DNA of 64,000 nt, from contig OY754469.1 of the NCBI GenBank assembly GCA_963575645.1, positions 16,572,001 through 16,636,000 of the forward strand, given 5' to 3'. The notes under the pieces were generated by a model. The model was not told where the DNA came from. It saw only the letters and a program-made list of their open reading frames with translations, and made no database searches. Positions 1 through 64,000 of the stretch are shown piece after piece. Source of the DNA: Xanthostigma xanthostigma. Lineage: Eukaryota; Arthropoda; Insecta; Raphidioptera; Raphidiidae. Within the stretch, counting starts at the first letter, position 1. Every line of letters starts with the position of its first letter. Both the position numbers and the translations under genes were made by a program.

Positions 1-108
1 TGTATTTTTTACTTTTTTTATTTAAAAAAATACAGTGTAAAGTCTTTATAACGAAACTCAAGGGACCGAGCATTTTTTATCGTTATAGAGAGTTACCGTT
101 ATATGGAG

Positions 109-576
109 TAGATATGAGCGCCGCGCCGGCGCGCCGTCGCCACCGACGATTCCCCCCCGCCGCCGCCGCCGTGAAAATGTAACGGCGCGCCGAGCGAAAA
201 GGCATATGTTTAAACGATCAGAAAATGTTGAAAACATATTTTTAAAGACTACTTTATATTTTTTTATGACTTAAAAGAAACATCTTTGTTTTCTCTAAGA
301 TTTATTTTCTTGTTAATTGTTATTAGAACTTTATGACAACGTTGATTTTTTCTGCCAATCGAAGTGCCAAAAATATTTTAGCTCTAGGCTAGAAACCATT
401 TCCTTATAAAGATAATTTGTGTTAAATAAATAATAATTCTGATTGTTAAACTACATGTTTTGTTTTATTGTATCCTGCCCATCATTAAAAAATGCTCCTA
501 AGGTCACGCCGCCGCCGCCGACCTTAAAAAGTCGGCGCGCCGCCGCCGCTCCTTTACCCATCGGCGCTCATATCTA
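109..576. mobile_element. Nested MITE with 8-bp target duplication (hAT-like)
   Basis: A perfect 15-bp terminal inverted repeat (TAGATATGAGCGCCG) bounds the element, and the same 8 bp, ATATGGAG, lies on both sides (101-108 and 577-584). The related subterminal sequence at about 690 reads through without the insert, which supports the borders. Just inside each end is a block almost entirely of G and C (about 116-190 and 505-560, rich in GCCGCC and GGCGCGCC), while the centre is AT-rich and non-coding. The 8-bp duplication suggests the hAT superfamily; the family is not recognised. Confidence 0.75.
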
Positions 577-739
577 ATATGGAGTGAAGAAAGAAAAACA
601 ACCAAATTAACAATAATCTTCAATGTACTGTATAATCTCTTTATAACGAATTTTAAGGGACCGAACATTTTTTTCGTTATAAAGAATTTTCGTTATATGG
701 AGGGAAGAAAGAAAAGTAACCAATTTTCACAAAATTAAG

Positions 740-967
740 TTATTCCAAACACATATACCTATAGTTTGTTAAATTTGCCTGACGTTTTTCGCTATGCCAA
801 TATTTGTTTTGTATTTTAAGTATCTTATGCATGCCTTGGGATGTGGTGGAATAATCTTCATTAAATAATAGGAATTTTTCGATAAGTTTGGCGTCATCAA
901 GTGCTTGTTGAATAGATGGTGATGGTTCAGAATGGTCCTCTTTATGTCTGTAAACATTTGCTGACGC
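740..967 (-). pseudogene. Tigger/pogo transposase C-terminal remnant
   Basis: Read on the minus strand without an ATG, this gives 75 codons and a stop. The text SIQQALDDAKLIEKFLLF, then FNEDYS and a tail with YWHSEKRQ, resembles the poorly charged C-terminal tail of Tigger-type transposases, as I remember the family. An in-frame stop (968-970) lies immediately upstream, and the DDE catalytic region is absent. It lies inside the 33-1126 element, which fits a deleted copy. Confidence 0.6.
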
Positions 968-1302
968 CTAAATATGAACATATTTCTTCGTAATAGGGAA
1001 TGGCTGTTGCGTTATAAAGAGGGTATTAATGTATAGGTTTTAAGGTAAACCAACCAAATCGTAAAAATTTCGACGTTATAGGGAGTTTTTCGTTATAACG
1101 AAGGACGTTATAAAGAGTTTACACTGTATGTAAGTTTTATATATCTAGCGGTTTATATATCTAGGGTGTAATGGAGTATATTATCAATCAGTATTATGTT
1201 AAAACGATACTTAGTGAGTTTTAAGTCACACGAGTGATAATATCATTGCGATCAAATAGGACAAAAACTATTTCTGAAATTTGTATAAAAATACTTGCAT
1301 AC

Positions 1303-1869
1303 CTTACTTAAGACATTCACGTGTGGTAAACTAATTTGAAGCATCGTCGACAAAGATAACAATAAAGTAGAAATAAATTTCGCAGGTTCGGAACAATAAT
1401 GCGAATCCACTATATGAACTGCGCATAAATGATAATCTAGTTTTTGTAGTTGATTAAAAATGTTTCTGATTGAATTATGATGAGTATACAGTTCTACTTG
1501 TCCCGGTAAATCAAAAATTAGATAGGAATCCGTCAAACTATTCAATTTTTCTAGCAACCAATCTAAATTTTTTTCTAAATATTCAACACAGTACATTAAT
1601 GCACCATTTGGACCTAAATTCAAATTATTCATCACGTCTTCGACTGTGATTAATTCCATTACGTCGATATCTGTTTCGTATGTCATATTTTCATTGGCTG
1701 GATCTAAATTAATTACGACTGTTTTACGATTCAACTTTCTATTCAAAAATTTCCACATTTCACCACAGTAAGTTGTTTTTCCTGAGCCTGGTGGCCCTAT
1801 AACAATCTGTCCAAATACCGATTTACTGACGCGTTGTCTTATCATTGCAATTTGAGAATTTTCACACAT
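1303..1869 (-). CDS. GPN2: GPN-loop GTPase 2, first coding exon (partial gene)
   Basis: This is the N-terminal 189 residues of a GPN-loop GTPase, closest to GPN2 among the three eukaryotic paralogues. The family acts with GPN1/GPN3 in assembly and nuclear import of RNA polymerase II. Visible motifs: P-loop GPPGSGKTT (residues 25-33), LDPANE (55-60), the signature Gly-Pro-Asn loop in LGPNGA (85-90), the switch-II-like [13 protein letters not shown] (118-130), and NVLSK at the exon end, where the SKxD guanine-specificity motif would be split by the intron. The start at 1869 gives a normal N terminus. The donor is AAG|GTATGC, placing the exon end at 1303; the reading frame running on to 1252 is intron. 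Family members are about 300 residues, so roughly 120 C-terminal residues lie beyond the left edge; I found no further exon in 1-1300. Confidence 0.92.
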
Positions 1870-1944
1870 TTTTTAGGTTATAATTGACATTAAAACAATA
1901 TTATGCATATATTTAACTTATACATTTATGATTAATTCCAATAA

Positions 1945-2121
1945 TCACGATTTTATTTTTGGCTCTAATAATAACATGAAGACATTTTCCTCCTCGTCTT
2001 GTAGTTCGAAATATGACACTGGACTACAAAACACACTTTTTTTAATACTTGTTAGTGGCCTGGCTCTTGCCTTTGGCCAGTTGCCGTATTGCTTAGCTTG
2101 ATTTAATGTTGTCTTTGCTTC
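1945..2121 (-). CDS. Possible C-terminal exon of an unrecognised gene
   Basis: Fifty-eight sense codons and a TGA on the minus strand, ending only 75 bp upstream of the GPN2 start. The predicted text is protein-like: basic and polar first (YGNWPKARARPL, SIKKSVFCSPVSY), then acidic and hydrophobic (FELQDEEENVFMLLLEPKIKS). There is no ATG; an in-frame TAA at 2122-2124 means it could only be joined by splicing, with a weak, poorly pyrimidine-rich acceptor (TATTAAG). No canonical AATAAA follows. If real, it ends a gene lying head-to-tail with GPN2. I do not recognise the protein, and chance openness in AT-rich DNA is possible. Confidence 0.25.
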   Translation of the reverse strand, partial: EAKTTLNQAKQYGNWPKARARPLTSIKKSVFCSPVSYFELQDEEENVFMLLLEPKIKS

Positions 2122-2330
2122 TTAATATTTTTATTTGTCCTTCCTTCAAATATTGATAGATTGCTCAAAACACACTGTTTTGTGCACTTGACTTTGACAG
2201 TTCATGCCAGGTTCATGCAAATTTGTTATTTTTATTTGTCACTAGGAGTATAGACATTTTACATTAGATTGAAGTAGAGAAAACACTGATCTCTACCATA
2301 TGGATTGATTGTGAATACCATATTAAATTA

Positions 2331-2470
2331 TTAAAATCTTTGATTAACGTCTGAATAGAACTCTTCAAATAAATAAAATTATCGACCAATTTTTTTCAGA
2401 CTATATATTAACAAAAATAATAAAATTATAAATCAATATTTCACTAGATGACGTTTCGATCCGGATTTTC
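2331..2470. repeat. MITE copy related to 52.5 kb
   Basis: The segment TTTGATTAACGTCTGA followed by AATAAAATTATCGACCAATT and a GATCCGGA block recurs, in inverted order, at 52537-52760, and the GATCCGGA/CTTCTTCAGAA motif recurs beside the palindrome at 25.2 kb. No transposase is seen; it is treated as a short inverted-repeat element of unknown superfamily. Confidence 0.5.
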
Positions 2471-2583
2471 TTCATAAATAAAATTTATATCCAGAAATAA
2501 GGGTACATGCATAATATATTTGTACATGTTATAATCCACTACTAGTCGACACATAAAATGTAATATTTTAAATCGATTAGGGC

Positions 2584-2790
2584 AATAGAGATATTAGACT
2601 AGAGTACGCGAGTGAGCCGTGAAAGTGTCTGCAATTCAGACAGAGAACAGTTCCTTATCTTTATGGTAACTAATGATACAAAACAATACCGATTTGAGTA
2701 AACAAATATCTGGTTTTCTGGGTTTTCTGCAGCATTCTCTCTCTCTCAACTGACGACATTTTCACTTATGGATGATTAGGGCTCATCGAT
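2584..2790. repeat. Dispersed repeat, copy 1 (pair with 7.9 kb)
   Basis: About 200 bp closely matches 7868-8096 in the same orientation, sharing GTGAAAGTGTCTGCAATT, AACAGTTCCTTATCT and ATGGTAACTAATGAT. The second copy shows inverted ends, so this is probably a MITE. No coding content. Confidence 0.6.
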
Positions 2791-3122
2791 AAAATATTTC
2801 TGATTGGAACACGGCTTTCTGTGGTCAAGGTTTTTGAATTACAGAGGATGCCTCGTTCAACGTAATCGCGGGAATGACGTCGGTTTTCAAACCATTATAT
2901 TTTTCTCAATCTATAAGGGGCTCTTTATTCATTACGTGTCAGACAATTTTAACCACTTTCTGACCCCCACCCCCTACGTAAGAAAGAAAAATACTTGGAT
3001 GAACCCCCCTTCAGTCTTACCTAAGATCAGTATCTACCAAAATTGCAAAGAAAATGTAGAAAAAATATAAAAACGCGTTGGTTTGTGTTACAAAAAAGTA
3101 ACGTTTTAATATGAATCGGTAA

Positions 3123-3522
3123 TGCCCGGTTTACATTATTCCAGTGCTGGACTGGATTCGTTGTCTACATTATTCCAGTCATTTAGAAGCCGTTTTCATT
3201 GTGAACACCACAGTGACAATGATTTCAAAAAGAGATCAGTTTCGAAAATGTTTCAAACGTGCTCAATCACTCTTGCTACAAGAAGTTATTAATGAGGTTG
3301 ATAATGAACTAAGAAAAAAGGAACGGAATGGCACTGGATTGGCCGTCTACATTATTCCAGTTGCACTGGATTGATCGCACTGGATTCAAAAGTAGGCCGC
3401 GAATCCAGTTACTGGACTGGAATGCTTACTGGATCCAGTGCATTCCAGTGAGGGTTTACATTATTCCAGTTGCAATCCAGCACTGGACTGGATCGCTGGA
3501 CTGGAATAATGTAAACCGGGCA
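3123..3522. mobile_element. PIF/Harbinger-like MITE
   Basis: A 400-bp element bounded by a 23-bp inverted repeat beginning TGCCCGGTTTACATTATTCC, with the 3-bp duplication TAA on both sides (3120-3122 and 3523-3525), typical of PIF/Harbinger. The second half is dense in CCAGT/ACTGG, giving many internal foldbacks. A short open stretch (RDQFRKCFKRAQSLLL, then NEVDNELRKKERN) lies inside; it may be a scrap of transposase or captured sequence but cannot be assigned. Confidence 0.75.
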
Positions 3523-3525
3523 TAA

Positions 3526-5212
3526 CACATGTTTTACTCAAAATGTGAATCAGTCCAGGGCTTTGAAGAATGTGAAGCGAGTATTATTGTATAGATATTG
3601 GTAGTTTTTCATAAAAAAAAACTAATAAATCATGAAATGATAGAGCAGTCTAGGGGGAGGTAGATTTTTTTAAAACGATTTCCTTGAACAGAGGGTACGG
3701 CGGATAAATTTTTCAAACAATCACATAATGTTAATAAACAAACACCTGGAGAGCAAAATACATGAAGATAGAGCAAATTAAGGCGATTAATTTGAGCCCT
3801 CACACTAAATCACACAAATAATTTACATACATAGCACACCAAAAAAAGTATGTCTCTCCCCTTCTTAACCCCAAAAGTGTTCGGTTTAAATAATTCCAAA
3901 TCTTCTTGGTTTCCAGTTTTGGAAACCGTAATCCATTTGTATTTCTACCTAACGTTTCGCCTACATCTGTGGTAGACAAAATCTTGGTTCCAAGATCTCC
4001 GAGAACAGTAACAGAACCGTCTCCGTCTTGCGCAGTAGCTAAAACGAAACTGGATTGGTTTTTGAGCTACTGTGCAAGACTGATACTGATTTTGCCAACC
4101 GCATAATTAAGAATAGCCGATAAGTAATCTTTTTTGTTTAACTTTTTATTCTTAGCTATTTGGAAGATAAAAATAGTGGGCAATATTTAAAATAAATAAC
4201 ATTTCAACAACGGTGTCGTGTTTTTGTAATCCGTGCTTTTAACTCATTTGAGACGATTTGTGTCGTCTTTAATATTTTATAAACATGCCTTTAAACGAAT
4301 AAAATAAATAAGCATCGAATAAAGGACCTTGAAAATTGGAACACATGTAAATTGTGAACAATAACACATATTTTAATAGTTAAATCACGTACATATTGTA
4401 TGTTATTTATGCTTAAAAGAACATAAAATTTTCATATTAATGCCTTAATTAAATTAATGACATAATTTGTATATGCATGGCGTTAAATTTATAATATCAT
4501 AACAGAAAATTTACATACGTTTTTATAAACAGTAAGTACTAAAATGAATAAAATTATAAGAAGCAGCATTCGTTAACACAGCGCTTATTGCCGTTCCCCT
4601 CCTGCACCTTACTGTTTTCAACCATTGCAGGCACTCCCTCTCTCACACCGTTATATGAAACTGTTAATCTATGCCTCACAACATGTTTGGTTTTAACTTA
4701 GAATGTTTCAGACTTCTGCATCCGTATCTGCAACCGTCGTTGCGGAGCTTTTACGGATGCGGATGTGATGCAAGGCATGACAAGAATATCGAAGGCGGGC
4801 CCGGCACTTGACGCGCCAATAATAATTAACACGTTACGAACGTTTGCGAAAACGCGAAATTCGATTATTGGAATAAAAATAATGGCTTGCTTAATAAAAG
4901 TGATAATAAATCACATTCTCTTTAACTTAGAGTTTTGACGAACGATTTCCGTTGTAAAGGCTGGCATACGAAAGTTTACTGTATTGCTCCTGATCCATTG
5001 TCGAGTAAAACACAGTCCACACTCCACAGACGCTACTTGGATTAATTTGGTGCTCCAGGTCCAGTGGCGTGTCGAACATTCGAGCTTCAATAACCAGCTA
5101 TTTAGATTTTAGCTGCGAAAACTCTCGGCGTGTGGTACCACGCTACATTGGCGGTATCCCATGCTACGCCAAAATTTCAAATTCTACGAGCTACAAGCTT
5201 GACCGCAATCTT
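3526..5212. other. Intergenic stretch with minor repeats
   Basis: No gene recognised. 3990-4090 carries a segment (AACAGAACCGTCTCCGTC, GCGCAGTAGCTAAAAC) that recurs near 29985-30100. 4700-4790 has an imperfect inverted repeat around GCATCCGTA/TACGGATGC, resembling an old hAT end. 4800-5200 has more ordinary base composition and leads into the promoter-like site below. Confidence 0.5.
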
Positions 5213-5245
5213 TATATAATCGCGGTTTTGTTGCTGATTCAGTAG
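5213..5245 (+). promoter_or_regulatory. Orphan TATA plus initiator core promoter candidate
   Basis: TATATAA at 5213-5219 is followed 28 bp later by TCAGT (5239-5243), the arthropod initiator, with its A at 5241. The spacing is canonical for an insect core promoter on the plus strand. No open reading frame or LTR border is evident downstream, so the transcript it might drive is unknown; it may be a transposon promoter. Confidence 0.35.
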
Positions 5246-5599
5246 CGAATTTAAAATCCAATACCTACATAAAAAAAAACAAATTATCAGGATAAATACT
5301 TAATAACAAATTCATATTTGTTTTTCCGTTATAATTTATGCGGATATTCATTTTATTTCCAAACTTAATATTATAGTACCTATTCGAATTAAATTTGTTG
5401 TGGCTTTCGTTTCGTAGTTCTAATTTGAGAACTGGTGAAAATACCAACTCGATTTTCTATTTATTATTAAATATTATTTTCTTTTACGGATTTTCACGGT
5501 TTGGAAGTAAATTAATGCTTGACATTCTGTCTGAATATTAAAATATAACCTAAAAAATCAACCACCAATGTTTTCTCGACGCATGTTTCGTTAATTATA

Positions 5600-6137
5600 T
5601 CTATACTAATATATAAAGCTGAAGAGTTTGTTTGTTTGAACGCGCTAATCTCAGGAACTACTGGTTCAAATTAAATACATTTTTTTTTGTTGGATAGCCC
5701 ATTTACCGAGGAAGGCTATAGGCTATATACTATTACGCTACGACCATTAGAAGCGGAGCTTTAATGAAAAATGTTGCAAAAAGTATCTCAAAAATAAGCT
5801 TCTATTCATGTGAAATACACTAACTAGATATACTCATATTAGTGATGAATGAACACAACCTCAGGTAGATCAATCGGTAGCGCATGCGACTGTCAATATC
5901 AGGGTCGTGGGTTCGAATTTATTTTAATTTTATTTAATTCATTAAAAAAAAATTATTAGTTAAAAAAAAGTTTAAATACTGCTCTTTATCGACAAAAACT
6001 TTTGAACGGTAACTCCGATCATCATGAAATTTGGACACAACATTCATCTCGGTAAACTAAAATGAATGTGTGTACTCATGTCCCTTCCTTCCCCATTCAT
6101 TCTTTTGCACCCGGGTGAAACCGGGCGGGACCGCTAG
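5600..6137 (+). mobile_element. Non-autonomous Helitron, copy A
   Basis: Starts with TC (TCTATACTAATATATAAAGC) directly after A and ends in CTAG directly before T, the Helitron arrangement. A GC hairpin (CCCGGGTGAAACCGGG) lies just before the 3' end. No target duplication, as expected. No Rep/helicase coding. Related copies lie in the opposite orientation at 20130-20732 and 27515-27877. It carries a tRNA-like segment at 5858-5918. Confidence 0.85.
5858..5918 (+). other. tRNA-Lys-like segment inside Helitron A (truncated)
   Basis: Contains an A-box-like stretch (TAGATCAATCGGTAGCGC), an anticodon-arm-like stretch and the B box GGGTTCGAA, after which this copy diverges into T-rich sequence and lacks the 3' half of the T arm. 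The fuller version is in Helitron B (20400-20471). Confidence 0.6.
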
Positions 6138-6782
6138 TTGCTTAATAAATTTCTTGATTATGCTAATGCTGAACCTACATTGGATTCGTATTTCTCCCGA
6201 TCTAATGTCGGCCGACATCAGCAGAAAAGCAAACACCAAGATTCTAATGTAGATGCTTGTATTGAAAAGAAAAATCCGATGCGACAAGAAACGATGGCCG
6301 ACGGGTTGGCCGATCAAATGTGTTTGTTTTCATTCTGATGGCAAATAATGACCAGAAAAATTGACAAAGGCAAGAGTTGTTGAATATAGTAAAACATTTC
6401 TATAGTCATCAGGGGCGGATGGGCTCAACTATTCCGGCCCGGGGAAGTAAGATTCCGATCCCGTCATGAATACTATTTTTTCTAGTGAGCGTTCAACACT
6501 CTCTATTCGCCGCCACAAAAATTATATTTTACAGTTGTGAGAGCTATTACAGCAAATTAAAAAAATAATAAAACAATTCTAGTGAACGGCGGAAAACTCT
6601 CAAAATTCCTGTGCCGAACGCCGCACGGAAGTTTACAAACCTAGTTTAGGTTTCGGTTCTAGTTTCGGCAGATTTTCTGCCGACACCGAAACTAAAATAA
6701 AACTCCAATTTAACATCGAAACTCGCCGAAACCGAAAGTTCGGTCTGACACTAGATATCACTTGAAAACACTTAAAGATTGA
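6138..6782. other. Stretch with transposon scraps
   Basis: No gene seen. 6200-6220 is a local palindrome (GTCGGCCGAC). 6415-6460 begins CAGGGGCGGATGGGC, like one end of a hAT element. 6640-6750 repeats CCGAAACT motifs and includes a CGGCAGATTTTCTGCCG hairpin, probably another element end. Confidence 0.4.
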
Positions 6783-7241
6783 TTAGCCGTTACCCGCGGC
6801 TTCGAACGCGATTGAGACGAAACACGGATGCATTTCCATTATAGATGGCATATAGTTACTATGTAATCTATGGTTACTCCTTTCTCGACGTAGACCCCCC
6901 CCAACAATTTTATGACATTCACGTGATTAACGTCCTGACACCCATGTTGATCTTTAGACTATTTACCTCTTTTCACCCTCTGAAGGGGTTGTTTTTGAAA
7001 AAGCATCAAACACTTGTTTATTTATTTGTTGACAGGAGAAATTCTGCGCATTTTAGAATGAAAATTTTGAACCCCCGTTACACCCTTTTAGGAGTTGGAT
7101 TTTCAAAAATACGTTCTTAGCGGATGCCTACGTCATAATAACTATCTGTGTGCCTTTCAGCCCAATTCGTCCAGTGGTTTGAGCTGTGTGTTGATAGATC
7201 AGTCAGTCAGTCAGTCACGGTTTTTATTTTATATATTTAGA
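6783..7241 (-). mobile_element. Helitron remnant (minus orientation)
   Basis: Begins TTAGCCGTTACCCGCGGC, a one-base variant of the CTAG-ending Helitron 3' terminus read in reverse, and ends TATATATTTAGA before T, the reverse of a TC 5' start. A CAGT tandem repeat lies at 7199-7216. Open frames inside do not resemble protein. Confidence 0.5.
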
Positions 7242-7867
7242 TTTTGATGAACCTTAGTACACTATAAATTGATATCCAAACTTATCGTAGTTTTTACTCC
7301 GTCACGTCACGGTGATTAATTAGAATAAGTTTTCGTCAAAACTGACATTAACCCAATCGAATCAGCAATCAGACGTGCGATTATCATGGACAAAAGTTAG
7401 TGCTAAAATAAATAAATAAAATATTTCATAATGACCGATGTGTGATAACACGTACTTTTATTACATTTGTTTTAATGACCTATTTTATACGAGGTGTAAC
7501 CTAATTATTCCGATTAAATTCATTAATCCGTAGATATAGAGTGGCTGGGGTTCTATTTGTTAGATTGCAGTGGGTAATAAAAAAGTCAATTACAGGTGTG
7601 CCGTGCTCAAAATAATTACTTTACTAAGAGGGAATGGGGTTATAACAATTATCTGAAATTAGTTTAAAACGAGTTTATGTTCAGTAGTGTGTATAATGGA
7701 CTCGTAAATTCATTTTTTTCAATTTTTTGGGCAAGATACTTTTAACATACATATCAAAGTATTGATTGGGTTCAAAAATGTTGGTTCTGGTCGCATTCTC
7801 GATTAGTAAACTAAATTTAATGTTAAAAAAATTATTCGTCTGCCTGTGCGAAACGAACGGATTTAAC
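7242..7867. other. Intergenic stretch, nothing recognised
   Basis: AT-rich sequence with no supported gene, RNA or complete repeat. Confidence 0.5.
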
Positions 7868-8096
7868 CATAGAGATATTACAATAGACTATAGAGTGCGC
7901 AAGAGTTCAGTGAAAGTGTCTGCAATTAAGAGAGAGAGAACAGTTCCTTATCTCTATGGTAACTAATGATGCAAAACAATGCTGATTTGAGTAAACAAAT
8001 TTCTGGTTTTCAGCAGCGTTCTCTGTGTTAACTTAGGACACTTTCACTTATGGCAAGCATCCGCACTAGCGTACTCTAGTTACTTATATCTTTATG
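7868..8096. mobile_element. MITE, copy 2 (pair with 2.6 kb)
   Basis: Ends are imperfect inverted repeats: CCATAGAGATATTA at the left and the complement of CCATAAAGATATAAGTAACT at the right, followed inward by related TAGAGTGCGC/TAGAGTACGC blocks. The interior matches 2584-2790 closely. No coding sequence. Confidence 0.55.
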
Positions 8097-9052
8097 GATT
8101 TAACTCAACTACTGAAGCTATTGACATGAAATTAACACTAGCGACCCGATGTTCCAGTGGCAGTCAAGCTGAGAACTAAAACTTTTAAATATAATGGCGT
8201 CGCTATGGGAACCCCATATAAATAGCAGTTGGTAAATTATAGTCTGCTTTTTTTTTTTTTTTAATGGAGGTTAAATTATGTCAAATTTTTTAACGTTAGG
8301 TTTTTGAAATTTTTGAAACATACAATTTTTACAACCACTAAAGTTTAACTTAAAATTCACATAAATATCAGTCAATGCGAGTTTCAAAAAATACTCAATT
8401 ATAACACAACAATAACAAAAATAACTAGATCTGGTATATCTCACAATAAAAAAACGAACTATGCAACGTTAGGTGACGCCCAATGTACCAAAAAAGTTTA
8501 AAGATCTTGCTGATGACCATTTTACATTGCTAATTTGCTACAATGGGAAAAGGAGATGCAACTAACTGTCCATTTCTAAATAGTCTAAATTACACAGTAA
8601 AATCTTGAAACCAGTATGTTGTTTCATCGTAATATATCAAAAGGTTCAACACCCCCCCCCCCCCCCCGCGAAATGATTTAGCCAATCCACCGTTTTATAC
8701 ATACTACTAAAATATTTTCGACCCTTTTTTTGGATCTGTGGATTCCACGTTTTTCGGCATCCATCTGAAATGTAACAATTAAGGAAGAGTGACAGAAATG
8801 CTCCATCCCTCTCGCTCATCTTTCTTTATTACATTTTATGCCGTTTAGGTGTTGATCCTTGATCAGTACAAGGTTAAATAAGTTTTTTCGTAACTAACAA
8901 ATTACATTTACAAATAATACGGATTTATGAAATGTTTGGTAAACTTCCCCAATCAAACAAGGTGTGAAGGGGAGTTATCAGTGTGGCGAGCGAAGTGGTC
9001 AAAAACCGTTGCTGCGGAATGGCCCACTCATGGAACTAGTTATTAGTTCCAT
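8097..9052. other. Intergenic stretch with poly-C tract
   Basis: No gene seen. A run of 16 C lies at 8652-8667. The remainder is AT-rich and leads into a hAT transposase remnant. Confidence 0.5.
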
Positions 9053-9339
9053 GGGCCCACTACACCACTAGAAGCGCTGAACAGCTGTAACGCAGTATAA
9101 TGTTTCCCATAATCCACAAGCCACTGTCAATACTCGTGACGCTACCTGTGTCGATGGCGACACCAGAGCGTACTTTTTCCTCATTGAGGAGGCAAAAAAC
9201 ATTTTTGAGAAACAGCATGGGACAGTCACGACTGACTGGATTAGCCTTGATGAGCGTTCATCGTGATGTCAAGATCAGTCCAGAGATCGCTGTCACGCGC
9301 TTTATTTCTGGTGACAATCCGCGTCGGTTGCTTTTTTAA
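9053..9339 (+). pseudogene. hAT transposase C-terminal (dimerisation) remnant
   Basis: 9100-9339 encodes FPIIHKPLSILVTLPVSMAT then PERTFSSLRRQKTFLRN and GQSRLTGLALMSVHRDV, the C-terminal dimerisation region of hAT transposases (ZMYM1-like group, recognised from family knowledge). The preceding PTTPLEALNSCNAV (9053-9094) is in another frame, so at least one frameshift separates them. The BED finger and catalytic DDE core are missing. This is a dead fragment. Confidence 0.75.
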
Positions 9340-9448
9340 TTAAACTTTTTATTTATGTTAAATTATACTATGTATAATAAACATATATTATAATTTTACA
9401 TAAATGAAGTTGTTACTAGTCTTATTGTCTCTGGTCCAGAGCTCGACA

Positions 9449-9468
9449 CCCCCCCCCCCCCCCCCCCC
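9449..9468 (+). repeat. Poly-C tract (20 C)
   Basis: Uninterrupted run of 20 C shortly downstream of the hAT remnant. Homopolymers of this length are also common assembly or sequencing trouble spots. Confidence 0.9.
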
Positions 9469-9596
9469 AAGTGAATTCCTGGCTACGGCCTTGGGTTGTA
9501 CTTATGGTTAAACTATTAAAAAGTAAGTATCTTTATTTAATTCACAAAATGTAGTGAGGAGAGGGTCAGTGATCAGGTCTTGCCCAGGGCTCAAAA

Positions 9597-10360
9597 TATG
9601 CACTAAAAAGTAAAAAATAATTGCGTATTGAAATGTTTTGGAGTCGGTGTCAGCCAAAATGAAATCTATTCCGAGAACTAGAGACATGTAAGATTTAAAT
9701 TGCTACTTTCGAATTCCGATGTGACACCGACTCCAAAAATAACAATAATTATTATTAGTGCATATTTTGAAGTCGGTTCAATTTTTTTGTTAAAAATATT
9801 TTATTTTTCTCTTTTTAGTGTTAGATATTTACTCAATAAATTATGCAGTTATTTTATGAAGTATTGCAATGGGTAGGCCAAGTATGCGTGCCTTTGAAAT
9901 TTGAGAGTTTCCCTCGATATCTCCGGATTCCACCATCAGATCAAGACTTGGTTCCGATGGGACCACCTCGGAAGTGCACTCTTTCGAATAAAAAATGAAT
10001 TTTGAAAATCGGTCCATAATTGACGGAGAAATCGGTGAACATACATAAAAAAAATTGGTTGTCTGTAAAGTCGGTTTACGGACGATAGTTTTATGTGATA
10101 ACGTCATAAAGAAACATTGATGAACTCTCTGACGTCACGCGAGAAGAGAGAAAAATGAGTACAAGCCGACGCTTGGGCCGATCGTGCCTCTCTATCGCTT
10201 ATACCGCGCTCTCGCTTGCACGCTCAGGCTCAGGCGGAACGTGACACTTTTTCGTGCGTGCAGCCGATGTTTCATCAATTTATAAGACGTTATCACGTCA
10301 AAAAATATATATACAGTCGAACATATAGAACCTCCTCTTTTTTTGAAGTCGATTAATAAA
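9597..10360. repeat. GAAGTCGGTT repeat family, copy 1
   Basis: Starts with CACTAAAAAGTAAAAAATAA, includes TTTTGGAGTCGGTGT and its complement as an inverted pair (9630-9740), then GAAATTTGAGAGTTTCCCTC and GTGCACTCTTTCGAATAAA, and ends near GAACCTCCTC. Most blocks recur in order at 44970-45455. A further segment (GTCTGTAAAGTCGGTTTACG) recurs at 10760. Class unknown; I recall this family from Lepidoptera. Confidence 0.6.
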
Positions 10361-10739
10361 ATAGTTTGTCTATTTAAAAAAAAATATTTTTGGAATACAT
10401 AGGCGAAATTAAATCAATACGGTGCATGTCCATGTAGTCAATCTTTTTTTATATGAAATAAGACACACACACAATAACAAAGAATAATTGTTATATAGGT
10501 AGTTGCTTTTATATACCATGTAGAGGTACATACCTTCAAGTTCCTAGCCGAATAGTCAATAAGTGTGTCTGTATGTCACAAAAGGTAACCTGTGCCATAT
10601 CGTTCATTCTCACGAATCGGTGAAAACGAAAATAACCGGCAAACGTACGATGAAAATGAACTATCATTTTCATCACCTATAATGACTAGCTTTGCGTAAT
10701 GAATCGTCGGCATTGCACTTTCAATGGCCGTTAAGTAGA

Positions 10740-10985
10740 ATTTAAAGGTATTATCAAAAAATTGGTTGTCTGTAAAGTCGGTTTACGGACGATAGTTTTA
10801 CGTGATAACGTATTCCGCTCGAATAATACATAACCTAAATTTTAGTAGCTGTCAAACTTGGGCCGATCGTGCGCGGAACGTGACACATTTCGGAACATGA
10901 CACTTTTTCGTGCATGCAGCCGGTGTTTCATCAATTTATTTCATCAATTTATAAGACGTCATCACGTCAAAAAGTTAAAACTCAC
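10740..10985. repeat. GAAGTCGGTT repeat family, partial copy
   Basis: Repeats blocks of 10055-10310 (GTCTGTAAAGTCGGTTTACG, GATAGTTTTACGTGATAACG, CATGCAGCCGGTGTTTCATC) in the same order with internal deletions and a local duplication of TTTCATCAATTTAT. Confidence 0.6.
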
Positions 10986-11359
10986 CCAAAAATAGCTACA
11001 ATGAAAATTGATTTTTAAAAGTTTTGTTGTAGTTCAAGGCGTTGAAACCACCATTCATTTAATGGTAACTATGCAGTAACTATTTGGTAAAGGACTTAAG
11101 TCGAAAAATCTAGCTTGTAAGCCGCAAATACCAAACGAAAAAAAATACAATTTAGACTTAAATCCAGTAAAATAATTTAACAATTTTTGATTTAAGTCTT
11201 TTATATCTGACCAGAAAATTGACAACATAATAAATATGAGATGTTAGTTTATATCGACTTTGTATTTATATAGATCCACTGAAATGTGAAAAATTTCAGA
11301 AATAAAGAAAATTAACATGTTTAAGTGTATATGCTCATAAAGAACCTAGAAGACGTACA
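10986..11359. other. Intergenic stretch, nothing recognised
   Basis: AT-rich sequence with no supported feature. Confidence 0.5.
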
Positions 11360-11820
11360 TTTTGTATTACAGTAAAACCCATGCTTAACCGAGCCTGTTT
11401 TATTCGAGTTGACGATTTGACTACTAGTTTTCCAGCGCTGATTTTCTTGATTTCTTTTATTTGCTCGCTTCACACGAGACGTATTTTCAAGCTTGTATTG
11501 TGGATGGATTTGGTGCGCACGCAGTGACAGTTCAAATATAAACACAGAGCTGCGCAGAGCAAAACGTGTGTTGTCTGAGCAGAATGACGGCATGTTGGTT
11601 TGTGGGCGTTTGTTGATGCTGCCCAGGTGACAAAATACTGTTTCCTGATTGATTCTTGTTCAAAGCAAGCAGAGGACCTAGCAAGAAAAATAGCCCCTGT
11701 ACCTTTGCCTTTAACTACTAATTTTAAAATCTATCTTGTGAACTAGCAAGCGAGCCCGCTGTGATGTCATTTCAGCAGAAGTTCCAGCAGTGTTTCCAAG
11801 TAAGTGTGCAGCGGCCTTAA
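11360..11820. repeat. Dispersed repeat family (GTGACAGTTCAAA), copy
   Basis: Shares TTCACACGA, GTGACAGTTCAAAT, TTTGTGGGCGTTTG and CTGTTTCCTGATTG blocks with 60290-60600, and in inverted orientation with 34500-34740 and 34970-35190. Further kin lies at 14877-15175. Sequence near GCAGCGGCCTTAA may be its right end. The open frame on the minus strand is a by-product of the repeat. Confidence 0.55.
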
Positions 11821-12130
11821 GAGTTGTATTTCAAATCGCCGAATGTTCGAGATAAAAAATTGTAACTATATTTTCGGTAGCTGGATTAAAAGTTGACTTT
11901 AATCTTTCAAGCTGCTGTGATGATAGTTTCGATAAAAAAAAAACTTGCATGCCCGTGGGTGCACTTAATAATAATTTTTTTCCGGTTCGTTTGGAAGTGG
12001 ACAAGTGATGCAGTGATGCATGGAAACATCGTCAAGGAAATTGAAAAAAAATTGAAAAAATCAGACCTTCGACAGCTTAGGTGTCTACATAAAATAATTA
12101 ATACTTATACCAAAACGAAACAAAAATAAA
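11821..12130. other. Intergenic stretch, nothing recognised
   Basis: An open frame at 11893-12129 has low-complexity lysine-rich content and no recognisable domain. Confidence 0.4.
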
Positions 12131-12339
12131 TAAAACCGGTCAAGTGTGAGTCGGACTCGCACACGAAGGGTTCCGTACACTATGTACTTTTTAAATACTT
12201 TTGTAAAAGAAACAAGAGAGGCGCTATAACAATATGTAACCAGTGGGAGTATGCAAGTAGTTCAAGAATTTCAAGGCGTGAAATTTTACATAATACACCC
12301 CGGCGTTTTTATATTATAAACACTTTTTTTACAAAAATT

Positions 12340-12896
12340 TCTTGTAGAATAAAATAATATAAAGTTTTGATAAATATACCATTATATCAAATAACAACGT
12401 TATGGCAAATATCTCTGTTGCGCATACGCCGATTTCCCCAAAAAAAAAATACAAAACTTTAGAATATTAAACCATTATGAAAAATATACCATTATTATAT
12501 AAAAACAATGTTATAGCACATATCTCTTCTGCGCATGCGCCGCCTTTCCCCCTAAAACTTTTTACAAAACTTTCTTTTAAACCATTATGAAATATATACT
12601 ATTATTATATAAAACAACTTTATTGCATATATTTCTTTTGCGCATGCGCCAATTTTTCCCAAAAAATTTACAAAACTTTTGTAAACATAGATAGAATAAT
12701 AAACCGTTATGAAAAGTATGCCGTTATTATATAAAAACCAGCCTTATAGTATATATTTCTTCTACGCATGCGCCGATTTTTTTCAAAAAATTATTTTACA
12801 AAACTCCTGTAAAACAAAATAATAAGCCGTTATGAAAAGTATACTATTATCTTATAAAAACAACATTATAATATATATTTCTTTTGCGCTTGCGCC
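12340..12896. repeat. Five-unit tandem array carrying TGCGCATGCGCC
   Basis: Each unit reads roughly AAACCATTATGAAAAATATA, CCATTATTATATAAAAACA, a short spacer and then a 12-bp near-palindrome. The palindromes are at 12419, 12530, 12639, 12763 and 12885, spaced 111, 109, 124 and 122 bp. Two are exactly TGCGCATGCGCC; the others differ at one or two bases. Confidence 0.85.
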
Positions 12897-13523
12897 GACG
12901 TCTCTCAAAAACAATAGGCCTCTTCATATTTGCATATAAAATATCCTCCCAAAATTTGGTTTCATTCCGCTCATCCATGGTGTTGGAATGGTAAAAAATG
13001 TCAAAAATGACGTTTGCATCTGTCAAAGCAATATGTTCTAATAATTAAAACTAGTTATGTTAACTCAGAAGGCGTTGCTTTTCACAAAATACTAATGTCA
13101 AAAGATTTGAAATGACATTCGTTTTTGAACAAATGCAATCTTTTTTTTAAGACAAAACATACGCAATTCTTAAATTCCCATAGTACAGTATGCAACAAAC
13201 GAAGACAGACGATCCCCGTGTATGCTATGGATTAGACAAAATTGAATTTATACATTTTATTTCTATATAAAGCTGTATAAAAAAAGTGTTTCGACGAATT
13301 CTGTTATACAAAATCTATGTAAAATTTTCTGCTCTTTCGTTTAAGACAGGTCTCGAAACGATCTGATTTAAATTGAGCGACTTATAAGCAAAAAACTGAA
13401 TTTGCTCCTCTTTGGGGAGTTTTGGGGTTTTTTTAATTATTTGTTGTTCTAGCGGCAATAGAAATACATACTCTGTGAAAATTTCAACTCTCTACCTATT
13501 ACGGTTCTTGAGATACAGCCCGC

Positions 13524-13565
13524 TGACAGACAGACAGACGGACAGACAGACAGACAGACGGACAG
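13524..13565. repeat. (GACA)n microsatellite
   Basis: Alternating GACA and GACG units inside the larger repeat. Confidence 0.85.
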
Positions 13566-13734
13566 CGGAGGCTTAGTAATAGGGTCCCGTTTGACCTTCG
13601 GGTACGGAACCCTAAAAAGTACAATAAATAGAACAATTTGAAGATTCAAAATACGTTCTTGACATTTCAAATAGAACGACTTGAATTAAATATAATATGA
13701 ACGTGCGAACGGACTCTAGAAAAAAGATTCGGTC

Positions 13735-14060
13735 GAAATCGATTTGTCGGGTTCCACTTCCACCTGCAGCACTACCGCCGCCGCGTCGCGCCGGCAACAT
13801 TCGCCTCGACGCGGACGTCGCGGATATACGGGAAGCCTGCGTGGAGGAGAGAGAGCGCGCGCGCATTCAGCAGTGAACATGCCGGTGTTCTGCGGATCGA
13901 TCCAACAATGCGGGGTGACGTCAGCGATAGGCAAAAGAGACAGAGAACGTCACTCATCGGAACAAGGACGGAAAACAGTCGACTATCGGGGGTTGGTTCC
14001 ACAGTCGCGGGAGAAATGACGTAATGCGACGCTGTCGAACCAGGGTCGCACAATCATGTC
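13735..14060. promoter_or_regulatory. CpG-rich block, possible promoter region
   Basis: A sharp rise in G+C and CpG in AT-rich surroundings (for example CCGCCGCCGCGTCGCGCCGG and AGAGAGCGCGCGCGCATTC). Long overlapping frames on both strands here follow from the base composition; none resembles a protein. It lies 3.3 kb upstream of the first coding exon of the Ly6 gene, so a promoter or untranslated first exon is possible, but no splice donor could be tied to it. Confidence 0.35.
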
Positions 14061-14114
14061 AGTAATTTCTACGGCGAGATGGGACCAAAATATAGAACCG
14101 TATGCGTAAACATA

Positions 14115-14360
14115 TATATCCCATCAAAAACATAAATGTGAGGGGAGCCAAGTTCAATATTCAATACAAAAAGAATTGAGATCTAAAAAGGAGCCAAGTT
14201 TTCACTTGGCAAGTTTTCGTGTTTTATATTATGATTTATACCTAACTTCATGTTTATATGTGTGAAAACTTGGCACCTTTTTAGATCTCAATTCTTTTTG
14301 TATTAGGTAAGTATTGAACTTGGCTCCCTTTTTCACATTTATGTTTTTGATGGAATATCA
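14115..14360. mobile_element. Short fold-back MITE
   Basis: Two arms of about 85-90 bp (14122-14205 and 14262-14352) are near-perfect inverted copies, beginning CATCAAAAACATAAATGTGA and sharing GAGATCTAAAAAGG and GCCAAGTTTTCAC, around a 56-bp loop. The outer few bases (ATATCCCATC/GATGGAATAT) extend the pairing. No TSD could be fixed and no coding sequence exists. Confidence 0.8.
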
Positions 14361-14876
14361 TTACTTTTTGTAACTAAATTATTATTATTATTTATCATTC
14401 AAAATTGATTTCTAAAATTAATCTTTTTCCATAGTTTTCTTTTTCGAAAGGTGTTAGGTGCCAATAAAAATCTATTGCTTGGAAAATATTTCAAATCTTT
14501 AAAATTCACTGTTTTCTGATTTTTACTTAGTTGGGCGTCAAATTTTAACTTTCTGGGTCATCTGGAAATAGGTTAGGCTTCTGATCTAGATGGCAGTCAG
14601 TCAGTGATAAAAATACCGATTTTTAGACGTGTAGGTATATCTCAATAACCATTAAAGCTGTATTTATGAAATTTGGGGGTCTAGTTAATCTAAGGGGTTT
14701 TAATAAATAAACCTAATTTCAGGTGTTTATGTTAAATAGATTTTGAGTTATTAAGGGGTCAAAAGTGGCTCCAAATAGTTCGTGTATAATATAACGCACG
14801 GCTGCTGCTTCGTTTTTTCTTTGTTGAACTTGGCTTGACACGCTGCCGCATGTCTAGATTTTTAATTTAAGATCGC
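14361..14876. other. Intergenic stretch, nothing recognised
   Basis: No supported feature in this stretch. Confidence 0.4.
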
Positions 14877-15175
14877 TGCACTGGTTTTGCCGCTAGATTC
14901 CTTGCTAGATTTGGCTGCTGGGTTTCAAATGTGCTGTGCCGCTGGGTTTAGGGATGGTTCACTTCATATGATGCATGTTTCGAAGCTGGGTTTGTAGATA
15001 GTTTTGGTGCGCGCGCATGTGACAGTTCGGGTTCTAATTTTCAAATCCATCTTGTAACAATTCGCACGCAGTGACGTCATTTCCATCTTCGCAGCCAGCG
15101 CGCCAGCCAGCAAAAGTTCCATTCTCCAATCCGCAGTGATCCCAGCGGCAAAACCAGCCTCGTGTGTAGCGGCCT
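14877..15175. repeat. Dispersed repeat family (GTGACAGTTCAAA), diverged copy
   Basis: GGTTTTGCCGCTAGATTCC, TTGCTAGATTTGGCTGCTGG and GTGACAGTTC blocks match 60308-60435. The right end GGCAAAACCAGCCTCGTGTG is the reverse of the element start, so copies may be bounded by inverted repeats. Confidence 0.5.
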
Positions 15176-15681
15176 TTAAATCGTAAATAAATATTGTACA
15201 TCGCGTCGAATTGTGGAAAAGGGATCTCTTTGACGTACTTCGACTGTTCATAATACTTATGTCCAAAGACTGTAGTATTTACAGAGATTTTTGACACTGA
15301 AATGTCAAGAATCTCGTTTTTCTAACCGACTTCGAAAAAAATAAGGCACACAATTCGTCGCGTGTTTTCCACTGATACCTTTGAACTATTACCAGAAAAT
15401 CTGGTTTGGCAATGAGCTTAGATTGCAAACAGCAGCGAAGCACGTGTTTAGAAGTCCTTAGTCTCCAGCATAAACGCTGCATTACTTCCTATATCTTCTA
15501 ATTTCTAAATCAAGGAGTTGGGGTTCACAAGGTATGTGCTTGACGCAACCAAAAATTAAAAAAAAAATAATGATGTCCGCCGGGAACGAACAGGCAATTT
15601 TCTCCGTAATAAGTAAGATCCTTGATCATTACTGTACAGTACACAAGGAGTATTTAGCTACTTTTATGGCATAGTTATATA
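15176..15681. other. Intergenic stretch, nothing recognised
   Basis: Contains one AACCGACTTCGAAAAAAA scrap (15326) of the GAAGTCGGTT repeat family; otherwise no supported feature. Confidence 0.4.
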
Positions 15682-15685
15682 ATAC

Positions 15686-16223
15686 TGTAACAAAACTGTT
15701 GTAGTCCGTGGTGAAACTATTTATTTACAATAATAAACGTTTAACAAATCAGTAAAACACACAACGAAAGCGTACTTATTCAACTTAACAGAAATAATAA
15801 CGTTAACAGAAACAAAACTAATAGTTCTAAATAATAAAAATAAAAAGCTAAGTAACAGAGAATATAGAGTCACAGAATTATATACACAAAATGTCTACAA
15901 CACAGGAACACAACACAAAGTTTATCAGCACACTTATTTTCACAGTATAACTGAATAATTTATGTACTAATGCCAGAGCACTGTGTCAACACATGAACAA
16001 CACGAATAACTGACTGACCTGACTTGTCCACTCTGCTCGCCTTTTATAGTTTCGGCCCATGCTCTAGAATGCTCTCCACGCATCAAGATCCCTTCCTTTA
16101 CATGTATTGGCCTTTCTCCAAGCGATTGTCTGCAGGTCGGATGTTTTTACCTGTTTTCCATTGTTGTTGTTTCTAGTAGTTTCTACAGAATTCCATAGTC
16201 ATCCCATCAAGGGGCACGCAACA
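15686..16223 (-). mobile_element. Solo LTR of an LTR retrotransposon
   Basis: Read on the minus strand, a 538-bp unit starts TGTTGCGTGCCCC and ends CAGTTTTGTTACA (TG...CA borders). The 4-bp duplication ATAC (plus strand) lies on both sides at 15682-15685 and 16224-16227. Internal signals on the minus strand are in LTR order: TATAAAAG at 16048-16041, an initiator TCAGTC at 16017-16012 about 30 bp downstream, then AATAAA at 15725-15720 near the end. No internal gag/pol region adjoins, so the element was reduced to one LTR by recombination. A 4-bp duplication fits Ty3/gypsy but does not prove it. Confidence 0.85.
16012..16048 (-). promoter_or_regulatory. LTR core promoter (TATA + initiator)
   Basis: TATAAAAG and TCAGTC at canonical spacing inside the solo LTR, directing transcription leftward, away from the Ly6 gene. 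Confidence 0.65.
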
Positions 16224-16227
16224 ATAC

Positions 16228-17346
16228 TTAGCTGTTGTCCTACTTACATACAGTACAATAATGTTATAATTATATTGTTTGAAACTATTAATAATTAATA
16301 AAATAAAATTGACAGTATAAAAATAAAACTACTGAACGCATATTAGTGAATTTATTTAAGTTTGGTAGTATAATAACAGCATAAAGTAAGCGTCAAAAGC
16401 TGCAACCTGTAGAGTTCACGCGTACGTACGTACAGACCAACCGACTTCTGCTGTACGCGATTTTTAATTACAACTTTACGAGTAATCATGAACTCTAATC
16501 AATCTAAAAATGGTTCCATTTCATAGAACAGAAAGTCCCTTTTTTGAAAAGCTGCAATTTGATTAAATTTCGAGAAAAATTAACCCAGATATAACTGTTA
16601 TTGTCAAACCAAAATCTTCCCGGGCGAAACCGGTTCGAAAAGCTAGTTTTATTATATAGAGTATAGACGTTGTTTCAATTTTTACAAAATTGTTGTCGAA
16701 TAAATAAAAACTGGTACAATATCATTAAACCGAACCGGAGACGGTTTGACATCCCTGGTGGACGTTCGTTTGGTTTTGGTTGTCGGACGACTTTCGCCAC
16801 CGGTTTCTAGCGCTAGCGCACACTGTGGACACTGGAGCCGGATAACGTAGTTGGTTTCGGTTCGATTTGAGTGTAGAGGAAAAGTATTTAAATATTTACT
16901 TAAACACTTATTTTGCAAAAGAAAAAAAAAGTCCGCATATGTATAGCATGTACCAGACACGAGCGGAGTCTACAGCTCATACTGATTTTTCGGACATAAA
17001 ATAAATTCATTTAACTTAAACTTTTTCCATAGTTTCCCCTTTTCACTTTTCTTTAAACAATGTGCATTGCCAATTTTTGTGGGTGTTAATTAGAAAATGT
17101 ATAATTTAATTTATTATGTATTAATATAAAATTATTTTTTAATAATAATTTTTAATGTGGCCTTAATATTATATTTAAAAAATCATTAATTTGACATAAT
17201 ATTGATTAAGGCTGTGGAAAAAATTTTGTAAAAAATCGTTACATGTTATAAATAAATTATCGAGAAGACAGTTTTAAAATTTCGGCGTCAATTTATATTG
17301 TTATATTAATTAATTATTTTTATTATTAAATCAATCAATTTAAAAC
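16228..17346. other. Upstream flank of the Ly6 exon, with a Helitron 3' end
   Basis: Sequence ending CCGGGCGAAACCGGTTCGAA, AAGCTAG at 16646 and followed by T is a Helitron 3' terminus on the plus strand; its 5' end is not clear. A CGTACGTACGTAC repeat lies at 16421. 16960-17346 is AT-rich, possibly promoter or 5' untranslated sequence of the Ly6 gene; no TATA could be assigned. Confidence 0.5.
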
Positions 17347-17428
17347 ATGATTATAATTATGAAAAAGGGTGTACATGTATGGTTCAGTGTCATTGGTTAC
17401 GTCATCATGGTTTTCCTTACTTTAAGGG
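17347..17428 (+). CDS. Ly6/uPAR-family GPI-anchored protein, exon 1 (signal peptide)
   Basis: First coding exon of a four-exon gene (17347-17428, 39141-39338, 43479-43706, 48148-48368; 729 nt, 242 residues). It encodes MIIIMKKGVHVWFSVIGYVI followed by MVFLTLR: a short basic N region and a hydrophobic core, a typical signal peptide directing the product to the secretory pathway. The ATG at 17347 is preceded by an in-frame TAA at 17341; a second Met follows at codon 5. The exon ends with a phase-1 donor, AGGG|GTGAGT. It joins in frame to the acceptor TTTTAATTCAG at 39140, completing a Gly codon. The 21.7-kb intron is full of transposons. The join is inferred from phase, splice signals and the resulting protein architecture. 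Confidence 0.7.
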
Positions 17429-17616
17429 GTGAGTATTTTTTTATCTATTTTAACTATAATATCTTATATGTACTTCAACATAAATCTTAAAAAGCTTAAG
17501 AATAATAAATCAGTTTGAATACGGAAACAAGGTTGGCATTATTGATAACCTGAAGAGAGTGTTACTAGAGTCAGAATTCAGATACTGAAAGAATGGAAAA
17601 TTCCTTTTATTACCTA

Positions 17617-17940
17617 CTAGCTGACCCGGCGAACTTCGTACCGCCTAACAGTCAATGAATGTCGTGTTAACTTTTAGCTAAACTTAGGATTTTATTAACT
17701 TATAAAATGAATAAAAAAAATTTATTAAGTTCAATAGTTTATTAGTTTCACCCGGATGCGATAGATAACGTATATTTTGTGTTATTGGAAAATTCTGCAT
17801 AATTGATGGTAACAGTTTACCTATGCGTGCTATATACAAACAGAACAAATAGGTTCTAAGAAATCCGTACATGAACTTATAAGCCATGTTCATCAATTAA
17901 TAAATCAACGCAAATGATCTCAGTTACCGAGCGTCTATAA
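17617..17940 (-). mobile_element. Helitron remnant, 3' end at 17617
   Basis: CTAGCTGACCCGGCGAACTT follows an A, the reverse of a Helitron 3' terminus ending CTAG before T. The 5' boundary is not clear; the right limit given is approximate. Located 190 bp inside intron 1 of the Ly6 gene. Confidence 0.5.
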
Positions 17941-19519
17941 TCTAAAATGTAATTTTTCCATTTATAAATAAAATAGCATTGGATATTTAAACGCTGGTAA
18001 ATTTCAATGGATTTTCGTGAAAGTGGAAAATCTCAGAACAAATTAAGTTAAACTGTTAGTTTTTTCAAACTCAAATGAAGAGCAACTGGTTTAAATCTAA
18101 TTTTGAATAGATAAAATGACTGATAAAATTTTAATAATATTTTGTATACAGGTAATAGGTTTATGCATATTAATTGATCCATTTTAAACACATCTATATA
18201 TCAGCATTTTTCTGTGTAGAAAGAAACATCTATAAAGATATTGATTTTGGCAATAAATTAATAATTAAGAAACGAATTGTATTTAAATAAAAAATAAACA
18301 TATTTAACGCTTTCATGTATGACTTAAGTTCAAAAAAATGAATACAGGGGTGGCCAGAAAATTAAACTTGACGATGCCATTTTTGTAACATTTTTGTTTC
18401 CTTAAAAGGTTATCGATAAACTACCTGTAATTAATGTAAGATGGTTTAAAATCAGGGAATCCCAAATCATTTTACTTTTACAAGTAGTTTAACGATCAAA
18501 TTCCCATTTAAAAAAAGTGAGTTTTTTCAATTCAATATAAGTATCTAATATTGTTCGAAATTCATTATCTTTTAATATCTTAGCTGTATAAGCTTCCTAG
18601 CAAATACTTTGTAAATATCCCTAATGTATGTTTGTTCTTCCCTAAAACTACTGAACCGATTTATACGATTCTTTTTGCATTAAGCTAGACATTTTTCAAC
18701 TTAGTGAAAGAACCATCGAAACTGGTTCAATTGTTTCTTTTTTAAGGTTAGTAATCAAATATCAAGAATGAGGTCAATTTATTATGTACAAAGTATATAC
18801 AAGGTGACATAGAACAAACTAGATTGCATAGCACCACGCGATAGAGGACCAAAAAATAATTTAAAAATTCCTATACACCAATGTTCTATTTTCTGTCTTA
18901 TAAAAACTTTCAATAAAAAGATAAATTAAAATATTACCAATACTGTACGACAATAAATCTTACTTTTCCTTATCACTAATTAGGTAAATAAGAAGCTATT
19001 TTTAAATTAGCGATAGTACAAATTAATTACAAATTAACTCTAATCTTACATCATTAGTACAACATAGTTTTAACAACAAGCATAATTTTGATTTCAAAAA
19101 TTACACTATTTTAATCCAAGAACTCAATTATTTCAAACATATTTTTCTAGAAATAATATTTATTAAAAAATTTACAAATAGTGTTAACAAACGCACAGAT
19201 ATAGAGAATTTGTCACATATATATATAGCAAATTAATTGACAAAATTTAAATAGCCTTGTACAATGTTTCTTGTTAAAACTTAACAAATGTTGTCCGTTT
19301 CGTATATCTATTAGTTCAGTATTATTCACAGCACAATATCAGAAAGGTTTGTTTTAATTTTGTGACAATAATTTTACATATAAAAGAAACTAACAATTTT
19401 AAAAATCTATCATTAACCAGTTTTTTATAAAAAATAACAATAACAATTAACAAGTTGAGGGACATCATGTTCACAATCCATCAACAACAATATACTGATA
19501 ACATGTGACAGTATTTGGA
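17941..19519. other. Ly6 intron 1, AT-rich, nothing recognised
   Basis: AT-rich intronic sequence without a supported gene, RNA or complete repeat. Confidence 0.5.
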
Positions 19520-19785
19520 AAGGGCGTAGATAGCGGGTGGGGGTAAAGAGGGTAATTACCCCGCCAGGATCATAATAATACAAAAATAAAACTGAAAATA
19601 ATACGAATACCTACCTGGCTAAAAAATAAAATTTAGAAATACTTCCTGAACAAAATTTGTAATTTGGTTTGGGAATTAATATTTTGCTTAACACCTTCCT
19701 TCGCGAGTATTCTTGTATGATATTAATAAAACTTTAAAAAAATACTAAGTTTTTTTGCTTAACTTTAAAAAATATCTACGCCCTT
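19520..19785. mobile_element. MITE, copy 1 (inverted relative to 42.6 kb)
   Basis: Ends are AAGGGCGTAGATA and its complement TATCTACGCCCTT. The interior (TATTAATAAAACTTT, ATTCTTGTATGATATTAATA, TACCTGGCTAAAAA) recurs in reverse at 42636-42909. ATTTGG occurs just outside both ends and may be part of the target site. Confidence 0.65.
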
Positions 19786-20129
19786 GGCATTTGGTGAGTT
19801 TCTAACATTGATTTCCACATAATTACATTTTAATTTAAAACAATTTTATAACAAAGAAAACTCTGAGAAGATGATACAAAACGTATCGAAACGTTAGCAT
19901 TAAATGCAAGTTTAAAAAATTTCAGTATTGCTCCATTTTCCATCCTTATGCCACGGATTTTTTTGCAAATACCTATCGTTATCACTTATTGTTTAGATAT
20001 TTGCAACAATCATAAATTAACTGTTATGCAATTTTATAATGGAATGTTTTGATTCGGTCTGGAACATATTCAACTATTCGCTTTTTTGGGGACTAAAGTG
20101 AGTCGTTTTTGTAATTATTTTATACTAAA

Positions 20130-20732
20130 ATAGCGGTCCCGCCCGGTTTCACCCGGGTGCAAAAGAATGAATGGGGAAGGAAGGGAGATGAGTACACACA
20201 TTCATCTTAGTTTACCGAGATGAATGTTGTGTCCAAATTTTATGATGATCGGAGTTACCGTTCAAAAGTTTTTGTCGATAAAGAGCAGTATTTAAACTTT
20301 TTTTAACTAATAATTTTTTTAAATGAATTAAATAAAATTAAAATAAATTTAAATGTAAGCCTTAGAAGAAAGCAATGTAAAAAATAAAAATATATTCACC
20401 CAACGTGGGGCTCGAACCCACGACCCTGATATTGACAGTCGCATGCGCTACCGATTGATCTACCTGAGGTTGTGTTCTTTCATCACTAATATGAGTATAT
20501 CTAGTTAGTGCATTTCACATGAATAGAAGCTTATTTTTGAGATACTTTTTGCAACATTTTTCATTAAAGCTCCGCTCCTAATGGTCGTAGCGTAATATTA
20601 TATAGCCTATAGCCTTCCTCGGTAAATGGGCTATCCAACAAAAAAAAATTTATTCAATTTGAACCAGTAGTTCCTGAGATTAGCGCGTTCAAACAAACAA
20701 ACAAACTCTTCAGCTTTATATATTAGTATAGA
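20130..20732 (-). mobile_element. Non-autonomous Helitron, copy B, with tRNA-like segment
   Basis: Reverse-oriented relative of copy A. Its 5' end TCTATACTAATATATAAAGC is at 20732, followed by T on the plus strand, and its 3' end GGTGAAACCGGGCGGGACCG with a mutated CTAG (CTAT) is at 20130. Most of the sequence matches copy A, but this copy keeps about 80 bp missing from copy A, including the 3' half of a tRNA-like segment. Confidence 0.85.
20400..20471 (-). other. tRNA-Lys-like sequence within Helitron B
   Basis: On the minus strand this contains TAGATCAATCGGTAGCGC (D-arm/A-box region), GCGACTGTCAATATCAGG (anticodon arm, anticodon position reading GTC) and a fully paired T arm GTGGG-TTCGAGC-CCCAC, then GTTGGGTG. 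From TCAGGGTCGTGGGTT onward it equals the conserved 3' half of animal tRNA-Lys as I remember it. The D stem and acceptor stem are mismatched, so it should not be a working tRNA gene, but A and B boxes for RNA polymerase III are largely present. Confidence 0.65.
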
Positions 20733-20814
20733 TAAATAGTAACAACCGATGCAGCTTACCACATCCTGTGCTCTTGATCGCAGAAGATAATTGATGGATA
20801 ATTAATTAATCAAG

Positions 20815-21290
20815 AGTGCTGACTGCTGGTCCAGAAAACTATATATCAACCACTCAGTCCACGAACTGTGCAAGTTAGTACAAGGAACTAGAATACTGGA
20901 TCGAGTGATATAAGAGATTGAGAGATAGCACAATATGCCCTAGGGCCAGTGGCGTAGCGTGGACTAATCTAGACATGGGCGCAGTCACATCAGCGAGGTC
21001 CTTTTCTTTCAGTAGGTACCTATTCCCAAGATCAGTAATCCTACCATATTTGTATGTAGGCTATATTTAGTAGAGTCTTTTAGGGGCTAATCGTACTATT
21101 TATTCAGCGTAGATGTAATATACGTAGTTCATGACGTTTGACTTCAAGTTAGCACGCAAGGAGGTCTCGCGTGAGGCCCTCATAAGCGCGAGGCCATGAG
21201 CAAGGGCCCGCTTCGCCCTCGCCTTGTTACGTCACTGCCTAGGGCTTAGAGGCTGTAGTGCTTCCGGTGGCAGAACGGCTCCCAAAGTTT
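20815..21290. repeat. Dispersed repeat interrupted by a hAT element
   Basis: 20815-20946 and 21238-21290 together match 44095-44245 in reverse orientation (GAGATTGAGAGATAGCACAA, CCCTAGGGC, GGTGRCA...CGGCTCCC). The copy at 44 kb is uninterrupted, so it acts as the empty site for the insert at 20947-21237. Confidence 0.75.
20947..21237. mobile_element. hAT MITE with perfect 8-bp target duplication
   Basis: Starts CAGTGGCGTAGCGTGG and ends CGCCTTGTTACGTCACTG-type (complement CAGTGACGTAAC). CCTAGGGC flanks both sides (20939-20946, 21238-21245). 291 bp, no coding sequence. Short CAGTG ends with an 8-bp duplication are diagnostic of hAT. Confidence 0.9.
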
Positions 21291-21581
21291 AAAAAAAATA
21301 ACAATCGCTAACTGATATAGATCACAACACCATATCAGATTTTTTCTGTGTAAGCATTAAATTTTCATTCACGATTATTTTAATAAAAATATAAACTGTT
21401 ACCAACGGTGAATTATTGTTTATCGCCTTATATTCGCAAACAATGCAAACAATATTCACACATTTATGGGAGTGGACAGTGTAAAAATACATGATAAATA
21501 CCTACATAATATTTGTGCTCAGTCAAAATCGATAACGACGCGCCATATAAAATTACAGAATCTACAATATTTATTTAACAA

Positions 21582-21780
21582 CTAGCTGTGCCCGCGGTTC
21601 CCGATCACGCGCATATCGAATTACTGTTGAGTGATTTTAAGTACATACTTTATTTTTGAATTGTTGAAATGCTTAATATTCGTTTCACTTGTAAAAGTTT
21701 CGTATTTTAAGAAAAGGATTTTTCAGGGCCCGATGAGAAGCGAACAGATGACTTTATTAATTAATAGATGTTAATTCGCT
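21582..21780 (-). mobile_element. Helitron remnant, 3' end at 21582
   Basis: CTAGCTGTGCCCGCGGTTCC directly after A is a typical lepidopteran Helitron 3' terminus in reverse. The far end is not identifiable, so the right limit is nominal. Confidence 0.5.
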
Positions 21781-22864
21781 GCGAAGGTTTGCATTATTGA
21801 GGCTCTACTGTACCAGAAAATGGCCATAAATCTTTACGCAACTGTAAAGTAGGTATTACAAATCATTCTTATATGCGACTCTAGCTATTTATAGATTTAT
21901 GCTACCAAAAGGGTGTTAGCCGGAACACAACACCCCTTGCTGTCTATCACGATCAACTTCCAGTAGAAGAATAAAATAGAATATAGTACGTGTATAAAAA
22001 ATAAAAATAACAAACGCGAACAAACTGATTAGCGATCAATAAAAATACTTAATAAATGAATGGTTTGTGAAACTTGTCAGCTTGTACTCTCAAGTTCATG
22101 TTAGGTATACAGATACTTAATCTAAATAAATAATAAAAATACTGTAAAGGAACATCGATCAGGTCTTACACATTTTCGATCAGGTGTTACGAATTTTCGA
22201 TCTGACGCGAGTTTAACATTTTTTACCCATTACAAAAAAAGTGTACAACGCCGCTAAAGAAGTTTTCACTTCAAAAATACTGAATTAATAATATCAAGTT
22301 TTTTAAAATTAATGGACAAACAAAATTATGCCTCACATATGTTGTGGGTTTCCAAGTTGCAAAAAGATTGTTTTAAAGGTCACGATAAAAAACAATTTGG
22401 GAATCACAGCAGGAATAGGGATTACAAGTGGGTATGCTAAAAATATTGTTAGACATAAAAGTGGACGATTCTTTAGGGTTCATTGGAAATTATAACAAAA
22501 TAAATACGTCATAGTTATTCGAAAAATTTCTTTGCTGTATTAAAGTTGAATGAACGCTTTTCTGAAGCTAGCAATATAATATTATGGAAATAAATGCTAT
22601 GTTTGCAGTGAAAACTGATCAAGACACGCACAAAATAAAAACAGGTCTGTTGGATACAGAAGTTTTCAGAATGGCAATTATTATAACCCAACAAGATTCT
22701 GAGGCGTTTCTCTCAAAATCCACTGGACAGATTTTAATAGAATTTACTTGTCAGTTGTAATCGTGAAGACTTCATATCTATAGTAAATTTTATATTATGT
22801 TTCTAATTTAAACTAGACACAATATAGTATCTGCAAAATTATTTACTTTTCGGGTCCCAAGATA
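21781..22864. other. Ly6 intron 1, nothing certain
   Basis: 22140-22215 holds a three-fold ATCAGGTSTTAC/TTTTCGATC motif. A 58-residue open frame at 22584-22760 (MEINAMFAVKTDQDTHKIKT...) looks compositionally normal but matches nothing I know. Confidence 0.35.
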
Positions 22865-23427
22865 CAGTAAGACCCCGCTTAACGCTGTTTCGTTTAGCGC
22901 TGTTTCGGTTTAGCGCTCTTTTATTTCAACCCGGGGATTCCCCGAAATTGTGCGCAGCGTATTACATAACATATCCGAAACAGTGTAGTTGTGTTTCTTG
23001 TTGCGGTGCTCTACGGACGCATTTTTATCATTTGAAAAATTTGTTGACATTATTATAAGTATAAATTTATATAATACTATAACGAGTAATAGAGTGACAA
23101 ATATTATGATCTTTAGTTTTTATCATGGGTGATAATGAAAAACAAGAAAAGAAAGCAACCAGACAAAGCATTTCACTGGAAACTAAAATGCAAGTGATTA
23201 GAAGATTAGATTCTGGTTTATATTGTTTTTATTTTTGTAAGAAATACATGTTTGGTTTTATTTGTGTTAAAAAAAAACATAATTATTAAATTTAATACCT
23301 AACCAATTTTCTATCCATCTTCCCCTAACCCCATTATTTACATGTTAAGATAGCATCGTTTAGCGCTGTTTCGCATTACGCTCTACTTTGCTGGAACGTA
23401 TCCCCCGCGTTAAACGGCGTATTACTG
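22865..23427 (+). mobile_element. Tigger/pogo-like element, internally deleted
   Basis: Bounded by CAGTAAGACCCCGCTTAACG and the complement of CAGTAATACGCCGTTTAACG, with TA on each side (22863-22864, 23428-23429). Subterminal repeats of TTTAGCGCTGTTTCG occur at both ends. The interior keeps only the start of the transposase. Confidence 0.85.
23125..23289 (+). pseudogene. Tigger transposase N-terminal remnant
   Basis: MGDNEKQEKKATRQSISLET then KMQVIRRLDSG is the start of the CENP-B/pogo-type helix-turn-helix DNA-binding region. After about 31 codons the sequence changes to hydrophobic, low-complexity residues and stops at 23289, marking the internal deletion. No catalytic domain. Confidence 0.7.
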
Positions 23428-23837
23428 TATATTTTTTCTTTCTCTATTAGTCCATTATTCATAGATACTCCATATGGAGATCTTTAAAAATTGTAGTTTG
23501 GGGTACCTCCTAAATATAAGTTCAATATATAACCGTTTTATTTGAAGTTAATCCGTTACACTCAAATTGATTGAAAGATATGTCTTACAAATTTAATAAA
23601 TGTTTACAAAATTAGAATATATATATTCTTATAATATATCTTTTACTTACATGTGGTCTGTGGACGAAATTGCACAGTATCTATAAAAAAGACAAGAATT
23701 ATTATATTATGAACATTCATTCAACATTACTGGCTCACAGTATTAGTGCTCCACAGAAAATATTTTTGTATATTATGAATCCTATAATTTTAAGACATAA
23801 CGTATATTTCAAGTTTAATAAAAAATAAGTAACGACT

Positions 23838-24850
23838 TTAATAATAATAATAATAATAAATTCCTTTAACTCCTAAGTGGAGCATAGGGCCTCTACGAAA
23901 TTTTTAAATCTAGTCCTATCTTTTGCCATATGTTTAACTTGAAGCCAGGTAGTTCCTTGTTCCATAACTTCTTCACGAACAGTTCTTCTCCAGGATATTT
24001 TTGGTCTGCCTCTTTTTCGGTATCCCTGTGGGACTTCCAATCCAAGGCTCTCTTTGCTATGTCGTCATCTGTCTTTCGTAGCGTGTGTCCTATCCAATTC
24101 CATTTTCTACGTTTTATAATTACACAGATTTGTTCAAGACATGCACGTTTCCAAAGTTCGTTGTTCGAGACGTGTTCATACCATTTCACCTTGAGGATTG
24201 TTCTGAGACATTTGTTTATGAAGATTTGCAGTTTAGTTGTTATGGCTTTCGTCACTTTCCAGGTTTCAGATCCATATAGAAGGACCGATTTTACATTTGA
24301 GTTAAAAATACGCAACTTCGTTTTTTCAAAAATCATACTTGAATGCCAAATACGATTTAAACTTCCGAACGCTTGGGATGCTTTTTTGATTCTACTGTCT
24401 ATATCCACTTCTGCTCCTCCATCATTGCTAATTATACTGCCCAGATAACAAAATTCTTCCACTTCTTTAACAGGTATATCTTTTATTACCAACTGTTGAC
24501 GACTCACCTTACCGATTTTCATAGCGACTGTCTTATCTATATTGATACGGAGACGTGCGACTTCTGCCTGTTCCAAGAGGAGATCTATTTTTGCTTGCAT
24601 ATCCGCGCTATTATTTGCCAAAAGGCAGACATCATCTGCATAGTCTAGGTCTTCCAGTCTTCCAGTTAATATCCACCTAATTCCTCTTGGTGTACTAATA
24701 ACCTTTTCCATTATATAATTAATTACCAACGTAAATAGCATTGGCGAAAGTATGCAGCCTTGTTTTACTCCAGAATTAATGCCAAAATGTTCTGATAATT
24801 TCCTTTTATGAGCTACTCTGCATCGCATATCTCTATACATAATACAATTC
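23838..24850 (-). mobile_element. 5'-truncated non-LTR retrotransposon (LINE) copy
   Basis: A LINE in minus orientation, ending in a (TTA)n tail (plus-strand TAA repeats at 23838-23860) after the coding region. The 5' break is near 24845, inside the reverse transcriptase. Endonuclease and fingers are lost, as usual for incomplete reverse transcription. It lies antisense in intron 1 of the Ly6 gene. No TSD could be fixed. Confidence 0.85.
23893..24840 (-). pseudogene. LINE reverse transcriptase, C-terminal part, frameshifted
   Basis: Contains reverse-transcriptase blocks INSGVKQGCILSPMLF and LEDLDYADDVCLLA (the YADD active-site box), then the C-terminal region with EEFCYLGSIISNDGG, SVLLYGSETWK, FINKCLRTIL and KRRKWNWIGHTLRK, typical of LINEs that often appear as jockey- or craniofacial-development-like proteins in annotations. 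Between about 24025 and 24045 the frame breaks: in the main frame the end is nonsense, whereas another frame continues with RKRGRPKISWRRT and ends FVEALCST just before the stop and tail. One indel therefore disables this copy. Clade not certain. Confidence 0.85.
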
Positions 24851-25230
24851 CATAATAAGGTTTCGAATAACGACTTTACGTATAATTAATTAATTATTAT
24901 AGCAATAGATAAAAACGACCTGTAAAGAAATAAAAATCATTAATTATAATGAATTTTACGGCATAATATAATTGCGTAATATATTATAGAATTTTTCAAT
25001 CCTTGTTACTTTATTGATTTTCAGTTTGAAATTTACGTACTAAAATTTGTCGATTTTGCAAACCCTAGAAGAGGAATCCATAAAAACTATAATCTAATTT
25101 ACGTTGACGGATCTTGTTTAAAGTTTCATATACAGTGTGTTCACCTAAAGTGGTAACAGTGAACAATTCGTGTATCCTACTAGTATACAAAAAAAAAACG
25201 TGTATATAGTTTTTTGTTCAAATCCGGATT
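24851..25230. other. Ly6 intron 1, AT-rich
   Basis: No gene. 25195-25230 carries the AAATCCGGATT block shared with the elements at 2.4 and 52.6 kb. Confidence 0.4.
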
Positions 25231-25366
25231 TGGATCTTCTTCAGAAATATCTAAAAAATATAAAAATTAATTAGTATTAAGTTATTTATTAACTAATCGA
25301 TTAGTTAATAAATAACTTAATACTAATTAATTTTTATATTTTTTAGATATTTCTGAAGAAGATCCA
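25231..25366. repeat. Perfect 136-bp palindrome
   Basis: Two 68-bp arms, TGGATCTTCTTCAGAAATAT onward, are exact reverse complements with no spacer, centred at ATCGAT (25296-25301). I compared the arms base by base and found no mismatch. It sits next to sequence of the GATCCGGA inverted-repeat family and is probably the junction of two head-to-head ends. Confidence 0.9.
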
Positions 25367-25900
25367 CTTGCGGTCAAGAAAATAACTTTATAAATTGGCA
25401 ATTCCAAATTTCCTGCAGAAAGAATAAGTCATTAAGTCATCTAACAATGTCGAATGCAATCTAACAGATTTTTCCAAACATCAAAATAATATGGCACTAC
25501 AAATTTTCTTATTACTAAAGCCAATATTTGTCATCATTTTTTATTTAAATCAACATTGTTGATGCGATGGTATTTTTGTTGCGCAGTGAAAAGCGAAGGT
25601 GGTATGGAGAAGTTCCTTAAAAACGATTACGGAGTGCTGTTGATGCCAAACTGTATAAACTTTATATTGTGTATTTTAAATAAACCTAATAGAAATTTTC
25701 AAATTTTTTTTGACCGCATGTTGGGTCACTCCTAACATTATTTTCTTTTAATAATATCGATTAACCGCAAGTGGGACGACAATTGTTCTGACCGCAAATG
25801 GCACGATCGCAAGTGGCACTAAATCAGCTGCCAAATTTTAAGTTTGGACAAATGGCGCCAGATTTGAAAACTGAATATCGCATTCGCGATCATCGGCGAT

Positions 25901-26089
25901 CTACCCATCGATTTGATACAATAATAACTACAGTGCTAGTGCGTGTTAACAGTTAGTTGTGACAGGGAGGCTTACTGGCCGACCCTTAATACCACTCGAC
26001 AGTGATCTTATCAATTATGATCTCAGCTGTGAATGGCCCTAGTGTGCCGACCCGGCTTTACTGGATTAAAAAAAAAAAAAAAAAAAAAA
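25901..26089 (+). mobile_element. Short polyadenylated retrocopy with 12-bp TSD
   Basis: The 12 bp ATCATCGGCGAT occurs at 25889-25900 and again at 26090-26101, enclosing a 189-bp insert that ends in about 22 A residues. This is the signature of LINE-mediated retroposition. The insert (CTACCCATCGATTTGATACA... GTGTGCCGACCCGGCTTTAC) has no open frame and no A/B boxes I can see; it could be a SINE, a truncated LINE end, or a retroposed non-coding RNA. Confidence 0.8.
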
Positions 26090-26101
26090 ATCATCGGCGA
26101 T

Positions 26102-27514
26102 AGATATTCGTTTTCGCATTCGAGAATACTTAAACATTGACAGTCTAGGTGTTACATCACTAGCATATACAAATAAAAAATACATAACATTTAAAAAATA
26201 TATATATAAAATGTATGTAAATTAAATTTAATGAGAGGCACTCGACTGTGATTTGCATGTTTCGTATTTTCAAAAACACTTCATGTCTGTGCAAACTCTT
26301 CACGTACGCTAAATAGATTATCGCGGTGATCTATGTTTAGAACTTTTAATTAATTAGTGTTCAGCGTCATATATAATAATACAATTAAGTAGAAAGCCTT
26401 ATGCAGTGATGCAACGTGTCCATGTGGCCTACATTTACTAAACAAATAAAGTGAACTTAAAACATTGAATTTTTGATTATAAAATTTGTCTTGTCCAATC
26501 GGCAAAAGGGTTAAAATTACAAGAAAAGGTGAGACGATAAATAAGAAAAAACGAATGATAGGTACAATAGGGTCGTCCCACATTTTTTTTTAAGTAAAAC
26601 TTCTTGACTTGGGGAGTAAGCTGGTGAATGTCTGACGAGAGATTTACGGAAGTGTGATCGGGCGAGGCAAAGTTGAGAGGGAGATACCTATAAGTTAGTG
26701 AAGATATAAAGAAGATGACAAATACTTCACTGACTAGTGGCGCCATCAGATGGGCGAAACAAATACTTCACAGGCTACTGACGTCATCGGGTGGCCGAAA
26801 ATATAATCAGTACTAACAATAGAATGACACTTACTTTACTTGCCAGTGGCGCTATCGGGTGACAGAAAAAAGTTTTGTAAACCTACTTTAAATAATATTT
26901 CATAAAGATTTACGCTTAAAATCCAACGAGAGTCAAGTAATTGCAATGTATTACTTTTGTTTTCATTATTTTTATGTTTATATTTCTTTCTTCTTACATT
27001 AAACTGTTTCTTTCGTTCTTAAACAATTTTATAAATTAATATTTTGTTCAATACATTAAATATTCTACGTTTAAAGTGAATCAAAATTGTAAAATCATTT
27101 TAAAGTTCATATTTTGTGAATTTTCGGGTGAAGTTTTACTCTAATCGTGTGGTCTAAAACTCACTCGTTTTTTTTTTTGAGGGATGGATTTTACAATAAA
27201 AATAGATCATGAAACAATTCAGCTACTTTTCGTGTCTGTATAGCGGTACTAAAATGACCCTTTTCCGCACTAAATTTACAAATAATAAATATGTATTCCA
27301 TAAAAACTGGTATGTTTTCAGCAAGATAAGAAATACTGGAAGTTGGGTACCAACAGTATATATGTATATTCAAAATTGATCCACCCTTTTTCAAGTGATG
27401 GTATACCTATTACAAACAAATAGACACAAAAATTCTCTAAACAAGTTTTTCCATCTATAGGTTATACAAAATATCCAAAAACCAATGACGTCTCGTTCGA
27501 ATTTTATAGATAAA
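26102..27514. other. Ly6 intron 1 with degenerate short repeats
   Basis: 26722-26870 contains three degenerate copies of a CTAGTGGCGCCATCAGATGG-like unit. The remainder is AT-rich with no supported gene. Confidence 0.4.
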
Positions 27515-27877
27515 CTAGCGTCCCGCCCGGTTTCACCCGGGTGCAAAAGACCGAATGGGGGGAGGTACATGAGTACGTACATTCATCTTAGTTTACCGAG
27601 ATGAATGTTGTGTTCAAATTTCATGATGATCGGAGTTACCGTTCAAAAGTTTTTGTCTGACGAACAAATTTTGAGTCACATTTTACAACATTTTTCATTG
27701 ATGCTCCCCTCCTATTAGTCGTAGCGTGATATTATATTATAGCCTATAATCCTTCCTCGATAAATGGGCTATCCAACAAAAAAAAATTTCAATTCGAACT
27801 AGTCGTTCCTGAGATTAGCGCGTTAAACCAAACAAACAAACAAACTCTTCAGCTTTATATATTAGTATTAGTATAGA
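27515..27877 (-). mobile_element. Non-autonomous Helitron, copy C (internally deleted)
   Basis: Intact 3' CTAG (as CTAG at 27515, preceded by A) with CCCGGTTTCACCCGGG hairpin, and 5' TCTATAC end at 27877 followed by T. Matches copies A and B but lacks the tRNA-like middle. A tandem ATTAGT duplication sits near the 5' end. Confidence 0.85.
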
Positions 27878-27913
27878 TTAGTAGTTTAGTCAATGAGTGC
27901 TCATAAGGGGCAT

Positions 27914-29090
27914 CTAGATGGAAATGTCGAAAGCAGAACATTTGACTTAGGAACTTTGTTTGGACTAGTTAGGAGATAAACATACTAAAAGTCCTTGCCC
28001 CTCTGAGGTACGCCCGAAGGGGGGGAGCACAAAGAAGGTCCCGTTTTTTTGTTTTTTGCTTTCATCTCGAAAACGGTACGTCGTACGAAATTTTGTTGTA
28101 ATACATAATGAAAGCTGATAAAATTCTCTACAACTTTAGCTTTCACACTTTTTATCTATCTCCAATCTTTGCCTAGCTATGAGCTCCGAAAAATGGTCGA
28201 AAAATGATCGATTTTCAAAAATGTGTTAAATTCTCTGTAGCACATTGTAACAATACGAATTTGTCAAAATCATTTCGTATCGCTAATCCAAACTATTAAA
28301 AACACCCACACACTATTAAAAAATAACATAAGCTTTAACCTATTGACGGCCCTGGGCACATTAAGATTATGGGGCCCCTATGACCTTAACAGAGCAGTAT
28401 TTTGTTAGAATAGACAAAGAAAATAGATAAACAAGGTTCTAGATTCTAAGTCGAGGAATGTGATATAAAATGCATATATTTAAAAGGATCACGTTCCCAA
28501 TTTTAACATGAAGGACACAAAAAAAATAAGTATATGAAAAATAGTTCACTGATGATTTTTGTTTAAAACAGTTTAGGTACTTAGTATACCATTAAACTAG
28601 GGGGTCCCTATCGATCGCAGGGCCCTGGGCACGTGCCAGAGTGCCCAGTGGGAAAGAGGGCCCTGTGTGGAGGTACTCCCAGCTTATGTTATTTTTTAAT
28701 AGTGTGTGGGTGTTTTTAATAGTGTGGATGAGCGATACGAAATGATTTTGACAAATTCGTATTGTTACAATGTGCTACAGAGAATTTAACACATTTTTGA
28801 AAATCGACCATTTTTCGGAGCTCATAGCTAGGCAAAGATTGGAGATAGATAAAAAGTGTGAAAACTAAAGTTGTAGAGAATTTTATCAGCTTTCATTATG
28901 TATTCCAACAAAATTTCGTACGACGTACCGTTTTCAAGATGAAAGCAAAATACCAAAAAACGGGACCTTCTTTGTGCTCCCCCCCTTCGGGCGTACCTCG
29001 GAGGGGTAAGGACTTTTAGTATGTTTATCTCCTAACTAGTCCAAACAAAGTTCCTAAGTCAAATGTTCTGCTTTCGACTTTTCCATCTAG
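27914..29090. mobile_element. 1.18-kb DNA element with ~415-bp inverted repeats
   Basis: Arms 27914-28334 and 28681-29090 are long inverted repeats of high identity, with outer bases CTAGATGGAAA/TTTCCATCTAG. The 346-bp centre holds GGGCCCTGGGCAC-type segments like the hAT end sequence next door. No open frame of note and no obvious TSD. Superfamily unknown; non-autonomous. Confidence 0.85.
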
Positions 29091-29178
29091 AATTATTCGT
29101 TGCTTAAGCTATAGTGTATTGATGATTATAGAAGTAAGGAAATCTACAACCTACCCTAAATAGGAAGATATTTGCTAG

Positions 29179-29517
29179 CAGGGCCGTCTTGGAACATGCG
29201 AGGCCCTGAGCCGAAAAAAGCTTGGAGGCCCTTTTAAGAAATTCGTAATGGGTAAATAGAAGATCAATGTTCATGAATCTTGTAATAGGTTTTTTTATCA
29301 TACATTTTAATTAATTTTGATTGAATTTTGTATTTCAGATAGTATATTGTTCATATTGTTTTCATGTTCAATAAAATTTATCAAACATATTTTTTGTTTG
29401 TTTACTGTTTGTTACAATTATTTATTTCTCCATTCAATTTTGCATATTTTCGTGGTTTTGAATATTAGGGGGGCCCTGGACTTGGGCTCGGTCGGCCCAC
29501 ACCTAAAGACGGCCCTG
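29179..29517. mobile_element. hAT MITE
   Basis: CAGGGCCGTCTT at the left and AAGACGGCCCTG at the right form a perfect 12-bp inverted repeat. The flanks TTTGCTAG (29171-29178) and TTTTCTAG (29518-29525) are an 8-bp duplication with one mismatch. 339 bp, non-coding. Confidence 0.85.
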
Positions 29518-29525
29518 TTTTCTAG

Positions 29526-32500
29526 CATTATGCAACAAAAATAATTTAAACAGATAGGATAGGTATACATAATACAAAACAAAACAAACTTTTAGCCACG
29601 AATCAAAGTTGTTAAACGTAAAGAAAAATTGTTTTCCTCATTTTCTCTAACACGATCCACGATATTATGATGATAGCGGCAGAAGGAAAACTGCAAGACT
29701 TCATAACTTTCCAACTACAAGCTTCATTACTGCGTTAAATAAATAAAAAGATTAGCAGCAACTGTGTCAAGTAAGGAGAAGAGATAAAGTTCATCATTGA
29801 AACAACTTCAACACTCCAGATTATTGAACAGTACGCTACTTGAATTTGAAAGGCGAGAGGTCACGATGTCAAATAGAAAGACATTATAATATTTTGTTAA
29901 CGCAATACTGTTTAAAGCCCTGGTATCCTAAAATAGCTGTACCGTAATATAGCTCTGTTCTATATACTAACTTTTCTACGAACGGTAACAACCATAGTAG
30001 GTATAGCTAAAACAAAACTGTTTGTATCGGTGTTGGAATACGTTTTAGCTACTGCGCATGACTGTGACGGTTCTGTTACCGTTTGCAGAGAGGTCGGAAC
30101 AGAGCTATAACGACCGTTTATTTGACGGTGAATGACGTCACAAAAAACGGGTGCATAGAAGTAAGCGGTGCCGCCGCTGACGAGAAAACCTCGTCCATGT
30201 ACTTCTATGCACACGTTTTTAGTTACGTGATTCATCGTCATATAAAAATTATTTTCTTTCGTAATAAATTTACCGTTTTCATTTGCAACTCAAAAACATT
30301 TGGAGTGAGTCAACGATAGCGTATTTAAATTATAAAATCTGAAGTTGTATCAAACATAAAACGTTGGCTGGAGTCAGCAAAGGTCAGGCTTGTTCATTTT
30401 TAACATGACTGGGTCAACTGGTCGCTACAAATTCGATAATACCTATATTATGTCAAAATACAAGTATGAGTTGAGCATGAGACGATGTTTCATCACGCAA
30501 AATGAAACTGATTTGAGATAAGAATAGAGGACAAATCTGTGACCACAGCTAAAATGGGTTACGTGGTATTTTTGATAATTCTTGTGTATTTATTTATTTT
30601 TTTATTTATTATTATAAACTTTTGTGTATTCAGCCACTAACTAAGCTATAAATAATTCTGACTAAACATATTACTACATACACACAATATATAGAGGACA
30701 CAAGATAGATGGACCATATTGATATTGGAATCAGGACTACGGAAGTGCCTCGAACCCAACTCGGTGGGCAAAACTAACAAGAAGTCAGGAACACAGACGG
30801 CCGGGAAAGGGTGTATTTATTTATAGCTGTATTTATAGAAGATGCAAACTCATTAAATCTCTATACGCACATTTGAAGCAAACCCAATTGCAATATCATA
30901 CATGACAATTGTAATTTTATTTTTAATAATTAATTGAAAATCAAATTGACCCCATCACCAATTCTCAGATTAATACCTAGAAAAAGGGAAAGATTATCAA
31001 AAAGGAATTTAAATATATACTTATTCATCCAATTTTCCGTTGTCATGAGAAAAAAAAGCAGTACGGCTGATGATATTTGCCTTGATGTATCTCTTCCAGG
31101 GACATCGAACTTCGTGGGTGTTCAGGGTTTTCAACATCAACAGAACAAAAATAGTGGGCACGAAGCCCCGACCACAGGCATGCAATGATCAATCGGAAAT
31201 ACCACTGAAATACCTATACCAATGATCACTTGAAAGTTATATACGTACAAATGATACGTATCAATTAAAAAAAACATTTAAATATACGCTGGAGTCCGAA
31301 CTTATCTCGTAGGAAGTTGCCTTAAGGCGTGCTGTTTTTATCGCGAGAAATGGATACTACGTTAGATGTTTAAATCGCCATTAGGCCTTTGAATCGCCAT
31401 GTACCATTTTTTTGCACATAACCAGAGAAGAGAGACTATATACAAGTTCAATCCTGGGTTATATTTGGCGATCACCCCAAAGCACAATTCCCACCCCAAT
31501 TGTCAGATGGCGATGTCGCGCACTCAAGCTTCGGTTCCGCAACGCCAAGTGGCGATAATTAATAATTTCAGCTTCACACCTTAATCATTGTATTTTTTAT
31601 ATTTTTTTATTAATTTCAAAAAAAAATTCGACAGAAATTGAGGAATTTCTTATATTTATTTTCTACGGTGTTTAGATAAACGCTCAAATTTACTTCTGAA
31701 GATGAGAGATGGAAATATACGTCCCCCACCTCTGTACACTAAACTTCGATCGTTCTGTCATCTAACAAAAACAAGACAAACTATAATTTCCGGCCACACT
31801 GTTCCATTAGATATAAACTTCTATACAGTATCTCTTCTAGCTGATATAACTAAAAGAATTTAAAGCCTCGTTCGATATTTTAGATTTCCACAGTAGATTT
31901 TATAAAAAAAAGATTTCATTTATTACCTACCATAAAGTGCTTTTTAAGTAGAATGTTCACCCGGATTACTTATGTAGATGATTAATCTATTATATTACCT
32001 ATTATCTATTTTTGACAATGTACCTATACATAACTATAATAAATAACAAACTTTTTTAATTAAAATTATAAACTACATAATTATGGAAGCAACGTAATGT
32101 AATCATATCATCTTCATCTCTAAAGATCCCATGAAGTCATTTAATCCTTAAATCTCTATTTTAGAGTTAGGTGGAGCTAGAGATCCCTCTAGGCGGAGTT
32201 AATAAGTATTTAGGATCAGTACAGTGGCGTACACAATTATAATAATCACAATAAAGTATGTCATGATTCAAAGTGTAGCAAAAATCTAACTTATTTCATT
32301 TTGTCTTGTAACAGTAAATATAATTTATGTACGTTCACATATCCAATATGGAACGTGAGCATTGATCGAAAGTAATATTGAAGACTATCGTTTTTAAACT
32401 GCATGGGTGAGGGTGTAGAAGGGGGGGGGAGGTCAGGATGATTACATAATAACAAGGCCTTGTGAATAGTCGCTATGTCATGTTATCATGTATTCATGAA

Positions 32501-32668
32501 CTCGTATTATTTTTCCAAGCTTTTAGGCAAAAATGTAGTTCCTAATGTTAAAAAAAATCAAAAACTGAGAAAAGATATTTAGAAATGCAAGAGACAGCTT
32601 GTTAGATCACAGGTAAGGACATCAGCCTCTATTTAGAAATGCAAAAGCACTTAACTGTCCACTTTTTT
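29526..32668. other. Ly6 intron 1, low repeat density
   Basis: No gene recognised. 29985-30100 shares the GCGCAGTAGCTAAAAC repeat with 4 kb. 30121-30243 is a hairpin: GTGCATAGAAGTA and its complement TACTTCTATGCAC within arms of about 45 bp around a GC-rich loop. Open frames at 30934-31188 and 31399-31584 have no recognisable domain. A run of nine G lies near 32421. Confidence 0.5.
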
Positions 32669-32675
32669 TCCAATT

Positions 32676-33115
32676 AACCGAGCGGAGTGGCGTAGTGGTG
32701 AGAGCACTAGACTCGCATTCGGGGGAGGTACCGGGTTCGAATCCCGGCGAGGGCAGATGTGACTGGAACTTTTTCCTACTGCCTCTCGCCGAGAAACGGT
32801 AATTCCTGTACCGGTCATCATGTTAAGGTTTTCCATGGTTTCCCTCAATAATTCCAGATAAATATCGAGATGGTTTCTTATTCAAAGCCATGGCCGATTA
32901 CCTGTCAAGCTCCTATGCTCAAAATTTGCCTACCTTATCCTAATGCCCTTAAATTCCTTCATTCGCCCGTTGCTATTAATTCAGTGAAGTTTAAAAATGT
33001 AGAACGGGAAGTGTGATAGATGAAAAATAGTAATGGTGCGAACGACGTCTGTTATGACATAAAGTCGAGAAACGGACGTTAAACGCATTATTATTATTAT
33101 TATTAATTATTTTCC
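32676..33115 (+). mobile_element. tRNA-derived SINE
   Basis: The 5' head is tRNA-like with pol III A box TGGCGTAGTGG (32688-32698) and B box GGTTCGAATCC (32734-32744); the anticodon position reads CGC (Ala-like) in GACTCGCATTC. A 300-bp unrelated body follows and the 3' end is (ATT)n. The 7-bp TCCAATT flanks both sides (32669-32675, 33116-33122). Oriented with the Ly6 gene. Confidence 0.88.
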
Positions 33116-33266
33116 TCCAATTGTAATTTTTATCGGTAAGAAAATCTGTTTTAGGAAAAATAAAAATCGAATAAATCTAAATATATAAACGACATGCTCA
33201 CTAATTGCACAAATATCAAAACTTCTTGATCACTATCGATTGTGAAGCATTGTGGTCCGATGAAAA

Positions 33267-33523
33267 TGAAGGGTACACGGGAAGAAGGCGGTTTGTCAAA
33301 AAATGTAAATTGTGCAGGAGAGCATTTTGAAGTGTTTAAGATCGTACCATTTACTAGCTGATGCATTTCTTTCAACGCTTATAACTTTTGACCTAGCGTA
33401 TTCTTGTCTAAAATGAATACACCAACAGAAAGGTACGACTTTTGGCTACAACTTACAAGATGGCATAAAAAAATTAATTTCGAATTTTTACTGACAAATC
33501 GCCTTCTTCCCGGGTAACCTTCA
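33267..33523. mobile_element. MITE with ~33-bp inverted repeats
   Basis: Left end TGAAGGGTACACGGGAAGAA, then GGCGGTTTGTCA; the right end is its near-complement TGACAAATCGCCTTCTTCCC then GGGTAACCTTCA. 257 bp, non-coding, in Ly6 intron 1. Confidence 0.75.
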
Positions 33524-34391
33524 AATGTGCTTAACGTTCAAGAGTGGTCAGTGTATAAAGATGATCAAAATAATTGTGCTATGCCAACGCAGCGCCTAAA
33601 AACAATCGAAACAATGTTTTCGTTTAAGAACCTTGTCAATACGTTTTCTTATGACAAGTCGTTATATGACCTCTGTATATTAGGTCAGTACGGCCTATCG
33701 GGAAATCATCCGAAAAAAAAAAAACGTTTTCGGTTTTGAACAAGGAGCTGGTTTCGTATGTTGTCTTGGTTATATTGCTGAATGCTGATCAATACTGTCT
33801 GAAGTGGAATGTACATAGCTAACTAAAGCTAACGTCAGCCGACCCAGTTCTATAATATCTTCTATACACTATATTATACTATACAGAGAATTGAACCAGC
33901 GTCACTGCTGTGCCTATACATATTACATATAGACTTAGTCTATTCGAGTCCATAAAATAATAATAATGTCGCAATGGATTCCACGTACTCGTGCTTGCCT
34001 GTTCCTGCTTCCATGTCTAGCATCGAACACGCGATATTAATGTATGGGTGACGTTACGGTTTTTAACTAAAAAGTACGTAAGAGGCGACATTCAAACAGG
34101 GATAATGGTTTTCAACTATTTTTAATGCCTATCGTTGATTTTCGGTCATATGCGACTCGGTCCGTAATATAGAGCATTTTCAGAATGATAAGAATAGGGT
34201 AGACATCTGTAAATTCAATAAACTTAACACGTAGTTCAAAAAACTCTTATATGAGCTCAAAACCAGGACATAATTACCGAAAAATTCTTAATTTACTAAT
34301 GAAATTAAATAATATCTTGTTATAATTTGTTATATTTATTATTATAATTAGCTAACTACTGTATTTCAAATTGTATTACAGAATTAGTGTT
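33524..34391. other. Ly6 intron 1, nothing recognised
   Basis: No supported feature. Confidence 0.4.
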
Positions 34392-35299
34392 GATGGATTA
34401 CAATCTTTGGTGCAACAAAATTAAAGTAATATATGGAATTTTACAAGCTTTCTTTCTATCTCTATTCTCTGAGGTCTGATAAATAATAGTGTGAAATGAC
34501 GTCAGTAACATGGGCAAACGCCCACAAACAAATGTAGCGTCATAGTGTACCTTCTGTTAAGAGACAATAAACAATCACTTTTGTTAACATTCGAACTGTC
34601 ACCGCGCACGAAACCCATCTTCGATACACACATCGTGTGAAGCGAACACATAAATGCCATCATGAAACTCAGCGCCACAGCACGCTTGAAACCTAGCGGC
34701 AAAACCAGTCTCGTGTGCCTTTACGGTCTCCGTAAGGGCGCCGTCGATTGCAGTGACAGTGGACGGTAGAGATGTCGACAAAGTAACGATACGATGCGAA
34801 ACTACTCGTTACTCTAGAATACCCGAAGTAACGATCACCGATTTGAAAAGATGGATTACAATCTTTGGTGCAACAAAATTAAAGTAATATATGGAATTTT
34901 ACAAGCTTTCTTTCTATCTCTATTCTCTGAGGTCTGATAAATAATAGTGTAAAATGACGTCGGTAACATAGGCAAACAAATGTAGAGTCATAGTGCCCGT
35001 TCTGTTAAGAGACAATAAACAATCACTTTTGTTAACATTCGAACTGTCACCCCGCACGAAACCCATCTTCGATACACACATCGTGTGAAGCGAACACATA
35101 AATGCCATCATGAAATTCAGCGCCATAGCACGCTTGAAACCTAGCGGCAAAACCAGTCTCGTGTGCCTTTACGGTCTCCGTAAGGGCGCCGTCGATTGCA
35201 GTGACAGTGGACGGTAGAGATGTCGACAAAGTAACGATACGATGCGAAACTACTCGTTACTCTAGAATACCCGAAGTAACGATCACCGATTTGAAAAGT
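34392..35299. repeat. Tandem duplication of ~455 bp
   Basis: Unit 1 (34392-34849) and unit 2 (34850-35299) begin GATGGATTACAATCTTTGG and are nearly identical; unit 2 lacks a few bases around CGCCCACAAACG. Each contains an inverted copy of the GTGACAGTTCAAA repeat family and the left end of a hAT element (TAGAGATGTCGACAAAGTAA at 34767 and 35215). Confidence 0.92.
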
Positions 35300-35879
35300 A
35301 ACTTTACTTGAATGATTACTATTGATTATTGATTACTATTGATATTTGATTACTATTGATTATTGATTACTATTGATTATTGATTACTATTGATTATTTT
35401 ATTATGCGAGTATAAGGATATTCATTGAGTTCCTGCGAACCTTAAGATTTCGGAGCACTACAAAGGAGCCGCTGATACGTATAACATAAATATGCCGCCG
35501 ATATCAATAGCCCTTAGCAAAATTAATTGTGTATTATTGTATTGTTGATATGTTGATATTTCGCGGTCAGTAATCGTCTTGTGTCGATATTTATTTTATT
35601 CAGTACGTTTTTATACGCAATAATTAATTATTTGTTGGTTCAGACACTACGTACTACATTTTATGTATGTAATTTAAGTAATCAAAGTAACCAGTAGTTG
35701 AAATGATTACTTAATACCCAAGTACCTATAGTAGTAACGAATACATAAAAGTAACGATAATCGACATCACTAGTATGTAACCCTAAGTAATCAAAGTAAC
35801 GAGTAGTTGAAATTATTACTTACTACCAAAGTACCGAGTAGTAACGAATACTTAAAAGTAACGATAATAGACATCACTA
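35215..35879. mobile_element. hAT MITE, TSD GTGGACGG
   Basis: Ends TAGAGATGTC at the left and the complement of TAGTGATGTC at the right. GTGGACGG is present on both sides (35207-35214, 35880-35887). 665 bp, rich in AAGTAACGA-type subterminal repeats. 35667-35879 contains a further tandem duplication of the right end (TAATCAAAGTAACSAGTAG, twice). Confidence 0.88.
35310..35400 (+). repeat. TTGATTACTA/TTGATTA microsatellite
   Basis: About eight tandem units of GATTACTATT/GATTATT inside the hAT element. Confidence 0.85.
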
Positions 35880-35887
35880 GTGGACGG

Positions 35888-36560
35888 CTGCTGCCTGCTA
35901 CATCACGGCGTAATGTGAATGAGCCTATGAGGCCATGCTCTTCTCTTTTTCACCGTACTGTCAAAACGGTATAGTGTGAAAAAAAGCCTAATTAGTGACT
36001 TGACACATTATCAATGTACGTTTTGCTATCTTGTGACATTAAAATCTCGTGCGTTAGATAGATGCTACCACGCAATCTAAATATAGAACTTCCCAATATT
36101 ATAAATAATAATTTTTATATTGTACTCCAAGACACGTTCACGCTTGATTTTCTAACGATGAGGATGCGGTATTTAGTACTCGTTCACGTTGAGCCCACGG
36201 GTTCAGGCACGGCGGTCTAACGAGTTCGTGTTTACTTTGGCCGCCAGACGTTTACGCGTATTGAATGACGTATCATTCTCGTCGTGCTATCGTCTCGAGT
36301 GACGGGTTCAAACTCGTTGAGCTTCCCTGATGCCGCCGCACACGAATCGCGCGCTCTGCCGCTAGTTTGACGTGAACACACACAAACAATTTTACACGCT
36401 TTATATTGCCGCGAGCGCGTCACACGTGCTAGTCGCGAACTTGTCCGCTACTTCACAGAACCTGCGTTTTGTACGTGAACACTTACATATTATATACCGT
36501 TTGTTTGATATTTCGCGACCGCGCTCGTGAGTTAACGTGAACAAGCATTTTTGTACTCTT
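35888..36560. other. CpG-rich intronic block
   Basis: 36130-36560 is rich in CpG with many CACGTTCACG/GTGAACAC motifs on both strands (for example GTACGTGAACACTTAC, ACGAGTTCGTG). No protein-like frame. It may be a diverged transposon or a regulatory block of the host gene. Confidence 0.4.
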
Positions 36561-38491
36561 TACATACGGCCAGTTTAAAGGGACGGAACTCCATGTTTAA
36601 CATCGAACAAACTGCTCCGAGCGTCGCCTCTTATAGAACTTACCTACTTTTTTCTTCTACTATGTCACTAGTTTACTACAATTTATGTAATATTTAAGTA
36701 TTCAGTGACCTCGTATATAATAATGGGCGCGTAAATTTGAACTGACAAGTATGTCAAGAAATATTATAGATATTACTAACAAAAAAAAACTTACAATTGC
36801 GTAAAAAGATTATGTTAAGTTTTAACTATTTTATTTATTTAAAAGAATTCAAATACTTAATTAAATTACGTCTACTAAGTACTACTATACTATTCGAATC
36901 GGGAAAAACTAGGTATTCAATATTTTTTTTTTAATTTGTATCTACCAATTCTCAAGAAAAGTTACTTCAATGATTTATTTGATTAACGAGGGAAGGGCAG
37001 AGGGGGACAGTTGCTCCCATGAATTTTGGGAGACGTCATAAACCATTTTTAAGAATAAGAATATGCTGAAGATTCTAGAAATTTCTTTTAAAATAGATGT
37101 CTAATTTAAATTAAATAAATGCATATTTAATATTTATGTTTATTTATTTGACTACCTATAAAACATAATCTCCCGCTGGCGTTTCCCCTACACACTAATG
37201 TTTCGTGTGGGTGTCTTCGTGAAGTGTGTAGGGCAAAACAAACGCGGGGGACCCGGCTTAAGAAATTTCGGATTTGCCCACCCCTGGGCCAAAAGCTGGG
37301 TACGCCCATAAATACCTACATTAATATTTTTCAAATTTGAGAAACTAAATATTTGTTATTTATGTTGAAAGATTATATGGTTAATGTTCATAACGCTTTG
37401 TCGTTTGGTTTCTTTGTCAAAATTAATCAAGTAATACTTTTCAACATTACTTTTTCTACTAGTTTAAATCACATTGTGCAAAAAAAATCAAAATCAAGTA
37501 TTTTTTACTTAAAAGCTGCGAACATATTAAGTTATATTTATTTATGGCTGCAATAAAAGTCAAACACAATTTGTGTAATGATATTTCTCCTCCGAACAAA
37601 CGACCAGCTAATTAAACGCATTTTTATAACATAACGAGTGATAACAGCTGACATTCAATTACTGTAATGTGGTGAAGAGAGGTAATTTCCCTAGTGTCGT
37701 ATAATATATACCATGTCCCCCGACTTTATGTCAAAACTTCGGGATCAATAAACCACCCTTTTATTGGAGATTTGATTTTTGTGATTTAACGAGTTACAAA
37801 TTTAGCTGTATAATCTCATTTCGTCACGATATTTCTTTAACGTGTAAAGTAATATTAAATAATTAATTTTTGATATATGTAACATTTTAAACTAAGGTAA
37901 ACATCGCCTTTTTTACGCCGTTTATCAATAAGTTTCTAAAATAAATATTTGAAATGATTAGAACTTCTAATTTATTTCTTTTAAGTGCACACAGTTTGAA
38001 TTTTAGTATCATGTTTATAAAATTATTATTTGCATGTACTTAAAAGATTAAACTAAGCGTCTAAATTAATCAAAATTAAAATATTTATTGTAGAAAGAAT
38101 CTTTGTTCTACATATTAAAAACTGTTTTACAGCAAATTTTTTAATTCGCAAAATTCACTAAAATTGTCCAAGCAGGAGCTCAGAAATGCCATATCAACAA
38201 TCGTCTCATTTACACAATAATTTATCATGAACATTAGAAATAATCACTTTCAACATCGTAAATGATTATTATGAACCAGTTCTTTAAGAACGTTTATTAC
38301 TGAAGGTCACAATTCTGAAAACTGTTATATTTAGTATCGATTAATTATTTTCAACTAACAGTTCGAATGTAGCTGTTAGTGTTAGTGTTTCAACCAATCA
38401 TTGATTTTGCATTATATACTTCTTTTAGTGGACTTCCCAGCGTGTCTCGTCTCAGGGAATACCGGGATTTTCCCCGGTGGGCTGTCGGTCC
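36561..38491. other. Ly6 intron 1, nothing certain
   Basis: 37180-37315 resembles a transposon end (complement TATGGGCGTACCCAGCTTTT). Otherwise AT-rich without supported features. Confidence 0.4.
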
Positions 38492-38951
38492 CAGAGTTGT
38501 CAACACCTAAAAATCTTTCCCCCCAACCACAAGTTGAAATATCCCTAAAAATCCCCTAAAAAAATAATTGTTTTACTGTGAACAAATTATATATCTATCG
38601 TCTTACGATAGACCGCGCTCGGAGCAGAATAGTGAATACCGTCTTCAAAAAGGCAAACTTTGTTGAAGATAATTTAACAATAAAAAATTATTGTACTCTC
38701 AATTTTGCTATTGAAGGAGACCGAGCGCCACATGATGTTATTATAATACTTATGTTATTAGGACTGACTACTTAGTAAACAGATATTTAACAATGAGTTG
38801 GTTTTGTAATTCATCTAATGTTTGATAGAAAAATAAAAAGTTTTTTTTGTGTCCCTAAAATTACCGTAAAAATATAAAGGCCCTAAAAAAATCCCATTCT
38901 ACATTTTATCCCCCCAAATTTAGGGGAAAAACACCCAAATTGGTAACCCTG
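38492..38951. mobile_element. hAT-like element, degraded
   Basis: Left end CAGAGTTGTCAACACC, right end GGTAACCCTG, i.e. short CAG...CTG inverted ends. Flanking 8-mers GTCGGTCC and GCCGTTCC agree at six positions. Subterminal CCCTAAAAATCCC motifs recur inside. An open frame at 38578-38775 has no recognisable domain. Confidence 0.5.
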
Positions 38952-39140
38952 GCCGTTCCTCCGTGGGCTGGTCCGGTTCGGTTCACGTAGAGGCATGATG
39001 AGTTCATTTACTTTATTTCGAACACTTGTTTAACTTTTTAGGTCCCAGATCGACCCTGGGACTTCCTGTACAATTTTTTGTATTGAGGTAGGTGATCGAT
39101 AATTATACTATTATTTAAATATTGTATTGTTTTAATTCAG

Positions 39141-39338
39141 GTACGGCCAGTCATCACAACTTGCACAACATGAACGGCTACGAAAATAGTTATGGTGAAG
39201 ACAACAGCCACACGATCGGCTACAACAATGGTCCAGTGAGATATAACAACGGTTACAACGATCATAACGATGATCACAATACGAACGGTGAGCACGATAA
39301 CACCGACATGATGGTTGGACATCAGAAAAATCATCGCA
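39141..39338 (+). CDS. Ly6/uPAR-family protein, exon 2 (His/Asn/Gly/Asp/Tyr-rich cassette)
   Basis: 198 nt with an acceptor (TTTTAATTCAG|GTACGG) and donor (CGCA|GTATGT), both phase 1. It adds TASHHNLHNMNGYENS, YNNGPVRYNNGYNDHN, DDHNTNGEHDN and VGHQKNHR: a low-complexity, His/Asn/Asp/Tyr-rich segment with no hydrophobic core, placed just after the signal peptide. It has no resemblance to the Ly6 fold. Because the length is a multiple of three and both flanking introns are phase 1, skipping this exon would keep the frame. The valine/isoleucine-rich frame on the other strand here is a shadow of this exon. Confidence 0.75.
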
Positions 39339-39570
39339 GTATGTCTTATTTATATATTTAACTTATATATAATGTGTTTACCTTATATATATAAGTCAAA
39401 TAGTGCATGGACAAACATTTTTCATTCTCAAAACTATATTAGTGCAATTTGTTTGACTGGCTTTCAAATAAAAATGTACTCTCACAGTACGTGTAAATAT
39501 CTCGTGTGTGTTAAGTGTCCAGCTAGCATGTACTGAGTATAGGCCAGGCATAATAGGGTTCGAACAACAA

Positions 39571-41933
39571 AAAAATTAGTTACAGCAATCCGACATCGGG
39601 ATATTGTAGAAAAAGGTATTCTAAAAGAGGGAAAAATAAATCGAACAGTCTGCTGCTATCCGGGGTGGAATGGGGTGGCTTTTTAGGGGTTGAAATCAGT
39701 TTTTGAGATTTCTGGCTAAACGATGCATTCTATCGAAAAAAGTTAAATGTAAAAGTTGTAGATAATAAAAAGATCTACAACTTTTGTACTAACCATTTTT
39801 ACCCTAACCTCAAAATTTTACGAAAAAAATGCAAAAAACCGATTTTTTGGTTTTTAATTTTTTTTTCGAAAACAAAAAATTAATTGAGCCCAAACTTTGC
39901 CAAAAGATACCTTTTGGTATTATAAATATGTAGTAATTTTTTTGAAAGGAAATATTTTAAGGTTTTTTTAAAATTCCATTTTTTCGACAAAAAAATGAAA
40001 TTTTCAACGAAAATCCTACCTAAAACTACGCGACCTACAGAGTTCAAATTTGGCACACCTACTCGTTGTTACGTCTACTTTCAATTAGTAGTGAAAAAAA
40101 GGTACACGCAATGGAAAAAATGGCGGGAAAATTGAAAAAACCGAAGAAATGACTTTTTTGTGGTTTTTGGCATATACATCGTCGAACAATCGTTATTAAT
40201 TAATAAAATCATTATAATTTTCATGTTTAATCTTTGATTATTGTACAGAGCTACTTTTCATACGATAAAAAATTTACATACAATCATAATAATCAAACAA
40301 TAGGTAATGTAGTAGATCTACAATGATATATACGTATTTTGCAGATAAGAGTGGTTAAATCTGGAAAAGTGGTGGAACAGCTCCGATTTCAAAATTTATT
40401 TTTTTCCTTGATCCTTGACCCTCAGGAACATTCATCACCACTAACCTCCGCCTCACTCCGAAAATTGGAAAAAGTAGGGTGGTTTTAACCCTCTCAAAAG
40501 CACCCGCCAGTGAAACAGTGGAAAAACACTTTGAAAAATAAAAATTTTGTCTTAAGAAGCGGCCCTCGGAGGTTTTCGAGGTCGTTGATTACGAATCCGA
40601 GGTCTGTAATCAAGTAAGGGTAGTTTCAACCCCTCAAAACCACCCCCAGTCGTCACTGTAATGAAAAAAACAGTATAAAATAATATTTTGTCTTAAAAAT
40701 CGTCTCTCGGGGGTTTTCGAGGTCGCTGATTAGGAATTCGAGGTCTGTAATCAAGTAAGGGTAGTTTCAACTCCTCAAAACCACCCCCAGTCGTCACTGT
40801 AATGAAAAAAACAGTAAAAAATAATATTTTGTCTTAAAAATCGTCTCTCGGGGGTTTTCAAAGTCGCTGATTACCTTCACTTGATTACAGACCTCGGATT
40901 CGTAATAAGTGACCTCGAAAACCCCTGAGAGCCGATTTTTAAGACAAAATTTTTATTTTTCAAATTTTTTTTCCACTGTTTCACTTGCGGGTGCTTTTGA
41001 GAGGGTTAAAACCACCCTATTTTTTCCAATTTTCGGAGTGAGGCGGAGGTTAGTGGTGATGAATGTTCCTGAGGGTCTAAGGAATCAAGGAAAAAAAGAA
41101 TTTTTGAAATCGGAGCTGTTCCACCACTTTTCCATATTTAAACACTCTTATCTGCAAAATCCGTATATATCATTGTACATCTACTACATTACCTATTCTT
41201 TGAATATTATGATTGTATGTAAATTTTTTTATCGTATGAAAAGTAGCGCTGTACAATAATCAAAGATTAAACATGAAAATTATAATGATTTTATTAATTA
41301 ATAACGATTGTTTGACGATGTATATGCCAAAAACCACAAAAAAGTCATTTTTTCGGTTTTTTCAATTTTCCCGCCATTTTTTCCATTGCGTGTACCTTTT
41401 TTTCACTACTAATTGAAAGTAGACGTAACAACGAGAAAGTGTGCCAAATTTGAACTCTGTAGGTCGCGTAGTTTTAGGTAGGATTTTCGTTGAAAATTTC
41501 ATTTTTTTTTTCGAAAAAATGGAATTTTAAAAAAACCTTAAAATATTTCCTTTCAAAAAAATTACTACATATTTATAATACCAAAAGGTATCTTTTGGCA
41601 AAGTTTGGGCTCAATTGATTTTTTGTTTTCGAAAAAAAAAATTAAAAACCAAAAAATCGGTTTTTTGCATTTTTTTCGTAAAATTTTGAGGTTAGGGTAA
41701 AAATGGTTAGTACAAAAGTTGTAGATCTTTTTATTATCTACAACTTTTACATTTAACTTTTTTCGATAGAATGCATCGTTTAGCCAGAAATCTCAAAAAC
41801 TGATTTCAACCCCTAAAAAGCCACCCCATTCCACCCCGGATAGCAGCAGACTGTTCGATTTATTTTTCCCTCTTTTAGAATACCTTTTTCTACAATATCC
41901 CGATGTCGGATTGCTGTAACTAATTTTTATTTT
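39571..41933. mobile_element. 2.36-kb fold-back element in Ly6 intron 2
   Basis: The left arm (about 39571-40616) and right arm (about 40876-41933) are inverted copies of roughly 1.05 kb with very high identity, from ATTAGTTACAGCAATCCGAC outward to the inner GACCTCGGATTCGTAAT/ATTACGAATCCGAGGTC. The 260-bp centre is made of 141-bp tandem repeats. No transposase frame and no clear TSD. Superfamily unknown. Confidence 0.92.
40617..40875. repeat. 141-bp tandem repeat at the fold-back centre
   Basis: AGGGTAGTTTCAAC recurs at 40617 and 40758 (period 141), with CCACCCCCAGTCGTCACTGT in each. The unit also resembles the inner end of the left arm, so it probably arose by duplicating the arm end. Confidence 0.8.
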
Positions 41934-43478
41934 TTTTTTCAATTTTCTCTGCTATTTTTACTGGTCTAGTACTCTCATAGAATGTGTAAACAGTGTTTTA
42001 CTGTGTGTGCATAGTTCAGTGAAATACCTGACGTGCGCGCACTAGCTTTGCTGCGCATGATAGACGTATATCCGCTTGGTTTTTCGTCACGTACATTTTC
42101 AGCGATAAAATAATATTTTGGAGGAAGGTCGATTTTGGATGTTTACACAACAATAAAATATGTTTCTTTTCGTTATACGAGTCCAATATTTGTTAAAAGC
42201 TAGAAAGAAAATAAAACCATATCAAGGTCCCTCCTTTATAGTTTCGTTTATTAGAATTGATTATTCTTTACTAATTATATGAAGTGAGTTTATAAAAACG
42301 GACACCGTTGTTGGAGAGACTTCAAGGTAATAAGATGCACAAAGTCTATTTAATAAGAACCGTAATCAAACTAAGGAGAAAAAAACGAAACTGGAACTGG
42401 TAATATATAGGAATTAAAATATTCTTTTAAAATTTATGAATACGCAAGTTTTGAGAATAGTCAATTACTTTCTGTACAGTGCAAGTTTGCATAAACGGTG
42501 ATAAAGTGGTTGCCAACTATTCAACAAGTGAAAATTACATTCAATTTAAAAAACGTATTAAAGAATAATTTTTTTTAAGTTCGTAGTCGTACACTAGTTT
42601 CATCAAATGCAATATTTTGTCGGCATTTTTTTGATGTGCACCCAAGAGCGTAGATATTTTCTGAGGGGGGGGGGGTAAAGTTTTATTAATATCACACAAG
42701 AATACTCACGAAGAAAGGTGTCAAGCAAAATATGATTTCCCAAACTAATTTTACACATGCCCTTTTCAAAAAGTTTAAAGTATTTCTAAATTTTAATTTT
42801 TAGCCAGGTATTCGTAATATTTTCAGTTTTATTTTTTTATTATTATAATCCTGTGGAGGGGGCGTAATTACCCCCTTTACTTCCCCCGTATCTACGTCTT
42901 TGTGTGCACCTGTACACACCTGTACCGGTGCCTGACATTGAAACTTCTGCTAGAGTTACTCAATGCGATGTCACGGAAGTGATGTAAAGCTCCGCTGTTA
43001 GGGACCGCCCATAAAATACGTATACGCAAAAGGGGAGTGCAAAAGAAAATCGCCTCTCATATAAAGCTAGCCTAACGTGTCGATTTGTGATGAGAAGGGA
43101 GGAAAGGATCCAAACAAATGTACCTAACGTGTCGCGTATTAACACAAAATACTATATTTGTGTAATTGTTACAAATAACCATAAAAATCATCGTTCATGG
43201 AAAGGGGGGCAGACCGATTTGGTGACGTATTATTAGGTAGGGGGTTGACAAAAATGTGATACAGCGGGACAAGGAGGGAGGGTGGAATAAAAAACGCGTG
43301 AATTCCGAGTGACGTTTTTTTATGGATGACCCCTTAACACTCATTGGTAATGTGAGGTACAGTAAAAATAATATATAGCTGTCACCGTATTCGAGTCTGA
43401 ATGTTTACACATCCCTTGAGAGTACAGAGGACTCACTGTTGTTTGCTTTTATTTTCAATGTATCGTAAATTTATCCAG
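41934..43478. other. Remainder of Ly6 intron 2
   Basis: 42636-42909 is the reverse copy of the 19.5-kb MITE, bounded by GTGCAC and CGTAGATA inverted ends. 43195-43340 is G-rich (GGGGGGCAG, AGGGAGGGTGG) and may be a transposon end. Otherwise nothing recognised. Confidence 0.5.
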
Positions 43479-43706
43479 ATAATGGCCACCACCGTCACGA
43501 TCACCACAACGCTCGTCAACACTACGCTGGTCCCACTAGGACCATTTCGTGCTACAAATGCAACAGCGAGTTCGACCCAAGGTGCGGTGATCCGTTTGAT
43601 CCGTACACAATAGGCATCGTCAACTGTTCAATGAGACCGCCGCCACCTCACTTCACCGATCCCGAAGACATGGAACCGAAACTATGCAGGAAAACTGTAC
43701 AGAAAG
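43479..43706 (+). CDS. Ly6/uPAR-family protein, exon 3 (N-terminal half of three-finger domain)
   Basis: Begins after AAATTTATCCAG. The split codon becomes Asn, then NGHHRHDHHNARQHYAGP continues the His-rich linker. The Ly6 domain then starts with the diagnostic ISCYKCNSEFDPRCGDPFDP, followed by IGIVNCSMRPPPPHF and EPKLCRKTVQK. Five of the ten domain cysteines lie here. VNCS is a possible N-glycosylation sequon. Donor AAAG|GTAACG, phase 1. The spacing CxxC...C and the FDPRCGDPFD text are typical of the insect Ly6 family; I do not assign a Drosophila orthologue. Confidence 0.88.
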
Positions 43707-44969
43707 GTAACGCTTCATTCCGTTTCTTAAACGAGATTTTATAACATCGGAATTAACTCTAAAACGGAATTTTTGGCTACCTTAAAAAAAAACATCCGGC
43801 CAAGTGCGTGATAGCCACACGCATGCGATAGGGTTCCGTTGTGTTCATAAGACGTGTTTATTAGCCAATTATTAATCGCATTCGTTGGTTGACAAATATC
43901 ATACCCTAACCTAGAAGCGCATCGTTGCGACATGTTGATACTGTTTCGGAGATTATTAATTTAAAAAAGTCGAGTATCCGTTAGTTATTATTTGCACTAT
44001 TAAAATCACTTTGAGGCCTTCCTAAAAAACCAAAATTTTGGCATGTACAATGACATCGAACGGTATTTTTTTGAACGTTGATATAGGCTTTTTTTTAACG
44101 GGAGTCGGCTTGTCACCGGGAACGCCGCAGCCCCTAGGGCTTATTGTGCTATCTCTCAATCTCTTATATAACTCGATTCGGTATCCTCGTTCCTTGCACT
44201 AGCTTGTGCAGTCCGTGGACTGGCTGATTGATATAATCTTCTGGACTCATTGATATAGGTTTACATAAATATTTAATTTTCGCCACATATCACAGTTAAC
44301 CGAACAATAACAACAAGGAAATGAAGAATTTGCTTTACAAAGTGTTTCGAATTAAGATATTTAAAAAAAATATACAAACAGTCTTAAATTAACAATGATG
44401 CACAAAACCAAAAAAGTATATTATTCCGAAAGTTGACGCATTCAAAACATCAATGCAAGTTTCGCTACACATGTTAGCATCGTCTGAAACACGATCAGCT
44501 TTAAAAAAAAGTGCGCATCATATGTGTATTAAGACAGAACGACCACAGGGATACGTAATTTCAATATGGTCGTTACATGAGCGGACACCCTGTATAGATA
44601 TAATAATATAGAAATAGCATTTTGCTTTGCTGGCCTGGTGCCCACAATCGATACCCGGTTAAGGCACGAAATCATAAAAGTGATAAATATAACATAGATA
44701 GAGTTTGTTAAACGAGGCAGCCGTCTAACAACGTATCGGCTTATGTATATATTCAATTTTTTTACTGCATTTTCTTCGCGATGCCAACATTGCCAACTCC
44801 TAATAAAAATAATAAATTCAAACTGTCACCAATCAGCAACTAACCGTTGCAGTGTTACAATATTCAAGCTTGCACCTCCACCACTTATGTTACCCGTCCT
44901 TTCCACCACATACATCGTCTGAACGGAATAACTTATACATACATAATAAAAAATATTTTTAACAAAAAA
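43707..44969. other. Ly6 intron 3, first part
   Basis: 43790-43840 (CCGGCCAAGTGCGTGATAGC, TAGGGTTCCG) is a partial copy of the 12.1-kb repeat. 44095-44245 is the uninterrupted copy of the repeat that a hAT element entered at 20.9 kb. No other feature supported. Confidence 0.5.
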
Positions 44970-45455
44970 ACTGAACCGACTTCAAAAAAGGCACTAAAAA
45001 GTAAAAAATAATTGCGTATTGAAATGTTTTGGAGTCGGTGTAGTTCTCAGAATAGATTTCATTTGGGCTGACACCGACTCCAAAACATTTCAATAAGCAA
45101 TTATTTTTTACTTTTTAGTGCCTTTTTTGAAGTCGGTTCAGTTTTCTTGTTAAAAATATTTTATTTTTCTCTTTTTAGTGTTAATCTAACACTAAAAATC
45201 GGTGAACATACATAAAAAACATTATGCATGCCTTTGAAATTTGAGAGTTTCCCTCGATTTCTCCGGGATCCACCATCAGATCCTGACTTGGTTCCGATGG
45301 GACCACATCGGAAGTGCACTCTTTCGAATAAAAAAAAATTTGAAAATCGGTCCATAATAATTGACGGAGAAATCGGTGAACATACATTAAAAAAAAAATA
45401 TATATATACAGACGAACATAGAACCTCCTCCTTTTTGTTGAAGTCGGTTAAAAAG
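44970..45455. repeat. GAAGTCGGTT repeat family, copy 2
   Basis: Starts at AACTGAACCGACTTCAAAAA, contains an inverted pair around TTTTGGAGTCGGTGT, the block GAAATTTGAGAGTTTCCCTC and ends GAACCTCCTCC, GAAGTCGGTTAAA. Blocks are in the same order as in 9597-10360, with different internal deletions. Confidence 0.65.
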
Positions 45456-45600
45456 AGATCATTTTGCAAGATAGAATTTGGTATACGAGTACATGTCTAG
45501 AAAAATATTATTGGAAGGGCAAGATTTGTAAAAGTGTCGATGGAGCAGTATTATTTTTAATGATCTGCATAAAAAAAAAATTAGTAGCCGTCGTAGGACG

Positions 45601-45982
45601 CCTGGGAGCGTATTCTCAGCTTTTTTCGTTATAATCGAGAATTTGTTACATTGCTAGGACTCATTATTAGTCGTCACATGGTACTCAACTTCGACTAGTA
45701 GATCCAAAAAGCTCAATGCGCATGTGCGCAAGACCACTGTTTTTATTAAATAAATAACCTCTATAAGATTTTATATAATTTTTTTGCATCTAGTTGTAAT
45801 AACTAGATGCAAAAAAATATAGAGGTTATATTATATTTAATAAAAATACGTGGTTTTGCGTTGAATTTTTAATGGATCTACTATAGTATCGCTTAAAATC
45901 CCCAGCTCTACCGACTAATAATAACGAATGCTATATAACGAATTCGCTATTATAACGAAATAGCTGAGAATACACTTCCTGG
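45601..45982. mobile_element. MITE with GTATTCTCAGC inverted ends
   Basis: CCTGGGAGCGTATTCTCAGC at the left and the complement of CCAGGAAGTGTATTCTCAGC at the right, each followed inward by TTCGTTATAA. A second inverted pair (TATAACCTCTAT, GCATCTAGTTGTAATAACTA, GATGC) forms a hairpin in the middle (about 45748-45832). Non-coding. Confidence 0.75.
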
Positions 45983-48147
45983 CAGATGTGAAATATATAC
46001 ATTTAAGCAGGATTCTAGTAACTAAATTTAGCCCTGTGACTAAATTTCACCCTGTAACACAAAATGTGTATACAATTAGTGGTGAACGTCTCAAGCAAAC
46101 TATAGTCGCAGACGCAGTACGCAGCTTGTGTGAGTTGTGACGACTCACATAGAGAAGCAACGAGTGTATACCTACAGTATATGCGTGCGCATACATAAGG
46201 AAGTCGAGAGCGATAAAGCGTAAAGGGGATATAAGATAGCGTGATTCCATTTCCGTCACGGCATGGTTTTGCTGCCAAACGCGCTAATAGATGTTTCACA
46301 TCAAAAATATGCTTCTTTTACAGAAAATATATACGGTCATAATATAAAATTTTTGTCAGCCTAGATTTTCAGACGTTCTAATAATTATCTATCACGATAA
46401 TTGATTCAAATTATAGTAATTAACAATATCAGAATTGCATATGACAATCAATTTAAGTTAAATTAATTAAGAAACCACTCACCGTAATGAAACAGTTTAA
46501 TATAATACTATATCCAAGGAACAATTATCAACCCCTTATACATAATATACTGAGTCTGATCTCCAGGATACCCACTGGGGATTAATTGGGCGTTATAACT
46601 TATGCTTCACACGATCCCACCTGGCAGTAGGTTAGACTCGCTCGCTCGGGAAAACATGTGTCAGCATAGTTCTCTTAATTTCTACGTGGTCACAAGGCAA
46701 ATTACAACAAATCGCTTCAATCATAAATAAAATATTGGACCCAAACGTCTTACATACGACCAAGTTTCAAATATATGCATATTTTTTAATATCTTGTTCT
46801 ACACCACACGGAAAACAAATTAATTTAATCTATTTTAAATAGACAAGGCATTTTCTAATATAGGTACATGCTGTATCACAAAATACGGTATTCGACACTA
46901 TAAAAAATAAATTATTAAATTATGAGATGTTGATGATTTATAGGGTAAGAAATCAGAAATTATCGGTTTGTAATCAGAAAAACTCAAAGTTGATTTATTA
47001 TTACAATTTTTGGCATGTTAAAAATATCTACCCGCCATGATGGTTTGAAGTGTGACGTCAGACTTGTAGTAAACACACATATTGGATATATGTATGTTCA
47101 CTAAAAGTCAAACATACACGACACATACGCGCGAGTAAACACTAAACGAACCTCGTGTAAACGATACATAGCCTTATTTTCACTGGTTTGTATACCTACT
47201 ACAAAAATGACGTCACAACAGGTAAACATGGCAAAGTTTTGAGTACTATTTTATCCTATAAAAAGATTACATTTAAGCGAGATAAGGGAACGTTTTAAGA
47301 CAATTTAAAATAAGAATCAAATAGCCTATTATGAACTTGAGGAAAACGCTGTAGCGCAAATCATTAATGATCAGTGATTGCTTTGCCCTCTTACACCCAA
47401 GTATTTCATTTATAACTTTCTCGCACTACTCATTTTATTTATGTCACCTTTGCCGCACTCATAAATGTTCTATTTTGTCATGGCCATGTTCACCGAGCAT
47501 AAGTAGTTATTTATTCGGTTCATTTGTTCTTCAGGTTGCTATTTCTCCGAATAAATAGCGATAATTCAATTCACCAAATATAATTATGTTTACTGCAGGT
47601 ATAAATCTATTCTGTCTTACTTCGAGGATATAAATATTTATTCGCCTGATAAAATAATAATGGCTGTCACATAAATCATAATACCTAACCTATAAACGTG
47701 GGTTATTATATTTACAGTTGCTTTTGTGAATTTATTTATGTGTTGTTTATGAACCATTTGTGAAGTGTATAGTTGTAAAACATCTAAGTTAGTGGAAGTT
47801 TTGTGTGCAGTTGGGTTTAACATTTTTATTTTATGAAACTTTTTTTTGACGTTTACACTAACGCCATCGGTCGGATTTTTGGGTAAAAGTCAAAATGTTC
47901 CACAAAAAGAGCAAGGAGTATAGTGCAGTGTATATTAATTATTCTTTAACTAATTTTTCTACCTGATATTTTACTTGGTGAATTGAAAGTAAATTTTTTT
48001 TCAACGAATAAATTTATTCCAAGATTAGTAACTTCTATCTTTAATATAGTGTTCGGTGAACATGGGCATTAGTCCTGTGATACAGTCTGTGTTACACCAC
48101 CGTAAGATTTATTCGTCGTTAATGTTTAATTGATGTTCAACTTTCAG
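45983..48147. other. Ly6 intron 3, remainder
   Basis: 46040-46280 is slightly richer in G+C (GTCACGGCATGG, GCGTGCGCATACA) but shows no protein-like frame. The rest is AT-rich and unremarkable. Confidence 0.5.
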
Positions 48148-48368
48148 TTTATGGCAAGTTTCGCATAATCCGCGACTGCGGTTACCTGACAAGCGACCGC
48201 GACGATAAGCAGTGTGTCAAACGTTCCGGAACACACGACGTGTTCGCATTCTACTGCTCATGCACCAAGTCGTTATGCAACACGGCTTCAGTGCCAGTAC
48301 TGCCCGCCCGTTTAGCGTTATTAACTGCCGGCCTCACACTTCTACTAACACTGCGTTCGAACGCGTAA
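48148..48368 (+). CDS. Ly6/uPAR-family protein, exon 4 (C-terminal half of domain and GPI signal)
   Basis: Begins after TGTTCAACTTTCAG; the split codon becomes Val, giving VYGKFRIIRDCGYLTSDRDD then KQCVKRSGTHDVFAFYCSCT and KSLCN. This supplies the remaining five cysteines, ending with the conserved C-N pair of the three-finger fold, for ten in all (five predicted disulfides). After CN comes TASVPVLPARL and a hydrophobic tail (ALLTAGLTLLLTL) ending RSNA, a GPI-attachment signal; the mature protein should sit on the outer leaflet of the plasma membrane. Insect members of this family act in septate junctions and in ion-channel or receptor regulation, but the role of this one cannot be read from sequence. 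A polyadenylation signal lies at 48710. Confidence 0.88.
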
Positions 48369-48709
48369 ACATTAACAATCCAACCGCATTACATTAACAT
48401 TACTGTAAATCAGTCAGCAAAAAAAAAAAACAACAATAGCACACAATTCATACAATATTTGTAACTGCAGCTGTTGATAATAGATTTATTATTTTAAGTT
48501 GCATAATTGTTGTATTACATTGACATCATTGTAAATCGGATAAAGCTGTGTGTACTGTAAAATGAGCCTAAATCGCTATTTGTTTTGTTTCTGTCGTTGT
48601 AATCGCTGTACGACTGATGCGCATAAATCGTAATACGTAATGGACATGAGTCGTATACTTTTTACTAGAATACAGCTTATATCCGTGCATTACGAAATCT
48701 CATAGATAC

Positions 48710-48715
48710 AATAAA
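48710..48715 (+). terminator. AATAAA polyadenylation signal of the Ly6 gene
   Basis: First good AATAAA about 340 bp after the stop codon, implying a 3' untranslated region of roughly 360 bp. Other AATAAA hexamers further on are common in this AT-rich DNA. Confidence 0.45.
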
Positions 48716-51252
48716 TAATCGAGTGCCTACTTTTCATAACTTCAAGGATTATAAATTATTATTACTCGAAATTCGAATCATAATGGCAGGTGCTTTTGAG
48801 TATCAATGCGATTTCGTTTTATAGGATATAAGATGCAAGCTATTATAGTTTAGCAGAATATTTGTATAATAGTCTATATTTATTTCATAGTTCGTTACGT
48901 CCATTTGCTATTTATTGTGTAAATGATTTTGCTTTGTTTGCGTTATTTATTCTCTTTTTATAAAAGGTACGTATTTTGTTACTTTAAACCACTAACAATG
49001 AAGATGTATAAATATCACCGTTTAAAACATCGAAAAAATCATTCTCAACGCAATACTATTAGCTACATCTGACAGAAAAAAAATTAAGTAGATTCATAGT
49101 CAGAAAAAGTAATATCAATTAGGAGACAAGAACGTGATTTTCTTAAAATTACTGAGAATTTGATGAATATGACAGGTATAAGAAGACAAATAATTAATCA
49201 AAAACACCATTATAAAAAAAAGAAAAGAAAAAATCGGTTGATGCTTGACATTTCTAACAATGTTAGAATTTTTAGAGTGTTGTCGAAAAACCAATGTTTA
49301 TTCCTAGAATAGCATCATCATAAGATTGTTATTGTTTTTTCTAGGACAGAAAAACGCCATTTTTCTAGAGCTATAGTATATACATAAGTTGTGGACATTA
49401 CTAGAAAAATAAATATTTCTAGGATACTATATCTATGTAGTTAATATCATTTCATGAAATATATCATCTCTTGAAGCTGTTAATAAAAGCGTTATAAATA
49501 CAAAAATATAATTCTAGAAATTAGAAATTCTCATACAAAATACTTTATCCTCTTTTCGATTTCTAGAAATATATCTTCCGCAGAATTATTTTTTTTAGAC
49601 AAGCGTTGTGACATTTTTAGTAACTAAAGTACTACGTATTAGATTTAACCAATTGCTATATAAACATTTTACTCCTAGAAATACCAAAAAAAGAAAAAAA
49701 TATAAATTATTAAAAGCTGTGTTTATAATGTAAATCTAGAAAAGGAATATTTTAGTAAAAATATCAATAATAAATTTTAAAAATCATTTTGTCCATAAAA
49801 TAATGACAGATAATAAAAAAAAGTTTATAGCAGCATGTAGTGAAAAGAAAATAACATTTTAAAACCGAAATTTGGATCGTATTTATTCTTTCAGGTTAAA
49901 AAAAACTATTTCGTTATGTATCTATTATTTTATGCAATTGTAAAAAAAAAATGAAAGTGAGATGTTCTGATACAATATTTGTGTGGCCTCTAATATTAAA
50001 AAACGTAATATTGTAATAAAAATAGCTTGGAAATGAATAAATTTTGATAAAATCTAAAGGACAGGTCAGTGCAATAAAATGGAAAATAGTTTTACTGTTG
50101 AATAGTACAGACTGCACAAACTAGATACAGCAATCCTACGTTGTTTATTTTACTGGAGAAAATAAAATGGCGTGTTACCTACTAGTGACGTAACGAATAT
50201 CGCATTATCGAATATTCACATATTTATTGACATTCGCATTCTCAAAATTCACGCGAATATTGTGCGACTATTAGAGAAAATATTTTTTTAATGTGAAAAT
50301 AAAGAGAAAAGTTTTTTTCTTACTACTTTTTAAAAAAGTGCTTGAGTTTTTTCGTTAAGGTATCCTTGCTATTTATACCTTTTATCTGCCTTAACTTAAA
50401 CATTAGGTAATACGGCTTTAGACTTTTTAAGAATCTATCTAGTACCCAGTACCACTCTAAATGTATCAAACAAGCTTTTTATAGCGTTAATGAATTATAT
50501 ATGTGGTTTTTAATGTAAATTTTATTTATTTTAATGTAAATTTTATTAATTTTTTATGACGAATCACACACCTGTAGTCAATGTGAAATAAAGTTATTAT
50601 TACCTATTATTATGCGTGCGAGTTGTGCCGCAAATCACATGTCAAATTTTAACTTCGGGCAAATAGCGCCAGATTTTCAGACATTCGTTACATCACTAGT
50701 ACCTACTAAGTAAAAATTATGAGACTTAGTAGTACCGGATTTTAAAAAAAAAGTAGAGACAACTAAAGGCAGTTTAAAAATTAAGACATTTTTTGTGTGT
50801 TTATAACAATGAAGTAAGAATTTAGAATATTAATGGTTCAATGGAATACCGATACGAACAAAGAGCTCTGTATGAAGTGCAAAAGTGAGTTCAGTACGCA
50901 TCCGTGCTGCAAGTAATACGGAATCTGCATATTGATAAAGTACAATGGCAAAAGACAACAACGATGGGTTTCTGTTCAATGAAGAAGTTCTTGACACTCT
51001 GGATCAGTAAAATTTAAACTGGTATCCCTGGGCGATGTGTAAAGAAAAAAATCAAGACGTACAGCGATTAAAATTGCATTTATAAAAAAAGGTGTGAATG
51101 ACGCGCTACTCACGAGAGCTGATGTGTTAACACGTGAGCTCATATTGGTTTCACCACACTCGGAAGTGTAGTGAAACTAATAACTTGTGTGTGTGCAAGA
51201 AAGAGAGAGAGAGCAGCTGCGCAAACAGTACACGAATTCACAACGACATGAC
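48716..51252. other. AT-rich intergenic stretch after the Ly6 gene
   Basis: 49300-49745 has an unusual cluster of TTCTAG/CTAGAA motifs (see findings). 50180-50290 and 50600-50700 look like hAT-type scraps (CTAGTGACGTAACGAATATC, GTGCGAGTTGTGCCGC). No gene supported. Confidence 0.45.
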
Positions 51253-51713
51253 TTATGGCTAGTTTACACAGTGCGAGCTGCTGACTAGACAGTAGACAGC
51301 TACTCGGCTTGTCTACTCGTACGCCAGTAGCTCGGCTCGCCTTTGCTGTCTACACGATACGAGTAGCTGCTGTCCAGTCTTGCGAGTTGCCATTTTGAAT
51401 TCGTTAAACACTACGCAGGCGCAGCAAAAAACACGGGTTCCGCTCAGTAGACTATCCCGCTCGCACTGGCGAGCTACTGCCGAACGCGTCCAAACGATGC
51501 GAGCGACGGCCGAGCTGCTGTCATATACGAGTTGCTGGCGGGCGAGCATGCGAGTGAAAACAAAAAATGTTGAAGTAACTCGGATGTGAGCTACTGTCTA
51601 ACTCGCACGTGCGAGTTACTCGTAAGTGACGTCCAAACAGTGCGAGTTACTGCAGTGCAGCTACTCGGCAGGCTGACTCGTACGCTAGCTCGCACTGTGT
51701 AAACTAGCCATAA
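51253..51713. mobile_element. MITE with ~27-bp inverted repeats, GC-rich
   Basis: Left TTATGGCTAGTTTACACAGT then GCGAGCT; right is the complement. TGAC flanks both sides (51249-51252, 51714-51717), a possible 4-bp duplication. The interior is rich in GCGAGTTACT/AGTAGCTCG-type motifs and is far more GC-rich than its surroundings. Confidence 0.8.
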
Positions 51714-52536
51714 TGACTGATGCTCGGACTTCCATGAAGCTCGTATCGCGGACGACTACGAGAAGCTAAGACGTCAACACACAAAAAATTAAAGGTGTTT
51801 TTGTTTTCTCCCACAATAATTAATACCTAACTATTTTTAAAATTTACTGATCCTAAATTGAAAGTTTGTGTGTAAGTCATATATTTTGCCTGTCTGATTT
51901 CTTTTGTGATACCTATTGTTGCTATAAAAATATGTTAGTACAAGTAGAATTTACAAAAAGAAAACTAACAAAACGCTGTCTTATTAGAACGTGTTTTTTA
52001 TCCTTTAGTATTTAATTAACGTTTATGTCTGATCAAATTTTTGGCTCTTTGAATATATAATTAATTTCATAACAGATAATTATACAGAATAACAAATATG
52101 TTGAACAATAAACAAAATTTTTGTAGTCGTTTGATTATATCAGTCGATATTGTGAAAAAAAAAACAACACGTAAAGTACATGACGCTTTTCTAAGTGAAA
52201 CAGTTCCCTGCCATATTAGCAAAACCGTAATATTGCAAGATTATAATAAACAGAACAGAACTAACCAAACTACATTTTTCCTTGTTTTGGGTTTTTATAG
52301 AAGTTATTATATTATGTCAAACGCTAAATACGTTCATTTTAATATTAGCTCCATTAAATTGACACTGCATAGGTGCGTTTTTTACATATAGTAATAGGTA
52401 TGTATGTAGATAAATGAAAAATTTTGATTTTAATCAAAGAATGACGACGTTACTAAAAACTGAATTTTATACCTAAATTGTTGGGGAGAAAATATCGTTT
52501 GAAATGTATTATCTGGCCATTATTTATCCTACTATA
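51714..52536. other. AT-rich intergenic stretch
   Basis: A 97-codon frame at 52098-52391 starts with ATG and has ordinary composition, but no domain or splice context supports it as a gene. Confidence 0.35.
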
Positions 52537-52760
52537 AATAAAATTATCGACCAATTTTTCAAACAAATATATGGACAAAAATATATAATTAAAATTCAAT
52601 AAATTTACGTTTCGGTCCAGATTTGGAGTTTCTTCAGAATTGAGCTAAAAAATCCGGACTGAAACGTAAATTTATTGAATTATAATTATATATTTTTGTC
52701 TGAAAAATTGATCGATAATTTTATTTATTGAAGAGTGTTTATCAGACGTTAATCAAAGAT
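52537..52760. mobile_element. Inverted-repeat MITE (kin at 2.4 kb)
   Basis: Arms AATAAAATTATCGACCAATT...AATTTACGTTTCGGTCC and the complement GGACTGAAACGTAAATTTAT...ATCGATAATTTTATTTATTG fold around GGAGTTTCTTCAGAATTGAG. The right side continues into CAGACGTTAATCAAAGATTT, the same block as at 2331. Confidence 0.7.
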
Positions 52761-55700
52761 TTGATTATTTATCCTATTATAAACAATGTTTAATGGATTT
52801 TTTTGTATCCCTTGTACAACACAATACCAATCGAAACAAATGGTTTTACATTGATTATAATTATTTTAAGTTGACTAAATTCTAAATATCGTACGTAAAA
52901 CTTTTGAAAACCTATATTATTGAAAAATAAGAATGTTAATAATATTAGATAACGGGATCGAATTGTTCCAATAAAAATTGCTGTTTTACATTTTGACACA
53001 TAATTGTAAAACATAAAACTTAAGAATGTTCAACAGAACGGTATTTCAGGAGAAATAAGATACGAAAAATTACTATAAATAAAAAATCATATCTCCTTAT
53101 AAACATCAATTATTTTCTAGAAAAAAAGTGTTAATACTGCCAAGTTATTATTTATTGTAGATAATGTGTATAAAAAGAATAATAAAGCAATTTTGTAAAA
53201 TAGTATGTTACCCCAGTTTACCAATAAAAATGGGGACGAAATGATAAATACTTACCTACGCAATAAAAAAAATTGAGAATATTCACATGACAATTTCACA
53301 CAATTAATGTCAAAATGTACCTCAATACACAAATAAACAAGAAAACAAATTGTGAAAATAAATTAATGTTATTCTTAGATTACATTAATGAGCTTTTAAA
53401 AAATTACGTTTAAAATAATAATAAAAAAATACATAGATATTTTTATTTTAGCTACGCCTAAAAAAAAAATAATAAAAAATCACCTATCAAAAAAATATGC
53501 ATATTTTAGATTATCATATTTTAATCATTACTAATATTTAATAATAATTTATATTAAACAAGAAATAATTTAATAAAAAATATCACTATTATTATATTAG
53601 ACTGTAAAGACACGTGTTTGATAATAACTGGGTGCTAAAAATGTCCTGTTTTCGATTCTTACAACTTTATTCATTTTTACCCAAATACTATTATAGAATT
53701 TAATTAGGGTTATAACGTAAGACGAAGTACCTATTTTCCTTCGACTCAGCACATCATCCTATGTTATACACTTTCAGCAACGTCAAAACTGTATAATAAT
53801 ATATTAACCATAATAAGTATTATATGAATGAAAATAACAGATTTATTAGTGATGATAAAGAAGTAGTAAAATACTATCAATAAAAAATATTATATTCATC
53901 ACCCTATCTCTCGTTAAAAATGAAACAATAATCTTCATACGATCTATGATATTTGTTATTTTCAAAGGGGTGCACTGCATAATAATATTGAAACAAACAA
54001 ATATTAGTGTAGTTAATTCCGTCCTGAATATCCTGAAATTTCCACTTTTTTTAAATTTTATTTGTAAGACAAAAAGTGTCGCTGTTTATTTACAACAATG
54101 AAATAACGGCATTTTTAATAGGCAATTTTGATACGGACAATTATGCCTAATCGAATTATTAAAAATATAATACAGAAAGAATCGACACAAACTAAACAAT
54201 TTAGGACAGTAGTAGACGAGCGTACAAGCTGTGTGCTGCACGCGCCACACTGTCGGTTTTTTAATAAATACACGTGTTTTTTTCAATTTATTTTATTCAA
54301 ATGAAAATTGTCGGCTCAAAATAGCTGCTCGTGTATCCACACGTGTAATAAACAATGTATTGCATTGCCGGCGTTTCTTACACTCTTTTCATTCTGGCAG
54401 GGAAAACGGTGCGTACGGCATGAGGCGTATTGTACACTGGTCTACCACCAGTCTAAATAATAAATATTATGTAGGCACCTACTATAGTTAAGTCAGTCAA
54501 TAACAACGGGCAGTTAAAACAATATTTAAAAAAATACGATTGATTTTGAAGATTGGGCGTATCCTTTCATAAACAGTTATTAAATATATTTTACAGACAA
54601 ATAATTATTAATCATCGATTTAATGAAGAAAAACTAATAACGGTAATTTTTATTTATATAATTGACCTTTTTTTATTTATTTTAAATTTTGGAATATAAT
54701 GTATTATAAAAATTAATAATAATCAACCTAATATAATAAGTGTCGGAAATATTTTTGTATTGGAATAGTGATATTTTTTAAAAAATAATCATGTTGGTAC
54801 CAAGTTCAGTTTATATATTTAATAATATAAAACATGCGTTTCCAAAATTATTTATTGAATTAAATCACATAGTTACTACTTATTTAATCGATAACGGCAT
54901 GGCGTAACTTCGTTTTATTTTCGGAATTATTAAAATTAATAAAATCGGCTAATCGGTACTACTTTTTTAACTAATATGTACCAACTGAAACAAAAAGAAA
55001 TAAACTAGTATTACGTTAGTCTTTAAAATATATCCTTCAAAGTTTAAAGTTTTATTTTTAAAAAGCCTGGTTAAATTGCAGTATAATATAGATGGCCAAA
55101 TAAAAGCTCGACATCAAAAGTATATATAATTTATTTGCAGGTCCGTAAAAACTGTTCGACCCACAATTTATGAAGGTTCTTAAATGTATATAAAGTTTGT
55201 AATTATAATTAAATTATTTTTCTCTATTTCCATCAGAAAAATGTTCCTAGAATGTGAATGAACTTTATCGATCGAGTTCAAAGATTGCAATGAGAGTTTC
55301 TTATCAAATGAATGTTGTGTTTGAGATTTAAAATGGCCTATAGTGTATAAGAATTGTACAAAATATAAAAGCAAGATATAACCCCAAATAAAACCTAAAA
55401 ATATGGAAATTACGAGAAACAGAATTTTGCAAATTGAGTGAAAGAACACACCGATGCCACAAGAAATGTGGCAATTGTTTTGCTTGGTGCCAACATGATT
55501 CAAACTGATTGACTTGACACTAGAAAATATACCTAGTACCTAAACATTATATAATAATTAGAACTATAATAACGGCCAGAATATGTATTAACAGAACAAA
55601 GGATTTACAGTTGTTTTACAAAAATTTAAAAAAAAACTGAGGATCAACATAAGGAACTGTGTCAAGTTTCGTGTCGAAAACAGATCTCTAATCAAAACAG

Positions 55701-57812
55701 AAGATTTGAAAGGTTCGAAATTCACTTTATGTTACTCAAAAAAATCTTCTAACAGGTTCGGATCCTTGAACAAATTAAAGTTATAACTTTTCAGTACCTA
55801 CATTTTAATAATGTAATATATCTCGTCTTCTTTGAACAGAGAATATTCCAACTTGCTTCGACTAAAAAATAAAATAAAGAGAAAAACAACGGTTTGAACA
55901 AAACATTCAACTGTAAATCTTTTATAGTACATAACAATGTTACATAAAAATAATAAAAGTGAGAATTTTTGAGAAAACACTACATGAATGGACTTTTATT
56001 TTGCTGCGCAACTGTTTTGATGCGCAAATGTTTTCCTGCGCAATCGTTTTGCTGTTCTAGTGTATAGACATATTTTGTAAAGTGCGAAGCATTTGTTTAT
56101 TACAGATAATGGAATTGATTTATGGAATTTTTCGATGTTAAGTAGCAGTAAAAGGACCTAGAATTTTAGACACAATGTTTGCTTGTTATATTGTTTATTA
56201 CGATATATTATTTTGAATTTTAAAATTATTTTCAGCTAAAATACGGTACATTAAGCCGTGTTCACATTATTAAATATTTGTATTGTGTGCTGTATTTGAT
56301 AAAGTTTTCAGCGTATGTTAACAAAATCTGTATGAGAACGCCGAAACGTAGTTGCAATGTAAAGCTATCCTGAAAGTACACTAATTTAGATGATAAAATT
56401 ATGCACATGGTAATCATGGGGAGACGTTCTAGCATAAATTTTTATCTGGGAAGAAAATTTAACTTGCAGTGAAAAGTGCGTCGAATTTCCAAATTCAGCA
56501 CACCAACACAAATATTAACTAATCTGGATAAGACTTTAAGAATAAAAAGAAAGGTTTCAAAAACAGAACAAAAAGAATCGCTTTAGATATAATATGGCAA
56601 ATAAGATTATATAATACCGTCAAAGGATTAGTTTATGTATGGTAATATTTAAAAAATCAAGTGATGCATCCAGCACTAGTGTAGCAAAACGTAGAAAACA
56701 AATCAGTATATGTAAATATTTGATAATTAATTTTAGTCCTTGACTTACACAGAAACTGTTTTATTCAATTCGAAAGTAAGCACATCCAATCAAGCTTTCA
56801 GAAATGAAAGTGAATTAAAAAAAGATATACATACTGTTTGTATTTATTAAATGACAAAGTTCTGTTTTTTATTGTCCGTAATATTTAAAAAAACATCTCA
56901 AAAAGACTGTCTGCATCATTTTCATGACAATTTTGAAATGAAAAGTACAACGATGTGATCAATATCATTAATTTAAATGAGATCAATGGGATAACCTATA
57001 TATTGCAGAAAATAAACAGCAGAAAATATAAATATAGAATGGTTAAAAATATATAAAAAAATTATCAAATATCAATATATACGTTCGTAAAAAATAATTA
57101 TGTATGTACAAAACCACTGCCAACGGTCAAAAATACACTTTATGGTTTGTTCACACAAATCGTGGAAACTGTTTATAGTCAGATGAATCGAACAGTAAAT
57201 TTTAATCAAAATGGCATCAAAGCTAGGCCTATATGTGATTTACACATTTTTTTTTAACTGTTACATTTGTTTTTTTTATTTATACCATTTTAAAAAATCC
57301 AAATAGAACACAATGGATCAGTTACCTTAACTTAGTAAAGGCTCAATGAGAAATGATTGAGTCAGAATCTGAAAAATGATGATTAGTTTTTCGTCTCGCA
57401 AATTATTGAAATTTTGCTGGTGTTAAAGAGATTTTATTTTGAGTTTTGAAAAAAGAAATTGTAAACAGTAAATATTAAAAAGACGTATGGATGATTCACG
57501 TAGCCTGTGAAGTGTTAAAAAGACGAAACAGACTTGAAACGAATTTTTATAGTGATTAATCTTAAAAGATGTCAAAAAGTTCGTGTAAAACAGTTGAATG
57601 AGTCCAAACTGACAGCATTCGGAAAAGCTAGTAATATAGACTTTCTGAGACGCAGTTCTGTGATGTCAGAAACGGTGAAGCTACGTTATATAACGCAACA
57701 ATAGAGTGCGGTGATAGAGCTGATATCGAGGAAGCACCAGCCCAGTACTAGAAAAGAACCAAGAAGTGTGGTTATATCTTTATGTCAATGGCGTATAAAA
57801 AATATTATGTAG
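52761..57812. other. Very AT-rich intergenic stretch
   Basis: Five kilobases with few repeats and no convincing gene. A frame on the minus strand at 55180-55503 has one long hydrophobic segment but starts without ATG and lacks a family match. 54240-54440 is locally richer in G+C with a possible acceptor (CATTCTGGCAG) and no clear exon. Confidence 0.45.
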
Positions 57813-58359
57813 GGGAGAGTGGGGTACTTAGCATACCTAGCAGGTAAAAATATACATATTATGATTTAACAACAAATTTTAACTCAATATCATGTTTTGA
57901 CGCATTGTGAACGACTATGGATATATTTTTCACGATAACGATAAGAAATCTACGATATGTGAATCCATAAATGAAGAAAAAGCATTTGCCCCGCTATGCC
58001 CCGTATATGGGGGTAAAGCGGGATACACTAATAGTTTTTATTATCAATCATCATAAACTTCTCTTTTAAAACTAAAGAACAAACAAATCAATGTTACTAA
58101 TTAAATGTAGGTACACTGCTACAAAACGAAATATTAACCACCACAGTATCTACATAAATAGGTTATAGAAACCACTGATTTCGAGACTTGTGTTTATATA
58201 GCATAAACGGCTGTCGAAATGCCGTGGATCGTTCATGAAGGTCACGCGCCGACTGACGACCAATCAAAGTGAATCATTTGACACTTTGCACGGCGTTTCA
58301 TTCGAGCCGCATGAGGGATACCTCGCTATTCCCCGCTTCCCCACTATGCCCCCCACTCC
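57813..58359. mobile_element. MITE with GGGGAGAGTGGGG-type ends
   Basis: Left GGGGAGAGTGGGGTACTTAG (the first G shared with the target), right CTATGCCCCCCACTCC, an imperfect inverted pair. TATGTAG is repeated directly at both borders (57806-57812, 58360-58366). Internal TTGCCCCGCTATGCCCC motifs recur. Non-coding. Confidence 0.65.
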
Positions 58360-58366
58360 TATGTAG

Positions 58367-59361
58367 TGAATTTGTGATTTGAAAATAGTATCAATTAGTA
58401 TCAAGTATGCAGTACGATTTGAGTGAACATTCCATAGCCAGAAAATCGCTATTACATGCTAATTAAAAGCTTGTGCTGCATATAAGTGAATATGTAATTA
58501 TGTCTTATGAAATTAATTAGATATATTATTAATTAATATAATTATAGATAGTAACTGTTGAAAAAATGCACTATCGATTGTTTTAAAAATAAATAAAAAC
58601 AAATATAAGAAACATTGGATTTTCAAATTTTGAGATAAAACTATTTCGTTCATTACTGACACATCATCCCAATTTTAATTTAATATCGACTTCATATGTT
58701 TTTGATTTACAGTCAATTTCATTTTTTTAGTTGTTTTTTTTTACAATTAATTTTAATAATATATGATAAACACCAACAAGGCCAACAGTGCGTTAAAACG
58801 GTATCAAATTTATTGTTTGAAATATATTGTGTTCCAAATAATATAAAAATATTTAGAAGTTGTTCCGTCTATATTTTCGATATACAAAATTATTTTCACT
58901 GATCTGAAATCACCGTAAAATAACTGTGTTCAATTGTTAATTCTTTTCTAACTGACTACTTTAATTTTTATTAAAAAAATGTTCAGATGTCAAATTAACA
59001 GAGATAGGTATATAAATTTCTGAATGAAAAGTCTGTTATCTAAGCAAAAATCAGAAATGCAATTTTTACATGAAATTTTGTGTATCACAATTACTTTGCA
59101 ATTTAAATAACAGTTTTAATCAAATACGTGGATTTTACATAATTTTTAAAATTGTTATCTTGTATTTAATGACGTTAAAAAGTAAATGTAAAGTAATATT
59201 TTCTTTTCTTTTTAATAACGTTATTATGAGACACACTGTATCCTTTTTTCAACTTGTTACGTATTATGCAAGTCTTAACATAAATAAATCATAAATAAAT
59301 TAATTTACGAAAATACTTTCACATTCATTGAAATAGAATGGATTTTTTTTTTGTATTTCAG
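58367..59361. other. AT-rich stretch, nothing recognised
   Basis: No supported feature apart from the acceptor leading into the candidate exon below. Confidence 0.45.
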
Positions 59362-59422
59362 AGACTCTGTACTTCCACCGTTTATACCCGCCCCTCCACC
59401 ATCCAGCTTTTTCTATCGTTAA
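59362..59422 (+). CDS. Candidate 3'-terminal coding exon, gene unknown
   Basis: A strong acceptor (GATTTTTTTTTTGTATTTCA, G) is followed by an abrupt GC-rich stretch in otherwise AT-rich DNA. One frame reads DSVLPPFIPAPPPSSFFYR and stops at 59420-59422; another frame gives ETLYFHRLYPPLHHPAFS and stops slightly later. AATAAA follows at 59477-59482. The proline-rich tail is protein-like, but I cannot find its upstream exons or name the gene. It could also be a chance coincidence. Confidence 0.3.
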
Positions 59423-60289
59423 TCGCGGAATCATATAGAACTAATACAAGCTGAACAAGATGTAAAATCACGATATAATAAATATAAATGCCTTATTTTC
59501 ACAAACAAATAATTTTTTTCAGCTTAAGATTTTCTTTACACCTAATAATCTTTCGAAAAAAAGTGATTTTACGAGCTGGAGATTTTTTTTAATTTTATCG
59601 CTTTTAGATCGCTGTATATAATTTAACATCAGTGAAAATAAAAAAAAATGGTACTAAAGTTTTTTAGTGTCTGATATAAAAATCAAACGCAAAAACAAAG
59701 ATTAAATAGAATATTTGAGACACAATATGAAAAAGAAAATTCAGTTAGCATTTCCAGTAAATTGTCTTGTGTTATCACGCTATGGAAACTTTTTTTATAT
59801 TCAATCCGTAAAAATGAAAATAATAAATTTAAAAATTGTAGAATATTTCTAAAACCTAAAATTTCAATTTTCAATGTTTTAGAAAATCGCTGCTCTAATA
59901 CTTCTGCCTTCAAGTCTTATTATATAAGAAAAATGCAAATATTATAATAATGAAAATAGTTGTGCCGCTACATTATTAAGTATTATGTATTACTAAATTA
60001 TTATTATTATTATTAGGTAATTTAAGTACTGGTGAAAAAAGCATGTTGAAATAAAGTCTAACTATTTACGTTTTTCGTCATTATTTATATATACCGTTTT
60101 ATTTTCTTTTTTTATTGCATTTAGGTTGCATTCATCAGCATAAATTTACTTCACCTGTGTTTTAAATATCACCAAACCAATACAGTAGAGCTCCGATTAT
60201 CCATTCTCTAGAGTCAATTTCATCCTATATACCTAATTACTTACGAGACTATATTCGAACATATAATAAACATAATATATTAAAGACCG
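59423..60289. other. AT-rich stretch with a Tigger-like end
   Basis: CAGTAGAGCTCCGATTATCC at 60184, preceded by TA, resembles one end of a pogo/Tigger element; the other end was not found. Otherwise nothing recognised. Confidence 0.4.
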
Positions 60290-60600
60290 CTGCGCCTGAG
60301 GCTGGTTTTATTGCTATATTCCTTGCTAGACTTGGCTGCCAGGTTTCAAACGTGCTCTGGCGCTGAATTTCGTAATGGTTTTAATGTTTTCGTTTCACAC
60401 GATGCATTGAGGGTAGCTTTGTGACAGTTCAAATGTTAACAAAAGTGAGCGTTTATTGTCCCTGAACAGAACACACACTATGACGCCATGTTTGTTTGTG
60501 GGCGTTTGCCCATGTCGCCAACGTGACAAGATACTGTTTCCTGATTGGTTCTTGGTCAAAACAAGCAGACAAAAAAAACACAAAAAATAGCCCTAGTTCT
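60290..60600. repeat. Dispersed repeat family (GTGACAGTTCAAA), copy
   Basis: GAGGCTGGTTTTATTGC, TTCCTTGCTAGACTTGGCTG, GTGACAGTTCAAATGTTAAC, TTTGTGGGCGTTTGCCCATG and CTGTTTCCTGATTGG blocks are shared with copies at 11.4, 14.9 and, inverted, 34.5 and 35.0 kb. Confidence 0.65.
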
Positions 60601-60677
60601 AATTTAATTTAATCATTTTGTAATTTTCAATTTAATACTAATTTTCAATGAAATTTCGGAGACTATATGTTCTAATA

Positions 60678-60948
60678 GGGGGGCGTTCACAAATTACGTG
60701 AGGCGTTAAGGGCGGGGGGTCGAGCCGAACTTCACCCAACCTCACGTGGGGAAGAGTGGGGGTCTCAGCAAATATTACATTTTTTTCTCGCAAGAAACAG
60801 TGTAAAATTGCGTGAAAACTGGGTTAAATTAAGTAAAAAATCTCACGTGAGATTAGTGGGGGGAGGTCGAGCAAAATCTCACGGCATCTCACCAATGGAG
60901 GAGGTCGAAAAAACACCAAATTTGCCACACGTAATTTGTGAACGCCCC
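60678..60948. mobile_element. MITE with GGGGCGTTCACAAATTACGT ends
   Basis: A 21-bp inverted repeat (GGGGCGTTCACAAATTACGT plus G) bounds 271 bp. TA lies outside both ends (60676-60677, 60949-60950), compatible with a Tc1/mariner-type target. Internal CTCACGTGAG palindromes. It lies about 740 bp upstream of KDM8. Confidence 0.8.
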
Positions 60949-61687
60949 TAAGCGCTCCGCGAGCTCTTCACAACGACATCCGAATCAACGTCATAGCTAA
61001 AACTCGTTTCCACGTTACATTAATTTTACCACGTACACGTGCCTATACACTCACGCGATAACGTGACAGGGAAAACGAATCCTGCGCGACAAGCTCGCAC
61101 AGACATCCTCTACCCATTGTCGGCTCAACAGTTGTTAACGGAATATTAGTCTCGTAGTAATTATTTGTAATTCAAATATGATGGTATTTTATAACACAAG
61201 AAAGTTCGACGGGCTGTCACTGTACTTTAACCAGTGAATATAGACGTTTCACGGCAATACGGTGTGCAGTGTAAGTATCATCTCTTCCAGTTTAATCTGA
61301 AATCTCGAAATTGGTCCGATTCTTAACGTAAATGTTTGTGCCCACTATTATGACTTAAATTAGATTTTTCACGACATTAACGGGCAACCGTCTTGCCACC
61401 CTATTGTTACGCCACTGCTCTTGAGTCAAACGTTGACGATCCAGTCGCGAGAAAATTTAAAAAGCTATGGTAATTTGTAATTGTTGCGCATTTCAGAACT
61501 GTTCTCATTTCTGTTTCAGAGTTCAGATCAGAACTCCAGCTGTCAATTTGACAATTATTCATTATTAAGTTTTTTAAAAATAATTCCGCGGCATAATTGA
61601 CTGATATTCGAATTTTGTTTTCAAAGAATTAATATACGCAATTAATAAAATAAAAATATGGGGCACTTTTTTTAGGTTAAAATAAAA
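60949..61687 (+). promoter_or_regulatory. Upstream region of KDM8
   Basis: 60950-61130 has raised G+C (GCGCGACAAGCTCGCACAG). No TATA and initiator pair could be assigned. The start codon context is AAAATAAAAATGG. The promoter should lie here, but its exact place is not visible. Confidence 0.3.
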
Positions 61688-61948
61688 ATGGAAATTGTTC
61701 GATGTTTAAAAGAATTGATCATAGATAAAAATGATATATTTTCTCAGATTAGCACATTACCAAATTATATTTTAACTACATTAAATGAAAACTTTGCGAA
61801 AATTAGTAATACACCTAACCTCAAATATGATAATTTATTAGAAATTGAATCTGTCATAGACTTTTTGCACGATGAATTAAATACAGGACATTGGAGTCAA
61901 GTTTCGATATCAATTAGACGCGCTTTCACTATTGCCAGTTTTATAAAA
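61688..61948 (+). CDS. KDM8: KDM8/JMJD5, exon 1 (N-terminal helical region)
   Basis: First of three exons in the window of the JmjC-domain protein KDM8 (JMJD5), a 2-oxoglutarate/Fe(II)-dependent nuclear protein. Animal orthologues are reported as arginine hydroxylases and have disputed histone demethylase or protease roles. The 87 codons hold the N-terminal helical region; DELNTGHWSQVSISIRRAFT aligns with the conserved LNTGxWxxV...RR segment of the family. Donor ATAAAA|GTAAGT, phase 0. The start at 61688 is the first ATG in frame and fits the family's N terminus. Confidence 0.88.
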
Positions 61949-62496
61949 GTAAGTAAATTTTCACAATCCTGTAAACAATTTTCCAGTAATTTTAGGCATC
62001 CAATGAGTTGTTAGTTGTTACTAACTTTAAACTTAGGAAGTACCAATTTGTTTATTATTTACGGTTGACTCTGTGGTTTCGTAAAAAAACAGTTCAATAT
62101 TTATTTTATTACATAATTATATAAATTCTCCGGGCAAAGGGCATCAGTTCAGTTGTGAGCAGCTTACTAAGAAAACTTGTATGAAAGAAGAAAATGTTAA
62201 TACGTCTTGTTCAATTTTTAAAAATCAGAATGTTTTATTTTTCCAATATATATGTGTGGAAAAAAGGTCCATGAAGTATATGCGCGTGCTCCGAAAATAC
62301 ACTATTGTTGCCTAAAAATCCTAAACCCGTAACAATAGTAATGTGATGTAATCCAAATAACGAATTACCAAAATGTACTGAAATGTATTTTTGTGCACTT
62401 AGAAAAAATTGCGTAATTTTCTATCAGCTAAACCAGGTGCAGTTTAGTGTGATAAACATCACAATATTAAGGATGTACTTCTTATTTGTTTTACAG
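61949..62496 (+). other. KDM8 intron 1
   Basis: 548-bp AT-rich intron with GTAAGT and TTTTACAG borders; no repeat recognised. Confidence 0.8.
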
Positions 62497-62863
62497 ATTT
62501 GCTTACAACTATGCATTTTACAACAAACAGAAGAAAATATGAAGAAAATAATACAATGTACAGACCTTGGAATTTTGATGGGTGCACCTCTGCAAAACCC
62601 CAATGAAAATGTATTAACTAGTACAGCTACACTTTTAATAAAACACTTAAAATCCTTGAATTATAACACAGATCTTGAAGCAAACACAAATAAATTAAAA
62701 TACCGCGAACATTTGGATTGTAATCAACCAGTAGCAAAGAAACCATGTTTGAAAAAGTCACTGGAAATAATGGATGCTGGTCAGATTAACATTGAAAAAT
62801 GTCCATCAGTTGAAATATTTAATAAAAACTATTTTACAACCGAAAAACCTGTTAAATTATTAG
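62497..62863 (+). CDS. KDM8: KDM8/JMJD5, exon 2
   Basis: Acceptor TTGTTTTACAG, phase 0, continuing ICLQLCILQQTEEN. CTDLGILMGAPL matches the conserved D-x-G-L-L-M-G-A segment of the N-terminal domain. A variable linker with NQPVAKKPCLKK (a basic stretch, possible nuclear signal) precedes CPSVEIFNKNYF and EKPVKLLG, the lead-in to the JmjC domain. Donor TTAG|GTAAGC, phase 1. The reading frame open from 62383 to the acceptor is intron. Confidence 0.88.
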
Positions 62864-63937
62864 GTAAGCAACGTAAAAGTTCACACTAGTTAAAGTTGAC
62901 TTCACTACTGAACACTAAATTATGTCTACATAATAAACCGATAATTTCAAATCAACGGATTATCATACACTGGCTTCTGGCGCTACTTTCTATAGAAAAG
63001 ACACCAGCTGTTTAGTGTAAACTTGAAAAAAAATCCCGTCAACTAAATTTTTTTAAATAGATTTCATTTTAACAGATATAAAAAGAGGGTAAATGTTTTA
63101 TTTTGTTCAAAGACCAACTTAAATGATGATAAAATATATAAATATCACATTACATGCATTATCAAAAAGTTCTGCATTGCGGTCTGCGACTAGTTTTTTT
63201 CTTATAAGTTATTGGTATAACAAAAAGACTAATTTTTAACTTTTCATTCAAATGGTGCCCGTATCTAACTTTAAAAGAGTTGCTTAATACATTGTACCTA
63301 TATACACTTATTTTTATTCACAACGATAATTTCCAATTGACTTTTAATTAAGTTAATTTCAATTTATTAAATTATTAATAATTATGATCGTACATTATCA
63401 AACACTTTATACAGACTGATTTGACTATTATTTAGCGTTATGCATCAGATTTTTGTTTAGGCCATACACAATCATGAATGATAATCTTTGTAAATAACAC
63501 TTTTCGTTTAAAATATTATATATTGTGCTACATTTTTTTCGAAGTCACGAGAATTCGATATTAGTGTATTTATTTTCCTTTTGGACGTACTAGTTGGTGA
63601 CAATTGGTTATATCAGATGAATGAATTACTTTTCATTTTTCATTAACAATTATTGACCGTATAAGGTCCGCTTCATAGCCATCTTGCATGATTTTACAGG
63701 ATATCTTAGTCTTACATAATTCTGTATATGCGAGTAACTAGGCCGATTCCCCGCTAGTAACGGCAATGATTTGTCTGATACTTATTTGAAATCTGAACTA
63801 AAATATAATATACCTATGGATTAACTGAAAATTGAAATTAGCCATTAAGCAAATTGTTGCACTTCTGTTACCCAAAATGTCCTCTTGAGTTTGATAGCTT
63901 TTTGCCTATAATCTCTATTATAATAAATATTTTCCAG
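62864..63937 (+). other. KDM8 intron 2
   Basis: 1,074-bp AT-rich intron with GTAAGC and TTTTCCAG borders; no repeat or gene recognised. Confidence 0.8.
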
Positions 63938-64000
63938 AATGCATGAGCAATTGGCCAGCTGCTACAAAATGGAAAGATATAAATTATTTTATTGAAGTAG
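63938..64000 (+). CDS. KDM8: KDM8/JMJD5, exon 3, cut by the window edge
   Basis: Acceptor ATATTTTCCAG, phase 1. The split codon gives Glu, then CMSNWPAATKWKDINYFIEV, matching the conserved W-P...KW...Y(L/I)xE start of the family's JmjC module. The Fe(II)-binding His-x-Asp...His residues lie beyond the right edge. Where orthologues have a Gly-Val pair before this segment, this protein has Leu-Glu-Cys. Confidence 0.85.

What the first reader, a model, noticed from the sequence alone, without database searches (positions are those of the whole stretch)
17347..48368. A four-exon Ly6 gene spread over 31 kb
A signal-peptide exon, a His/Asn-rich exon and two exons carrying a ten-cysteine Ly6 domain plus GPI tail join in frame with no stop. 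Every intron is phase 1 and every border is GT/AG. The full protein is 242 residues. Single-exon scanning misses it because the first and last exons have no long frame of their own in the right phase.
Basis: partly seen in the sequence, partly recalled or inferred. Interest (0 to 1): 0.72.

Follow-up and report, generated by a model that had tools for sequence, protein, structure and literature searches.

The report
Snakefly Ly6 gene with extra exon
This is an insect Ly6-type (three-finger, probably membrane-anchored) gene in four exons in a snakefly genome, ordinary except for an extra histidine- and asparagine-rich front arm, an arrangement that two mammalian Ly6 genes also show.

Summary
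The four stated exons join to a 242-residue protein with no internal stop, GT/AG borders and phase 1 at all three joins. Exons 3 and 4 give a full Pfam QVR (quiver-type Ly6) domain, E 2.5e-17, with ten cysteines. Own-genome Ly6 paralogs share the layout: four were rebuilt, three with the middle intron at the same aligned place. Exon 1 ranks first among upstream candidates. It is the least certain part: the same scan gave clear first exons for only 4 of 8 paralogs. Exon 2 is the best symmetric internal exon of the locus if it ends at 39287; with the stated end, 39338, it ranks fourth of nine, although exon-like GC runs to 39338. The genome is not lepidopteran but the snakefly Xanthostigma xanthostigma, chromosome 6. 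The added 88-residue His/Asn-rich arm is the one unusual feature. A review describes the same plan, an extra exon for a disordered arm before the Ly6 exons, in human GPIHBP1 and SP-10. A real and largely ordinary gene; transcript evidence could not be consulted.

The parts
17347..17428 (+). Exon 1: start codon(s) and signal peptide (MIIIMKKGVHVWFSVIGYVIMVFLTLR), ends in phase 1
   Evidence: Ranked first; donor GGG|GTGAGT 11.8 bits; only itself found in the genome (that search skips simple repeats and very common words); in-frame TAA at 17341. No transcript evidence.
17359..17361 (+). Alternative in-frame start codon (MKKGVHVWF...)
39141..39338 (+). Exon 2: symmetric 1-1 exon; begins with a likely signal-peptide cleavage site (GTA|SHH, inferred), then His/Asn-rich
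   Evidence: fourth of nine 1-1 candidates with this end, first with the end at 39287; GC 0.44-0.45 inside, 0.16-0.20 in the 51 bases on either side; no other copy found in the genome
39287..39288 (+). Stronger internal phase-1 donor (ACG|GTGAGC); possible alternative end of exon 2
   Evidence: 9.4 bits against 4.0 for 39338; in-frame 225-aa product
43479..43706 (+). Exon 3: end of the His-rich arm and first half of the Ly6 domain (cysteines 1-5)
   Evidence: QVR 35.5 bits alone; joined 64.1 bits
48148..48368 (+). Exon 4: second half of the Ly6 domain (cysteines 6-10), GPI-type hydrophobic tail and stop
   Evidence: QVR 27.0 bits alone; joined 64.1 bits
48710..48715 (+). First AATAAA after the stop (possible poly-A signal)
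   Evidence: such hexamers are common by chance here (14 AATAAA/ATTAAA places listed to 51500)

Best explanation
It is a protein-coding gene of the insect quiver-type (QVR) Ly6 family. The product enters the secretory pathway by the exon 1 signal peptide, which is probably cleaved just after the exon 1/2 join (GTA|SHH). It folds a ten-cysteine three-finger domain and is probably GPI-anchored after the final CN motif, with the hydrophobic tail removed. At the cell surface, or during secretion, it would hold one partner protein with its fingers, as Drosophila Ly6 proteins act on channels, receptors or septate-junction components. The 88-residue His/Asn-rich segment would be a disordered arm in front of the domain that adds a second, loose contact with the partner or binds metal ions. 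The plan resembles GPIHBP1, where an extra exon 2 codes a disordered arm. Shown: open joined frame, QVR match, ten cysteines, phase-1 layout shared with paralogs. Inferred: use of exon 1, cleavage, anchoring, fold, disorder, partner, metal binding.
For: Exact join. QVR E 2.5e-17, 64.1 bits against a cut-off of 27.3; halves score 35.5 and 27.0 bits alone. Two rebuilt C9 paralogs given a signal-peptide exon also pass the QVR cut-off. Exon 1 ranks first by 2 x hydropathy + donor score; 0 of 100 dinucleotide shuffles of 1-39140 reached hydropathy 2.7 with donor 10. The rival 9404-9470 lies in a repeat with 39 other long matches among the 40 candidates scored of 941. Extra-exon precedent: GPIHBP1 and SP-10 (PMC6600238, passages; PMC3339605, passages).
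Against: No transcript or other-species insect sequence could be used. The first-exon scan gave a clear nearby candidate for only 4 of 8 paralog places, so the true first exon could be missed or lie outside the window. The opposite strand of the window, taken as a rough control, holds 3 candidates, the best with hydropathy 3.12 and donor 9.1, not far below exon 1; the shuffle limits were set after seeing exon 1. The 9404 rival is more hydrophobic (3.38 against 2.73). Exon 2 with its stated donor ranks below a probable chance candidate in intron 3 (45986-46129). Profile search of the PDB: no chain at E<=1. The arm is only mildly acidic (10 Asp/Glu of 88, net -4 without His), unlike GPIHBP1.
Confidence: 0.8

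Rival explanations
1. The Ly6 gene is real but its first exon is another one, in 1-39140 or upstream of the window; 17347-17428 is a chance open frame with a good donor.
For: Intron 1 would be 21.7 kb, against 249 and 793 bases in the two paralogs joined to a signal exon. The scan gave no clear candidate for 4 of 8 paralog places, and the window's opposite strand holds 3 chance candidates.
Against: Exon 1 has a near-consensus donor, A at -3 and an in-frame stop just upstream; the 9404 rival is in a dispersed repeat.
Confidence: 0.17
2. Exon 2 usually ends at 39287, or is a cassette used in some transcripts, so the main product is 225 or 176 aa. In SP-10 the arm length varies by alternative splicing in exon 2.
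For: Donor 39287 scores 9.4 against 4.0 bits; all variants stay in frame.
Against: GC stays 0.45 in 39288-39338 and drops to 0.16 in the next 51 bases, as if the exon ran to 39338. Skipping exon 2 removes the GTA cleavage site (inferred).
Confidence: 0.3
3. The locus is a pseudogene, or the exons are unrelated chance frames.
For: No expression evidence.
Against: Both Ly6 halves match one family profile end to end without stop or frameshift, split where paralogs are split.
Confidence: 0.03

Closest known systems
Pfam PF17064 QVR (quiver family u-PAR/Ly-6-like domain), insect single-domain Ly6 proteins
   Same: Full-length profile match, ten cysteines ending in CN, hydrophobic tail, phase-1 layout
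   Different: 88 residues and an extra exon before the Ly6 start, where the rebuilt paralogs have about three residues
Own-genome Ly6 gene at C9:9186814-9185772 (minus strand)
   Same: 39% identical in the Ly6 domain, same middle intron position and phase
   Different: Three compact exons (introns 249 and 413 bases), no His/Asn arm
Mammalian GPIHBP1 and SP-10
   Same: Extra exon coding a disordered N-terminal arm in front of the Ly6 exons; GPIHBP1 has four coding exons; SP-10 arm length varies by splicing in exon 2 (PMC6600238 and PMC3339605, passages)
   Different: GPIHBP1 arm is strongly acidic (21 of 26 residues) and mammalian; here His/Asn-rich, 10 acidic of 88. No sequence comparison was made; a parallel plan, not kinship
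Drosophila quiver/sleepless
   Same: Family name of the Pfam model
   Different: A gene that looks like quiver itself lies at C9:2201787-2207690 (likeness to fly quiver is recalled)

Membership tests
Insect Ly6/QVR (PF17064) | Profile match over the curated cut-off | tested here: met
   64.1 bits against 27.3, profile positions 1-86 of 86
Insect Ly6/QVR (PF17064) | Ten cysteines with terminal CN | tested here: met
   Ten cysteines at 118-213; CN invariant in the five-sequence alignment
Insect Ly6/QVR (PF17064) | Symmetric, mostly phase-1 exon borders | tested here: met
   wording from PMC6600238 (passage)
Insect Ly6/QVR (PF17064) | Signal peptide and GPI attachment signal | tested here: inconclusive
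   Signal peptide by a hydropathy scan only; the tail judged by eye; no trained predictor run
Insect Ly6/QVR (PF17064) | Three-finger fold | not tested
PDB by sequence gave one weak hit (E 0.19) and none with the profile
quiver/sleepless orthologue | Being the quiver-like gene of this genome | tested here: inconclusive
   Another gene looks like quiver (C9, 2.20 Mb), but the comparison with fly quiver is from memory; no fly sequence was searched
GPIHBP1-like Ly6 with an extra arm exon (plan, not kinship) | Separate exon coding a low-complexity arm between signal peptide and Ly6 exons | tested here: met
   Exon 2, 1-1 phases, on the predicted model only
GPIHBP1-like Ly6 with an extra arm exon (plan, not kinship) | Strongly acidic arm | tested here: not met
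   10 Asp/Glu of 88 residues

The most novel reading that the evidence does not exclude
An insect Ly6 gene has, independently of mammalian GPIHBP1 and SP-10, gained an exon for a disordered arm in front of the three-finger domain. Here it is His/Asn-rich, possibly metal-responsive, and its length may be tuned by two in-frame donors.
Probability: 0.2. Interest if true: 0.45.

Novelty: new member of a known kind. Interest (0 to 1): 0.22.

Why it matters
It adds a snakefly member to the insect Ly6 family. If the arm exon is confirmed, it would be a parallel in insects to the extra arm exon of mammalian GPIHBP1 and SP-10, showing how a symmetric phase-1 exon can add a disordered arm without disturbing the domain. 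Otherwise the interest is modest.

Tried and rejected
Pfam PF00087 in the own genome: no hit, no control rang, uninformative. Lepidopteran chorion PF01723: no hit, no control rang, uninformative alone. Rival first exon 9404-9470: in a dispersed repeat. PDB by sequence: one weak hit, TGF-beta receptor II, E 0.19; none with the profile. Relatives in viral contigs and genome contigs: none confirmed. These are viral and prokaryote collections, so this says nothing about other insects. Structure prediction was not attempted because the protein is spliced. Papers: listings on Ly6 with 'histidine-rich' or 'N-terminal extension' showed no insect case; the second led to the GPIHBP1/SP-10 passages. Raphidioptera with Ly6: 0 papers. 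No promoter claim is made; the upstream DNA is AT-rich. The idea that the downstream frames at 61676-62889 belong to a JmjC-type gene was recalled; Pfam gave no hit at E<=0.01, so it is dropped.

Full report
Observation. The four exons were cut out and joined: 729 nt, 242 residues plus stop, no internal stop, every border GT/AG, every join in phase 1. The protein has ten cysteines, at residues 118-213. Pfam gives QVR (PF17064), E 2.5e-17, residues 116-214, profile 1-86 of 86. In the whole-genome QVR search the two Ly6 exons score 35.5 and 27.0 bits separately; joined they score 64.1.

Which organism. The window is contig 6, 16572001-16636000, of a genome of 623,323,696 bases in 28 contigs. C1, C6, C7, C9 and C10 are 84,212,599, 50,868,170, 50,701,026, 46,350,982 and 40,920,740 bases. 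The mitochondrial contig is 17,745 bases with tRNA order Ile-Gln-Met; that ditrysian Lepidoptera usually have Met-Ile-Gln is recalled. A genome note on the snakefly Xanthostigma xanthostigma gives 623.30 Mb, 28 scaffolds, chromosome lengths 84.21 (1), 50.87 (6), 50.7 (7), 46.35 (9) and 40.92 Mb (10), and a mitochondrion of 17.75 kb (PMC11871431; abstract in the listing, passages). The match is as good as certain.

Paralogs. One search lists 20 QVR places, two of them the window's own exons; 14 of the other 18 lie on C9. I viewed 14 C9 places and rebuilt four genes, with borders picked by eye; the rest were not attempted. In 3 of 4 the middle intron falls at the same aligned position (window QK|V, paralogs QK|A, NE|V, NE|I); in the fourth it lies a few residues on, beside an alignment gap. 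Identities to the window Ly6 domain are 39, 29, 29 and 30%. The rebuilt paralogs have about three residues between the exon border and the Ly6 start; the window gene has 88, with 18 Asn and 15 His.

Exon 1. Scans for ATG-to-donor exons ending in phase 1 with a hydrophobic core rank 17347/17359-17428 first by 2 x hydropathy + donor score. In 100 dinucleotide shuffles of 1-39140, 0 held a candidate with hydropathy >=2.7 and donor >=10 bits, limits set after seeing exon 1 (2.73, 11.8); weaker candidates (2.4, 4) occur at 1.4 per shuffle. The opposite strand of the window gives 3 such weaker candidates, the best at 3.12 and 9.1. On the + strand upstream, 9404-9470 is more hydrophobic (3.38, donor 5.7) but lies in a repeat: of 941 candidate places 40 were scored, and 39 besides the window matched over most of the first 244 bases. 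Another, 11920-12004 (2.82, 3.97), appears at looser limits. As a control, the looser scan gave clear nearby signal exons for 4 of 8 C9 Ly6 places and ambiguous ones for the other 4. Exon 1 is likely but not proved.

Exon 2. Among 9 symmetric phase-1 internal exon candidates between exons 1 and 4 (limits: acceptor 4, donor 3.5 bits, 90-300 bases), exon 2 with the donor at 39287 ranks first (17.9), a probable chance frame at 45986-46129 second (13.1), exon 3 third (12.55) and exon 2 as stated fourth (12.49). The donor limit lies just below the stated donor's own 4.0 bits. GC is 0.44 in 39141-39287, 0.45 in 39288-39338, 0.16 in the next 51 bases and 0.20 in the 51 before the exon. The exon therefore seems to run to 39338, with 39287 a possible alternative. 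Exon 2 begins with GTA|S, a likely cleavage site (inferred), in the place where the two paralogs joined to a signal exon read GAA|IEC and VLG|IKC; this favours direct union to a signal-peptide exon. The His-rich run continues into exon 3. A search of the genome with the arm found only exon 2 itself and the start of exon 3.

Mechanism. From a review and two fly papers (PMC6600238, PMC3058042, PMC10264074; passages), fly Ly6 genes code proteins predicted to be GPI-anchored, and known members act on septate-junction assembly, potassium channels or nicotinic receptors. The likely role here is of that kind; the partner is unknown. The same review says that GPIHBP1 and SP-10 are the only two human proteins of this kind with an extra exon for a disordered N-terminal segment, and that SP-10's segment varies in length by splicing in exon 2; GPIHBP1 usually has four coding exons (PMC3339605, passages). 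In GPIHBP1 the acidic arm stabilises lipoprotein lipase in a loose complex. The snakefly arm has the same place but another composition (10 acidic of 88, net -4 without His), so a second loose contact or metal binding is inference.

Verdict. A correct and careful gene call of a known family, with an extra arm exon that is worth a transcript check.

Noticed in passing
window 1252-1872 (-): Frame matching Pfam ATP_bind_1, E 2.9e-66; probably a GPN-loop GTPase (name recalled), a neighbouring gene.
   Followed up: partly
window 23893-24885 (-): Reverse-transcriptase frame (RVT_1 and DUF6451) of a mobile element inside intron 1.
   Followed up: partly
window 9091-9493 (+): hAT C-terminal dimerisation fragment in a dispersed repeat; a signal-like frame at 9404 lies in the same repeat.
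   Followed up: yes
window 34392-35298: Tandem duplication of a 448-base unit, 2.0 copies, 95% match.
   Followed up: no
window 13501-14100 and 51101-51800: GC-rich stretches (GC to 0.58 and 0.55; CpG o/e mostly above 1), possible promoters or repeats.
   Followed up: no
window 9841-10134 and 45161-45496 (-): Frames with similar peptides in both places suggest two copies of one repeat.
   Followed up: no
L045 (C6:1195571-1196020) and L046 (C2:16906869-16907126): COX1-like fragments on nuclear chromosomes, perhaps mitochondrial DNA copied into the nucleus; the TGA codons alone do not show decay.
   Followed up: no
contig C9, 9.18-9.35 Mb (L030, L034-L039): Cluster of Ly6/QVR places; four genes rebuilt in part.
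   Followed up: partly
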